Assembly (NCBI GenBank): GCA_006503475.1
Contig: RSEH01000296.1
Span: forward strand, 1 to 53,345
DNA length: 53,345 bases
Reading direction: 5' to 3'
From: Stentor roeselii
Lineage: Eukaryota; Ciliophora; Heterotrichea; Heterotrichida; Stentoridae
The notes beneath the pieces were generated by a model. That model did not search any database and was not told the DNA's origin. It was given only the letters and a program-made list of their open reading frames with translations. The stretch's first letter is position 1. Each line of letters begins with the position of its first letter. The position numbers were made by a program, and so were the translations under genes. Below, one piece after another: positions 1-53,345 of this stretch.

Positions 1-156
1 TTGAAGAAAATATGATGAATTTACTTTTCCTAAATGAGATACACTTAACTCTTCTGTATTCTCATAAAGATTCCAGACTTGAACATAGTTATCCTTTGAG
101 CCACTAGCTAAAAAGCATCCATGTCGAGAGAATGAGACTGTCTTAATTGCAGACAT
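1..156 (-). CDS. WD40-repeat protein, 3' part beyond window (partial)
   Basis: The minus strand is open from position 156 to the left edge (52 codons) and reads as a WD40 blade. A stretch like TVSFSRHGCFLASGS is followed by KDNYVQVWNL, which is the classic pattern of Gly-Leu-Ala-Ser-Gly-Ser, an Asp, and a closing V-W. WD40 propellers are protein-interaction scaffolds; nothing here says which complex. An in-frame TGA lies just upstream of the ATG at 156. A second open stretch in another frame runs to about 330 on the same strand, so the gene is either interrupted by an intron I cannot place or is decayed at its 5' side. Only one blade is visible, and the rest lies outside the window. Confidence 0.5.
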   Translation of the reverse strand, partial: MSAIKTVSFSRHGCFLASGSKDNYVQVWNLYENTEELSVSHLGKVNSSYFLQ

Positions 157-1095
157 TTGATAAAATTCTTTGTATGATTGTCATAATTCCTAGCTTTTTG
201 ATTAATGCGATAAATCATGTAATCCTCGATCTTAACCTGCTTTACTCGTTTAGAAGGTTGGGAAAGATCTTTTTGTATCAGCCTATACCTAGGGCTACTC
301 TACCTGAGGTACCTACAGCAGATTAAAGGGTCAAGTTATCCATTTATAAAGATAGGATTTTTAAGATACGAAAAATAATCCTAGATTTAACGATAGTAAA
401 CTAAGATTTTAATTAATTATCATTCTTTTGATAATTTTGGCCTTTACATCGACTTGATCACATGAGAATCAGTTTTAATCTAAATATATTCAATTTTAAT
501 CTAGGTATATTCAAATGTAATTATGAAATTTATTCAATTTACAAAAATTCTTTAGAATAGCATTCAAAAGGATTTTAAATCATAAAAACTAGGTCAGAGG
601 TTTGATTATACAAATTTAACTAATATAACGTTTTGAACAAAAAAAATTTATTTAAGTAGCAAGTTAGTAAAAAAATAAAAAGATAAACCTACTGATATTA
701 CATGATTTTTTCTTAATATTCTTAAAAGATGAGCTTATGAGAGATATTACTTCAAGCTATCAATAACATTATTCAAAATAATATATAAATTATTATATTG
801 GGTTAATATGGTATATAATTCATTCGAAAGACTCTGATTTAAGTAGCTTAAGTAAATTTAAAGCAAATCATGGATTAAAGTAGGTTGATATATAAGAGAT
901 ATTTAATTAAAGTTTCCTTGGGATGTTAAATTTCAGAAAAAAACAACTTTAAGCAGATAATTTTATAGTGATTATCAAAACTAATATCTCTCCAATTAAC
1001 TTCTGATGTTACTACTGTAGTTGTAATTCTGGAATACCGAATATCATTATAAACGCTCATAAACAACTTATCAACTATTCTTCCTTCCCCTAAGC

Positions 1096-1323
1096 TTATA
1101 GTTCGAATTCATCCAGATTAGGAGTGCATCCTACAGTAGCTGAGTGACGAGTAGTAGCATCAAAGATATCATCACCAAAAGTAGGTATTATCTACCTGAT
1201 GTACATAATACTGTCCAGGTCAATTTCTATCAAAACAGATGGGTAGCTCCGAGCCCACCAGCCATCTTTGACTAGTGCATTCCCTGCAATCCTTTTATTG
1301 TGGGATGCCCGAGCTGTTGCCAT
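1096..1323 (-). pseudogene. Decayed coding fragment, family not recognised
   Basis: This patch is visibly richer in G and C than its surroundings. On the minus strand an ATG at 1323 opens a frame of 43 codons with normal-looking amino-acid composition (for example NALVKDGWWARSYP). An in-frame TAG (1192-1194) follows, then 31 further codons in the same frame to a TAA at 1096-1098. No 15- or 16-nt GT...AG intron removes the stop. It may be a pseudogene with one nonsense mutation. I do not recognise the family. Confidence 0.25.
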
Positions 1324-2730
1324 ACTTTTTAGCTTTTGCTGTGGTGTGAATAAAGAAGTGACCCTGCTATTTACGATTTGTTGTAAAAAGTTTTAATGAA
1401 AAGAGATTTGATATTCTAGAATATTTAAATATCTTTGAACTCTTTAATATAATGATATTTTTAATGCTAAAACCTAGAGAAGTAGTAAACTTAACAGCTC
1501 CCATCTTGAGAATTTTCTAAAGTAGTTCAAAGACTCGCGAAATAGATGAAAAATCAGGAAATCAAAGCGAATAACTCAATGATAATTATTATTTAAGTGC
1601 TCTTCAGTTTCTGCTTTATTAAGATGGATATCATAAATTTCAATAACTTGATAGTATTAAATAAAATCTTCCTGCTTAATATGAGTTTGATAAAGTTGAT
1701 GAGAAATACATTTTTAATGATAAATAATTTCAGTAGCATACCTCAAAACCCAAAGATAACATTGGATTTCTAGAAGAACAATTATTTTATTTGAGAAAAA
1801 CTATCCTCTATGCTATTCAATAAAAGAACAGGGAAAGGTCAAGAAAATTGGAATCTATAATATGAAAACTTATAATAAAAGCAATAAAATTTTATCTATA
1901 AAAATTAAATCAAAGTTCTTTTTACTAAGTGATTCACTATTAATTGAATGAATTTTTTAAGTAATTCAAAAATTGATCTAGCTCTCTTTAAAGATAGATT
2001 ATAAACATAAATTTACTTAAATAAGATGCTATATTATAGTGTCAGCGCAATAATTTCAATTTAGTTATCAATATGAAATTTCTAATAGTTCAACATTTTA
2101 TACATAAGTCCTTTTAAAAATAAACCAATCTTCTATGTAGTTCAAATGAATTAAAAATTACTGAAATAATCTTTCTAGGACTTAAGATTTGGAAACATGT
2201 AGGCAAAGAATTTTTTATTTTAGAGCCCAAGGAAGACTATACTAATTTTTTTAGTGGATAGAAAGGATGAGATTAATGATAATCAACTCAATGGACTGAA
2301 ATAGCTTATGCTTTTGTTTCGTAACACAAAGACGATTAAATATCCTATAAAAATACTTAAAAATTAAATTTCACATATAATTGTTAAGAATCAATTTTAT
2401 CGAACTTCAATATTCTTATGATTAATCAAATAATCAGATTAGCTAACTTTATTTCATAAAGTTGCTTACCGAATTTAAATCCAGTCCTTCTTAATCGAGT
2501 AGTATAAGCCAGAATAGACAAATCCTTGATGCTATCCATTTATGTAACTAAATTTTCAGATTCTAACCCATTTTACCTCTCTTAAAAACACCTAATCTTG
2601 AATTTCAAAGATTTTTGTCTGCTCAGTGCTGAAAGAAATAAAAAACGTGTTCAGTTGAAGACCTTCAAAAATCTGATGTTTGATTTCCTTGAACTAATGA
2701 AGCAGGTGTCCTTTGATTAAGAAATCAATA

Positions 2731-2875
2731 TCAGGTTCTGTTAGAAGACATAGTGATGAAATTTGTACTTCTTGGATTATCACGATCATTTCTTATTGCA
2801 GCGCGTGTCAAAATATTGTCTAATTTTAGACTGCTATGAAGATAACCATTTCTTTGCTTGCTGATGTAGCCAGGA
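2731..2875 (-). pseudogene. Protein-kinase-like remnant
   Basis: The minus strand keeps one open frame of about 48 codons containing GYLHSSLKLDNIL. This resembles the catalytic loop of Ser/Thr kinases (H-R-D-L-K-x-x-N) with the catalytic Asp replaced by Ser. Weak traces of further protein-like sequence continue downstream on the minus strand but are broken by stops. It sits next to the intact gene at 3063, whose N-terminal part also looks kinase-like, so the two may be related. The call rests on one motif and is uncertain. Confidence 0.25.
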
Positions 2876-3062
2876 ACTCTTTAGTTGAATAAAACAAAAA
2901 CTTAAGCGAGAATAATTCAGAATTAATTTATCTAGCAAATAAAAATATTATTAAAATGTAAATTACTAGTTTGGGCTTCAATATTTTAATTTCAGTTTAA
3001 AGCACAAATATCCCCCCCATACACCATATTATACCTTATATCTAAACAACTATAATATATAA

Positions 3063-5084
3063 ATGGAAAAAGAACAAAATCATCAAAACCTTTTATATTG
3101 GGAAAATCCACCTCTTCACTTAGATATACTCGAAAAATACCAGGGAATAAACTTTGATGATGATACTCTTGAATATTTTCAAGGAAAAATAGGAAGAGAA
3201 GAAAATTGTTATATAAGAAAATTCACTTCTAGGACTAAAAATGTAAGGGCTTTGGCTGAAAGGGAAATTAGTATTATTTCAAAATTAAGAGACCTTGATA
3301 TTCGGGATAATGCTTTGGGCTTCTTTATTAATGATGAAGAAACTTTTTCTTCATACTTTTTGGTATCTAAAAGTTATCCTTTAAGACTTTCTGATATGAT
3401 TAATGAGACCACAGAAAAGAAATTGATCATTATTTCGAATCTTACAAAACTTGTTTATAAACTTTACTCAAATGATATCTATTACTTGCTTTTAAGCCCA
3501 GATAGTATTTTTGTTGATGACATTGATTTAATTTTAGGGGATTCTTTTCTTGCAGACACTTTTAATACAGAAAAAAAATTCAAATGTTTGTTTAAAAATA
3601 TTAAACTAACCAACAGCAATTTTATATCTTCATTGTTTTACAAAATGTGTAGAAATTCAGTTAAATATGATAAATCGAAAACCAAACTGGCCAAAAATGC
3701 AGATTTTCACTCTCTAAAACAAATAATAATATTTCTATATGAAGTAAACACTATAAATTATCCATTGATTTCTGAAAATAATCTTCATATTGACTATAAA
3801 AGCATTAAAAATTGCAAGCTGTTTAAGCAAACAAAAAATCTAAAATTGGTCGAAATAATTTCATTGATTTCTACTAATAACTTAGATTTACAAACATTAT
3901 ATGCTTGCTTAGACTTGAATGAAATAAACCTTTATCATGCATTCAATTTAAACGATAACTTGAGTTCTATCAACGAATTTAAAATAACATTAAAAGCATT
4001 CCAAAATCTTCAGTCTGATATATTTTCTTATAGATTAAATAAAGAAATATTTTGTAGTAAACTTAAAAGAAAAAGTGAAAATATTCTAGAAATTCATTCA
4101 GAGGTTTTTAAACGAGCTAAACAAAATTTTCTCCAAACTCAATGCTTTAAAGATCAGATAAATATTTCAGATGGAATAATTTACTTTATTTGGGTATTCC
4201 TTACTGATATGAAGGAAAGTCAAATTCTTCGAGAAAATTTTCATTCTTCAATCGTAAAACAAAAACAAAAAATTGCTATAAACTACTGCAAAGAATTGAA
4301 AATTGTTAAATTTTTATGTCCTTATTTACAGCACTATTATTTACTATCCTTAATTGCTCAAAACTATAAAACTGACTGGAATTATTTTTTTTCTTCAGAA
4401 TCATTTTTTTTAAGATTTTCACGGTGCTACTCACTTATATATTGTAAAGATATTATGGATATTTTTTCATTACTCTTGAAGAATCATAGAGTCTTACAAA
4501 TTTTGTCTAACTATCTGGATTCTCAACTTAGTAATAAAATTTTTGAAATAATATTTGATCATGCACTTCCTCATACATTTATTATTCAATTACCACCAAG
4601 TTTGCATGGCTTTACGACTTACAGTCTTAATATTTTTTTAAACATTTATGACCTAGAAACTACTTTAAACGCTCCTCCAAGATATATTGTTGCTTGGTTC
4701 CTTACACTATTTCATGAACTAGCTCATTTTCTTAGGAGATACACAAGCAGCAACTTTTTAGAATCAAAATTGAAGTTAACTTCAAAGAATAACTTAACTA
4801 TTAACTTCTCTTACTCAGTTGGTGACCTCACCGAAAACCTAATTGAAGAAATAGGAATTAGAGGAGAATCTGGAAATGATGCTGAAAATGAACTTTGGGA
4901 ACCACAAGATTATATAAATGATTCAGCAGCCAAGTATTTTCTAAAAGGTGATTTCGAATCAAGGGAATTTATGACAATAATAAAGAAAAAAAATTCTAAA
5001 ACAATGAAAAAATTAGCTCTTAGTAAAAAAGGTTATCCGAATTTTTGCTTAGCAGACAAAGTTTGTGGAGTTAGTCGAAGATAG
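3063..5084 (+). CDS. Kinase-like protein with C-terminal HExxH metallopeptidase motif
   Basis: This is an intact 673-residue frame starting at the first ATG after a T/A-rich leader and ending in TAG. The N-terminal third (about residues 40-175) has the general run of a kinase fold: a glycine-loop-like stretch, an AEREI helix like the alpha-C helix, and a hinge-like FLVSKSYPLRL. The catalytic loop reads LLLSPDSIFVDD and the DFG position reads GDS, so a catalytically dead kinase is more likely than an active one. Near the C-terminus, WFLTLFHELAHFLRR gives a zinc-binding H551-E552-x-x-H555, with candidate third-ligand glutamates around 591-596. No signal peptide is seen. It lies alone in an AT-rich island and has lower GC than the genes from 6.5 kb onward. 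The function is unknown; the domain reading is motif-based inference. Confidence 0.7.
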   Translation: MEKEQNHQNLLYWENPPLHLDILEKYQGINFDDDTLEYFQGKIGREENCYIRKFTSRTKNVRALAEREISIISKLRDLDIRDNALGFFINDEETFSSYFLVSKSYPLRLSDMINETTEKKLIIISNLTKLVYKLYSNDIYYLLLSPDSIFVDDIDLILGDSFLADTFNTEKKFKCLFKNIKLTNSNFISSLFYKMCRNSVKYDKSKTKLAKNADFHSLKQIIIFLYEVNTINYPLISENNLHIDYKSIKNCKLFKQTKNLKLVEIISLISTNNLDLQTLYACLDLNEINLYHAFNLNDNLSSINEFKITLKAFQNLQSDIFSYRLNKEIFCSKLKRKSENILEIHSEVFKRAKQNFLQTQCFKDQINISDGIIYFIWVFLTDMKESQILRENFHSSIVKQKQKIAINYCKELKIVKFLCPYLQHYYLLSLIAQNYKTDWNYFFSSESFFLRFSRCYSLIYCKDIMDIFSLLLKNHRVLQILSNYLDSQLSNKIFEIIFDHALPHTFIIQLPPSLHGFTTYSLNIFLNIYDLETTLNAPPRYIVAWFLTLFHELAHFLRRYTSSNFLESKLKLTSKNNLTINFSYSVGDLTENLIEEIGIRGESGNDAENELWEPQDYINDSAAKYFLKGDFESREFMTIIKKKNSKTMKKLALSKKGYPNFCLADKVCGVSRR

Positions 5085-6492
5085 GAATATAATAATTAGA
5101 TAGAGATTATTGATATTTTTAGTTTGAGAATTGTAAATTGTCTCAAAGTATAATTATCTAAGTCATAACTAACTATTCTATTGACATATTGTTGCTTGCT
5201 TCATCAATAAATCAATTAAAAGCATCGTAGAATGAAATCGAAAGAAACTAAGGGAAAGTCTTTGAGTTTTAATAAACTATCTTAACAATAAACTCACAAT
5301 TATAGCTAAAGAATTAAATATATATAAATTACAGCAAATACAGAAAATACCAGCATTTAAAATAGATATCTATATTCATCAATGTCTCCTAATAATATTA
5401 AAAAGGATTTCATAATATTTCAATCAAATTTTAGGATTTCAATAAAGTTTATATAACTTATTAAATTGAAATAAATATATCAAAGTTATCGATTTACTAT
5501 CAGATTGCTTTCTACTTACTTACTATATCTGAATATTTTACTAAAAACATACTTCAAAAATTTAAATTAATAGAAACTTTTACCTGAGATAAACTGAATT
5601 ACTCATTTTTACAATATGGGGAAAAAATAACGTAGAAAATTTAAGATACAAAAAATAGTTGAGCAACACTTATGTTTAATATAGTTCAACTGGTGAATTC
5701 TTTTAGAAAATGAGAATTATCCTTTATGCCATTGAGAGAACAAATCAAGGTATTGGAAGTAGCCTTATCTGTAAATGAATCCATAAAAACATGAGTTGAT
5801 GTAAGAAGCCGTCCTAATCTTTTGAAAACTTGATTAATTTTAATTTCAGATATTGATATTAGGAATCCTTTGCCTCCTGCTTTCATTTTATAAACTAAGT
5901 TTGTAAGGTCAGAGCGAGGGTTAAGACTCGTAAGTGTAAAATTATACCATTACTGTTATGGTAGAAATAGTCAAGTTTCCAATTATTACCTACCCCTTAT
6001 ATGATAAGGCATCATCCAATCTTCCTTTTTATATATTTCATGTCTAATAAAAAATATTTTACTTTATAAAAGCTGAAAAACTATAATTTTTCTAGTATTA
6101 TCAAACTAATTGACAAAAATTTATTTGTTGGAATTTGGATAAAACAGTGTATAAAATGATAAACTATTTTATGTTTAAATACGATAGAAGAAAATTTTTC
6201 CCTAAATAGAGGCTTTATGGATAAAGCAGCTTCAAACCTTCATCGAAAACATATTTGAAATCTTAATAATTAAATTCAAATCTCACTTTTCAACTATGAA
6301 AGCTAATTAAAAATTCCCTAAATTTCAAACTTTATATAATATCTCAACGATACTAAAATAAAACTCAAAAACCATTATTCAGCAACTCCAAAAGCCAAAA
6401 AAATCCCATTTCCAAACCATATCAATCAAAAATCCAACTCTCAAAAAAAAACTAAAAAACTCAATTTCACTACTTCTAAATAATTATCCTAT
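5085..6492. other. AT-rich intergenic stretch
   Basis: About 1.4 kb without an intact gene. It holds one minus-strand open fragment at 5686-5886 (listed separately). The right end, about 6360-6480, becomes strongly C/A-rich on the + strand and almost G-free. I see no RNA gene or repeat array. Confidence 0.5.
5686..5886 (-). pseudogene. Short open fragment, possibly decayed gene
   Basis: A minus-strand frame of 66 codons begins MKAGGKGFLISI and ends in TGA. The same frame stays open about 25 codons further upstream of the ATG. More protein-like sequence lies beyond that in other frames, interrupted by stops. The amino-acid make-up is ordinary, not low-complexity. It looks like the end of a broken gene, but a tiny real gene or chance cannot be excluded. 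I recognise no family. Confidence 0.2.
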
Positions 6493-7050
6493 CTAAGCAT
6501 TGTAGTCGACAGACCACAGATCATTATCATCAGAGTGACCAAAGCAAGTAACTTCTTGTTGATGGCTATGAGTATGATGTCCAGGATGAGAATGCAGATG
6601 ATGATGAGTCAAAACATGAGTAAGTCTGACCTGATGTTCAACTCTCCAAGGATGATTAGGTTCCGCATGAACGACTTCAAGTCTCCAGTTATCATTATCA
6701 TCTCCAATGCCATGCTCTCCAAAAGCAGTGACTTCTTGTTGATGACTCGCTGGAGAAGTAATGCCTGAGTGACTATGAAGGTTGCGTCCTGTTAAAACAT
6801 GTTCCAAACGAACCACATGATGATTCAACACTGGAGTCCCGATAAGGGCATTGAATCGGTTATCGCTATGAGGACCTTTTACGATCCACCAGTCATTATC
6901 GTCTCTCTCATGGAAACAAGTCACTTCTTGCTGGTGAGAACCTGTGGTGTAGTTTATTAAATGTGAATGAAGAGCATGTCCTGTCTTCACATGTCTGAGT
7001 TTTACAGGAACTCCGTATCTGACAACGTGGGGATCTCCAAAGTGAGCCAT
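6493..7050 (-). CDS. SDF2-like MIR-domain protein, apparently without signal peptide
   Basis: This 185-residue protein is built from three MIR motifs. Each has a V-R/K-L-x-H-V-x-T-G/H-x-x-L-H-S-H segment, then SHQQEVT(C/A)F, then DDND-x-W. The repeats run at about residues 8-60, 70-128 and 135-182. This is the beta-trefoil of stromal-cell-derived-factor-2 and the MIR modules of protein O-mannosyltransferases and IP3 receptors. Family members usually carry a signal peptide and an ER-retention tail and work with ER chaperones. Here the protein starts MAHFGDP and ends VDYNA, so neither is visible and a cytosolic role is possible. The third repeat is very His-rich (HHHLHSHPGHHTHSH). The ATG is well placed and no upstream exon was found. 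Confidence in the fold is high, in the function low. Confidence 0.85.
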   Translation of the reverse strand: MAHFGDPHVVRYGVPVKLRHVKTGHALHSHLINYTTGSHQQEVTCFHERDDNDWWIVKGPHSDNRFNALIGTPVLNHHVVRLEHVLTGRNLHSHSGITSPASHQQEVTAFGEHGIGDDNDNWRLEVVHAEPNHPWRVEHQVRLTHVLTHHHLHSHPGHHTHSHQQEVTCFGHSDDNDLWSVDYNA

Positions 7051-7413
7051 TTATAGTCACATATTTTTCAAATTAAAAGGACTTTGGAATATTCACCGAA
7101 AGATTACTATTTATGCAATGGGTTTGGGTGAAGGTTGAGAAGTTTTGATGGGTGGATTTTAATCATCTTGAGATTTTGATCTGATTTAAGGAAAATTTTT
7201 TTTGAGGGGGATTCAAGGTGTTCTGTATTGCATAAGAAGTCATTTCTTCAACAGGCTTTCTTTAATTTTAAAGAGCGATTGAAGTTCTTGATTCTTGGAT
7301 AAAATGATATTTGTTATATAGCCCTTCTAATAAAGTCACAAAGTCCTATTTATTTCTAACCTTTAAATCTAAAATTACCAGGCAAGCAACCTTAAATATT
7401 CATTTTCATATAA
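7051..7413. other. Intergenic stretch between two minus-strand genes
   Basis: About 360 bp. The first 200 bp, upstream of the MIR gene, are T/G-rich on the + strand and so C/A-rich on the coding strand, as at other 5' flanks here. Around 7300 the composition changes to C/A-rich on the + strand, running into the 3' end of the kinase gene. No gene or RNA is recognised. Confidence 0.5.
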
Positions 7414-8543
7414 TTAAGTATACTCACAATCCACAACTTCAATATTATCTCCAGAACTCGGAGCCGCATAAGCTGAAGTCCCAGCACATGTCTTCACCCA
7501 AATATGACTCAACACCTGAGAAGCCGAGACCCTTCTCTCCACATCAGGGTTCAACATCGCTAAAATCAAATCCTTACAACTTCTAGAAACAAAATCAGGA
7601 ACATTAAACTCTCCAGCAGTGATTTTCTCAAAGACCCTTTTTTCACTTTTACTATTAAAAGGAAAAGCGCCAGTGACAAGAACAAAAAGCAAGACTCCAG
7701 CAGCCCAGATATCAACAGGGGGTCCAAAAAACTCATGTTTTGCGATGATTTCAGGAGCCATATAAGTAGGCGACCCACAAAAAATAAGAGCTTTTTTATT
7801 ATTAGCGAAGCAAGTCGCGAATCCAAAGTCAATCAACTTGACATTAAAACAAAGGTCAAGTAAAACATTTTCTAATTTAATGTCACGATGAACAACATTC
7901 TTCGAGTGACAATACAAAAGTGCAGTCATGATCTTAGTGAAAATTTCACAAGCTTCATTTTCCTGAAGACGTTTCATTGCCTTGGCAGTGACATGGTTAT
8001 TTAAAGATATTCCTTTAACATACTCCATCACAATGTACAAGTTGTTCTTTCCATTAATCTCTTCATAGAACTTGACGATGTTATCATGGTCGATCTTCTT
8101 CAAGATCTTTATTTCTCTCATCACGTTCTTTCGAAGGGCAGGGTCTTCCAAGTCCTTCTTTCTATAAATCTTTATCGCGCATTTTTGACTTGTGGACTTG
8201 TGAGTCGCCAGTTTCACTGTCGCGTAAGAGCCTCTTCCGATGTCTGACCAAATGTGGTAGTTTTCCAAAGCGTCCATCTCAAGCTGCACTTGACTTGACA
8301 GGTCTTTGCAAGGAATGATGCAAGCTTTAGCTCGTGGACCGAAAGGGCCAAAAGTGCTGAAAGGAAGAAAAGCTGCATTTGAACTGATTCCTCCTTTTAA
8401 AGAATTTCGAGGTGAGGGAAACTTTACCTTGATTGGTGAGTCTTTAGGAGTTATCATCTTCGCCATGTAAGTTTCGGTGTCGTCACTTTTTGAGTTGGTG
8501 TCGATTGCTGATAAAGTCTTTCTTTCTGTGTAGGTGTTCATTA
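7414..8543 (-). CDS. Ser/Thr protein kinase, CAMK/AMPK-like
   Basis: A complete kinase domain fills most of the protein. It has the glycine loop GRGSYATVKLA, the VAIK-type lysine in CAIKIYRKK, the catalytic loop HRDIKLENVLL, DFG as DFGFAT, an activation segment ending GSPTYMAPE, and DIWAAGVLLFVLVTGAFPF, which is typical of the CAMK group (SNF1/MARK/CDPK-like). About 95 residues precede the domain, and only about 30 follow it. There are no EF-hands, so it is not a CDPK, and no C-terminal KA1-type domain is visible. The frame also opens at 8562 (MLVLVFI...), but I prefer the ATG at 8543 (MNTYTERK) because the extra residues are an odd hydrophobic run. The substrate is unknown. Confidence 0.85.
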
Positions 8544-8673
8544 TAAAGACTAGAACTAACACCAGTGGTTTAATGGAAGTACTTTAGAAGGATACCTTAA
8601 TAAAAAATTAAACCTTTACTCTAAAAGTCACTAAAGACTAGAATACAAGTAAAATAATAAATATACAGTAAAT

Positions 8674-9978
8674 ATGCTGCGAAGAGCTGTAAAGCGATTT
8701 TTCAGCAAAGAAGAAATAAACATCGTCATCCAAAAACTCAACCTGGGCTCAACAGTGACAAAAGTTTCCTTTTCTGAAGGTGTTGCTGACATCCAACTAA
8801 AACTTGACCAGCAGTACCGTCAGAACCGAGCTTCTCTGATCAACAACCTGAAATCTCTTCCTTCCATAAAAGACGTGAAAATCTCAGTCGCGCCAGCAGA
8901 GCAGAAGTCAAAAGACTGGAAACACTTAAACTCCGTGAAAAACATTATCGCTGTCGCCAGCTGTAAAGGAGGAGTCGGAAAATCAACAGTCGCTGTGAAC
9001 CTGGCTTACAGCATTTCAAAACTCGGGTTTAAAGTAGGGATTTTTGATGCAGATATCTTTGGACCTAGTCTTCCGACACTGGTTTCAACGAAAGGACACT
9101 TGGAAAGTCCAGCAGATGACCCGAAGTCGATAATTCCGATGGAATACGCAGGAGTCAAGCTGATGTCTTACGGATTTGCAAGCAACAATAAAAAAGCAGT
9201 TTTTAGAGGACCGATTATTTCTGCACTTACGCAACAGTTGGTCTTTAACACCCTGTGGGGCGAGTTGGACTTTCTTATTCTTGACACTCCTCCGGGAACG
9301 GGCGATATTCAGATAACTTTATGCCAGGAACTTCCGATTTCAGCGTCAGTCATTGTGACAACTCCTCAAAAATTGAGTTTTGTTGATGTTGTGAAAGGAA
9401 TTGAAATGTTTGATGACCTTAAAGTACCCACTGTAGCTGTTGTTGAGAATATGTCGTATTTTAATTGTGGAAAATGCAAAGAATTGCATAGGCCTTTTGG
9501 GATTGGCTATCGGAATATGCTTGTAAGTCAGTATGGAATTAAGAACTCTTATGAACTCCCCATGCACCCTGACTACTCCAAATACAGCGACTCTGGCACT
9601 CCAGTAGTTTTAGTTCTACCTGAACAGTCAGAACTCGTGCAGAAGTTTTCTCGAATGGCAGTTGAAGTAGTTGAAGAAACCAAACTAATTAAAAATTCAA
9701 CAAAACCTTCAGTTCTTTACGACGCTAAAATCGGTAAAGTCATTTTAGAGCGTGAAGGCAAAAGGAAAGAAATCGACCCTTTTCATTTAAGAAACAACTG
9801 CAACTGTGCAGGGTGCATTGACGAGTTCTCTGGTCAAAAGATGTTCCGAGCTGAAAGCATTCCTGCTGACGTCTACCCAATCAGAATGGAGTACAAAGGG
9901 AACTACGCAGTTGCTGTTGTCTGGTCAGATGGCCACAGGTCCTCTCTTTATCCTTTCGCGCAGTTAGAAGTAGTCTAG
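8674..9978 (+). CDS. HCF101: HCF101-type Mrp/NBP35-family Fe-S P-loop ATPase
   Basis: The 434-residue protein has three parts. Residues about 12-75 form a MIP18/DUF59 domain. Residues about 90-335 form the Mrp/ApbC ATPase with the deviant Walker A KGGVGKST (98-105), FDADIFGPSLPTL, DTPPGTGD and the CxxC metal ligands CGKC (C265, C268). The C-terminus is a DUF971 domain with LRNNCNCAGC and VVWSDGHRSS. That order is the HCF101 architecture, known from plastids as a carrier or assembly factor for [4Fe-4S] clusters. A ciliate has no plastid. The N-terminus MLRRAVKRFFSKEE is basic and amphipathic, suggesting mitochondrial import (inference). The last codons and stop lie in the first unit of a 48-bp tandem repeat shared with the convergent SNAPC3 gene. 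Confidence 0.9.
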   Translation: MLRRAVKRFFSKEEINIVIQKLNLGSTVTKVSFSEGVADIQLKLDQQYRQNRASLINNLKSLPSIKDVKISVAPAEQKSKDWKHLNSVKNIIAVASCKGGVGKSTVAVNLAYSISKLGFKVGIFDADIFGPSLPTLVSTKGHLESPADDPKSIIPMEYAGVKLMSYGFASNNKKAVFRGPIISALTQQLVFNTLWGELDFLILDTPPGTGDIQITLCQELPISASVIVTTPQKLSFVDVVKGIEMFDDLKVPTVAVVENMSYFNCGKCKELHRPFGIGYRNMLVSQYGIKNSYELPMHPDYSKYSDSGTPVVLVLPEQSELVQKFSRMAVEVVEETKLIKNSTKPSVLYDAKIGKVILEREGKRKEIDPFHLRNNCNCAGCIDEFSGQKMFRAESIPADVYPIRMEYKGNYAVAVVWSDGHRSSLYPFAQLEVV

Positions 9979-10107
9979 GGTGTTATTTAATCATAAAGAT
10001 AAGGATACACTTTAGAAGTAGTCTAGGGTGTTATTTAATCATAAAGATAAGGATACACTTTAGAAGTAGTCTAGGGTGTTATTTAATCATAAAGATAAGG
10101 ATACACT
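9964..10107. repeat. Three perfect tandem copies of a 48-bp unit at a convergent gene junction
   Basis: Units start at 9964, 10012 and 10060 and are identical as read. The unit begins TTAGAAGTAGTCTAGG and ends AGGATACACT. Unit 1 contains the last codons and TAG stop of the HCF101 gene. Unit 3 contains the stop and last codons of the minus-strand SNAPC3 gene. Each unit therefore carries both 3' ends. Before expansion the two stop codons would have been about 8 nt apart. Perfect identity suggests recent duplication, or an assembly artefact. Confidence 0.95.
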
Positions 10108-10940
10108 TCTGAAGAACTCGAGTTTAGAGACTCTAAACAGTTTTCACACATATAAATGTAAGGCACTGCCAACACCTGGTCCTTCATCACTATAAACTTC
10201 GCATGGAAACGGTCACAAATCTCACAAGTTCTTCTTTTTATCTTGCAAGAAAAGGTTTGGAACGGGTAATGCTCTTCACACTGAGGGTCCTTGCGGTTTA
10301 TCAGACGAATGTCAGATACGACCATGTCGTGTTGACACATTGTTCGATGCAAGTAAGTGTAAAGTACTCCGACTTCTAAATTTAGTTCATTGATCCTTGT
10401 TTTTAGGTTTTTCGTTCGAAAGTCTTTAAAGGAAAATGCAACTTTTTCACTTTCTTGACCAAAACTACAGAAATTTGCGAGACATTGAATTGACTTGTGA
10501 AGGTCTTCTAAAGTTTGATGTTCGGTTAAGAGCCACTCTTGAGTTCTGAACTTGTGGACTGGGTGGTAAAAGGTGAAGGTTAAGAGAAGGGTGTCTGAAC
10601 TTAGAGGGATGTTGTTTGGAAATGGGATTTTTTTTTTTATTGAGTTTTTTTCGTAGGTTGCGTCTTTGTTTATTGAGATGAATTGACTGAATGGCTTTTA
10701 CGTGAAGGACTTTAAAGAGGTGGAAGGGAGTTCAGGTAGATTTATGTTCATTTCGTTGGCTTTAGATATGATATCGACACTGTCTTCTTCTATCAGATCA
10801 TCAACTATTTCTGCAATAGTCTCTTTAACAATAAAATCATGCTTTCTAATAATCAATTCCTGAGCAGAATAATCTTCATCAGGCACAATGGACATCAAAT
10901 TTTGCTGAGCTCTCAACAATATATGTTTCTTATTAATCAT
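10083..10940 (-). CDS. SNAPC3: snRNA-activating protein complex subunit 3 (SNAPC3/SNAP50)-like, two exons
   Basis: Exons 10702-10940 and 10083-10686 join across a 15-nt intron to give 280 residues. The C-terminal half matches the SNAP50 family: YHPVHKFRTQEWLLT, then LYTYLH..C.HDMVVSDIRLI, a zinc-finger-like CEIC...C.NC pair, and a final YPYLYD. SNAPC3 is the conserved core subunit of the complex that binds the proximal sequence element of snRNA gene promoters. The zinc finger is a hallmark of the subunit. The ATG lies only 8 nt after the stop of the upstream same-strand gene. A second in-frame Met at residue 16 is an alternative start. The 3' end lies in the 48-bp repeat. The family call is firm, the exact start less so. 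Confidence 0.8.
10687..10701 (-). other. 15-nt spliceosomal intron in the SNAPC3 gene
   Basis: On the minus strand it reads GTAAAAGCCATTCAG. Phase 2: the exon ends ..TTCAC and resumes T-CAA-TTC. Unspliced, the frame hits TAA directly after the first intron base. Removing the 15 nt joins two open frames of one recognisable protein. Confidence 0.85.
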
Positions 10941-10948
10941 ATTTACAA

Positions 10949-13252
10949 CTATTTTCTAGCCTTGGCCTTTTTGAACTTCCCCTTTTTCTCAAACTTTCTG
11001 ATATCTTCAATATTAAACCCAACTGGGTCAATAATCAAGTGATCCCTAAGCAATTTCTCAACATTCTTCTTAATCGCAAAGTCAAAAAAGCATGACTTTA
11101 AAGTATTTTCCTGCAAATTCCTGCCACTATTATTGATTTCTTCAGCAAATCTAAATAACCCTCACTCAGAAAAAGTTGAACAATTTTGAAAAATCTGGCA
11201 AAGTTTAATTTGTTTTCTTTGATATTCTTCCCAGTCCTGAATTAAAAAAGCAAGAATTTCTTCCTTGTCAACTTGAATTTCTTTGCACTTTTCAATATGA
11301 GCAGCTGAAAACTTTTCAAGCACTGCTGAAGTTTTCAAGATTTCTCCTCCAAAATAATTAACCAAAGTCGTGATTTCTGAATCTTTCATCCAAATGTTTA
11401 GTTTGGACTTGACCCAGTCGACGAAGGTGCTGCTTGGGACTGAATAATGATTACTGAAACCTTCTCTTTTACTGTCTAGGCTGTCTAGATGGAACTTTAG
11501 AGGCTTTTTGGTCTTTTCGAAGGCGAAGTAAAATCTTGAAACTAACACCCAAGTGTTTTTTTTTATATCTGAAGGAACTTCGCAGGTGTAGGTCAATCGG
11601 GAGAGGATGCTTTGGACTTGTAACTGATGATTTGGAAGGATTGATTGAAGAGTTTCTATTGCTTTGAATAAGGGAATGTGGTTGTTTGATGTTTTGCCTT
11701 CTATTGATCCTAAACATGAACTGATCTTTAAAAGGACTAATTCGAAGTTTTTGAATAATTTATGCGGAAAACCGAAGAGTCTTGAGAAGAATTTCGATTT
11801 TTGACATGTTGGGTGAAGAAGAACTTGACCTGTTTTTTTCATGAAGTTGAGAATTTCTGATTTTGATGGAAGACGGTCAACCAGAAATCTTCCAAACTGC
11901 ACCAAAAACACTTCATCACCATTGCAATCCTCCAGAGTGGCCATTAAATACTGCATAACAAGATCTCTAGAAACCAAGTTATCAGGTTCTCCAAGACTAT
12001 AAAACAAGTTCTTCGAAAGAATAGGAACCTTAAGTTCAGGAAAGCGATTATCAGGTAAAGTAACATCAGTCTGTACAAGAGTCAAAGAAGACTCAGGTTT
12101 TCCATCAAAGTTCTCAGCAAGGCTCATGACATGAGAAATTCCAGAAAGTGCAGCAACTTGTTTATGTTGTTGATCTTCAGTTTCACTGATATACGCGTCA
12201 AGTTTTTTTAGTATCCTCGTCATTTCAATGCAAGACTTGTCTCTATTAGTTCCTTCTAAAAGTTCATTCATTCTTTCATCCCTTTCATGAATCATCTGCT
12301 CCTTATTAGAAAGATTAGAACTAAGTAACTTGATAGTTTCACTCATTTTTTCAATCTTTTTATCAGCTTCTTCTCTTTGAAAATTTAATTCATTTTGAAG
12401 TTTTCTTACTTTTTCCTTAGCATCTATATCGATTTCCTTAACCTTTTCCTTCATCTTCTTAGTCAAGTCAATAACAATCTGCTCATGCATGATCAAAGCG
12501 TTATCAATGAGTTTAACAATAATCCTCCACAACATCTCTAAAATCGATGCTTCATCATCATTTTCATTTACTTTCAACCCAAGCAAAACATGTCTAATGA
12601 CCCGATTATATTCTTGTAAAATCTTCAAAAACTCTCCACTTGACAAGTCTTTCAACTCATCAGGACTAGTCCTAAGCAAATCATCGATTTTTTCCTTAAG
12701 TGAATAAAAATCGCCCATCATATTATGTTGACTCTGAATATTTTTCCCTTTAATCACTTCATAATTCAACTCCAGGTCAAATCTCAAAGGATACAAAATT
12801 CTGATACTCTGCAAGAAGTCTTGAATCTCATTCGTTGAAGTCTGATTCGCCATGTCAAGTTTTTCACTACTTCCTTCATTTAAGTTAAAAAGATTTCCTG
12901 ATAAGATCCGAGAACCTTTATAAAGTCTTTCAACTGACTTTTCCTGGTAGTACAAATCTTGACTCAGTTTCTTGCTTCTATGTCCAGGTCTTTCCCCAGA
13001 TCGAGTTACGACTGAAGGTTCGCCGTAAGGCGAACTGGCAGGTCTATAGCTTCTGGAACTAGGAACTTTTTCATTAAGTTTCGTAAGGCCTTTTGAAGCG
13101 ACTTTAACAGGAGAAGAGTACTTTAAAACTGAAGAGGCTCTGTAATCTCTGAGTTTCTGCAGAATGTCTTGTCCTGGTTCTTGCATCAAGTCAGGAGTTT
13201 TACATTCCGCTATTCTTTGAGCATTTTTTAACAGAGATTTGGGTCTGGACAT
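10949..13252 (-). CDS. Coiled-coil protein of unknown function, two exons
   Basis: Exons 11166-13252 and 10949-11150 give 762 residues. The N-terminal ~200 residues are basic, Ser/Pro-rich and probably disordered (MSRPKSLLKNAQ..., SSPVKVASKG). A long coiled coil follows at about residues 270-410, rich in K/E heptads such as KKMKEKVKEIDIDAKEK. The C-terminal 350 residues are predicted helical with no motif I recognise, ending in a Lys-rich tail (KKGKFKKAKARK). I chose the ATG at 13252. An upstream Met at 13273 would leave only 6 nt to the divergent gene's ATG at 13280. The frame stays open further but then overlaps that gene. Cytoskeletal or ciliary roles are common for such proteins, but that is a guess. 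Confidence 0.75.
11151..11165 (-). other. 15-nt spliceosomal intron
   Basis: On the minus strand it reads GTGAGGGTTATTTAG, phase 2. Unspliced, the frame stops at TGA two bases into the intron. Spliced, the frame continues 66 codons to TAG at 10949-10951. Confidence 0.8.
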
Positions 13253-13279
13253 TTTATTGCAACTTGTGGACATAGATAA

Positions 13280-14125
13280 ATGGGCTGTTCGAGTAGCAGG
13301 ATTGATGCGTCTTATGAAGAAGCTGCCATGATCAACGGTGACAACAAACTTTACTATGAAGGTTACGATGTGCAGAGATTGTACTCGGAATTCAAAAAGA
13401 TTTCTGTTGATGGGAAGGTTCCTTTGAAGGCTTTCAAGAAACTCAGTAAAGAGCTTCCACTGCTTTATGAGGATAAAGAAGATATTATTGCGTTTTACCA
13501 GCAGTTTGTTCATGATAAACACTTTGAACTTAAGACTTTAGCAACTTTAGCTGTTATCTTGGCAAGAGGAACTACCTCGGCTAAGGTCAATGTCCTCTCT
13601 GAGAACTGGTTTTCTGGAGAGCATGTCAGTCATGAACATTTTGACCAGATGCTTGAGTTCATGTTTGACTTGGCTGCTGTGGCTTTGCCGAAACTTGCCC
13701 CGAAACCTGATACTGAGAATAATTATAATGTTGCTGATTTTGATAACTTCTTGGTTAGAGCTAAAGCTGGAAGAGAGGTGTCTAAGGAAGCTATCTTGAA
13801 GGCGATTTTTGAAAAAGAACCAGTTACCAAGGCCACCATCCTCGCCTGGGCTCAAACTGGAGAAAACCACGGATGGTTAGCATCCAGGTTCATTAGACTA
13901 AATCTTAAAAAAGCCGGAAAAAGACTCCTACATAAAAAGCGAAAAGCCGAAAAAGCCGAAAAAGCCGAAGAAAAGCCATCAAGCGAAGCCACCTTAGAAA
14001 TTTCAGCAGGTAAAGGTGGAGTCGAGGTGACAGTAACTGAAGAGCATCATAAACGTCACCACGATCATCACGAGCACCACGAGAACCCAGACCATCATTC
14101 AAAAGAAGTCGTCGACGCAGCTTAA
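13280..14125 (+). CDS. Probable dually acylated small protein, EF-hand-like helices, His-rich tail
   Basis: The 281-residue protein starts MGCSSSRID. Gly2 is a good N-myristoylation site and Cys3 a palmitoylation site, so membrane attachment is likely (inference). Residues 25-200 are helical and acidic with spacing reminiscent of degenerate EF-hands (LYSEFKKISVDGKVPLKAF), but no full calcium loop is seen. The tail has a KAEKAEKAE run and ends with a His-rich segment (HHKRHHDHHEHHE), which could bind metal. The ATG is 27 nt from the divergent start at 13252, so both promoters must fit into that gap or reach into coding sequence. No family recognised. Confidence 0.75.
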   Translation: MGCSSSRIDASYEEAAMINGDNKLYYEGYDVQRLYSEFKKISVDGKVPLKAFKKLSKELPLLYEDKEDIIAFYQQFVHDKHFELKTLATLAVILARGTTSAKVNVLSENWFSGEHVSHEHFDQMLEFMFDLAAVALPKLAPKPDTENNYNVADFDNFLVRAKAGREVSKEAILKAIFEKEPVTKATILAWAQTGENHGWLASRFIRLNLKKAGKRLLHKKRKAEKAEKAEEKPSSEATLEISAGKGGVEVTVTEEHHKRHHDHHEHHENPDHHSKEVVDAA

Positions 14126-14235
14126 AGTTAGATAACTAGCCGTTAGACATTTATACAATCCTAAAAATCACCCGAAAAAAAAACACTAAGACCACCTGCT
14201 GCCTTAAGATTAATACTAACCCAAAAAACAACACC

Positions 14236-15417
14236 TTAAATCTCTTCATCAATTTTTTGCTCTAACTCGACTGAAAGTTGTTCCTGGAACTCATCAGCGA
14301 AGAAGTTCGAAATAAAAGAACAGGTCGATGAAGTGTTTCCCATGATCAAAGTATCAATTTTTTCTTCATACCCGATGAAAGAAACTCCGAATTTCCCTTC
14401 CAGTCGAAAGATGATTTTTTTTAATGGGATGAATGAAATGTTAGAAGAGGTCATTTTTACCTCGGCAACCACTGCGGAACCGTCGGATGAGCCGAGGACT
14501 AGGAAGTTGGAATCGGGTCTTTCGACTACCAAGGCTTGCATTATCACTTGGGGGTACTTCTCGAGTTTGGGAAGAGTTAATTGAAGAAGTAACTCGCAGG
14601 TCAGAAGTGACCAGATGTAGATACCGGAGGACTCTGAACTTATGGCTACTAATAGGTTTGGTCTTTCGATTAGTCCTATTGATAGACAAGTACCGACAAA
14701 TGCTAGCGTTGAGGAACAGGACTTGGATGATGAGGCGTCTGGTATGTAAAGTTTTAAAGGATTGGTTTCCAGTTTGATTGGCTTGCTGGTTTCAGGGTTT
14801 TCGACGTACCCTTCGAATCCAACAATAACTTTTCTATGTTTAGACGAATAACAAATAGTACTAACAGGAGGATCTTCATTTTCAACTCCAAATACAAACT
14901 GAGGATTTGCAACTTCAGTATGCCAAACTTTAACAACTCCAGACTGATACCCGACATAAATAATCTCAGGAGCAACAGAAATCATTTTAAGTACCCGGTC
15001 CTTCTTATCATTTAACCCAGGCAGTACATGAGTAAGTCCAAATCTTTTTTCCAAATTCAAAGTATACGGTTCAATCACTGCAAAGCCTCCATTAGACTCC
15101 GAAATAATAATCTGAGGACTTGAAAGACTATCCCGAGTGAAAACTGAGTTTAAAATCGTTTGTCCATGACTCGGTCTATACCCAGTGTGTCGCTTTTCGC
15201 CAGTCAGCAGGCAAAAGAGCAACACAACATTAGAAGTAACAACAACTGAACTGAAAAGTCTGCCAAAAGGATGAGAAATCGAGTTGTCAGGGTACAAAAC
15301 ATAACACCCAAGCACGAGTCTATTCGAAGAAGTCTCTATTAACGAAGTCGCTTCTAGTTTTCCAACAATAGGAACACCCAGTTTTTTGTTAATCTTTTTC
15401 ATTCCTTGATTCCCCAT
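14236..15417 (-). CDS. WD40-like beta-propeller protein
   Basis: The 393-residue protein shows propeller-type repeats: VIYVGYQSGVVKVW-like strands (IIYVGYQSGVVKVWHTE), LLVAISSESSGIYIWSLLTCELL and FLVLGSSDGSAVVAEVK. These are the usual Gly/Ser-Asp turns with closing W. Four or more blades can be discerned. I chose the ATG at 15417 (MGNQGMKKINKK), whose Gly2 makes N-myristoylation possible. The longer frame from 15459 would overlap the divergent gene at 15435. The start codons are 17 nt apart with TATATAAAG between them. The partner complex cannot be told from the sequence. Confidence 0.75.
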   Translation of the reverse strand: MGNQGMKKINKKLGVPIVGKLEATSLIETSSNRLVLGCYVLYPDNSISHPFGRLFSSVVVTSNVVLLFCLLTGEKRHTGYRPSHGQTILNSVFTRDSLSSPQIIISESNGGFAVIEPYTLNLEKRFGLTHVLPGLNDKKDRVLKMISVAPEIIYVGYQSGVVKVWHTEVANPQFVFGVENEDPPVSTICYSSKHRKVIVGFEGYVENPETSKPIKLETNPLKLYIPDASSSKSCSSTLAFVGTCLSIGLIERPNLLVAISSESSGIYIWSLLTCELLLQLTLPKLEKYPQVIMQALVVERPDSNFLVLGSSDGSAVVAEVKMTSSNISFIPLKKIIFRLEGKFGVSFIGYEEKIDTLIMGNTSSTCSFISNFFADEFQEQLSVELEQKIDEEI

Positions 15418-15434
15418 TATATAAAGAACTACAA
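15418..15434. promoter_or_regulatory. 17-nt spacer between divergent start codons with TATA-like element
   Basis: The whole space between the ATGs of the minus gene (15417) and the plus gene (15435) is 17 nt and contains TATATAAAG at 15418-15426. Any 5' UTR must be a few bases at most for at least one gene, or the transcripts overlap. That it is a functional TATA box is inference. Confidence 0.35.
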
Positions 15435-16079
15435 ATGAACTTCCCTTCAACTTTATCATTTGCTTCTGTCATGGACAAAGCTAGTTCAGCGACTCGGACA
15501 GGAATAGTATCAGGGGCAAAACTTTTAGCGCAAGGAATCGACAAAACAGGAGAAATCATAAAAAATCATTCATCTGAAGAAGAAAAGTCCTTGAAACATG
15601 TGGCTCATATTCAAAAAGCTAGTGAAACAACTACAAAAATAGTAGGAACTTCTCACAAGCTTCTTGGAAAAGCTGTGCATAAAACGATGGAAGTCGCTAG
15701 TGATGCTTGGTACTCGATGCCTGAATCAGAACTTATGAAGAAAATTAGTGAAAATCAACATTTTCAGGTTGGACTTGAAGTAGGAAAAATTGGAGCCGCT
15801 GCTGGGATGAATATTATTGGAGGGGTTGGGGAAGGGTTTAATATTGTAAAGGACTCGGCAGTCAATAGCACTGTTGGGGTTGTTGAACATCGATATGGGC
15901 AGGACGCTGGAAAGATCACGAAAGAGACTTTTAAGATTGCTGGGAATTTGTTTGGGGTTTATCAGTTGACTTATATGACAGGGTTTATTGGAGTCTCTGC
16001 AACTGAAGTCATGAAAATTCAGGAAGAACAGGTTAAAGTACAGATTATTCTTGACTGCATCACGAAGGACATGATATAA
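15435..16079 (+). CDS. Senescence/spartin-domain protein
   Basis: The 214-residue protein has the helical pattern of the senescence domain found in plant dehydration/senescence-associated proteins and in animal spartin. It opens ATRTGIVSGAKLLAQGIDKTGE, continues with KASETTTKI and VHKTMEVASDAWYS, then has a Gly/Ala-rich stretch GKIGAAAGMNIIGGVGEGFN. In the known families this domain binds lipids and takes part in lipid-droplet turnover. Here it stands alone, without the MIT domain of spartin. The ATG is the first in frame, 17 nt from the divergent gene. The family call is moderate and the function is inference. Confidence 0.65.
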   Translation: MNFPSTLSFASVMDKASSATRTGIVSGAKLLAQGIDKTGEIIKNHSSEEEKSLKHVAHIQKASETTTKIVGTSHKLLGKAVHKTMEVASDAWYSMPESELMKKISENQHFQVGLEVGKIGAAAGMNIIGGVGEGFNIVKDSAVNSTVGVVEHRYGQDAGKITKETFKIAGNLFGVYQLTYMTGFIGVSATEVMKIQEEQVKVQIILDCITKDMI

Positions 16080-16144
16080 ATTAGTAAACAAGGTTTTATA
16101 GATTATCGGGTAAGATTAATGATAATCCAGGTCTTATACTAATC

Positions 16145-16654
16145 ATGTCAGACCAGATAAGTTTAATCTCAAACGAAGGAAAAAAGTTCCAAACAAGTAC
16201 CAACATCTCCAAATTATCCGGTTTCATCTCTCGAATAATCCAAGACTACGACAACGAAGAAATCGAGTTAGTAAACATAAACTCATATTTCCTCGGAAAA
16301 ATTTTAGAATACTCTGAGCATCACAACTTTAACATCCCTGCTGCGCTTTGCAAGCCTATAAAATATGAAGAAATAGAAAGAAATGTGAATGACCCTTGGG
16401 ACGCTCAGTTCATCAGCCAATTCTCCGAAGACCAGCTGATTGATCTTACCCTTGTCTGCAATTATCTCGACATGAAGAGTCTTCAAGATCTTTGCTATGT
16501 CTGCATCGCTGGCAAGTTCAAGAACAAGTCAATTGATTACCTTCGACAACAGTACCACATTGAAGAGCACTTGACTCCTGAAGTCGAAGATAAACTTAAA
16601 AAAGAATACCCTTGGGCCTTAGAAGTAGAAAAAGAAGATTTTGAGTTTAAGTAA
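16145..16654 (+). CDS. SKP1: Skp1-like SCF ubiquitin ligase adaptor
   Basis: The 169-residue protein aligns along its length with Skp1. It has an N-terminal BTB/POZ-like fold (ISLISNEGKKFQTS...), a loop with EDQLIDLTLVCNYLDMKSLQDLCY corresponding to the conserved LFELILAANYLDIKGLLDL region, and a C-terminal LTPEVEDKLKKEYPWALE matching the family's FTPEEE..V..EN.W. Skp1 links F-box proteins to cullin-1. All core segments are present, so it is likely functional. It is followed only 27 nt later by a B-box/kelch gene on the same strand, a family also tied to ubiquitin ligases; a functional link is inference. Confidence 0.9.
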   Translation: MSDQISLISNEGKKFQTSTNISKLSGFISRIIQDYDNEEIELVNINSYFLGKILEYSEHHNFNIPAALCKPIKYEEIERNVNDPWDAQFISQFSEDQLIDLTLVCNYLDMKSLQDLCYVCIAGKFKNKSIDYLRQQYHIEEHLTPEVEDKLKKEYPWALEVEKEDFEFK

Positions 16655-16681
16655 AATATTATCTTGAATCTTTTATAAAGT

Positions 16682-18100
16682 ATGGAAAGTAGTTTTTGTT
16701 ACCTCTGCAAGAATCAACTTGGACAGGGCGAGGAAAGATTTAAAGAACTTAAAAAAACGATTTGTAAGGCTTGTTTTGAATTTGTATCCTTAAGTAAGCC
16801 GAAAAGAAACCTGGTAACTTTAACAGTGACTGAAAATTTTTACTCACAGGTCTCGAGTTGTTCGACTCACAACAAGAAGTTTAAACTTACTTGTTTAACC
16901 TGCAGTGCCTTGATGTGTTCAGTTTGCGTTTTAAGTCACTCAACACATCGATTTGAGTTACTTTCTGAGACCCTTCTAAACATATTCTCAGATCTTTCTA
17001 ACCTTGAGTACTCGATTCTCTTTAGTTCAACCTGGAGTCCAAGTGAAGACTTAAACCATCTCTATTCAAAATTCTGTTCTTTTTACTCTTCTCTCTCTTC
17101 AAAGTCCACAAAAGAACTACTTGCATTGGTAGAAATAAAAGAACTTTACCAAGTTCTCATTGATTTAAACCCCGAGTTTAAAAACATTCCTCTTTCAAAA
17201 GCTAAAGACCTTTGCCAAGTAGGCCGAAAGAACTTGAACTTGTTGAATAATGATTCAACTCTTTGTCATCTAGAATGGGGAGAAAGGACAATTCACATTT
17301 TTACTAAAGACTTATCAGAAACAACTCATTTACTACCCAATAATTCATCAGCGCTTCTTTACTGTCGCTCAGTCTGGCTTCCTTTTGACCGAGTTTTCAT
17401 TTGTGGAGGAAGAAAAACCGCTGCTGACTTTTCATTGCCTGATTCTTTTATCTTGTCTTTTGAAGCAGGACTTTCAATGAGAAAAGTCGACCCGATGCTT
17501 GATGGCCGTTCGAATCATTTCGTGATTTATTGCAATGATTTTGTTTATGTGATCGGGGGACTTGACGGTAGGAATCATTTTACTAACTCTTGTATGAAAT
17601 TTTCTCTTCAAAGTGAAAAATGGACTAACTTCGCTTCTTTGATTGAAGCGAAAGACACCCTTGGAGGATGTTGTGATGTTTTTAAAGAAGTCATTTATGT
17701 GTTTGGGGGAAAACAGAATGAAACTTGTTTGAATTTTGAAAAGTATTCGATTGGTGATGATAGTTGGAGTCTTTTGACTTTAATGATGCCTTATGAATGT
17801 TGTATTCATGGAGTTTTTTATACTCCTTTTAATCAATGTGCTTTGGTTTTTGCTGGGCAGAATGGAAATGGAGAACATTTGAATGGGACTTATTTTGTGA
17901 GGTTTGGAAATGGGGAGGTGGTGGCTGATAAACAACTGCCTTGTAAAGGGGGACCTGTTGTTGAACATCCGGTTTGGAGGAATGGGAAAGTTTTTTGCTT
18001 GGTTTTTGATGGGTTTCTTGTCAGGAAACTTATTATTTATGATGTGGCTAGGAATAGTTGGAAATTTTCTAATGATGTGAATTCGAATGAAAATAGATAA
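16682..18100 (+). CDS. B-box zinc finger plus kelch-repeat protein
   Basis: The 472-residue protein starts with a Cys-pair zinc-finger-like segment (CYLCKNQ...CKACFE). A B-box follows at about residues 59-95: CSTHNKKFKLTCLTC, then CSVCVLSHSTHRFE, with ligands in C-H-C-C-C-C-H-H order. After a helical linker there are kelch blades with paired glycines: VFICGGRK, VYVIGGLDG and IYVFGGKQ, each followed by a W. This is a TRIM-like layout ending in a kelch propeller, a common substrate-binding arrangement in ubiquitin ligases. A true RING is not visible. TATAAAG at 16674-16680 ends one base before the ATG. The 3' third is strikingly G/T-rich on the coding strand. Confidence 0.85.
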   Translation: MESSFCYLCKNQLGQGEERFKELKKTICKACFEFVSLSKPKRNLVTLTVTENFYSQVSSCSTHNKKFKLTCLTCSALMCSVCVLSHSTHRFELLSETLLNIFSDLSNLEYSILFSSTWSPSEDLNHLYSKFCSFYSSLSSKSTKELLALVEIKELYQVLIDLNPEFKNIPLSKAKDLCQVGRKNLNLLNNDSTLCHLEWGERTIHIFTKDLSETTHLLPNNSSALLYCRSVWLPFDRVFICGGRKTAADFSLPDSFILSFEAGLSMRKVDPMLDGRSNHFVIYCNDFVYVIGGLDGRNHFTNSCMKFSLQSEKWTNFASLIEAKDTLGGCCDVFKEVIYVFGGKQNETCLNFEKYSIGDDSWSLLTLMMPYECCIHGVFYTPFNQCALVFAGQNGNGEHLNGTYFVRFGNGEVVADKQLPCKGGPVVEHPVWRNGKVFCLVFDGFLVRKLIIYDVARNSWKFSNDVNSNENR

Positions 18101-18243
18101 GTTTATTGTGAAGTAGTTAAGAATTAGGTGTTGTTGATTTTTTCCACATTCCATAATCAAAACTCAACATTTCCTTCAAGCATAAAAACCTCCCCTTAAC
18201 AACATTTCCTAAAAAAAATCCAAAACACCTAACATAAATTATC

Positions 18244-18612
18244 TTAGCTACTTAAGGCATCAGCCAAAGGAACCTCAACCATTTCCTTCACTTTTTTTCC
18301 AACTTCAATGATTCTTCCAACATCATTATTCCCCTTAACACAAAGATAAAGTCCACTAACACATTCAATAACAACACTTCCACTTTCCACTTCGACAATC
18401 ATAAACCCAAGATCATTACCAGCATCAGAATTTCCAATAGCTTCCGCATAGTCACTCCAAATATTACTTAAAATGGCTCCAAGTGTCTTTACAGCTTCAT
18501 CTTGCATAGCAGCGAGAACCAAAGACCCAGTTTTATTGACCAAGAAAATATTATCAATTCCTGGACAAAGACAAGACTGGAAATTTTTGCTAATTGCTTT
18601 GGCGTTCAACAT
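18244..18612 (-). CDS. LAMTOR2: LAMTOR2 (Ragulator p14), roadblock-domain protein
   Basis: The 122-residue protein matches the length and pattern of LAMTOR2. It starts MLNAKAISK like the human MLRPKAL, then has IFLVNKTGSLVLAA, AILSNIWSDYAE (family signature A.I.SNIW..Y), LGFMIVEVESGSVVIE and SGLYLCVKG. LAMTOR2 pairs with LAMTOR3 in the Ragulator complex, which anchors Rag GTPases and TORC1 signalling on lysosome-type membranes. Because the family also starts right at this Met, the ATG at 18612 is well supported. It lies only 8 nt after the stop of the upstream PIG-L gene. Confidence 0.9.
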   Translation of the reverse strand: MLNAKAISKNFQSCLCPGIDNIFLVNKTGSLVLAAMQDEAVKTLGAILSNIWSDYAEAIGNSDAGNDLGFMIVEVESGSVVIECVSGLYLCVKGNNDVGRIIEVGKKVKEMVEVPLADALSS

Positions 18613-18620
18613 TTTTATTA

Positions 18621-19352
18621 CTAGAAAGGTTTAAACGTATTCAGATAAGCATAGCGAGAAAAAACCACGAAAAGCTTTCGATACCAGACAAATTGAGAGT
18701 TGTGAGTCGACATTGCCTTCCATGCGAGGAAAGGGTTGAAGTTGATCACTGCGAATTCTGACCTGCTTGAAAAAATTATGTCGAAAAGGCCGATGTACTT
18801 TCGAAAGAGACTTGTTGATTCTAAGGACCACATCTGAATTGATTTGAATGAGGATCGGTGAGAGGATAAGCTTTGGTAAAGGGAAATGTGGTTTAAGTGG
18901 CCTGATACTCCGTAATCGTCGAAAGTTAGGATGCAGTTGATTTCGTGGGTTGATAAGTAGGTTGAAATTGCTTTTGAAACGGAAGAAGAACTCCATGTGG
19001 AGGTCATGCTGTCTGGAAATTCTTCATCGTTTAGGATTGTTATTTCTTTTAGAGAAAGAAGTGAAGAGACTTGATTTAATTCTTTTTCTCTTACTTTGCC
19101 GAGACCGGATGAGTTACCGTTTGTTAGACATAGAAGGGAGATCTCAGAACCTTTGAAGTAGTTTAAGAATGGGATGAAAAACATTGACTCGTCGTCTGGG
19201 TGAGCGATTATTAGAAGGATTTTTTTACCGTTGATGTGCTTTTCGAAGTCTTTTGAGGAGAAGAATAAGGCTGTTAGGAAGATGAAAGCTATTTGGCTCA
19301 GAATGAGCAGCCACTTGAAATAAAATAAATATTCCAGCCATTCAAGCAACAT
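18621..19352 (-). CDS. PIGL: PIG-L, N-acetylglucosaminyl-phosphatidylinositol de-N-acetylase
   Basis: The 243-residue protein begins with a membrane anchor at about residues 5-30 (YLFYFKWLLILSQIAFIFLTALFF). It continues with the deacetylase core: IIAHPDDESMFF (metal-binding HPDDE), LCLTNGNSSGLGKVREKEL, and GVSGHLNHISLY with the catalytic His. PIG-L removes the acetyl group from GlcNAc-PI, the second step of GPI-anchor synthesis, at the ER. I chose the ATG at 19352 because the frame upstream overlaps the exonuclease gene and lacks family similarity. Only 10 nt separate this ATG from that gene's TAA, and 8 nt follow before LAMTOR2. GPI-anchored surface proteins are abundant in ciliates. Confidence 0.9.
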   Translation of the reverse strand: MLLEWLEYLFYFKWLLILSQIAFIFLTALFFSSKDFEKHINGKKILLIIAHPDDESMFFIPFLNYFKGSEISLLCLTNGNSSGLGKVREKELNQVSSLLSLKEITILNDEEFPDSMTSTWSSSSVSKAISTYLSTHEINCILTFDDYGVSGHLNHISLYQSLSSHRSSFKSIQMWSLESTSLFRKYIGLFDIIFSSRSEFAVINFNPFLAWKAMSTHNSQFVWYRKLFVVFSRYAYLNTFKPF

Positions 19353-19362
19353 ATTTAATCTA

Positions 19363-21102
19363 TTAATAAGAACAACCCGTAGCAAGATGTCCAGTCCGAA
19401 AGCAAATTTTACATCTTTTTCCACGATTACACTCATTCTTATTATGGAGTTTACTTCCACAGTAGTCACAACTAACACCTCTAGAAGGAAAAGACTTGAA
19501 CTCCGCAACGAATTCATCTAAATCCAATCCAGAAAATCTCGCAAGTTCCCTTAAAGCGACAATCTGAACATAAGCATCTAAAGCAGCATAATGAACCTGA
19601 GACTCCCGCAGAGGTCTTTTTTCCCAATTCGACCTTTGTTCATACTTACAAAGTCCTTTATTTAAAACCAGTTCACAAGTTCCAGCAAGTCCTCCAGGGC
19701 TATTCCGATGCACTTTTCCATAAGCACTGACTAAATCAACATAATTAACCAATGGTTTCTGAAAAGCCTTCATATGAGGATAGCTCTGCAAAAGCATTTT
19801 TCTGTCCCCTTCGAAACTAACTCCAACTTTAAACTGTTTTCCCTGCATTAAGTTCAAAAGTTTTTCATCAAGTTCTTCAGACATGTTTAAAGCGAGAAGG
19901 TCAACAAGGAAGACCTGGTCTTCACAAGCGAGTTGAATGATAGAAACTTTAAACTTCTGGAATTTTACAATAGAAGGTCGCCATTCACAGTCAATTCCAA
20001 TAACTTCGCCGGATAGGTTTAGAGAAGTGAGTTCTTCAGGTAGACTGATGAATTTAATGCAGTCTCTAGGAAGGGGAAAGCAGATATCGAGTTCTGGCTG
20101 TAAAGGAGAGAAACAATCATCAGTTGAAGGGACTACCCGCGGTGACTGGCTTTGAAGAGCCTGCCGAATATTAAGTCGAATAGGACAATCCGGGTGATTC
20201 TTCGCGATAAGCGAAGCCAGGCCTGCCTGCCAAGAGTTTTTCACTTTTTTCCCTTGAAACTCAAGTTCTTCAGCGATATAAGCCAACATCTGTGGAGAGT
20301 CCTCTACCAAGTCAATCAGCTGATACATGCCCATGTCATCCACGTTTAAAAAGTACCTGATTGAAGACTTGCTAAGTCTTTCTACTAGTTCAGGGAAGTC
20401 TTCAGGGTTAAGTCCAGCATTATCAATGATTTTTCCAGCGATTTTACAATGTTTGTTCGTACACATCTTTCTCACGGCTAAAGCTGAAAGGTTCTGATTT
20501 TTATGAATCAAAGAATTGACCAGGTCAATTTCGTCTCTTTTGACAAGGATGTCTAAAGCACAGAACTCAGAATTAAACTTTTCCTATTTGGCAGGTACTG
20601 CAAATCCAAAGTGGGTGCAGAGATAAACCGACTTCTTCCATTGGTTTGTCCGCCATTGTTCTTCAGCGTATTCGTAAAGTCTGATTGGGTCTTACTCGCT
20701 TTCGGTTCTTTGGAAATCGAAGATTTTAAAGACCAGGTCGAGAATTTCGACTTCTATTGTCTTCCAGTGCTCGTTGAATGAAGCTTTAGAGGATTCTATT
20801 GATATTCCTTGGTCTTTTATTAGAACCTCCAATGCAAGCATTAGCTTTTTGCAGATTATTGGAGGGGCTGATATTTGACGAAGGTTCTGAATGAGACGAA
20901 GAAGGAAATCGGAAAGATTGAATTCAGAGGATTTTAAAAGATGGTTCAGTGTCAGGAAGAACTGGTTGAAGATGTTGTCAACGTCGTATTCTTTTGATTT
21001 TAAGATGCGGAGAAGGTAAATCGCTGATTCTTTTGATGCTGGGTAGACTAAGTTTTTTTTACCTGATGAAAAAAACTCCTCTTCTGGTGAATCTAGTTCC
21101 AT
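19363..21102 (-). CDS. MUT-7/EXD3-like 3'-5' exonuclease with two CCHC zinc knuckles, three exons
   Basis: Exons 20696-21102, 20599-20680 and 19363-20583 join across two 15-nt introns to 569 residues. The N-terminal 280 residues are helical. The DEDDy exonuclease domain follows: VIGIDCEWRPS (D-x-E), VGVSFEGDRKML (second Asp) and HYAALDAYVQI (Y-x3-D), so the catalytic set is complete. The C-terminus carries two CX2CX4HX4C zinc knuckles, CDYCGSKLHNKNEC and CKICFRTGHLATGC, which bind nucleic acid. The closest known layout is C. elegans MUT-7 and animal EXD3, linked to small-RNA work. The zinc knuckles argue for RNA as substrate (inference). WRN-type exonucleases are the alternative. It is the first gene of a very tight same-strand trio. 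Confidence 0.85.
20584..20598 (-). other. 15-nt intron 2 of the exonuclease gene
   Basis: On the minus strand it reads GTACCTGCCAAATAG, phase 0. Unspliced, its last codon is an in-frame TAG. Splicing joins TTT-GCA to GAA-AAG. Confidence 0.85.
20681..20695 (-). other. 15-nt intron 1 of the exonuclease gene
   Basis: On the minus strand it reads GTAAGACCCAATCAG, phase 2. Unspliced, the frame meets TAA one base in. Splicing joins AGC-GA to A-CTT-TAC and opens the 27-codon middle exon. Confidence 0.85.
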
Positions 21103-21408
21103 TTATTTGAATTTTCTATAATTTACCGGGTTTAGGTGATTTAGTTAGAAATAAAGAATACCTTCCCGGTTGATTTGGAACATTTTTAAACTAGTCTGCC
21201 ATTTTCTTGGTTAATATAAAAATGATGGTCAATTAGCGGGAATAAAACTTTCAGTCTTTAAAGAATTTCTGTTCATTTAGTCAAACTTTTAAAATTATGA
21301 ATAATTCTTTGAAGAAAGTCCTGAAAATCTGCCATTTTGCTTCGACTTCCATTTATGTAAAAAAATTCTACTTAAAATATGGAAAGAAAAATGATCTAAG
21401 TTAATTGA
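21103..21408. other. Intergenic stretch upstream of the exonuclease gene
   Basis: About 300 bp between two minus-strand genes. It is AT-rich, with no open frame of note. The word TCTGCCATTTT occurs twice, near 21198 and 21330, without other visible structure. Nothing else is seen. Confidence 0.4.
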
Positions 21409-21735
21409 TTACTTTTTACCTCGAGTTTTTCTTTTCTTTTTGACTGAGCTGTCAGAACTATAGCTTTCATCTTCACTTTCCTCGTCTTCAGCACTGTCTT
21501 CATCGCTTTCGACTTGGAAATCATCATCATCGTCTTCTCCGAAATCATCATCGTCACTGTAGTCCTCTTCACTTTCTGGGCCTGACACCGAGTTCGCCTC
21601 TTGAGAATCGTCTTCTTCCTGCTTTTTTCCTTGGCTTTTTTCAGGAGTCTTGTCCTTATTTAAGACCTTTTTACTATCCTTTTGTCCATCTTCAGCTTTT
21701 TCGCGCTTAGCTGGGAGTGATTCGGGCGCTGACAT
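21409..21735 (-). CDS. Small acidic protein with basic ends, probably nuclear
   Basis: The 108-residue protein has a Lys-rich first half (KREKAEDGQKDSKKVLNKDK). A strongly acidic core follows at about residues 55-90, with runs of Asp, Glu and Ser (DDDDFGEDDDDDF). It ends in KKKRKTRGKK, which resembles a nuclear localisation signal. It looks like a disordered chromatin- or ribosome-biogenesis-associated protein. The acidic Ser-rich segment would suit casein kinase 2 phosphorylation. No family can be named. The frame is complete from ATG to TAA and the amino-acid bias is coherent, so I take it as a real gene. Confidence 0.6.
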   Translation of the reverse strand: MSAPESLPAKREKAEDGQKDSKKVLNKDKTPEKSQGKKQEEDDSQEANSVSGPESEEDYSDDDDFGEDDDDDFQVESDEDSAEDEESEDESYSSDSSVKKKRKTRGKK

Positions 21736-21996
21736 AATTATTATTAAGAGATTTTTGACTGTAAAAATAAATGTTTAAAAATTTGAGTTTTTTAGAGTTT
21801 TGATAGATGGCAGAGTTGATTTTAGGAAATTTTATGTATTAGGAGGAGGTTTGAGTTAAACTGTTCAAGTTTAAATTCACAGTTTTTCCATTTTTAATAT
21901 CAAGGTTTTACTTAACGGTTCAAAGGGATAAAAAGAAGGTTTTTTTGAGGATTTGAGGTTTTTTAATGTTTTTATTAAATTAGTTGCATTATTATT

Positions 21997-22392
21997 ATGA
22001 ATCAGTCTACGAAGGACTCGTTTAACTTGAGTTTTGTGTCTGGATTTAAAAACTCTCAGAAGGAAAGGCCGGAGGAGAAAGAAGAAGACATTCATCTGAG
22101 GGTTAATCAGGCTAAAGATATCGTTTCAAATGCTCGCAAAAGGATTAAGAGGATGGAGTTAACGGAAGAAGAGTTTTTTTTAGATGAAAGTGAAAGGAAA
22201 GTTGGGAAGGCTGAAAATAAGCATCTGGAAGTTTGTCTTTTGGCTTCAGAGATGAGAAATGCGACTAGGAACTTGGAATGGCAGGTTAATCATCTTGCTT
22301 CTCTCACTGAGCAACTATTGAATGCTGGATATTATCGAAGGAATCCTTATCCTCATCCTTGGAGATTGAATAAGACGTTCTATTCTAATTAA
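21997..22392 (+). CDS. Small helical protein of unknown function
   Basis: The 131-residue protein begins MNQSTKDSFNLSF, is charged and helical from about residue 25 to 110 (coiled-coil-like KERPEEKEEDIHLRVNQAKDIV, then LEWQVNHLASLTEQLL), and ends with an aromatic/Pro tail (YYRRNPYPHPWRLNKTFY). No domain recognised. The coding strand is T/G-rich, like neighbouring gene 3' parts. The gene to the left is divergent, with 261 bp between start codons, and 600 bp without a gene follow. Confidence 0.6.
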   Translation: MNQSTKDSFNLSFVSGFKNSQKERPEEKEEDIHLRVNQAKDIVSNARKRIKRMELTEEEFFLDESERKVGKAENKHLEVCLLASEMRNATRNLEWQVNHLASLTEQLLNAGYYRRNPYPHPWRLNKTFYSN

Positions 22393-22996
22393 GTATAGTG
22401 AATCATTCTTTATAGAATAGTTTTAAGAGGATTTGCAGAATCTCTGATATTTTTCAATTAATTTTAATAGGATGATGATGGGTGGATTTATGTTAAGTGA
22501 TTTTCTTTGAATTTTGTTTAGAATCTTTTAACGTTTAATTTAACATCTAAAATAAAGTCAAGATGGGTATTAAACAAGAAAATCATTTTATTCTAAATTT
22601 ATTTCAGAAAATTTACCTTGATTAGCTAGATTATTTTTATACTGAACTTAATGCCACAAATTCCTTAAGCTATCTAATTATTATTAATATAAGAACCTAG
22701 TATAAATCTTAATTTTCTTGTAATTAAAATACCAGCAACTCTAATACTTTGTTAACTCCAAAAAAAAAACGATTTTCCTGCAAATCATTTGATTTATGTC
22801 ACAACATACCTCTAATAAAAATTCTAAAAATAATTCAAAATTCTAAAAATAATTCAAAATCTTTCAAAAACCTTTTCAAATCCCTAAAAAAACCTATATC
22901 AACCTTCATCCTCCATTCCATCTCCTTCTCCAAAAAAAAAAAAAAATTTCCCTTTTTCCCTAACATTCAAACTCCCCAATCGATTTAAATACAAAG
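22393..22996. other. Intergenic stretch with 19-bp tandem duplication and C/A-rich leader
   Basis: About 600 bp. The first half is AT-rich without features. From about 22740 the + strand becomes C/A-rich and nearly G-free up to the ATG at 22997, the pattern seen before other genes here. A 19-bp unit ATTCTAAAAATAATTCAAA is repeated in tandem at 22821-22839 and 22840-22858. An ATG-started frame inside (22749-22988) has leader-like composition and is not taken as a gene. Confidence 0.55.
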
Positions 22997-23983
22997 ATGT
23001 TAAAAACTCGCATCGAAAAGCCTAACGTGGAAGTCGAAGAAACAATTCAAAAAGACCTTTGGAGACACTTAAGCCTGAAGTCTCCAGACATTCCAAAGCC
23101 AGACCGATACCCTCTCTCCTCCAGACTGAACAAAGAAAACATGCGAGTCGACTCATCATCAAAGTTCTTTTCCAGCAAGTCTCCAGCTGAAAGTCGTGAT
23201 GTGCGATCATCTCTGAAGCACGAGACAGATTCATACGAAACTTTAAAGGTAAAATCACAGCTTCATATGAAAATCGAGCAAGTAAAAGCCAAAGAACGAC
23301 AATTAATGAAACTTGAACATGAATTGAATCAGAAAATAATCAACTTTGAAGAAGAAAAGGAAAAATGGTGTGTTCACATCAGTCTTAAACTTAAAGATAT
23401 TGAAAATAAGGAAGAACAACTTGAGGTTCAAAGAGAAAAAATTTTTTTTGATATGGAAAAAATTAGGATTAAGGAAAAGTGTCTGAAAAGAACTGCTGAA
23501 GAAATTAAAAAAAACAAAGCTTTTTTAGATGAATTTGAAAAAAGAGAAGAAAAACTTAGACAAAATGAAGAAATTTTTGAAATGAAGGTTGAGGACTTGG
23601 CTGGATATGAAAGGAAAATAGTACTTTTTGAGGAAGGGCTTAGGAATAAGGAAGAAGAGTTGGAAAAAGTTGCGGAAATTATTGAAAATAGAAAAAATGA
23701 TATTGCAAAAACTGCTGAAATGTTTGAAAAAATTCATGAACACTTGAAACTTGAAGAGCATTTTATTCAGTTACAGAGAGTTTCTCAGTCTAAAGTGTTT
23801 TCTCATGACAAGTCACTATTGAATCATCTAAACAAAAGTTCCCTTCAAAACAAAATAACTCAAGACCATTCACTAGCATCTCTTTACCCTCAGCCAAGCG
23901 AGATATCAATATGCGAAAGTATATCATTTTCAAGTGACCAATCCGAAGCCCTGTTAAACTACAACATCCGAACTCCAGAATAA
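22997..23983 (+). CDS. Coiled-coil protein
   Basis: The 328-residue protein has a polar N-terminal ~75 residues with Ser-rich stretches, then a nearly continuous coiled coil from about residue 78 to 255 (Lys/Glu heptads such as KAKERQLMKLEHELNQKI and EENLRQNEEIFEMKVEDLAG-like repeats), and a Ser-rich tail. Structural or cytoskeletal roles are typical, but nothing specific can be claimed. The next gene on the same strand begins 15 nt after its TAA. Confidence 0.7.
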   Translation: MLKTRIEKPNVEVEETIQKDLWRHLSLKSPDIPKPDRYPLSSRLNKENMRVDSSSKFFSSKSPAESRDVRSSLKHETDSYETLKVKSQLHMKIEQVKAKERQLMKLEHELNQKIINFEEEKEKWCVHISLKLKDIENKEEQLEVQREKIFFDMEKIRIKEKCLKRTAEEIKKNKAFLDEFEKREEKLRQNEEIFEMKVEDLAGYERKIVLFEEGLRNKEEELEKVAEIIENRKNDIAKTAEMFEKIHEHLKLEEHFIQLQRVSQSKVFSHDKSLLNHLNKSSLQNKITQDHSLASLYPQPSEISICESISFSSDQSEALLNYNIRTPE

Positions 23984-23998
23984 TGGTAGCCTAAATAA

Positions 23999-24196
23999 AT
24001 GGGAATAAATACGAGCAAAGACTGCGGGTGCATCTCAGTAGTGTCGAGAGTAGCATTATCCTTATGGCATCCACAAAAAGAAGAGCCTCATCTTTCCTTT
24101 TTAGAAGAAGACGAACTGGTGCCAGCGAACCTGTTGTCAGAGCAAGAAATTCAATGTTTATTATCAGAGAGTTCTCAAAAATACGAAACTGTATAA
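23999..24196 (+). CDS. Very small protein with N-myristoylation-type start
   Basis: The 65-residue frame begins MGINTSKDCGC. Gly2 and Ser/Thr at 5-6 fit N-myristoylation, and Cys9/Cys11 could be palmitoylated. The rest is acidic (EEDELVPANLLSEQEIQCLLSE). It sits 15 nt after one gene and 6 nt before the convergent PP2C stop, exactly filling the gap between two real genes, which supports it being coding. No family recognised. The +1 frame is open over the same stretch but starts less plausibly and overlaps PP2C. Confidence 0.55.
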   Translation: MGINTSKDCGCISVVSRVALSLWHPQKEEPHLSFLEEDELVPANLLSEQEIQCLLSESSQKYETV

Positions 24197-24202
24197 GTAA
24201 TC

Positions 24203-25336
24203 TTAGTTTACAGACAAAAAAACTATAACAATTGTGATGTCGTCAACTGAAGTTGAGCGCAGAGACCATCTCTGCAAAGCCTCGCGCATTAGTCTCATGC
24301 AACTCATTTCTGACTTCCCCTGGACCACCAGGTCTCCAACCATTGAAACTGCTTCTTGTTCACTCACGAACTCCCATAGCCCGTCACTTGCCAGGATTAG
24401 AAATTTGTCCATTTGGTGAAGTTTGAATGTTTTTATTTCTGCTTCTGAGATTAAACCGATTTCGCGGGAGGCCTTGTCGCCTATTGAACGAGTCATTGCT
24501 AGCCCTGGAGCATTTTCATCCTGATACCAAATCCTAAGCGGGCCGCCTTGCAAATGACTAGAGATTCTCCCGCCTTTCGACAAGATGCGATTGGCCTCAT
24601 CTTCTCTGTTCGGTTTATGCTCGAACGAAAGTTTCCTCGATTTCCACCCCGCATTAAAAGACCCAAGTACAGCTCCAGAGTCTCCAACATTAGCACAGTA
24701 CAAGTTATCTCCCTGAAGCAAAACTCCAACAAAGGTAGACCCTGAGAACAGGGTATCAATTTTGCTAAGTAAAACCTTTTCGCTGATATCATTCACTGCT
24801 TTCTGCAGTGCAATTTCAGGACTTGCATTCAAGACGTGTTTCTCAAGACAGGGTAAAAAGTTCGTTTTGATCAGATTTGAAACTAAATGACCTTCAGTCC
24901 CGTGACCATCACAAACTGCGAAGAAGTTCAAATGTTTCACATTAAGAACTGAAGTGTTTATAATGAACGTGTCTTGGTTAAAGGGCTTCACAGAGCCCAT
25001 TGAGCAGCCAGTTTTAGTTTTCACGCTAAAAAAACTAACACAATTACGATTTTCATTCAAAAATAAGTGATTGCTTAATGTCCTTCTCGATGTATTCCCT
25101 TTAAACACCTTTTCTTTACTCCCTGGAGAAAATCCTGAAATTTCCATTGAAACATTAATCGGAGGTAACCGCGGGTTATTTGATTTCGCATTCGACAAAA
25201 GACGACTACTGATCAAAGGCTTTTTCAATGAAAGGCCTTTAGGGTTCACTGATTTCAAAGGTTTCATGGTGCTTGGAAGAACTGAAGAGCTTTTTATTGA
25301 AGCAAATTTTCGATCCATTTTTCTAGCATCAATCAT
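24203..25336 (-). CDS. PP2C-type protein phosphatase
   Basis: The 377-residue protein has an ~85-residue polar N-terminus, then the complete PP2C (PPM) domain. It shows FFAVCDGHGTEGH (metal-binding DGH), GSTFVGVLLQGDNLYCANVGDSGAVLG, the SxEHKP-type FEHKPNREDEANRI, GGRI, AMTRSIGDKASREIGLI and LILASDGLWEF (second metal Asp). These are Mg/Mn-dependent Ser/Thr phosphatases. All metal ligands are present, so it is probably active. The ATG at 25336 is 26 nt from the divergent RPP30 ATG, and its stop is 6 nt from the convergent small gene. The substrate is unknown. Confidence 0.92.
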   Translation of the reverse strand: MIDARKMDRKFASIKSSSVLPSTMKPLKSVNPKGLSLKKPLISSRLLSNAKSNNPRLPPINVSMEISGFSPGSKEKVFKGNTSRRTLSNHLFLNENRNCVSFFSVKTKTGCSMGSVKPFNQDTFIINTSVLNVKHLNFFAVCDGHGTEGHLVSNLIKTNFLPCLEKHVLNASPEIALQKAVNDISEKVLLSKIDTLFSGSTFVGVLLQGDNLYCANVGDSGAVLGSFNAGWKSRKLSFEHKPNREDEANRILSKGGRISSHLQGGPLRIWYQDENAPGLAMTRSIGDKASREIGLISEAEIKTFKLHQMDKFLILASDGLWEFVSEQEAVSMVGDLVVQGKSEMSCMRLMREALQRWSLRSTSVDDITIVIVFLSVN

Positions 25337-25362
25337 TTCACCTTCTGTTAAATTTCAAATAT

Positions 25363-26085
25363 ATGTATCACGACTTGTTCATCAAATGGAAAAGTGACGT
25401 GAAAGAACTGAGCAGGTCTCGTCAAATTCAGGAAATTCTCTCAGAAGCTGAATACCCTGTCCTTGCATTGAACTGCTCAATGCACCAGAGGCCTTTCCCG
25501 GTACTTCCTTCATCCTCGTCTTATAAGACTCGACTCACAGTGAAAGCGAATTTTTCTCAGCTGTTGAATGACACTGAAGCTCTTTCGAGATATGATTTGA
25601 TTGCCGCGAGACCTGACAATGAGCAGGACTTTTCATTCTGTTGTACTCAGGGAGAACTGGATATCATTTCGCTGAAGCTTCATGAAAGGATGCAGATGAA
25701 GATTAAGTTGAATTTGGTGCATGAAGCTGTAAAAAGAGGCATCATGTTTGAAATCTGCTATTCACAGGCATTGAGAGATATGAATGCTAGAAGAGTGTTT
25801 ATCGCCAATGCAAGCAACTTGGTTAAGGCAGCGAAAAGAAAGAATATTATTTTAAGTAGTGAAGCTGAAGATATATTTGAACAACGTGCACCCTGGGATG
25901 TTATTAACTTGGCTTGTCTTTTAGGACTTAATATCAGTGAAGCACATCAAACTATTGTAGGAAACCCGGAAATGGCTTTGGAACATGGACAGGCGAGAAG
26001 GGTGTTTAAAAGCACTGTGGAAGTGATGAATAAGGAGAAGTTTCTGGAGAGTTATGGCGACGAGTACTTGCCTTACGACTCCTAA
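25363..26085 (+). CDS. RPP30: RNase P/MRP protein subunit p30
   Basis: The 240-residue protein shows the RNase P p30 TIM-barrel pattern. RYDLIAARPDNEQDFSFCCTQGELDIISLKL corresponds to the family's YD-V-A..P..E..F..AC...DVD-I, followed by RGIMFEICYSQALRDMNARR, ANASNLVKAAKRKNIILSSEA, and the C-terminal IFEQRAPWDVINLACLLGLN. With the catalytic RNA and other proteins, this subunit takes part in tRNA 5' processing and, in RNase MRP, rRNA processing. Length is close to the family's usual ~270. Its start is 26 nt from the divergent PP2C start, and GPI follows 34 nt after its stop. Confidence 0.9.
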   Translation: MYHDLFIKWKSDVKELSRSRQIQEILSEAEYPVLALNCSMHQRPFPVLPSSSSYKTRLTVKANFSQLLNDTEALSRYDLIAARPDNEQDFSFCCTQGELDIISLKLHERMQMKIKLNLVHEAVKRGIMFEICYSQALRDMNARRVFIANASNLVKAAKRKNIILSSEAEDIFEQRAPWDVINLACLLGLNISEAHQTIVGNPEMALEHGQARRVFKSTVEVMNKEKFLESYGDEYLPYDS

Positions 26086-26119
26086 GATAGTAATCATAAC
26101 AATAGATCTAAGGCCATAA

Positions 26120-27718
26120 ATGGAACTACTCAACAGGTTGAGATCCCATGGATCAAGTCTAAAATCCGGTCACCTCCGTGACCTACTAAACGACAAGACG
26201 CGTAACACCCACATCCAATTCGAGTCAATCTTATTCGACTTCTCTCATTCACAAGTCACGAACGAAACCTTCTCCCTTCTATCAGAATTCGCATCTTCAA
26301 TAAACCTCTTCGAAAAAATCTCTTCTTTAAAATCAGGAGAAGTTCTAAACAAGACCGAAAATCGTCCAGTCCTTCATTCATTGCTGAGATCAAATGACTC
26401 TCCTCATCCAGACTTTCCCGAAGTTCTAAAAGTCCGAGAAAAAATTCAAGATTTCACTAGTCGTGTAAGAAACAACGAATTTTTAGGAGTTTCTGGAAAA
26501 CCACTCGTTAACACCCTGTGCATCGGCATAGGCGGGAGTTATTTAGGTCCAGAATTCGTAGCAGAAGCTTTAAAGACCCACCCGGGCTGTGCCCGGGCCG
26601 CTGGAAGTCGAAAGTTAAGATTTTTAGCAAATGTTGACCCTGTGGACTTCTTGAGAAATACACAAGACCTTGATCCAAGTGAAACTTTAGTCGTTGTGAT
26701 CTCGAAGACTTTCACTACTGCTGAAACCATGATGAACGCTCGTCGTGTCAAGGACTGGATTTTAAGTAAATTAAGTGACCATCCCGCTGCTGACGTCGTA
26801 AAAAAGCACATAGTCGCTGTTTCTACGAATAAGGTAAAAGTAGAGGAATTTGGAATCGATACTCAGAATATGTTTGGATTTTGGGATTGGGTAGGTGGCA
26901 GGTTTTCAGTCACTTCTGCTGTTGGATTACTGCCACTTTTTTTGCAGTATGGAGAAAATTTAAATGATTTTTTGAAAGGAGCTAATTCTGTTGATGAGCA
27001 CTTTTTTAATAACTGCTCTTTGGATAAAGTTTCTAACAACTTGCCTTTAATGCTTGGATTAATTGGATGGTGGAATACGGAAGTCATGGGCTTTTCAGCT
27101 AGAGCCATCTTGCCTTATAGTCAGGCCCTTGTCAGGTTCGCTGCTCATATTCAACAGCTGGACATGGAAAGCAACGGCAAACAATGCACGGTTCAGGGAG
27201 AGAGACTTGAAAGTACCGGGCCTTTGGTCTTTGGAGAACCTGGAACTAATGGACAACATTCTTTTTATCAGCTGCTTCATCAGGGAAGAACTGTTCCTGC
27301 GGAATTTATCGGATTTTGTAAGTCACATAGTCTTGATGTCGAAGCGCATAATGAACTTATGAGCAACTTCTTTGCTCAACCTGATGCTTTGGCTCTTGGG
27401 AAAAATGATCAACAGCTTTTAGAGGAAAAATGCCCGGAAATGCTAGTTCCTCATAAAAGGTTTTCAGGGAATAGACCTAGCTTGAGCTTGCTGTTTGAAG
27501 AGTTAAGCCCGTATAGTTGTGGACAACTTCTTGCTATTTATGAACATCGTGTCGCGGTTGAAGGGTTCTTGTGGGGAATTAATAGCTTTGATCAGTATGG
27601 AGTTGAACTGGGAAAAGGATTGGCTAATCAGGTTAAGGAGGTTTTGAGGGATGGGAACTTCCAGGGACATCCTAGTGAAAAGCTTTTGGAGTTTTATAGG
27701 AGGAATAGGAATAATTAG
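26120..27718 (+). CDS. GPI: Glucose-6-phosphate isomerase
   Basis: The 532-residue protein is a full-length phosphoglucose isomerase. It has NTLCIGIGGSYLGPEFV, VVISKTFTTAETMMNAR (sugar-phosphate-binding SKTFTT), FGFWDWVGGRFSVTSAVG (signature 1), the catalytic-loop ESNGKQ, GEPGTNGQHSFYQLLHQG (catalytic Glu and His region), and SFDQYGVELGKGLA near the end. It interconverts glucose-6-phosphate and fructose-6-phosphate in the cytosol. Typical length is 550-560, so it is slightly short at the N-terminus but has all core blocks. No introns. It is highly C/A-rich at the 5' end and T/G-rich at the 3' end. Confidence 0.97.
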   Translation: MELLNRLRSHGSSLKSGHLRDLLNDKTRNTHIQFESILFDFSHSQVTNETFSLLSEFASSINLFEKISSLKSGEVLNKTENRPVLHSLLRSNDSPHPDFPEVLKVREKIQDFTSRVRNNEFLGVSGKPLVNTLCIGIGGSYLGPEFVAEALKTHPGCARAAGSRKLRFLANVDPVDFLRNTQDLDPSETLVVVISKTFTTAETMMNARRVKDWILSKLSDHPAADVVKKHIVAVSTNKVKVEEFGIDTQNMFGFWDWVGGRFSVTSAVGLLPLFLQYGENLNDFLKGANSVDEHFFNNCSLDKVSNNLPLMLGLIGWWNTEVMGFSARAILPYSQALVRFAAHIQQLDMESNGKQCTVQGERLESTGPLVFGEPGTNGQHSFYQLLHQGRTVPAEFIGFCKSHSLDVEAHNELMSNFFAQPDALALGKNDQQLLEEKCPEMLVPHKRFSGNRPSLSLLFEELSPYSCGQLLAIYEHRVAVEGFLWGINSFDQYGVELGKGLANQVKEVLRDGNFQGHPSEKLLEFYRRNRNN

Positions 27719-27833
27719 GTAATTTGAGAAAGGAGTTTTGGGTTAGATGGATTTTCTTTTATTGTACTTTTTGAGTTTAGAAATAATTCAAATAGTAAAT
27801 TAATACCTAAATCTATATTATTTTTAAGGTGAA

Positions 27834-28035
27834 AGTATTTTCTCGAGAATTAATCCATTTTGTAATGAAAAATCTATTGCTTCTTGTTTTTTAACATCCG
27901 TAGACATTAATCTTGTGGATATTCCATTTGTTTTATCAGCAAAATATACTTTTACTATTTTGTTTTACAATAGGCTTCAATAGTTTTTACTTTCTAATTT
28001 TCATATACTATTATTTTGTTGTTGATTTTCCGATT
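27834..28035 (-). pseudogene. Decayed exon downstream of the coiled-coil gene
   Basis: Minus-strand reading gives a clearly protein-like stretch ending at TAA 27834-27836 (for example FADKTNGISTRLMSTD, then SLQNGLILEKIL). Just upstream, a second protein-like piece (KVKTIEAYCKTK) lies in another frame. It is preceded by an in-frame TAG (27994-27996) and separated from the first piece by a one-base frame shift. No 15/16-nt intron joins them. It begins directly behind the stop of the 28053 gene, so it may be that gene's lost 3' end. A 16-nt GT...AG candidate overlaps that stop but does not give a long frame. Confidence 0.4.
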
Positions 28036-28052
28036 TTTTTTTTTTATCTAAA

Positions 28053-29183
28053 TTATGTTGCACAAACTTTATAGCATATACCTAGATGAATTTTACAATA
28101 AGCTATGAATTCTTTATTTTTTGTAAGCAGCACATCTCGGGGTTTTTCTTGTAACTTTGTATGATCATGGTTATAATCCTTTTTAAGTATTTCTAATCTT
28201 TGATTTATTGGTAAGTTGTTGAATCCTGTATGAAAATAACCTAGTAATGTCTTCTTTATTTCATTTCCTTTAATTTCTTTCTTTTTTTTAGGAGGCATTT
28301 TCAGTTTAGGTTGTTGATTTTTTGCTTTCTGTAATTGTAACTCACACATCAATTTTTTTTTTTCATTTTCCAAATTCTCAATTTTTTTCTTTGATTGATC
28401 GAATTCTTGTTTCTTCTGCTTTTCAAGACTCGTTAATACTTCTTGGTTTTCGCTCTTTACTCTTTCCATTTCTCTCCCTATTTCATCGTTTTTGCTTCTT
28501 GCAGTATTGAGTTCATTATCTTTCACTGTTAACTGTTGCTTTAATACAGATATTAATTTCTTATTATTCTCAACTTCCTGTATCAATCTTTCTTTTTCTT
28601 TTTCTAATTTTTCGATCTTTTTAATTCTCCCTTCTGTTAGGATTATTTGATCTTCAAAATTCTTTAATTCCTTATCTAATTTCTCGATAAGATTTTTTTT
28701 TTCTTCATTCAATTGTTGGATATTTTCACTCTCTTTTTTCAATTTTTTTATTTCTTCCTTCTTTTCTTCGAGTTCTTGTTGGATTTTTTCATTCTTTTCT
28801 TGTTCTTGGTGGATTTTTTCATTCTTTTCTTCGAGTTCTTGTTGGATTTTTTCATTCTTTTCTTGTTCTTGGTGAATTTTTTCATTCCAAATGGTCTCTT
28901 GATTTACTTTCGTTTTATTGTTACTAGACCAACAACAGCCCGACCCTAATAGTCCTTGATAGTATTTCAGCTGATGTGTAGATAGATTGATAAATAATCT
29001 TCTTTTTATGAGGTTCGGATAATTTACTAGGAAATTCAATTCTTGATAAGTAAGCCTTTCCAAAGAACCTTCGAAAATTTGATTTCCATTCAGATTGGCT
29101 ACTGAAAAATACACATTCTTCATGAATGTGTATATTGCCACAGTATAGCCTCCTTGCATTTCAATTTTTAGAGCCTCATTCAT
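28053..29183 (-). CDS. Coiled-coil protein with tandem 21-residue repeats
   Basis: The 376-residue frame has a globular N-terminal ~90 residues (MNEALKIEMQGGYTVAIYTF..., with a CCW motif near 94), a long coiled coil at about 95-300, and a basic C-terminal ~75 residues ending YKVCAT. The coiled coil holds two copies of a 21-residue unit (QQELEEKNEKIHQEQEKNEKI). Sequence directly 3' is protein-like but broken, so the present C-terminus may be truncated. It lies in an AT-rich island with little strand skew. No family recognised. Confidence 0.6.
   Translation of the reverse strand: MNEALKIEMQGGYTVAIYTFMKNVYFSVANLNGNQIFEGSLERLTYQELNFLVNYPNLIKRRLFINLSTHQLKYYQGLLGSGCCWSSNNKTKVNQETIWNEKIHQEQEKNEKIQQELEEKNEKIHQEQEKNEKIQQELEEKKEEIKKLKKESENIQQLNEEKKNLIEKLDKELKNFEDQIILTEGRIKKIEKLEKEKERLIQEVENNKKLISVLKQQLTVKDNELNTARSKNDEIGREMERVKSENQEVLTSLEKQKKQEFDQSKKKIENLENEKKKLMCELQLQKAKNQQPKLKMPPKKKKEIKGNEIKKTLLGYFHTGFNNLPINQRLEILKKDYNHDHTKLQEKPRDVLLTKNKEFIAYCKIHLGICYKVCAT
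28762..28887. repeat. Two in-frame 63-bp tandem units
   Basis: Units start at about 28762 and 28825 and encode the two 21-residue coiled-coil repeats (QQELEEKNEKIHQEQEKNEKI). They are nearly identical, which suggests recent in-frame duplication. Shorter half-unit repeats lie within. Confidence 0.85.
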
Positions 29184-29619
29184 TTTTATAATGTCTACAA
29201 ATATGGAAGAAAAGTATAAATTTATATAGTCAGGTAGATTTGAATTTTATCTTAATAACTTTAAACATTAATTCTTATAGATTCTTATATTTTTTGATAA
29301 ATGAATCTAGATTAATTGAATGTAGGTAAAATTGATAGAATTTAAACATTGATATAAATCTTTTTTTCAAATCAAGAAAATTGAGACTGATCTCTGTCAA
29401 ATAAAAATATTTTCATCTAATTTCTTAGACTTTATTTCAAAATAAATTTACTTTCCTTGTATTTCAATATAAAAATCAACTCAAATTGAAATATAATGTA
29501 AAAATATCCTATAGATTAAACATAAACTATATTTTTAATAAGTAAATCATTTTATAAATATCTGTTTTATAATACATATACTCATTTGATATTTTATCAA
29601 GTAAACATGATTATAATTG

Positions 29620-30135
29620 GGGTAATGCTAAATACCTTTTATTGATAAACTCTATCTTATTGAACTAAAACGATCCTAATATCTGATCTCTTCATTACTT
29701 TGGTATTTTAAATTAATAAAAATATATCTAATCAGTAATAAAATAAATTGGATGGTCAAATAAAAAAATTCTAAAGTGATACTGTTAGAACACAACTACC
29801 CAAACTTTATTCATATATTCAGTAAATCCATAAGAGTAACAAATTCAGAGAAAAAATTACTAATATCAGCACATATTTAGAATGATATATTAAAATTTTC
29901 ATTTTTTCTATGGACTATCAAATCCCTATTAAGTATATAAAATTCTTTGCACAAATGCATGCAAAGCTCTTAAAAAATAGTAATTAAATTTAAAAGTATG
30001 ATATTTTCATAGTTAAATTCCTTAAAATCATTTGCTAATGTCGATCTGTAATATAACAATAAAATTAGAAAATGAAGAAATGTAAGCTTCAATTTTTAAC
30101 CGATGATGTTATAATTACTTAAAGTAATAAATTTA
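29620..30135 (-). pseudogene. Degenerate copy of the 3' end of the surface-protease/receptor gene
   Basis: The stretch resembles 31150-31650, the 3' end and downstream flank of the large gene on the same strand. Both contain ACTACCCAAACTTTATTCA, then CATATTCAGTAAATCCAT, and further on matching ATGATATTTTCAT. The last ~45 bp (around 30090-30135) match about 32365-32430 (for example GATGTTATAA then CTTAAAGTAA and ATGAGAAGAG). Relative to the source it therefore lacks roughly 700 bp that include the segment between the GPS and the middle membrane helices. Many substitutions and small indels destroy the frame. It is a tandem, partly deleted pseudogene. Confidence 0.8.
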
Positions 30136-30249
30136 TGAGAAGAGCTATTATAAATCATCCATAATTAAAAATTATATAAATATCTAATTCAATCATGAAT
30201 AATGATTATATCTGAATTATTAATTATAAATTTTTGAGCAAGAGCAACG

Positions 30250-30570
30250 GAACTTGATTGCTGCCAAATCATATATTCTTAAAATTCTCAAAGTTCCCTT
30301 AAGCTGTTTTTGGTATCAATCCTTTCAAGTATCGCCAAAACTGTTAAAGATCATCAGTTAAAAACATCAAGAAACTAGGGTTTCATCCTATAAGAAAATC
30401 GACTATCATCCAAAAGTTTCATTTAGTACTTTCTTCGAAAAGTATCAATGATGATCAGAGATTCTTCTCTTCAAAACTTTCAGTCACTTCTGCCCTTCGA
30501 ATATTTTCTTTATACTTTTCATTTCTGTTGTATTTTTCGTTGACTGTATCAAGCATATGAAATTTGAGAA
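30250..30570 (-). pseudogene. Decayed coding stretch, unknown family
   Basis: One minus-strand frame reads like protein for about 40 codons (KFLKFHMLDTVNEKYNRNEK, then RRAEVTESFEEK) before a TGA. Protein-like fragments continue in shifted frames (VLAILERIDTKNSLREL). The pattern is that of an old pseudogene with nonsense and frameshift changes. I could not match it to the neighbouring large gene. Confidence 0.3.
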
Positions 30571-31203
30571 ATTTTTCACGTGTAAATTTCTAGTCAAAAC
30601 TTAAAGTTCTAATTGTCTACTTCTAGAATGAAATTTCAAGGCTATAATCTTCAACCTCATGTTTTAAAGTACTTGGAGGACTATAGTCATTTAAACTACT
30701 CACTTCGTAATAATTTTTAATGATGGATAGAAGAAATCGATGTGTAGGATTTTTTTTAATTCACTTTCATTTGAACTAGATCTGGAAGTTCGATCCTAAA
30801 ATAACTTGTTGAATTATTTATGGTGTGTTAATCGATGAATAATTTGATAGCTATTTGGAGTTGAGATTAAAACTAAAAAGTGTTAATATTGGATTGGTCT
30901 ATTTGCTTAATGAGTTATAATTGTTTTCAATCAATGTGGCTGCTTTGTTAAATCATTCTTATTATTTACCTGTTGATCCAAAAATGAGAGCCAAGGTTTT
31001 GATATTGATTTGAGTTCTCCTATTCGATTGAGAGCAGGTCTGGTTATTAAACTAATATATTACTTTTTTTCAAAGAGGCAGATTGAAATAAGGATGTTGG
31101 CTAAAATCCTCAAATGTTAAATATTTGGAATTAAATGATTGATTAGGAACTAATATAAAATACTTACTCATAATAAAATTCTATCTTATTTAAAAAAGTA
31201 ACC

Positions 31204-34200
31204 TTAATTTCTTATTTCTTCATTACTTGAGTATTTAAGTTTTATATAAAAGTATCTAATGAGAGATAAAATTGATTGAATAATTGGATCAAACAAAAAA
31301 ATCTCTAAAATGATGCTGTTTATAGCACAAACTACCCAAACTTTATTCACATATTCAGTAAATCCATGAGAATTACAAGAAATCAAATAAATCAGAGAAA
31401 AATTAACAAAAATGAGCAGAATATTCATAACGATATACTTTAATTTTTCCTGTTTTAAGTGTAGTATCAAAATCATAAAGAACGATACTAAAAGCTTAGC
31501 ACAAATACTTGCCAAAGCACTTAAAACAATTGTAATGAAATTAAAAATTATGATATTTTCATTCAGGAAATCTTCAAAATTCTTCACTGATTTTGATCGA
31601 TATTTATAATCAAAGTAAAAACTGTCAAATAACAGTAAAATATAGAAAATAAAAAATGTTCTTGTTAAAAGAAAAGAATGATTTTGGTATACCTTAACTG
31701 AAATCAGTATATGAAAATCATGAAATTTATCAAAAAAAATATTTGAGGAATATTTACTCTGTATATTGCATCGGTTTTCAAACATATTTTTTTGATCAAA
31801 CTCATTTTTATTTTCCTCAAGTTTATTTTCTTGCATTTCTATAACAATATCCTCATTCTTCTTTGAAGCATCTTCATCAACAATTCGAGATTCAGACTTG
31901 CTTTCCTTTTCAAATGAAACTATGATTCTTTGTTCACTATAAATTTCAGTCTGATTGTGTTGTTGCTCTTTAGACTCCTCTAGATTAATTTGATTTTTTT
32001 TCAGTTCTAATTTTTTTTCATGATACGTTCTCATCATCACTCTTAATTGAAGTAAACCATAAAGTAAAAACAAACTAAAACATAGTAAAAATCCTGGGGT
32101 TTTAAATGTTTCAACAGTAAATTTTTTATCACGATGAGACTCAGATTGTTCTGTCTCAAGTTCAGTTTCAGGAACAAATGAAAAAATACTTAAATGATTA
32201 CATCCACAAACAACTGATTTTTCATTAAAGTTGATAACTTCACATCCGTAGTCATCCCAGCCTAAAGAGCTATTCAAGTAACAACATTTTTCATTTTCAT
32301 AAACAAATTCAGTAAAATTAATTGGAATTTCAATAAGTATCTCTTTTTCATTTAAATTAACTTCAAGTTTTTTTAACCCCGTGATGTTATAAGCGCTTAA
32401 AGTAACTAATTCATGAGAAGAGTTCATTTTCGGAGTAACTTTAAAATAAGAGGTGATAAATCCAATTGAAAAATCTTCAAAAGTCTTAAAACTCAATGCT
32501 TGAGAAGGTAAAATAACAGAAAAATCAGAATTCTTGAAACTAAAACCGTTAAAATCACGAAATTTCTTAACCGATAAATAAGAAAACATTTTTTTCGTAT
32601 TTATCTGAACCGTTTGCCCTTCCTTCATTTGTCTCAAGACCAACAAATGAATATCTTCAACATTTTCCATAATCCCCTGAAAATCACCCGTTATTTTCCT
32701 GACAACCTCATCATTAATCTCACAGAAACTTTCCAAAACCTCAAAAAGTCCAACTCCCTGATTTTGACTTAACCCAATCTTCGACATTTTTTTAAGAAAA
32801 TCTGAAAAAATCTCAGGTCTTGACTTAAATAAAAACTTTTCTCTAATAAAAGGATTCAAGCTGAGTTTTAAAAAGAAATCTAAAACAATATCTGCGAAAT
32901 TTTCATCTGCTTCACTGATTTGAATGAATCTAAGAATTTTCTCCTGACAATATTCAAAAATTTCTTTATAAAACTCCTGAGTTTCTTTATCAGACCATTC
33001 AAAATCTTGTTCTTTTTGCATAAAAGCCAAGACATTTCCAATAACAAGAGGAATATTTGTTTCAGGTTCAATTATTTGATTTTGTTTCATATATTTTTTC
33101 ACGTTATTTTGAGTTTTCATTATTTTTACCTCAGTTTTTACTTCAGTATAATCGCCTAACGAGTCAGAAACTCTGCAAGTCACTTTAGTCGAATTTCCGA
33201 TGTACGAAAGAGTCGTTGTTAAAAAGTTGGACTGACTGGACTTGAGAGGAAAACGTGTCGACTCGCTTTCATAAGCAAAAAAGTACTGCAAGGGAAAATC
33301 TTCTTCATCATCCTTCCAGTCTTTCGCAGTGATAAAAAATTCTGTGATTAATTCTTTTCCTGAATCAGGTGAAACCTTGAGACTTCCAAATAATGGAGGA
33401 GAATTTATAACGAACTCTTCATAAAATGAAGATTTTTCTGAGTTTAAAGATGTTAAATCAAAGTTTAACTGAAAGATGGTACCTTGAGTCAAGCCTAGCC
33501 TCGCAGGAGAGAAGTCGACGAAATAGTCAGTTGATAAAAGACGGTTGTTTATCAACCATTTGACACTTTTTATTTCAGTCGAATTCACCAAGGCTTGGAT
33601 CCTGGAAGATTCAAACAACGGAATTTTTTTCATTAATTTTTTACTTTTCCATTCAAACATCGTAACTAAAGGAACTTCAAAGTCAACAAAATTGATTTTA
33701 AATACTTTTTCACTTGAAATTTTGTAATCTTTTGAAGTGGTTTTAATAACCAGATGACTCATTTTATCACTTTTCAGGAAAATCTGAGGAATTCTTATCT
33801 GACAATTCTCTGATTCAAAGTTAAAATCACATGGATTGAGACCATTAAAACATTTCCATTGACACTCAACACTTATCTCTCCTTTCAAGTTAGTATCAAA
33901 GCTAAGCGAAGCATCAAGTAACAAGTCATTCAAAGTTGAAACATCTCCAGGAGCCCTATTAAGCACAATTTGAGGTGCTTGAGGAAAGACCTCAACTTGA
34001 CCCTCGAGAATTTCAATATTCTCACCACTCTGAATAACATTTAATTTAAAAGTCCAAAGTCCTGGCTTCAAAGTATGAGGCTCAACAATCATCATCGGCA
34101 AGTCATCATTTTTTTGTAAAATTTTTAACCCTTCATTATTTCTGTTCATTAAAATCCATTCATAACTTAACTTCTGAGAACTACTACATTGACTGACCTT

Positions 34201-37200
34201 ATCAATGAAAATAAGACATTTCTGAGAAGGGCTACAAGAGCTGTTTTCTGTAAAGTCCACATAAATATCAACGATTTTCTTGATTTTTATGATTTTTTCT
34301 GTAGAGTTGGCTTTTTCAAGATAGTTTTTAACAGTTAAGAAGATTTTTAGCTCTGGTATAGACTCGACTTGTTGAGAATTGATTTGAAAAGTGCAGGTGT
34401 TGAGGAGTGAAGAAGGTAAGTTGATATTTGGGTAAAAATCCCAGAAACAGCTCAAGTCTCGGCCGAGTCCTCCAGTTGACAACTCAGCTGAAATAAAAAA
34501 ATTTTCAGTCAATTCGCAGCTGTACCCGAATTTTTCAGGTGCTTTGATCACTGCAGAGGGAAATGGAAGGTTTTTAGGTTTTTTTGTGAAAGTTTCTATC
34601 AGACCTTGAGGCTCGAAGCCACATTCAGAGAAATCTGAAAACCAAAGAGAAAAGTTGAAAGTCAAATTTTTCATGAAAATTTCGTTATTTTGGCCTAATT
34701 GCAACAAAAAAAGACCTGGACTTATTTTTACCTCTTTAAAAGAATCTCCTAAAATACTGACACTGCTCAGGTCTAAAGCGAACGAAATATTTTCCAGAGA
34801 CATTTTCAGACTAGAGTTAAAAAAAACCTCAACTTCAAAGAAATTACTTCTAAGGTTCAATTCAACATCACTTTTTTGTACCCACCTAAAGCACTTAAAA
34901 CAAGAAAATTCTTCCTTTTGATAATAATCAAACCCTTCTCTACAAACACAATTCTCTTTCTCAACTTTCATAGAAATCTCATCACATAAGCAATTATTTT
35001 CAGGAAAAGTATTTTTAACCAAGCACTTACTGCACTTAAAAAAATCTTCACATTCTCTACAAAACACAGGACATAAAATGCAAGAAATTCCATCAAGAAA
35101 ATACCCAGACTTGCACCTACAATCACTAAAAGGATCAGCATTATTATCCCTGCACTCTTTACAACCAAGTCCATCACAAGCACTACAAGTTTCAACACAA
35201 GGCAAGCATTTTCCATCCTTATCAAGAAAAAGTCCTTTCTTGCATTCACAATTTCCTGAAGTAAAATTAAAGACTTTTTGATCCTTGCATTTAATGCAGG
35301 TCTTTTCTGAGTCACAAGTCAAGCAGTCCTCTCGACACGGTTGACACCCGGATTGATTAAAAAAGCCTTCAAGACATTCACAGCCCTTCGGGCTGGGAAC
35401 AGCGCCTCGAGTCCTGCACTTCAAACAAGTGAACTTTGAAGAGCAAGTTTCACATTCAGAGAAACAAGGAGCACAGCTTCCTTCAGTTGATTCAAAAAAA
35501 CCACTTTCACAAGAACATCTTCCGAAATTATCAGAAACTGCGAAAGGATCTTCACATTCTTCACAAAAAGTCACATTTTTACATCGAAGGCACTTTTCTG
35601 GACAGTTTAAACAAGATGGTAAAAAACTCTCGTTGGATAAATAGAAATTTGAAGAACATTCAAGGCAAGAAGAAAACGCGTCACAAATGAGGCAGTTAAA
35701 AGGACAGCAAAATTTTTGGATTTTTTTGAATTTTGACGAACAGGTCTCACATATTGAGTTATTTGAACATTTTTCACAGTTTGAAAGGCAAGCTTCACAG
35801 ATTCCTTCAGTTAAATAAAAACCTTTTAAGCATGTTTTACATGTTTTTTCAAGGTCGAATCCTGGAAGACATTCAAGGCAGTTGCTGGAAGAATCGCATT
35901 TTAAACAGTTGTTTGGGCAACATTTACTGCTGGTCAATGAAAAACCTGACTCGCATTTGATGCAGTTGAATGGGTTTAGGCATTCTTGACAGTGACTCTG
36001 ACATTTTAAGCATTTTTCTTCGGATTTAAAGAAACCTTCTTTGCATGGAAGACATTTTCCTTCGCTTTCTTGGAAACCTTCGGAACAGGATTGGCAGTGA
36101 CTTGAAATGTTGCAGAATTCGCAGTTTGAAGGACAACAATTACTTGATTTTAAGGAATAAGGTGAAATGCAGGATGAACAGTTACTTGTGGATGAACAGG
36201 CTTTGCAGTTTGGGGAACAGGTTATTTCGCAATAATCTCCACTGTAACCTGGGAAACAACTGCAAATGCCTCGACCTGAACAGGATCCTCTGGCGTAACA
36301 GTAGCTTTTGCATGGGATGTCTGCACAAATTCGTTTGTCTGTTGGACATTTGAACCATCCATTCCATCCACTCAAGGTCAAGTTCCTTCCATCATAACCA
36401 CAAAAAACCGTTTCATTTCCAATTTTCACTGTAACTTTCGTGCTATTACAATCAACCACCTCATAACAAGCAGCATAATTACTTCCAGATACCTTATAAG
36501 GTTTTTTCATCAAAGTACTTTCAAAGCATTTACTATTCTGTCCAACAACTTCATAAGAATTGACAAAAACCTTAGTTGGATAAGCGCCTCCTCCCCTACA
36601 CTTTCCATTATCAAGTGGCATATAAAAAGGACAATAATCAGTATACCTATCCTTCCCTCCCAAAGCACTACTCTCTTTAAAATACTGCATCTCTTTCGGT
36701 AAACTTTCCGAGTAGTTCTTAAGCGAGCATCCTCCTTTATTAATTCCAAAAAAGTCACATCCCCATTTAGTATCATTGACACACCACATAGTCCTATTAA
36801 AGCTCCTTTCATCCTCAATACATTTTTTATCAAAGAACTCACATCCAGCATTTCTTCCAAAATAAGGGACCTGTGCTAAAGTAAAGTCCACATCATACCA
36901 CCCAGTATCCTTAAACACAGCAAGACTGACATCTGAAAAGATACCATCACTAGGAATATAAGAAGTCATATAATCATTCATCATCACCCGCTTATCCCAA
37001 TGAGACCCTGCAGTGCCTGAGCCTCCCGCTTCTTCCAATTCAACCCCTTCTAAACTCATGCAATTAAATGCAGCTCTTGCCTTTTCCAGAACATTAGGAG
37101 TAACTAAAACTGACTTCTCAACGCCTCTTACCGTCACTTTTCGCTTTACCTGCCCAGTGAGATACACTTGGCCATTTTCGTCTCTCCAGTCGTCGAACAA

Positions 37201-37758
37201 GGCAGAGCTGAATCCAAGTAAATGCGTCATTTCATGTGCTAGATTCGCCAGCCACTCTTCCATTGAATTGTCGCTAAAATTCGGAACGTTTATCACGACA
37301 GTCCCGGCCAAAACATTGCCTAAACCGTACTGGTCCGTTTCACAAGCTCCTGCGTAGGCGACGTATGAGACGTCTGTGAGGTGGTTCGTTGTTATGTAGA
37401 TTAAAACGTCTGTATTTGATACTCCTGTTGTTTTGTGCTCTAAAGGGACTTTCACTGCTGATAAACATGAAGAAGTTGATAGTTTTAAGTTGGTTTCTAG
37501 AGGATAGACTTTTAAAGTTGTTGTGAAAAATAAGTCGATTAGGTTCATCAGGGTTAATTTGAATTCGGAGTCTAAGGATGGGTTGTTTAATGTGAAGTTG
37601 TAGTAAAAGTAGCTTAGACGGATTGGGGATAAAGTTTTTGAACGGCTTGTTAAGTGTCTTGAGGATTTTGGACCGAACTCTAAAATTGTGTGGTCTCCAC
37701 CGCAGAGGAGACTGGGGATTAGAGGGATTAACAGGTAGTGGAATAGTTTGAGGAACAT
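31204..37758 (-). CDS. Giant surface protein: leishmanolysin-like (M8) protease, Cys-rich stalk, GPS motif, polycystin-1-like membrane segments
   Basis: The 2184-residue frame has no introns. A signal peptide (about 1-20) leads into an M8 protease domain with HEMTH at 175-179 followed by LLGF, a third His at 253 (SHWDKR) and a Met-turn MMND. All catalytic elements of leishmanolysin/GP63 are present. From about 490 to 990 come dozens of C-x2-C repeats of furin/EGF type. About 1000-1800 is a beta-rich ectodomain resembling REJ/PKD regions. A GPS motif follows at about 1815-1860, with paired Cys and CGCNHLSIF, whose HL-S is the usual self-cleavage site. Then come TM1 (~1885), a ~115-residue charged loop, and about four more TM helices. 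The segment before TM2, FHDFHILISV...RTFF, recalls polycystin-1. Orientation implies an extracellular protease tethered to a receptor. The PLAT domain is not seen. Confidence 0.85.
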   Translation of the reverse strand: MFLKLFHYLLIPLIPSLLCGGDHTILEFGPKSSRHLTSRSKTLSPIRLSYFYYNFTLNNPSLDSEFKLTLMNLIDLFFTTTLKVYPLETNLKLSTSSCLSAVKVPLEHKTTGVSNTDVLIYITTNHLTDVSYVAYAGACETDQYGLGNVLAGTVVINVPNFSDNSMEEWLANLAHEMTHLLGFSSALFDDWRDENGQVYLTGQVKRKVTVRGVEKSVLVTPNVLEKARAAFNCMSLEGVELEEAGGSGTAGSHWDKRVMMNDYMTSYIPSDGIFSDVSLAVFKDTGWYDVDFTLAQVPYFGRNAGCEFFDKKCIEDERSFNRTMWCVNDTKWGCDFFGINKGGCSLKNYSESLPKEMQYFKESSALGGKDRYTDYCPFYMPLDNGKCRGGGAYPTKVFVNSYEVVGQNSKCFESTLMKKPYKVSGSNYAACYEVVDCNSTKVTVKIGNETVFCGYDGRNLTLSGWNGWFKCPTDKRICADIPCKSYCYARGSCSGRGICSCFPGYSGDYCEITCSPNCKACSSTSNCSSCISPYSLKSSNCCPSNCEFCNISSHCQSCSEGFQESEGKCLPCKEGFFKSEEKCLKCQSHCQECLNPFNCIKCESGFSLTSSKCCPNNCLKCDSSSNCLECLPGFDLEKTCKTCLKGFYLTEGICEACLSNCEKCSNNSICETCSSKFKKIQKFCCPFNCLICDAFSSCLECSSNFYLSNESFLPSCLNCPEKCLRCKNVTFCEECEDPFAVSDNFGRCSCESGFFESTEGSCAPCFSECETCSSKFTCLKCRTRGAVPSPKGCECLEGFFNQSGCQPCREDCLTCDSEKTCIKCKDQKVFNFTSGNCECKKGLFLDKDGKCLPCVETCSACDGLGCKECRDNNADPFSDCRCKSGYFLDGISCILCPVFCRECEDFFKCSKCLVKNTFPENNCLCDEISMKVEKENCVCREGFDYYQKEEFSCFKCFRWVQKSDVELNLRSNFFEVEVFFNSSLKMSLENISFALDLSSVSILGDSFKEVKISPGLFLLQLGQNNEIFMKNLTFNFSLWFSDFSECGFEPQGLIETFTKKPKNLPFPSAVIKAPEKFGYSCELTENFFISAELSTGGLGRDLSCFWDFYPNINLPSSLLNTCTFQINSQQVESIPELKIFLTVKNYLEKANSTEKIIKIKKIVDIYVDFTENSSCSPSQKCLIFIDKVSQCSSSQKLSYEWILMNRNNEGLKILQKNDDLPMMIVEPHTLKPGLWTFKLNVIQSGENIEILEGQVEVFPQAPQIVLNRAPGDVSTLNDLLLDASLSFDTNLKGEISVECQWKCFNGLNPCDFNFESENCQIRIPQIFLKSDKMSHLVIKTTSKDYKISSEKVFKINFVDFEVPLVTMFEWKSKKLMKKIPLFESSRIQALVNSTEIKSVKWLINNRLLSTDYFVDFSPARLGLTQGTIFQLNFDLTSLNSEKSSFYEEFVINSPPLFGSLKVSPDSGKELITEFFITAKDWKDDEEDFPLQYFFAYESESTRFPLKSSQSNFLTTTLSYIGNSTKVTCRVSDSLGDYTEVKTEVKIMKTQNNVKKYMKQNQIIEPETNIPLVIGNVLAFMQKEQDFEWSDKETQEFYKEIFEYCQEKILRFIQISEADENFADIVLDFFLKLSLNPFIREKFLFKSRPEIFSDFLKKMSKIGLSQNQGVGLFEVLESFCEINDEVVRKITGDFQGIMENVEDIHLLVLRQMKEGQTVQINTKKMFSYLSVKKFRDFNGFSFKNSDFSVILPSQALSFKTFEDFSIGFITSYFKVTPKMNSSHELVTLSAYNITGLKKLEVNLNEKEILIEIPINFTEFVYENEKCCYLNSSLGWDDYGCEVINFNEKSVVCGCNHLSIFSFVPETELETEQSESHRDKKFTVETFKTPGFLLCFSLFLLYGLLQLRVMMRTYHEKKLELKKNQINLEESKEQQHNQTEIYSEQRIIVSFEKESKSESRIVDEDASKKNEDIVIEMQENKLEENKNEFDQKNMFENRCNIQSKYSSNIFFDKFHDFHILISVKVYQNHSFLLTRTFFIFYILLLFDSFYFDYKYRSKSVKNFEDFLNENIIIFNFITIVLSALASICAKLLVSFFMILILHLKQEKLKYIVMNILLIFVNFSLIYLISCNSHGFTEYVNKVWVVCAINSIILEIFLFDPIIQSILSLIRYFYIKLKYSSNEEIRN

Positions 37759-38033
37759 TTTTATTTTTAGGGGTTTTGGGATTGTATTGGATTGGGTTGT
37801 GGAAAGAGAGATTTGATTTTTTTTTATTGGATAAGGGAAGGATTTTATTTGAATTTTTAAATTTTTGGTTTTAAGTGAGAGGCCTTAGTTTTTTAAATGA
37901 ATAACTCTAATAAGCTGATAATCTTCAACCCATCTCCAAATAATATTCCTCAACCAACTCCACCCAACTAAAAATCCTAAAACCCCCAAAAAAAAATCTC
38001 AAATCCAACACCTGCATCTCACTCCATTTAAAA
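37759..38033. promoter_or_regulatory. Divergent 5' region with an abrupt strand-composition switch
   Basis: This is the 275-bp gap between the start codons of the surface-protease gene (minus) and a coiled-coil gene (plus). The left part is T/G-rich on the + strand (37801-37860: 14 G, 0 C). The right part is C/A-rich (37921-37980: 22 C, 0 G). Each gene therefore has a G-free, C/A-rich leader on its own coding strand, and the switch occurs near 37,900. No clear TATA or other box is seen. Confidence 0.5.
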
Positions 38034-40442
38034 ATGAAAAATCCAAGCATCCAAAGCCCAATCTCCATAAACCGTTCAAACTACCTTCCAGATCTTGCCC
38101 AGTCCTACTCTCCAAAGTCAAAACATTCAAACATCCTCGACTGCGGACTGACCCGTTCAGACATTTTATCTCAAGACCGAAGCAAACTGACTCTAAACCT
38201 TCTAAACAAGCGTCGTAGTAAAGACATCTCATTTTTTTACGAAAACCTGAAAAGTCCTTCATTCCCTTCAACCTTGAAAGACCTTTCAACTTGCCCCCTT
38301 CCCACAAGTCTTCCATTATTAAAAGCTCTTCTCAATTCTGAGAGTTTTCGATCAGAAAACCTTCTCAACAAAGGCCAACTTCCGACAAGTCGAAAAGAAG
38401 CAGAAAGTCTTTCTGATTGGCTTGAAGAGATGCAAGCGCATTACTTGCCTGGACTTTCAGACTTGTTGGAAAATAGATCGGCTCTTGATAGTCAAGCTTC
38501 TGAAATAATTGAAACGATTTTTGTTGCTGCTTTTAAAGAAGCTGTTAAACAAACTAGCAGTAACTGTTTGCCAAGGGCGATGATGATGTTGAAGATCTTT
38601 GAAACTCTTGCATTTGTTTGGAAAAAATCGAATTCTTCTGTTCAGAGACTTGTGGAAGAGATTAACTCGAAGAAAAATAAAGAACTTGAAAAAATTAGAG
38701 AAAATCATGAGGTGGTTGTAAGAGGTCTTAATTTGAAAATAGAAGAAATTTCTAGTCAAGTGGAAAAAATCTCGAAAACTAAAGATTTACTTGAAAATGA
38801 AACAATGATCTTGAGGAAACATCTTCTTCAGTCTTCACAAAGTCTTGAAAAGTCAAAAAATGACAGAAACCCGCCTCAACTAAGGGCTAAAGTATTCAAA
38901 AGTATTTACATTCAAACAGATGAAATCCCGAGTGATTCAGAAGACTCAAGTTCAGAAGAAGAGGTAAAAGTACCTCAAATCAACAACTCAGAAAAAGTCA
39001 TATCACGGCAAAATACAAAACTAATCGAAAAGAAAACTGAACAAATTCTTTACCTGAAGACAAAACTTCAAAGCTTCGGCTGTAGCAACACTTTTGACCC
39101 AGAAGCTCTTCATGGTTACATCTCGAAAGAATTTTGTGATTTTTACGCATGGGTTGATGGGTTTCGAGTCGCTTCAGATTACTTCAAAACAGAAAATTTT
39201 GAGAAGAAAGTTGAAGAAAATGTGATTCAAGATGTTCCTGTTTCTATTCCCATCAGCTTGACTCAGCCCCTGCCGAGATCTGAGGATAAAAAAAGGTCTT
39301 TGAAAGAAAATCGACAGTTGACTTTTAAACTTAGAAACAATATGACTGTAGCGCAACATATCACTGAGAACTCGCCGATTGAGTATATTTTAGAGCATCT
39401 TTCTCAGCAGTCATCGAATAAAATTAAGAAATTGACGAATATGACTTATAATAAGTTGTCAATGCAGATTAGCAATTATATGAATTTGTGTCTTAGTAAA
39501 GGTCTTGATTCTTTGGAGAGCTATCCTATTTTTGTTTATACGGAAATGTTTCAAAAGTATAGCATTAAACAGTTTGCTAATCGCAAGTTCAAGTCACTTG
39601 CTGCTTGTTGTATTAAACATTCAAGCTCGTCTAAAGCTCAGATTTTTCTTAGGATGATTGGAGGGGGCCAGTGCATCTCTTTGGCCTCTTTCAATCTTTT
39701 TGAATGCAAGTTAATCCTGAAGTTTTATGAGTTTATGTTTAATGATAAAACTGGAATAATTAGCGAAGCTGGTTCAATTGAGACTATTTTTTATCCAACT
39801 ATTAGAGCATTAGAATGTACGAAATTACTTGAAGGATTGATTCCTAAACATCAAATAGCTAAACTCAACAAAAGTATTGAAGAAATGTCGAAAAGTGACC
39901 CTGAGCTCATTAATTCTAAGGGATTAATTGATATTCATGCTTTTATTTTAGGGTCTATCCAGTCTTATCAGGATTATATGCAAGAAGTGCTTGATTCAAT
40001 TCAACTAGCTGCCAAGTCAATAAACGAAGAAAACTGTTTCACCCTAGGAGAAGTTAATCTCCTAATAAGAAACATCTCCAAACGAAAAACCCCTAAAAAA
40101 ATAGACCTAGACTCAGGAATCGACTTAGATCAACTAAGCAGCTTCTGCATCTCCAAAAAACTTCTAAAAATCGAAGAAGTCTCCAACTTCTTCAACGAAA
40201 AGTTCGAAATAAACATCCAAACAGTTCAAAACACAAAAGAAAAAATATCAGAAATTCTCGAAACCCTAAAAAATCCAGAAAAAACAGATCCAATAATAAC
40301 CTTAACTCTAGACGAATGGGAAAGCAAGTTAGACGACGTGATCCTGTGGTCCAAAGGTAAAAAATCACAAAAAGCAGAAAAGCTTTGGAAACTTCTGAGC
40401 AGTGAGTTCAATTTTTTGACAAGTTCCTTGAAAATTAACTAA
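38034..40442 (+). CDS. Coiled-coil protein of unknown function
   Basis: The 802-residue protein has a basic Ser-rich N-terminus (~1-85), a helical block, a coiled coil at about 205-280 (EEINSKKNKELEKIRENHE..., KISKTKDLLENETMIL), then an acidic Ser cluster (DEIPSDSEDSSSEEE, about 300-315) that looks like a casein-kinase substrate. The C-terminal half is helical with no recognised motif (IKKLTNMTYNKLSMQISNYM, MIGGGQCISLASFNLFE). Its layout resembles that of the 10949-13252 gene, but I cannot show homology. The TAA at 40440-40442 overlaps the convergent gene's stop. The strand skew flips sharply inside the gene near 40,010. Confidence 0.75.
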   Translation: MKNPSIQSPISINRSNYLPDLAQSYSPKSKHSNILDCGLTRSDILSQDRSKLTLNLLNKRRSKDISFFYENLKSPSFPSTLKDLSTCPLPTSLPLLKALLNSESFRSENLLNKGQLPTSRKEAESLSDWLEEMQAHYLPGLSDLLENRSALDSQASEIIETIFVAAFKEAVKQTSSNCLPRAMMMLKIFETLAFVWKKSNSSVQRLVEEINSKKNKELEKIRENHEVVVRGLNLKIEEISSQVEKISKTKDLLENETMILRKHLLQSSQSLEKSKNDRNPPQLRAKVFKSIYIQTDEIPSDSEDSSSEEEVKVPQINNSEKVISRQNTKLIEKKTEQILYLKTKLQSFGCSNTFDPEALHGYISKEFCDFYAWVDGFRVASDYFKTENFEKKVEENVIQDVPVSIPISLTQPLPRSEDKKRSLKENRQLTFKLRNNMTVAQHITENSPIEYILEHLSQQSSNKIKKLTNMTYNKLSMQISNYMNLCLSKGLDSLESYPIFVYTEMFQKYSIKQFANRKFKSLAACCIKHSSSSKAQIFLRMIGGGQCISLASFNLFECKLILKFYEFMFNDKTGIISEAGSIETIFYPTIRALECTKLLEGLIPKHQIAKLNKSIEEMSKSDPELINSKGLIDIHAFILGSIQSYQDYMQEVLDSIQLAAKSINEENCFTLGEVNLLIRNISKRKTPKKIDLDSGIDLDQLSSFCISKKLLKIEEVSNFFNEKFEINIQTVQNTKEKISEILETLKNPEKTDPIITLTLDEWESKLDDVILWSKGKKSQKAEKLWKLLSSEFNFLTSSLKIN

Positions 40443-41002
40443 TTAATTTTTATTTCCTTCACAAAACGCGAAGCCCAGTAACCAAGTTCAAAGTCTTCTC
40501 CAATTTGCAGGTCACATAGCAAGTCAGGGTAATAAAGTGCGATAAAAGTGTCTTTAACCACGAAGTTAAACCGAAAAAAAAGTAAAGTAATCAGAAGCCA
40601 CCCAAATCTTTTCTTAAGTTGATCAAAAGGCACTTCTGGAAGAAAGACTATGGAATATTTGTACTTCCATTCTGACTCTGGTCTCAGTACTTTAAATAAA
40701 CCGAACCAGATAGTGAAAAGATTCGTAAACCACTGGAAGGACTCTTCAAGTCTAGACTTGTGGTAAAGCGCTTCTTTTTTCTTCCAACGCTCGATTTCTG
40801 TCAGAGGTTCCATGAGAGGAAGGGTGTTTTCAAAGAAATAATGAATCATTCGTCGGTTTTTAAAGCTTTCGAGAATTGTTATACGATTTGGATGCACTGA
40901 ATAAATAGTCTTTCCGATTTTTTCAAGTTCACTGTGGGAATCAATGATTCCTTTTCGAATACCTGAACTGGGTGTGCAAAAATAGTAAGGATAATTCGAC
41001 AT
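40439..41002 (-). CDS. Protein of unknown function, one possible membrane segment
   Basis: The 187-residue protein starts MSNYPYYFCTPSSGIRKG. It has aromatic-rich helices (ESFQWFTNLFTIWFGLFKVL at about 89-108) and a hydrophobic stretch FGWLLITLLFFRFNFVV (about 133-149) that could be a membrane segment or a buried strand. No family recognised. Its stop codon TAG (complement of 40439-40441) overlaps the TAA of the opposing gene by two bases, so the four bases CTAA end both genes. The 5' side faces the homeodomain-like gene across a short divergent gap. Confidence 0.65.
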   Translation of the reverse strand: MSNYPYYFCTPSSGIRKGIIDSHSELEKIGKTIYSVHPNRITILESFKNRRMIHYFFENTLPLMEPLTEIERWKKKEALYHKSRLEESFQWFTNLFTIWFGLFKVLRPESEWKYKYSIVFLPEVPFDQLKKRFGWLLITLLFFRFNFVVKDTFIALYYPDLLCDLQIGEDFELGYWASRFVKEIKIN

Positions 41003-41084
41003 GACTGAAAAATATTAAAATTCAAAGTAGTTCTTTTTTGATTCCATGATTTTTACTCACATTACTTATATTTTGCACTTTACT

Positions 41085-41522
41085 ATGAAAACCCGGCCAC
41101 TTTTACCAAGAATTCAAACAAAACAGGAAAAAATCTCAGAAGAAGGAAAAGATTCAAGTTTAGAGACTGAGAACTCTTATTCGACTTCTTTGAGGAATAA
41201 GAAAAAACTGAGAAGAGAGCGGAAAAACAATGAACAAGTTTTAGTTTTAATTGAAATGTACAACCAAAATAATGAGTGGACTAAAGAACAAGTCGCTTTC
41301 CTTGCTGAGAAAACTGGCTTGAGTCAGGCACAGGTCTATAAATGGGGATGGGACTATAAGAAAAAGTTGAAAAGGGTTGCAAGTCGAGTAAACGCTGCTG
41401 AATTATTTTGTGATGAAGTGTTGGCTCCAAGCGAAATTGACTTGGAGATCAATGAGATTCAGAAAGGGTATAAAAAGAACTGGACTTTTCAGCATTTTGC
41501 TGAATTTGTTAGTTTAAATTAA
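41085..41522 (+). CDS. Homeodomain-like DNA-binding protein
   Basis: From the ATG at 41085 the protein has 145 residues; an in-frame ATG at 41046 would add a hydrophobic 13-residue prefix and is less likely. Residues about 35-95 read as a homeodomain-type three-helix unit. There is a basic arm (NKKKLRRERKNNEQ), helix 1 (VLVLIEMYNQN), W in NNEWTKEQVAFLAEKTGLS, and a recognition helix QVYKWGWDYKKKLKR. This parallels the family's QV-x-x-W-F-x-N-x-R-x-K with W conserved but the following F replaced by G and Asn by Asp. The protein is otherwise acidic. A sequence-specific transcription factor is the most likely role (inference). Myb/SANT is an alternative fold. Confidence 0.6.
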   Translation: MKTRPLLPRIQTKQEKISEEGKDSSLETENSYSTSLRNKKKLRRERKNNEQVLVLIEMYNQNNEWTKEQVAFLAEKTGLSQAQVYKWGWDYKKKLKRVASRVNAAELFCDEVLAPSEIDLEINEIQKGYKKNWTFQHFAEFVSLN

Positions 41523-41763
41523 CTAGTTGGATTAACTGAAATTTGGTTTGGTTTGTTTTAAGGATTGAGGTTGTGAAGGTGATTTTTATTTCTTATATTT
41601 GGTTGAGTTTCATTACATTTTTGACATACTAATAACCGATCCAATAATCAACCTCTATTCATTCTATCAAAATAGATGACTGGTTGTCATGAAACTAAGA
41701 ATCTAAAAATTAAGCAGTTCTTTCCTTAGTTTTCACAATTCTTTATTATCTATTTGCAATCTT

Positions 41764-42132
41764 TTAAAAGTACTTCCTGGGTTTCTTCAATATTGGCTTG
41801 AGAGGTTTTTTTTCTAAATTGATGCAAGGCAAAGTAACAGCAGCAGGCAACTGAACTTCTTTTTCTTCAATTCTCGGATGTTTTGCCTCTTCAGTTTGTT
41901 TAACCCTACGTTTTTTTTCCTTCTTTCCTTTAGTCTTTTCTCTTTTTTTGGGTTCGACTGGTGGTTTTTCAGTATTTTTATCAGAGAGAAAAGTCGAATC
42001 CTCGATTTCCGGTTTTTCAGATTTGACTTCAATGATTTCATAAACTTCTTTCGGAGTTTCTTTGATTTCCTCGATTTCTTCTTGCTTCATGATTCCGAGG
42101 CACTTCCTGATTCCTTGAAATAATTTTATCAT
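41764..42132 (-). CDS. Small Lys/Glu-rich protein, probably disordered
   Basis: The 122-residue frame begins MIKLFQGIRKCLGIMKQEE. An acidic stretch (EEIEEIKETPKEVYEIIEVKSEKPEIED) is followed by a basic segment (KKREKTKGKKEKKRRVK, NLS-like) and a tail ending KPILKKPRKYF. It is low-complexity, and both other frames are open in part, so coding status is only moderately supported. The ATG follows a short leader. No family recognised. Confidence 0.45.
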   Translation of the reverse strand: MIKLFQGIRKCLGIMKQEEIEEIKETPKEVYEIIEVKSEKPEIEDSTFLSDKNTEKPPVEPKKREKTKGKKEKKRRVKQTEEAKHPRIEEKEVQLPAAVTLPCINLEKKPLKPILKKPRKYF

Positions 42133-42562
42133 TTTTATTTAAAGTTCAAATTCTATCTTCTTTGAGTTCTTGAATGAGAAGGATGAGAATTTCTGTTAAA
42201 TGAATTGAAGACTATGTAAAAATCCAATAAGACTATTGTTTAATCCATTTTTTAACACCTTGTTGTTAACCTAAAAATTTACCTTAAATCTGCTCAAATA
42301 AGTAAAATTTTCTCAGGGTGTTAAAAATAATCGATTTCTAAAACTATAAAAATTTTACAAAGATATAAAAATGTTGAATGTAACGTTGATTAAGCTAGAT
42401 GAAAATGGAATCTTTTATAAATGTAACCTTAATAAAAAAATCCAAATTTCCACAAATTCCTTCCCATCACCCTAAACCTGACTCAAAACCTCCAAATTCC
42501 AAGATTTTCCAGAAATCACTAAAACCTCTTCAAAACCCACCAACCTCTCCACCCAAATAAAA
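42133..42562. other. Intergenic stretch with C/A-rich leader
   Basis: The first 300 bp are AT-rich and featureless. From about 42440 to the ATG at 42563 the + strand is strongly C/A-rich and nearly G-free (CCTTCCCATCACC..., CCACCAACCTCTCCACCC), like other leaders here. No RNA gene seen. Confidence 0.5.
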
Positions 42563-43636
42563 ATGAACAGTCACGACGAGAACAGAGAAGAAAACAACAC
42601 CCTGGACTCAGCAGTGTAATCCTCACTCAGCGCAATCGAGAAGTTAAAAGCTCAAAACGAAAAACTTCGAAATGAGCTGAAAGTTCTAAGCCGAGCCCTT
42701 GACGAGACTCTAGAAAAGCAAAAAAAACAAGACCGAAAAAAAGCTCGAGTTCCAGTCCGTGAAGAAGGAAACAACGAGACTGAAAAAGAGATCCAAGCAG
42801 CATTCGCTAAGATCAACAAGTACAAAAAAGACATCGCGAACATGAAAAAACAACTTGATGGGAACTTAAACGAAGCAAGAATCACTGACTTAGAGAACCA
42901 GTCCAGGTACTTAACAAAGCGAATCCAAGAACTGGAAACTGAAAACTCAGCCCTTCAAAAAATCGAGAGAGAACAGAAAAAAGCCTTGGATATCGCAAGT
43001 AACGCCCAAGGGTACCCTGAGAAACTTGACTCTTTACGAACAGAAATCAAGACGTTGAAGGACAAGTACCGAGAACTTCAACAGAAACAGAAACAAGATG
43101 AAAAGGTTCTCAAGGAACAACATGAAAAATGCGTTGACCTTGAAGAAAAATGCAGAAAACTCAAGGGAATCATTAGGCAGAAGAAAAATGAGGAAGATGA
43201 ACCGAAAGTCCCGGAAGTCACTGAAAAGGATATTCAGGAACTTGAGGATAAAATAAAAGAAACTGAGCAGAAGAAGAAGGAAGAAGAAAGGAAATTGAAG
43301 AAAAGAATAAAAGACTTGGAAAATCAGATAAATGACAGCAAGCATAATATTAATATGCTTAATGTTAAACTTAAGGAAAAGGACCAAGAGTGCAGATTAA
43401 GCGTTTTGAAGATAAAGGAACTGAAAAGAGCTGTGAGACATAATCAATTGAAACCTCTGCCTAAGGCTCCACATCGAAATGATGAAGTCAAATCACATGA
43501 GAGTGAGTTTAGCAACTTGAGAAATGAAAGTGAAAGTAACAACTCGAAAAATGAACCAGTTGAGAGAAAACCTGTGAATAAGAAAAGGTCGAGTTCTTCG
43601 AGTTCTTCAAAGAAATCAAGTAGCAGTGATAGATAG
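42563..43636 (+). CDS. Coiled-coil protein, two exons
   Basis: Exons 42563-42615 and 42631-43636 join across a 15-nt intron into 352 residues. The short acidic N-terminus (MNSHDENREENNTLDSA) leads into an almost unbroken coiled coil from about residue 20 to 305, rich in Lys, Glu and Gln (KKQKQDEKVLKEQHEKCVDL, EEDKIKETEQKKKEEERKLK-like). A Ser/Lys tail follows (KKRSSSSSSSKKSSSSD). Without splicing, the ATG frame ends at TAA after 18 codons. A structural or basal-body role is possible but unsupported. The next gene starts 58 nt after its TAG. Confidence 0.8.
42616..42630 (+). other. 15-nt spliceosomal intron
   Basis: Reads GTAATCCTCACTCAG, phase 2 (GCA-GT joined to C-GCA). Unspliced, the frame meets TAA one base in. 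Confidence 0.85.
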
Positions 43637-43694
43637 TTCTTTATTAAACATTTCAGATAAGTTCATAGAAATAATGACTCTCTTCTTTATAAGC

Positions 43695-44396
43695 ATGGAA
43701 AAAGATGACTCTGTGGAAGAAGAAATAACCAGGTCTAAATTCGATAATCTTCCGAATTACTTCCTTAACCTGACACCTTCAAAAGGAAAATTTCGTCCTT
43801 TTGACCTTTCTTTGACCTTCCACAAGGAAAAATCGATTCCTTTCACCCTATCTTCGCCGAAGTCTTCAGTTTTCGATCGTTTAATTTCAGATGTGAACCG
43901 AAGAACAACAACAAATCTTAAAATTCAAAACTACCGCCTTACCCTTGAGCAAGAATACGAAAAATCATTCTTAAGCCCTGCAAGACTTTCAAAGGAAAAC
44001 GAGAAAAATTTACTGGAACGACTTGAACTCGACAATGAAAGAAGAAAAGAAAATTCTTTAAAACTCGAAAAATTCAAAGAAGATCAAAAAAGTCCAAAAA
44101 TCTCTTCAAAACCTTGGCCTTCACAAAAAACAGAAGAAGTCATTTCTCGACTTTTCACAGATAAACGTTCCGAGTACCAGAAACGAGAAGAAACCCGCTG
44201 CAAGAACATAGAACAAGAAAATAAAGAACTAAAAAAAATTCTTCAACTTCGCCACCCAACTCGAAGATTAGACCATGAAAGAATAAACAAAATCGCTCAG
44301 ACTTCTCCAAAATGTAAACATTTTTCAATTCAACTCTCTCCATCACAACTAAACAAAAGCAAGTCTCACTCAAGTCTCAAGTTTCAAAAACCCTAA
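43695..44396 (+). CDS. Charged helical protein of unknown function
   Basis: From the ATG at 43695 (MEKDDSVEEE) the protein has 233 residues. The frame is open further 5' with an ATG at 43674, and reaches back into the previous gene's end. An acidic start is followed by a Ser/Pro-containing segment, then charged helices (ENEKNLLERLELDNERRKEN, KRSEYQKREETRCKNIEQEN) and a basic Ser-rich tail (KSKSHSSLKFQKP). No family recognised. Its 3' side faces the large leucine-rich-repeat gene, with a 33-bp tandem duplication in the gap. Confidence 0.65.
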   Translation: MEKDDSVEEEITRSKFDNLPNYFLNLTPSKGKFRPFDLSLTFHKEKSIPFTLSSPKSSVFDRLISDVNRRTTTNLKIQNYRLTLEQEYEKSFLSPARLSKENEKNLLERLELDNERRKENSLKLEKFKEDQKSPKISSKPWPSQKTEEVISRLFTDKRSEYQKREETRCKNIEQENKELKKILQLRHPTRRLDHERINKIAQTSPKCKHFSIQLSPSQLNKSKSHSSLKFQKP

Positions 44397-44418
44397 AACA
44401 ACCCAATTTCAATCTTTT

Positions 44419-44480
44419 CTTAAAATCGAAATTAAATTTTTTCACAATTTCCTTAAAATCGAAATTAAATTTTTTCACAA
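44419..44480. repeat. Tandem duplication (33-bp period) at a convergent gene junction
   Basis: CTTAAAATCGAAATTAAATT plus TTTTCACAA is present at 44419-44447 and again, identical over 29 bp, at 44452-44480. The right copy contains the TGA stop and last codon of the minus-strand LRR gene; the left copy repeats them downstream. It parallels the 48-bp triplication at 9964. Confidence 0.9.
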
Positions 44481-47054
44481 GTTCGCCTTCTTCTCTTTAA
44501 ACTCTTTCTGAGCATTAAGCGGTAGTAGATCAATAAGTCTAGGAATAGTATTCGACAAGATGACTGAAAGATGAGTCTTCTCATCCGGCTTCTCTTTAGA
44601 AACCGGGTCAGGGACCTTTGCCATGTCAGCGACTCTGCTGAAAGCTTCAAGAAATTCAACGAAAGTCATCTGATAATGACGGTCAACGTCGAGTTCTTGC
44701 ACCTGGGTCATCATTGCGAGGTTAAAAGCCAGACAAATCTCTCTTACAGTGAAACTTTCATTGATCAGGTCAGAAGACATGACGATGCTTTCAAATTCAG
44801 ATAAACACATGAATGGCTTTTGGCCTGGCTTTACTTTTCGCACTGAGTATCTTCCGTAGATGTTTTTTAATAGAAGACGGTGAGATTTAAGTACCAAGTC
44901 GCATGGCTCGTTTATATAACGATCGAAACGCCATTTGTCTGATATTAGATGAGAAAGGTGAGGGAAGATGTTTTGTTCCATCAACATTTGAACTGATTCT
45001 ACGTAGGTCACTGCTTGGCCGGACTTGTAGTATTTGTCTAATGCGATTCGAACTAGGATCTCCATGAATTGGAAACGGACTAAAGCGTTTGGGGGACTTC
45101 GGGGGTTACGGACTTCAGAGTAAAGAGCACCTTTCATGTGGAAGTCTAAGTCGGAAAGACGGAAACTTGAATCTACTATTTTTGCCTCGTTGCACAGGTC
45201 CGTAAAAACCATCTGTCCAATAGACCAGATTTCTCCAGAAGGACTAACAGACGAGTAATACTTATAAATTTCTTTGATAGTTTTATAAATCCCAGAAAAA
45301 TAATTTTTAATAGCCTGCAATTCATAAGGATCCTTAACAACCCTAGGTATCCTCGAATGTGCCCAGTCATACTCAAAGCACTTAGCAATTAAATCCGAGT
45401 TATCAAATCGATAGTCCTTAAAAATACTAATAGGAATTCCCCATTCTTTCTTCTTAGCAATATGCAAGTACTTCCCTCGAGGCACTCTCGGTTTCAAAGG
45501 AGGTCCAGAATCAACAGAGAGCCAATCAGGACCTTTTGGGTTATTTTCAATTAAATTCACCTGATTAATTTCAAGTTTAACAGTTTTAGCATCATGTACC
45601 TGGAACTCTTTTTCAAAAACATCAGGCAAAGCCTGAAACAATTCTTTCGCGTTAAGTTTTAATTCACCATCATGAGTAAAAACAAAGTGAAACTTTCCAG
45701 GAGGACACATTTTCAAAAGCCGATACTTTCCATCTTCCTTTTCCATAAGTTCTCCATCAAACTCTTCAAATCCAAAGTGAATATAAAGCGGATCCACCGC
45801 ATCACCTTCCCATAAGAACTCAACTTGATTCCATCTTTCACAAAGCCAGCAGTTGCTACAAGGTCTCCAGGAAAGATACTTGTTAACTCTACTAATTCCT
45901 AAAATTCTTTTAAACCGATGGGCAGATGTGGGTCTTCTCTCGTCATTCGGTAAAAGAAAGCCAAGATCATCAACAGTTCCGAAATTTCCACTTACGTGAA
46001 GACCGAGAAGTTCATGATTATGACTTAAGCCCTGCCCGATTGTTTCGATGTCTGTTGTAGAGAAGGCGTTGTGGGAAATGTCAAGGTGGATTAAAGATTT
46101 GTTTTGTTTTAATGAATCGCCTAAGTCTTTTGAACAGTTTGACTCACTTGGAGAGGATAATGCGTTCCAGGACAGGTCGAGAACTCGTAAAGATTTGTTG
46201 AAAGATAATGATTTGCATAACTTTTTCGCTTTTTCTCCTCGGATGTTGTTCCAGTGAAGGTCGAGACGTTGGATTGATTGGTTTAATTTTAAGAATTTTG
46301 ATAGTTGCTTGTTGCCTTCTAAGAGATTTTTTGCTAGGTTTACTTCTAAAATGCAGGCACTTCGGACTAAGGCTTTGCAGACTATTTTGCAGTTTTCGTC
46401 TTTCATTTGGAGTCCTTCGAGTTTTAGGACTTTTAGGATTGATTGTCGGGAATTTATTATGCTGTGGATTTGGGTGAAGTTTTGCTTGTGAAGCTTGTTG
46501 TTTGAGAAGTTTAGTTCAACCAGTTTCTCCGGAGAAATCTTATCCAAGATCCTCTTAGCTCCATTTTCAGTGAGTCGATTATCATTCATATCAAGTTTCT
46601 TAACAGGAATCCCACTGATTCCCTCAGAAAAAGCTTCAGCATAATTATCCCCCATTCCATACATGCCGATTTCAAATATATTCGTCTTTCCCTTGGCCTT
46701 GACAATTCCCATAGGAACAGGCGATAGATGTTTTTCATTAACTTTCTGCAAGTAAGAGTTAATCGGTGTGTTTTGCGATTCAAAAGACAAACTCTGAAGT
46801 CGATGAATGTTTCTAAAACTATCAATATAGTCCATTTTCGCTCTAGTCCCAACCAAAACATCAATTTTTGATCCTCTAGGCAAGGACCTTCCCCTAGATT
46901 CAGGAAACATCTGAATCGACTGAACCTCCGGGTCCGTTAAAGTCGATTTCACCTTGACTTGAGTCCTTTCAAAGATCGAAGACGGAGGAACTTCACTTTT
47001 TGACTTCCTTTTCGTATTCTTCGGGCGATTCGGAGGTTTTTTTCCTTTTCCCAT
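44475..47054 (-). CDS. Leucine-rich-repeat protein with C-terminal EF-hand-like region
   Basis: The 859-residue protein starts with a basic tail (MGKGKKPPNRPKNTKRKSK). After a linker, ribonuclease-inhibitor-type leucine-rich repeats run from about 150 to 350 (LNFSNNKL, LEVNLAKNLLEGN, RLDLHWNNIRGEKA, VLDLSWNALSS, HLDISHNAFS). A Cys-containing segment (CSNCWLCERW) leads into a beta-sandwich-like stretch VEFLWEGDAVDPLYIHFGF. The helical C-terminal part includes EF-hand-like sequence (ELDVDRHYQMTFVEFLEAFSRV). Such LRR-plus-C-terminal proteins occur in ciliated protists, and a ciliary or cortical role is a reasonable guess. Complete, no introns; ends in TGA. CK1 lies 45 nt upstream on the same strand. 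Two strand-skew resets fall inside it (near 45,200 and 46,510). Confidence 0.8.
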   Translation of the reverse strand: MGKGKKPPNRPKNTKRKSKSEVPPSSIFERTQVKVKSTLTDPEVQSIQMFPESRGRSLPRGSKIDVLVGTRAKMDYIDSFRNIHRLQSLSFESQNTPINSYLQKVNEKHLSPVPMGIVKAKGKTNIFEIGMYGMGDNYAEAFSEGISGIPVKKLDMNDNRLTENGAKRILDKISPEKLVELNFSNNKLHKQNFTQIHSIINSRQSILKVLKLEGLQMKDENCKIVCKALVRSACILEVNLAKNLLEGNKQLSKFLKLNQSIQRLDLHWNNIRGEKAKKLCKSLSFNKSLRVLDLSWNALSSPSESNCSKDLGDSLKQNKSLIHLDISHNAFSTTDIETIGQGLSHNHELLGLHVSGNFGTVDDLGFLLPNDERRPTSAHRFKRILGISRVNKYLSWRPCSNCWLCERWNQVEFLWEGDAVDPLYIHFGFEEFDGELMEKEDGKYRLLKMCPPGKFHFVFTHDGELKLNAKELFQALPDVFEKEFQVHDAKTVKLEINQVNLIENNPKGPDWLSVDSGPPLKPRVPRGKYLHIAKKKEWGIPISIFKDYRFDNSDLIAKCFEYDWAHSRIPRVVKDPYELQAIKNYFSGIYKTIKEIYKYYSSVSPSGEIWSIGQMVFTDLCNEAKIVDSSFRLSDLDFHMKGALYSEVRNPRSPPNALVRFQFMEILVRIALDKYYKSGQAVTYVESVQMLMEQNIFPHLSHLISDKWRFDRYINEPCDLVLKSHRLLLKNIYGRYSVRKVKPGQKPFMCLSEFESIVMSSDLINESFTVREICLAFNLAMMTQVQELDVDRHYQMTFVEFLEAFSRVADMAKVPDPVSKEKPDEKTHLSVILSNTIPRLIDLLPLNAQKEFKEKKANL

Positions 47055-47099
47055 TTAACTAAAATGAATTCTTAAATGAATCTAAAAACAGTTAAAAAT

Positions 47100-48110
47100 C
47101 TAAAAAACAAGGCAATTTTTTTTATGACTTTTATCAAAAAAAATCTGCCCGCTTTTATTTCTTCTTTCTCTTAAAGAATCTGTTTTTTTTTCCTCAGTCA
47201 TGCAACTTTTCACCTTTTTATGCGGAGTGGTGTAAGGAAGCCAGTCATAAGTTAAGTCCATCATCATTTCATTTCTATTCATCAATTCTCTAAAGCTTCT
47301 TCGAGACATTTCATAATCAGGACAATCATCAAACCCGAGTTGTTTCGAGTACTGCAAAAACTCTTTAAATTCATTAGGCAGTCCTCTACAGAGTTCTTCA
47401 TCAGAAACAGCGACTTTTTTATCCATGATAAATTTGTACTTCTCTAATCGACTCGAAGCGTTCATGCCTTGCCAGGGCAAGGCGCCTTTTAACAGATACA
47501 AAAGGACATAAGCGATACTTTGCAAGTCGTCTCTTCGACTAGGTTCAATTCCAGCGTGAGTATTAATAGAAGCGTATCGAGCTGTTCCAGTCAAATGTTT
47601 TCCTTCTTTATACTCAATATGCTTCAATGTTTTCGGATCACGGAATTTTTTACTGAGGCCAAAGTCGATGATGTAGATCAAAGAAGACTTTCCACCAAGT
47701 CCCACTAAAAAGTTCTCAGGTTTTATATCACGGTGAATGAAGGACTTTGAATGGATGTACTCAATGCGTGTTAACAGCTGGTCTGCCACCATCAACACGG
47801 TTTTTAACGAAAACTTTCGGCTGCACATGTTGAACAAATCTTCGATGTTCGGACCTAAAAGCTCTAAAATCATCATCGTGTGGTTTCCCTCGATACCTGC
47901 CCATTTAAGGATCGGAATTCCTGATCCACCTTGGATTTGCTTTAATACTTTTGACTCGTAGATTAGCTGAGGACTTCGAGATGATAGTCGCTCGATCTTC
48001 ACGGCGAATTCTTCGCCTTTTGATGTACTTGATAAGTAAATCTCGCCGAATGTACCTGCTCCGATTTTTTGCAGGAGAGTGTATTTCCCAGCTACTTTAC
48101 TGTTTAGCAT
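47100..48110 (-). CDS. Casein kinase 1 with C-terminal CaaX-type motif
   Basis: The 336-residue protein is a CK1. It has KIGAGTFGEIYLS, FAVKIE, the catalytic loop HRDIKPENFLVG, IIDFGLSKKFRDP, the CK1-specific LTGTARYASINTHAG and EPSRRDDLQSIAYVLLYLLKGALPWQG. The catalytic domain spans about residues 8-280. The short tail ends KKNCLVF, where C-L-V-F fits a CaaX prenylation signal (X = Phe). CK1s are constitutively active kinases for acidic or primed Ser/Thr. I chose the ATG at 48110 (MLNSKVAGKYTLL). The frame opens at 48197, but those 29 residues (Pro/Ile/Lys-rich) have the G-free leader composition seen at other 5' flanks. Confidence 0.92.
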   Translation of the reverse strand: MLNSKVAGKYTLLQKIGAGTFGEIYLSSTSKGEEFAVKIERLSSRSPQLIYESKVLKQIQGGSGIPILKWAGIEGNHTMMILELLGPNIEDLFNMCSRKFSLKTVLMVADQLLTRIEYIHSKSFIHRDIKPENFLVGLGGKSSLIYIIDFGLSKKFRDPKTLKHIEYKEGKHLTGTARYASINTHAGIEPSRRDDLQSIAYVLLYLLKGALPWQGMNASSRLEKYKFIMDKKVAVSDEELCRGLPNEFKEFLQYSKQLGFDDCPDYEMSRRSFRELMNRNEMMMDLTYDWLPYTTPHKKVKSCMTEEKKTDSLRERRNKSGQIFFDKSHKKNCLVF

Positions 48111-48374
48111 TGTTTTTATGGAAGTTTTTAGATTGGGTTTAGGGTTTTTTTTAATTTTTGGAATAAGGATGGGTGGAAGGGGAATTGGATTCGACATTAT
48201 TTTAGAAGTTTTTTATCATTTTTACTTTGGAGTATTTTATGAATGGGAAGGTTGGGATTGGTTTGTTTGAAGTTGGGATGGTGTTTGAAGGGTTTTGTTT
48301 GGATGGGTTTTTTGGAATTTGGATTTTATTTACGGGTTTGGATTTATTGGATTTTTTGTAGAGTTTTTGATGCT

Positions 48375-49652
48375 TTACTTTGTTAATTTATGTAAAATCA
48401 CAGAACATAATGATGAACCCAAAAAACTACTGGCCAACAACCACAAAGTTGCAAACGATCCATACTCCTTCTGCACATGTCCAGTTAAAATACTTCCAAA
48501 GACCCCAGTAACCAATCCAATGCCACTTAAAAATCCATTCATAAATCCTCGAGTTTCAGTACAATAAATCTCTTGAGAATAAGAATAAAGCAAGCTAAGT
48601 CCAGTCATCATAAAAAGATTAATCAAGCACGATACAAAGCTAGTAGCCCAGATATCAAGATCCATAGAAAGCATTAAAATAAGTAATCCACTGATACAAA
48701 AGCACAAACTCCTAACAGTAACCGACGAATCTTTACTAGTGATCCAATAAGAAGCAATTAAAATCCCAGGTATTCCTGAAAGTTGCTGAAAAAAAATAAC
48801 CGCATACTGCACATGCAACTCATTAACCGACAACAACTGCGGCATAAAATAAAAAAGTGTGCTATAAGGAAAGTTCGTCAAAAGGTACTCCAAAGACAAC
48901 AAAACCGTAACCATTAAAAAATCCTCATCTTTATTCGATTTCCCTTCTTCCTTCTCAAAGCTCTGAGTATGAAACTCTCCTGAATTCAATTCAGCCATTT
49001 TCTGTAAAGTGCTTTCAAGTCTCAAGTCGCCTCTATCATATAAAAACATTGGACTTTCCAGTATAAATCCACGAAAGTAAGTCAAACAAGCACTGGTGAC
49101 AGTACCGACCCATAACAAGAACTTCCAAGCAGATATTTCGGACTGAACAATGACTTCAACTAAGAAAGCAGCGAAGACACTTAAAGAGACTCCGAAACTC
49201 CACCCGACACTGAGAAGGGTCAAAGAGTTGCTTTTGGATTGAGGAATGGATTCCATGAGAATTGTGTAAGCGATCACCATGTCGCCTCCGACTGAATAGC
49301 CGATTATGCACAGGCCTAGGTGAAATGTAAAGGAATAATGGAAAAAACAGAGAAAAATACCTCCTATTGTTGAAACCATTGCTGAGAATTGGAAGACTGG
49401 AGCTCGTCCGAGCTTTCCGACATAGAAAGATTGCGAAAAACAACCGATTAATGAACCGAGGTTTAAAGAGACTGGAAGAAGGAAGATTTCCCAGTACTCG
49501 CCGTCGTAATCTACCATTATCAGAGATGTCACTTCCATCCAGAGCGTTGCGAGAAGGATTGCCTAAGTTTTTAGTACCACTAAACAGTTTATGAAAAGAA
49601 ACTCTTGGTATTTGCCCCAGCCTATTTGTTCTAAGGCCCTGTTTATTATCAT
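48375..49652 (-). CDS. MFS transporter (SV2/sugar-transporter-like), two exons
   Basis: Exons 49578-49652 and 48375-49562 join across a 15-nt intron into 420 residues. Exon 1 gives the typical N-terminal cap ALEQIGWGKYQEFLFINCLV of SV2-like/organic-ion transporters (family pattern G-x-G-R/K-F/Y-Q). About 11-12 hydrophobic helices follow. After the second helix comes GKLGRAPVFQ, corresponding to the conserved D-R-x-G-R-R motif, and later YSVGGDMVIAYTILMESIP, like the family's GxGG...P.Y..E..P. A hydrophilic loop lies near residues 200-225. The substrate cannot be deduced. The second exon alone would start inside helix 1, so the intron call is well supported. Confidence 0.88.
49563..49577 (-). 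other. 15-nt spliceosomal intron in the MFS gene
   Basis: On the minus strand it reads GTACTAAAAACTTAG, phase 0. Unspliced, its last codon is an in-frame TAG. Spliced, it joins CTG-TTT-AGT-G... as TTA-GTG to GCA-ATC and completes transmembrane helix 1. Confidence 0.85.
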
Positions 49653-50029
49653 GATTTATAAAAATGAATTGGTTTTAGACGTTTTTCACTAATTTTAAGG
49701 AATTAATCGTGTTGATCAAATTTCTGAAATATAAAATATCAGGTTTTTTTCAGGACTTTGGTTAAAAGATGTTTATTTTTTTATCAATCTTTTGAATTCA
49801 ATTAAAGGTAAAAAACTTGTAATGAAAATATGAACTTTCGAAAGATCGTTAATGATCTTCCCCATCTTCCAATCTCTAAAACTTTCCAAATCAAATCCAA
49901 AAAAAAAAATCTCAAGGAGTTAACCGAAAAATACTAAAACCCAAATAAAACCAAACCAACAAACCAATAATCATCTCTAATAAACCCATCTAAACAAACC
50001 TTAATCCAAATCCAAATAAAGCCACTTAA
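49653..50029. promoter_or_regulatory. Divergent 5' region, T/G-rich to C/A-rich switch
   Basis: 377 bp between the MFS start (minus) and the next plus-strand start. The left part is T/G-rich and AT-rich on the + strand. From about 49850 the + strand is C/A-rich and almost G-free (for example AACCAAACCAACAAACC). Same pattern as 37759-38033. No defined box recognised. Confidence 0.45.
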
Positions 50030-50947
50030 ATGGACTTAAAAAAGTTCAAGTCAACTCTAGAATCCACTTTCGGCAAGCGTCTAGACAAGTTACAAAAAGA
50101 TCTTCTCTCCACAAAGCTAGACCTCGAAAAAGTGCGATCGAATCTCCAAGACCTGAACAAATTCATCGAAGATAAACACACAAAAAATCGTAAATCTTTA
50201 CAACTCCGTCCAAAAGTCCTTCAAAAAGCTCAAACAAAGCGAGAAAGCGACTTAACTCCTTTAATCCCAGTAGAAGAGTCCAAACAACGTCCGCCAGTCG
50301 TAAAAGAAATAAACGAGTCAAAACAACCTCTTCAAAAGCCAGAACCGCGGCTTAAGTTCCAAATAATTCACCGCGAGTCAAAAAAAGCGAAACCACGACA
50401 ATCACTTGACCAAATAACAAGTCAACTGAAAGACCTGGAACAACATTACCAGATCGAAAACCTCAACTCAAGGACTGACTTTAACATTTCGCTCGGCGCT
50501 AAAAGCGCCTTCGATATCATTAAAGGCATGAATAAGGAAACTTTTAAACTGCCAGAAGTTCCAGATAAGAAAATTTTGTGGGCTTTTGGACTTTTGTTGC
50601 AACTTCTTGGAGAAGATTTCAACCCGGATGGTGAAAATGCTAGGAATAGAGTGCAGAATTTTTTAGATGCTTGTCTTGAATCTGGGAATATTTTAGAGTT
50701 TTTTTTGGCGGCGATTAAAGGGTTTAACTTTGAGAATGAAAATATTGATGGGGTTGAAGAGTATATTTTTGGAAAGGATGAAATGATTGCTCCTCAGATT
50801 TATAATAATGTCAGTCAGTTGTGTGGATTGCTTATGGTTACTTTGAGGGAAGCTGTTGCTTATTGTGGGTTTGTGAAGGGAAAGACACCTATTTGGAGAA
50901 CTTATCAGAGACTTTTGTATAAAAAAAGAAGTTTGGAAGGTGGTTGA
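50030..50947 (+). CDS. Helical protein of unknown function
   Basis: The 305-residue protein has an N-terminal coiled-coil segment (about 8-50, TFGKRLDKLQKDLLSTKLDL), a basic Pro/Gln-rich linker, and from about 165 a helical globular domain with conserved-looking stretches (WAFGLLLQLLGEDFNPDG, FLDACLESGNILEFFLAAIK, VSQLCGLLMVTLREAVAYCG). I do not recognise it. It ends at TGA (50945-50947). If TGA were read as Trp the frame would go on 25 codons, but other genes here do not support that code. Codons are C/A-rich at the 5' end and T/G-rich at the 3' end. Confidence 0.7.
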   Translation: MDLKKFKSTLESTFGKRLDKLQKDLLSTKLDLEKVRSNLQDLNKFIEDKHTKNRKSLQLRPKVLQKAQTKRESDLTPLIPVEESKQRPPVVKEINESKQPLQKPEPRLKFQIIHRESKKAKPRQSLDQITSQLKDLEQHYQIENLNSRTDFNISLGAKSAFDIIKGMNKETFKLPEVPDKKILWAFGLLLQLLGEDFNPDGENARNRVQNFLDACLESGNILEFFLAAIKGFNFENENIDGVEEYIFGKDEMIAPQIYNNVSQLCGLLMVTLREAVAYCGFVKGKTPIWRTYQRLLYKKRSLEGG

Positions 50948-53209
50948 ATGTATGTTTATGGAGAGGTGGTAACTTATTTAATTGAGTTGAGTGATGGTTG
51001 GGTTAATTGGATGATTTATTAGGATTTTTAGAGAAATTTTAGGGTTTTAGATTAAAGAATTTCTGAAATTATGAAAATTTCTGGTTATTTATTTGTTGGT
51101 TATAAAATAATCGCATTTTTATGGAATATTCTGAAAATGATTTTTTTTTTATGAATTATGCTTTGGCAGTGAATATTACTAAGAAATAGAGAAAAAGCAA
51201 ATTTTATATTCTTCGTAATCGGATATAATAATTTATTGAAGACTAAGTCAGTGATTAAAGATTAGTATAAATGATTATCAGTTTTTTGTGTTTCTTTAAA
51301 TTCTTCATGATCAAATTCATCGATTATTAGCTTTTTCGATTAGCTCTAATTCCGTTTCTTCTGCTATTGGGCATGTATGATAAATCGAAGAACTAGGACA
51401 AACTGGGTATCCTGCAATTGTGCAACAATCCAACACTGAATCTGTTTAAATCAAATTCAACAACAGGAAAATTCATAATTTTTTTGTTATCAAAACTTAA
51501 ATAACAACATCGTAGGGTAAGCAGTATTCATAGTCACTTTTTTCTGATGGTGAAAAATTTGCATAGACAGATGCATAAGATTTGATAGGAATTGCATCAC
51601 AATTTTTTTTCATCACTCTTACTTTAAAATTTTTCTTTCGAATATTCGTTCGAAGTCAGGTCAATTATTACATGGGCAGCAGTGGCGATGATTCCTTGTA
51701 TGAATAGATTATCCCTATTCAAGGGTCAAGTTTCTTGATAATGAATCCAGTTCCACCCGACAGAAATTTAACTAAAAATTAGGGTCGATATTGGGAGGTG
51801 GTTGCAAATCAGTTGATTTGAAGTCTAAAGAGTTTGAAGAATCTATCCTCTTCGATATCAGGACATCACCGAATCCAGCTATCTTCATTTTATAATCGAA
51901 GAACATTTTTGTTACGGTATCTTTATTACAATAGTGAAATGAAATTTACATAAAAGCCTATATAAATACAGTGTTGATTGAAATCTAAAACTTTTTCATT
52001 AAACCTTAAAAAGATATGATGCAAACATTTGCTTAAGTATAAGAAGTGCAAAGCAGCATTTTTACTTTAAATTGAAATCAAATAATAATGAATACAAGAT
52101 AATTTTTATATGAAGCTAACGATTTGAACGAAGAAAAATATAAAGGAATGCCATAAGATTAGACTTACTTTAATATTTATCTTACATTTAAGTTTAGAGA
52201 CATAAAGAGTAATAGTTGAAACTTAATAATCCAGATTTTTGCAATCATTACATTTTTTGAATTCTTCTCTTATATATTATATCCTATTTGTAGTTTGACC
52301 AGTATATTTTGTTTGTTTGCTGCGAATAGCATTCGATTAATTTTGACCAATATAATTATAAAATTATTGAATATTTTTATTGTAATAACAAAGTTTTTAC
52401 TATAAAAATCCTTTTAAATCAAATATAATTTAAGGTATTAATTTTATTTGAATGCTCATCATCAACTATATATAAAATTATTGAAGAATACTAGAGATTT
52501 CATGTGAGTATGAAACTACCGATTCAGTTTATTTTTCCCGAATTATCTTTATATATCTTCAATAAAATAAATGAAGGTAGCTCAGGTGCCAGCGATTCTA
52601 CAATTTTAAAGTTCTTAGTTCTTTTTCTAAGAGATTTTTTTGAATTATTATTTTTTGGATGTACTTATTGTTTTCAATGATATCTGGATAGTAAGGACTA
52701 TTGAGGTAATATTTATTAAGGTATGCCAGAATTATCTTAGTCTTTATATTGTCCTTCATTAATTTTATCATTAATGGCGGATATTGATTTTGAATCTTAC
52801 TTAAATAAATATGACGATTCTTCTTTAGTATATTGGTAAATATTTACTCTTGTAGGATTCGTGTCATCTTTTTATAACCTTTTCATCTTGGGTACTCACT
52901 GACTAGTGTGCTCCTTGTTTAATCGTTATCTTTCTCATAATATTTATATAGCTTAGAAAGAGAGAAGACCTGCAGATTAGCTTTGGAATAGCCATCTAAT
53001 TTTATTAAGAATTGAATGAATTATTATAACTATATAAGAAACTATCAATTTTTTATAAATGAAATATTCAAGGAAAAGACTTTTGATATTTAAATTGATT
53101 ATATGCTATTTTATTATTAATTTTAAATATATCTTTAAATTTATGATATAAAAAATTATTAAAATAATAAAATATTTGATTATTCTTATAAAAAATTACA
53201 ATATAATAA
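50948..53209. other. AT-rich gene-poor stretch
   Basis: About 2.3 kb. It holds a frameshifted serine-protease pseudogene at 51317-51888 (listed separately). The rest is AT-rich without an intact gene. A minus-strand open frame at 53068-53253 is mostly low-complexity AT translation and is not taken as a gene. No RNA gene recognised. Confidence 0.55.
51317..51888 (-). pseudogene. Trypsin-like serine protease pseudogene
   Basis: An ATG at 51888 starts a 38-codon frame (MKIAGFGDVLISK...) ending in TAG. In shifted frames the text goes on as SGGTGFIIKKLD, then GIIATAAHVIIDL, then YANFSPSEK...YCLPYDVVI, and finally TIAGYPVCPSSS and a tail to TGA at 51317. TAAHV is the catalytic-His motif of trypsin/HtrA-type proteases, and YDVVI recalls the catalytic-Asp strand. 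At least four frame changes and stops are needed, and no 15/16-nt introns explain them, so it is a pseudogene. The catalytic Ser region is not visible. Confidence 0.55.
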
Positions 53210-53345
53210 AATTGATACCCGGAACCATACTTCGGAACCATACCCCGGACCATTTTCTCTCCTAACAGGTTGCGGGGGTGGCGAGGGTGGTGGGGCAGAA
53301 ATGATGGAAATGGATATGTGTGATGATGAAATGAACTATGCTTAT
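53210..53345 (+). other. GC-rich edge block, possible start of a gene (partial)
   Basis: After more than 1 kb of AT-rich DNA the last ~135 bp become GC-rich. CGGAACCATAC is directly repeated (near 53219 and 53232), and a G-rich run GGGGGTGGCGAGGGTGGTGG at about 53273 could form a G-quadruplex. One + frame is open to the window end and reads TGCGGGEGGGAEMMEMDMCD, a Gly-rich then Met/Asp-rich stretch. The minus strand is open too (HHPRHPRNLLGEKM). Which strand codes, if any, cannot be told from this piece. Confidence 0.3.

Follow-up and report, generated by a model that had tools for sequence, protein, structure and literature searches.

Sub-genic sawtooth of strand composition in Stentor roeselii, a possible footprint of recurrent germline breaks

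Genes of the ciliate Stentor roeselii carry a sawtooth of strand composition in which C/A-rich sequence drifts to T/G-rich (a tooth) between abrupt TG-to-CA jumps (resets), also inside single open reading frames (ORFs). The sawtooth is real in the window, the whole stretch of DNA analysed (53,345 nucleotides, contig C226), where it spans positions 6300..51050 without belonging to either strand, as seen with a 200-bp composition table, a far-intergenic test and a reset caller. Domains of strand composition are known for replicons and for entire genes; one smaller than a gene shows that base choice is under the control of some local process over hundreds of bases. The pattern may well be, we tentatively propose, a DNA-level mutational footprint of recurrent germline breaks with strand-biased mutation on single-stranded 3′ tails.

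A sawtooth in the window

Besides the window, the analysis covered stretches of three further contigs: C40 (200 kb), C339 (50 kb) and C45 (14 kb). Composition was followed along a keto axis (G+T minus A+C), raw jumps were scored with 200-bp half windows, and resets were called from synonymous sites within genes and from all bases elsewhere. Gene models were predicted in this analysis, and those below 450 to 1500 bp, depending on the test, were excluded from counts. The DNA has 15-nt introns and a heterotrich-type telomere repeat, and the closest named protein is from Stentor coeruleus, all of which bears out the ciliate origin assumed in an initial annotation. Among 120 long ORFs, 61 end in TAA, 45 in TAG and 14 in TGA; alternative codes, in which TAA and TAG encode Q or TGA encodes W, give longer and more numerous open frames, but we found no reason to adopt them.

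That annotation had described the pattern from counts by hand, and all six are exact: 22 G/6 C at 17881-17940 and 0 G/17 C at 18181-18240; 14 G/0 C at 37801-37860 and 0 G/22 C at 37921-37980; and 13 G/4 C with T>A at 39721-39780 and 8 G/14 C with 29 A/9 T at 40081-40140. Eighteen of the 20 resets it listed were matched within 200 bp by our independent caller, which placed 25 resets in the window, but those at 22700 and 41640 were not called. Resets do lie within genes of both strands, as had been stated: 12 of the 20 are inside gene models, and 11 of these 12 keep a distance of 150 bp or more from both ends. The polarity is likewise the same under reverse complement, with TG-to-CA as the sharp edge (synonymous-site jumps and context test), and codon choice at silent sites tracks the skew along the synonymous-site tracks of long genes.

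Many of the resets in the window, none of which is assigned a strand, interrupt genes. The caller placed resets at ~9553 (9503..9603, z 5.1) inside a NUBPL/ParA-like gene (8674-9978, +), at ~10792 (10742..10842, z 7.5) in the predicted first exon of a SNAPC3-like gene (10083-10940, −), at ~11869 (11819..11919, z 8.0) within gene model 11162-13252 (−; upper end 13273 in first-round models), at ~14818 (14768..14868, z 8.0) within gene 14236-15417 (−) and at ~19306 (19256..19356, z 7.4) within gene model 18621-21102 (−). A single ORF of 2,184 codons with leishmanolysin-like M8 and REJ domains (31204..37758, −) has internal resets at ~34699 and ~36391, the latter (36341..36441, z 8.3) lying ~1.2-1.4 kb inside the frame within the M8 domain. 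Two more interrupt ORF 38034..40442 (+), at ~38854 and at ~40018 (39968..40068, z 8.0), ~430 bp ahead of the stop, and a leucine-rich-repeat ORF (44475..47054, −) contains two, at ~45193 (45143..45243, z 7.6) and ~46516 (46466..46566, z 10.0), the strongest in the window.

Other resets mark gene boundaries. These are found at ~7414 (7364..7464, z 7.0), the 3′ end of a kinase gene (7414-8541, −) whose neighbour is at 6493-7050 (−); at ~18088 (18038..18138, z 8.7), the convergent 3′ junction 18100/18244; at ~26071 (26021..26121, z 6.4), the tandem junction of the RNase P p30 and phosphoglucose isomerase genes; at ~37933 (37883..37983, z 6.4), a divergent 5′ junction; and at ~48415 (48365..48465, z 6.1), the tandem junction of a kinase gene (47100-48197) and a transporter gene (48375-49538). 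The phosphoglucose isomerase gene (26120-27718) is a single clean tooth, with a forward fit of 17.5 and a reversed fit of −26.0.

Resets are one-sided in steepness

An excess of abrupt TG-to-CA over CA-to-TG jumps, the comparison set beforehand, is present in the ~317 kb, and the sawtooth was not refuted. On the raw keto axis at z > 5, the two signs number 5 vs 1 in the window, 14 vs 0 in C40, 1 vs 0 in C339 and 0 vs 0 in C45, where z > 4 gives 6 vs 0. Jumps on the purine axis at z > 4 are balanced, at 31 vs 29 summed (window 5/4, C40 19/21, C339 5/1, C45 2/3). The asymmetry is one of steepness, not of number: the whole-track caller found, in the four stretches, 54 resets vs 17 opposite events at z > 6 and 141 vs 128 at z > 4 (95 vs 119 when gene-internal), and at a low threshold (w = 250, z > 3) the signs are about equal (84 vs 96), because any ramp must return.

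Within genes, 35 TG-to-CA and 5 CA-to-TG jumps exceed z > 5, compared with 0.0 after shuffling of synonymous sites. A sign-flip test on the full synonymous score gave p = 0.00018 across 104 genes (window 0.017, C40 0.005, C339 0.042 and C45 0.50, the last from 2 genes only); restricted to four-fold sites, p ranged from 0.001 to 0.19 over nine settings, weakening with wide windows and large margins. In 39 of 53 genes the fit of a forward sawtooth was better than that of its reversal (Wilcoxon p = 1.2e-5), and two-fold sites left out of reset selection show the same step. The largest steps in silent keto skew reach 1.5-1.6 of a possible 2 between adjacent 150-300-bp windows.

Unit size and gene ends

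Fully internal units (n = 94) have a median length of 870 bp under a model that imposes a 300-bp minimum, and called resets lie a median of 1.6 kb apart, a figure that includes gaps left by missed resets. Teeth had been put at 1-2 kb, but the unit is nearer 1 kb. When gene ends are taken as unit ends, ramps fill units of 400-1500 bp. Units above 1.5 kb lose their skew over about 500-600 bp and are flat in between, a profile that missed resets could mimic. Held-out sites give a similar scale, with zero crossings ~500-600 bp either side of the reset and a mirror-image decay.

The density of resets, 0.77 per kb near stops and 0.59 near starts, falls to 0.46 within genes and to 0.02 in far intergenic DNA (one in 42.5 kb). 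The averaged gene starts C/A-rich and ends T/G-rich, with the same bias extending ~175 bp upstream and 100 bp downstream, and synonymous sites reset on average at tandem and convergent 3′ ends and at tandem and divergent 5′ ends. The sawtooth had been called independent of genes, which holds for teeth inside single ORFs but not fully, because genes on average start C/A-rich and end T/G-rich and resets are denser near gene ends. Gene boundaries as the sole cause were rejected, as internal resets persist 300-700 bp or more from gene ends. An apparent lack of resets at convergent 3′ junctions in the raw keto score (13 of 30) was not upheld at synonymous sites (convergent +0.101, tandem +0.096); because convergent 3′ ends also reset there, we do not claim a promoter-only origin.

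A dynein heavy chain in C45, a 12.4-kb open frame backed by Pfam domains along its length, has about nine resets at silent sites. Two kinases with 83% identical protein, L003 and L004, have internal resets at CDS 829 and 373, respectively, and a track correlation of 0.08, and a search for shared tooth positions between two dynein paralogs found none (r = 0.19, p = 0.18).

Base changes and neighbour context

At held-out sites within 300 bp of resets, C at pyrimidine two-fold sites goes from 0.25 to 0.64 and G at purine two-fold sites from 0.42 to 0.24. Both classes ramp across the whole unit, and C>T as the only mutation was rejected. At four-fold sites, GC and TA skew are correlated within genes (Spearman 0.37, 904 bins), and TA skew, about −0.10 over the 30 bp at gene starts, lies between +0.07 and +0.25 in the last 300 bp.

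The C/T shift depends on neighbouring bases in the same way on the two strands. Specifically, shifts by trinucleotide context on sense and, after reverse complement, antisense strands correlate with a Pearson coefficient of 0.92 over 16 contexts, compared with 0.32 (p = 0.23) for a same-strand control pairing; the test used held-out codons and 123 events, with resets taken from either codon half, so that those found in both count twice. The largest shift accompanies a 3′ G. Codon positions 1 and 2, with Leu, Arg and Ser left out, shift in the same direction (keto difference 0.060, se 0.021, 55 resets). The strand symmetry of the neighbour dependence, together with the slight movement of codon positions 1 and 2 in the same direction, favours a DNA-level origin, and the suggested origin in repair, replication or chromatin thereby gains ground. 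The reverse-complement-symmetric dependence and the differing teeth of L003 and L004 speak against codon or protein selection. Overall, the interpretation in the initial annotation is partly supported.

A possible footprint of germline breaks

Under the break reading, each reset would be a place of repeated germline DNA breakage. Trimming in the 5′-to-3′ direction would leave single-stranded 3′ tails on both sides, of the top strand on the left and of the bottom strand on the right, and on these tails the amino bases C and A could be damaged or deaminated and refilling could be error-prone. The strand running towards the break would slowly become T/G-rich and that running away C/A-rich over ~500-600 bp, and between sites ~1 kb apart the two decays would merge into a ramp. 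The breaks, their trimming and their placement in the germline are all inferred. Candidates for the break sites are meiotic hotspots (Spo11-type) and micronuclear junctions of eliminated sequences, with a slight preference on our part for the hotspots. Matches in the genome comprise one TP6A_N (Spo11/topoisomerase VI family), two Rad51-family and one uracil-glycosylase-family. As expected of such a footprint, the bias, measured in composition and not in mutations, is reverse-complement-symmetric on both sides of a point, and C and A are lost on the strand that runs towards it. Also in favour of the break reading, deamination of single strands at replication origins or of the non-template strand of genes predicts the opposite polarity. 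The same reading is favoured by a description of the micronuclear germline as lacking transcription (PMC6935857, in the part consulted). A bolder form is possible but doubtful: that the somatic genome is a written map of recurrent germline breaks, each tooth edge, intragenic ones included, being a long-lived micronuclear break site, and that break-tied mutation, not replication or transcription, sets the silent bases across most genic DNA.

The main difficulty for the break reading is that long intergenic stretches are toothless. Far intergenic DNA (18 segments of at least 700 bp, 27.3 kb) shows no teeth (rms z 1.31, skew −0.20), and the window's own segments at 1-2862, 5285-6292, 29384-31003 and 51148-53345 show no sawtooth; this counts against the reading because purely positional mutation should mark such DNA too, unless it is break-poor or turns over fast. 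Several smaller observations point the same way. The context G[C/T]T shifts in the wrong direction on both strands, codon positions 1 and 2 lack one-sidedness in their jump distribution despite the mean shift at resets, resets show no local GC peak (a possible trace of gene conversion), and no convincing motif emerged from 48 resets. Among the gene sets of the sign-flip test, the kinase loci (10 genes) taken separately lack one-sidedness (p = 0.84), and 3 of 53 genes of at least 1.5 kb have only the unevenness expected by chance (ratios 0.96-1.08), two of these three being AT-rich and close to a contig end or telomere.

The resets might instead be germline junctions of internally eliminated sequences and the teeth the macronucleus-destined segments between them, with skew beside insertions arising from leaky excisase cuts, hairpins, micronuclear chromatin edges or selection on segment ends. 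In the heterotrich Blepharisma, about forty thousand eliminated elements accompany a 41-Mb somatic genome, roughly one per kb, comparable with the 870-bp median internal unit. In the passages used here, ~70% of these elements are inside genes (PMC9942856), in keeping with the frequent intragenic resets. The differing reset positions of L003 and L004 are as insertions would give. However, far intergenic resets are nearly absent whereas Blepharisma elements are slightly depleted in genes (PMC9942856), and excision itself is somatic and not inherited, which makes this explanation rather unlikely in our judgement. Miniature replication domains would place initiation at resets and derive the ramp from a shifting share of rightward and leftward forks, resembling mammalian N-domains but a thousandfold smaller and with a leading-strand bias of the other sign. 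Ramps that fill 400-1500-bp units, strand symmetry and invariance under reverse complement suit this proposal, but random meeting of forks predicts a ramp across the whole of every unit, and those above 1.5 kb are flat in the middle. Moreover, it would be extraordinary for replication to initiate at every kilobase, and known leading strands have the opposite bias; we regard such domains as improbable.

Selection acting on the choice of codons or on the mRNA, through speed ramps, co-translational folding or G-poor and C-poor mRNA segments, would account for a signal that is strongest at silent sites and absent far from genes, and C- and A-ending codons are those decoded by Watson-Crick pairing. 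It is nonetheless very improbable given that the neighbour dependence crosses codon borders, codon positions 1 and 2 share the mean shift, flanking noncoding DNA has the same bias, the 83% identical kinases have different teeth and the dynein paralogs do not share theirs. A whole-gene skew of fungal type, C-biased 5′ and G-biased 3′ through mutation or repair tied to initiation and termination, with cryptic promoters or terminators at internal resets, matches the averaged gene profile with its flanks, the skew at every type of gene end and a pattern already described in fungi (PMC3315797). As a sole cause it is already contradicted by internal resets, such as the roughly nine in one dynein ORF and abrupt steps far from gene ends; with T and A moving here, unlike in fungi (PMC3315797), and the germline nucleus described as transcriptionally inactive (PMC6935857, in the part consulted), we think it quite improbable. 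Composition noise, gene-model errors or assembly are hardly credible as the source. Local composition does fluctuate in any genome, our gene models are predictions and the kinase loci lack one-sidedness, but shuffling yields nothing at z > 5, the forward fit prevails, the step recurs at two-fold sites unused for selection and Pfam domains confirm the dynein frame.

If tooth edges are germline breaks, somatic sequence alone would map breaks or eliminated-sequence sites in a nucleus difficult to purify, and break-repair-driven mutation in a silent germline would become testable. Codon-usage studies in such ciliates may take mutational teeth for selection.

Comparison with known systems

Strand-composition anomalies are known in ciliate somatic DNA: subtelomeric purine skew on the gene-sized chromosomes of Nyctotherus (PMC2633312), 3′ GC skew in Halteria (PMC7858049) and a ~50-bp bias in Oxytricha (PMC3558436). 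As excerpted, these reports concern the purine axis or chromosome ends and untranslated regions and do not mention repeated teeth in coding sequence; on the purine axis, jumps here are balanced. Among the matches listed in our searches of the open-licence PubMed Central literature on strand skew, on breaks and on ciliate genomes and meiosis, none describes intragenic teeth.

In mammalian N-domains, sharp jumps raise G and T along the strand, with falling ramps between them over hundreds of kilobases or more. Both systems have a sawtooth of GC and TA skew that is kept under reverse complement, but the teeth here are about a thousandfold smaller, lie inside single genes and have a sharp edge of opposite sign (TG to CA).

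Unicellular fungi show opposite GC skews at C-biased 5′ and G-biased 3′ gene ends (McLean and Tirosh 2011, PMC3315797). The coding strand is likewise C-biased at the start and G-biased at the end here, flanks and four-fold sites included, but the sections of that paper used here give a flat AT skew and one gradient per gene, whereas in S. roeselii T−A moves with G−C and a long ORF has several teeth, for example the C45 dynein and 31204-37758 (PMC3315797).

Human meiotic break hotspots have strand-asymmetric mutation, and on the forward strand it is the left side that carries the single-stranded tail (Hinch et al. 2023, PMC7615360). According to the portions of that study considered here, C>T is raised in CpG, where our largest shift is also with a 3′ G; the human data are rare mutations at known breaks, whereas ours are equilibrium silent-site composition at unmapped points; and some human mutation types peak 700-800 bp off centre, with a central 100 bp free of asymmetry, whereas the step here sits at the reset itself within resolution, with no visible asymmetry-free centre, which we count against the break reading (PMC7615360). 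The two have in common a kilobase scale, a symmetric arrangement around a point and mutation that affects C and A where the strand leads up to the break (PMC7615360). The polarity and the bases at resets match mutation beside human meiotic breaks, and we count this match in favour of a break footprint (PMC7615360).

Sequences and gene models

The analysis covered the window (53 kb), which is the entire contig C226 of the 44.39-Mb, 522-contig assembly, together with stretches of three further contigs (C40:1-200000, C339:50001-100000 and C45:85001-99000) and eight kinase loci, each about 3.8 kb long. The initial annotation had described a sawtooth of strand composition with six hand counts of bases, all of which were exact on recount. 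Gene calling used dynamic programming on codon usage with 15- and 16-nt introns and gave 30 models covering 73% of the window. Introns in the gene models are 15 nt (32 of 34) or 16 nt (2 of 34), the only lengths permitted. In 120 long open reading frames, the stop codons are TAA (61), TAG (45) and TGA (14). Reading TGA as tryptophan is unnecessary, as the read-through stops in 135 kinase-domain matches are all TAG or TAA and never TGA. For the phosphoglucose isomerase of the window, the closest named protein is from Stentor coeruleus (73% identity), and further relatives reach 78–79%. Repeats at the start of C40 are a permutation of CCCTAACA, which is likewise the repeat unit given in an article on Blepharisma (PMC9942806); the telomere repeat CACCCTAA forms the first roughly 74 bases of C40. 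Repeat unit, introns, stop codons and isomerase similarity together mark the organism as a heterotrich related closely to Stentor.

Two local repeats were noted in the window. A 48-bp unit occurs in three exact copies (9964-10108) that span the end of a NUBPL-like gene and run into the next gene. Short imperfect tandem repeats of 30–63 bp (28699-28887), T-rich on the + strand, lie within a minus-strand frame (28053-29183) that has no Pfam match and is below the length used for single-gene tooth tests.

Abrupt one-sided resets inside genes

Gradual drifts from C/A-rich to T/G-rich sequence (teeth) end in abrupt TG-to-CA jumps (resets) at silent sites deep within genes. Where the nearest gene end is 700 bp or more away, jumps at four-fold sites are one-sided (w = 300), with 0.71% of positions above +3 s.d. 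and 0.01% below −3 s.d. Jumps at codon positions 1 and 2 over the same distance from gene ends lack this one-sidedness. A score from all synonymous sites (w = 250) gave 55 internal resets versus 38 opposite, CA-to-TG events at z > 4, 35 versus 5 at z > 5 and 15 versus 0 at z > 6, where shuffles gave 1.2, 0.0 and 0.0, respectively. Of 53 genes of at least 1.5 kb, 39 were fitted better by a sawtooth model than by its mirror image (Wilcoxon P = 1.2e-5), with total gains of +592 forward and −130 for the mirror; shuffled sequences gave about −977 forward and −922 reversed.

The clearest case is an uninterrupted 12.4-kb dynein heavy chain frame on C45, recognised from DHC_N2, AAA_6 to AAA_9, stalk and C-terminal domains spread over its length. 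Its silent sites form about ten ramps, with the sawtooth model placing nine boundaries inside the frame, and the synonymous-site score places resets (z > 3) at CDS positions 580, 1861, 4384, 5416, 6670, 7360, 10228 and 11386. Several resets fall within conserved domains, at codons 1461 (AAA_6), 2223 (AAA_7) and 3795 (AAA_lid_11). Internal resets are also present in three frames of the window: an M8/REJ frame (31204-37758), a frame at 38034-40442 and a leucine-rich repeat (LRR) frame (44475-47054). Genome-wide, 21 of 28 DHC_N2 matches sit within open frames that run for at least 4,000 codons without a stop.

Averaged genes of at least 600 bp are C/A-rich at the start and T/G-rich at the end, with keto skew (G+T minus A+C) at four-fold sites standing at −0.17 over the initial 30 bp and reaching +0.24 by 60–100 bp before the stop. 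Flanks share the sign of the adjoining gene end (−0.13 to −0.17 up to 125 bp upstream, and around +0.10 over 75 bp downstream). Synonymous sites at 3′ ends are alike in tandem (+0.096) and convergent (+0.101) arrangements (s.e. 0.032 each), and those at 5′ ends are negative in tandem (−0.099, s.e. 0.031) and divergent (−0.052, s.e. 0.032) arrangements.

One-sided jumps were not found in far intergenic DNA (18 segments of at least 700 bp, 27.3 kb; r.m.s. z 1.31, skew −0.20). Among the 53 genes tested, those at window 3063, C40 449 and C40 48000 show no excess unevenness; the first two are AT-rich and close to contig ends. On C40, teeth are weak or absent in two AT-rich genes, at 449 and 10090.

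Reset positions can differ between close paralogs. Two kinases that are 83% identical (L003 and L004) encode only 45% of their identical residues with the same codon; their resets lie at CDS 829 and 373. Among 12 paralog pairs compared, tracks are correlated in seven (circular-shift P = 0.00), one of them L002 with L003 (r = 0.64) and several others single-tooth pairs, and not in five; we attribute such correlation to gene ends being resets. Between two dynein paralogs, the tracks show no agreement (r = 0.19, P = 0.18). Adjoining C40 genes at 103796 and 105219 share 298 identical residues, with a third, 86% identical copy alongside; this arrangement is a recent tandem duplication.

Resets are sharp and probably arise at the DNA level

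The step was confirmed at sites not used for its detection. Across 61 resets picked on four-fold sites, two-fold sites within 100 bp on each side change from 0.22 to 0.60 for C among pyrimidines and from 0.41 to 0.24 for G among purines, whereas the change at 64 opposite-sign events is gradual. For 52 resets detected from one half of the codons, the remaining half showed a change that was complete within about 100 bp, and a profile that crossed zero at about 500–600 bp to the left and right, as mirror images.

For each neighbour pair in held-out codons, we calculated the C-over-T log-odds shift, using pyrimidine-ending codons for the sense strand and purine-ending codons, with context reverse-complemented, for the antisense strand. 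Shifts on the two strands agree over all 16 contexts (Pearson 0.92), with 0.32 for control pairing within the sense strand alone. On either strand, 5′ neighbours rank C > A > T >> G and 3′ neighbours rank G > A > C > T. Codon choice would not be expected to follow such a rule across codon borders, and the agreement between strands favours an origin at the DNA level over one at the codon level. Over all loci analysed, G[C/T]T is the one context that clearly shifts the other way, by −1.59 on the sense strand and −1.00 on the antisense strand. Codon positions 1 and 2, excluding Leu, Arg and Ser, shift by 0.060 (s.e. 0.021) at 55 resets versus −0.028 (s.e. 0.028) at 38 opposite events.

Possible origins and comparison with known systems

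We interpret the teeth as products of a point-symmetric, strand-acting, neighbour-dependent process with a range of about 500–600 bp, which would deplete C and A on the strand whose 5′-to-3′ direction leads to the reset point. Origin firing and non-template exposure during transcription predict the opposite sign. The leading explanation is strand-biased mutation on single-stranded 3′ tails at recurrent germline breaks, and mutation spectra adjacent to human meiotic breaks, as described in PMC7615360, have the same polarity and base preference. The germline nucleus of ciliates is described as inactive in transcription (PMC6935857), and break repair could therefore have a large influence in it. 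The assembly contains matches to TP6A_N (Spo11/topoisomerase VI), Rad51-family and uracil-glycosylase-family proteins. Resets could instead be sites of eliminated sequences, a reading favoured by the density and intragenic share of such sequences reported for Blepharisma (PMC9942856, PMC9942806). The break and elimination models could both be true if germline cuts happen at these sites.

Among the open-licence full-text matches listed, none describes intragenic skew teeth, and the ciliate skews reported there involve chromosome ends or lie on the purine axis. The averaged genes resemble the gene-level skew profile reported for unicellular fungi (PMC3315797), although AT skew is flat in those fungi, unlike here. 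As a skew domain, the sawtooth has a scale and sign without a description in the open-licence literature searched.
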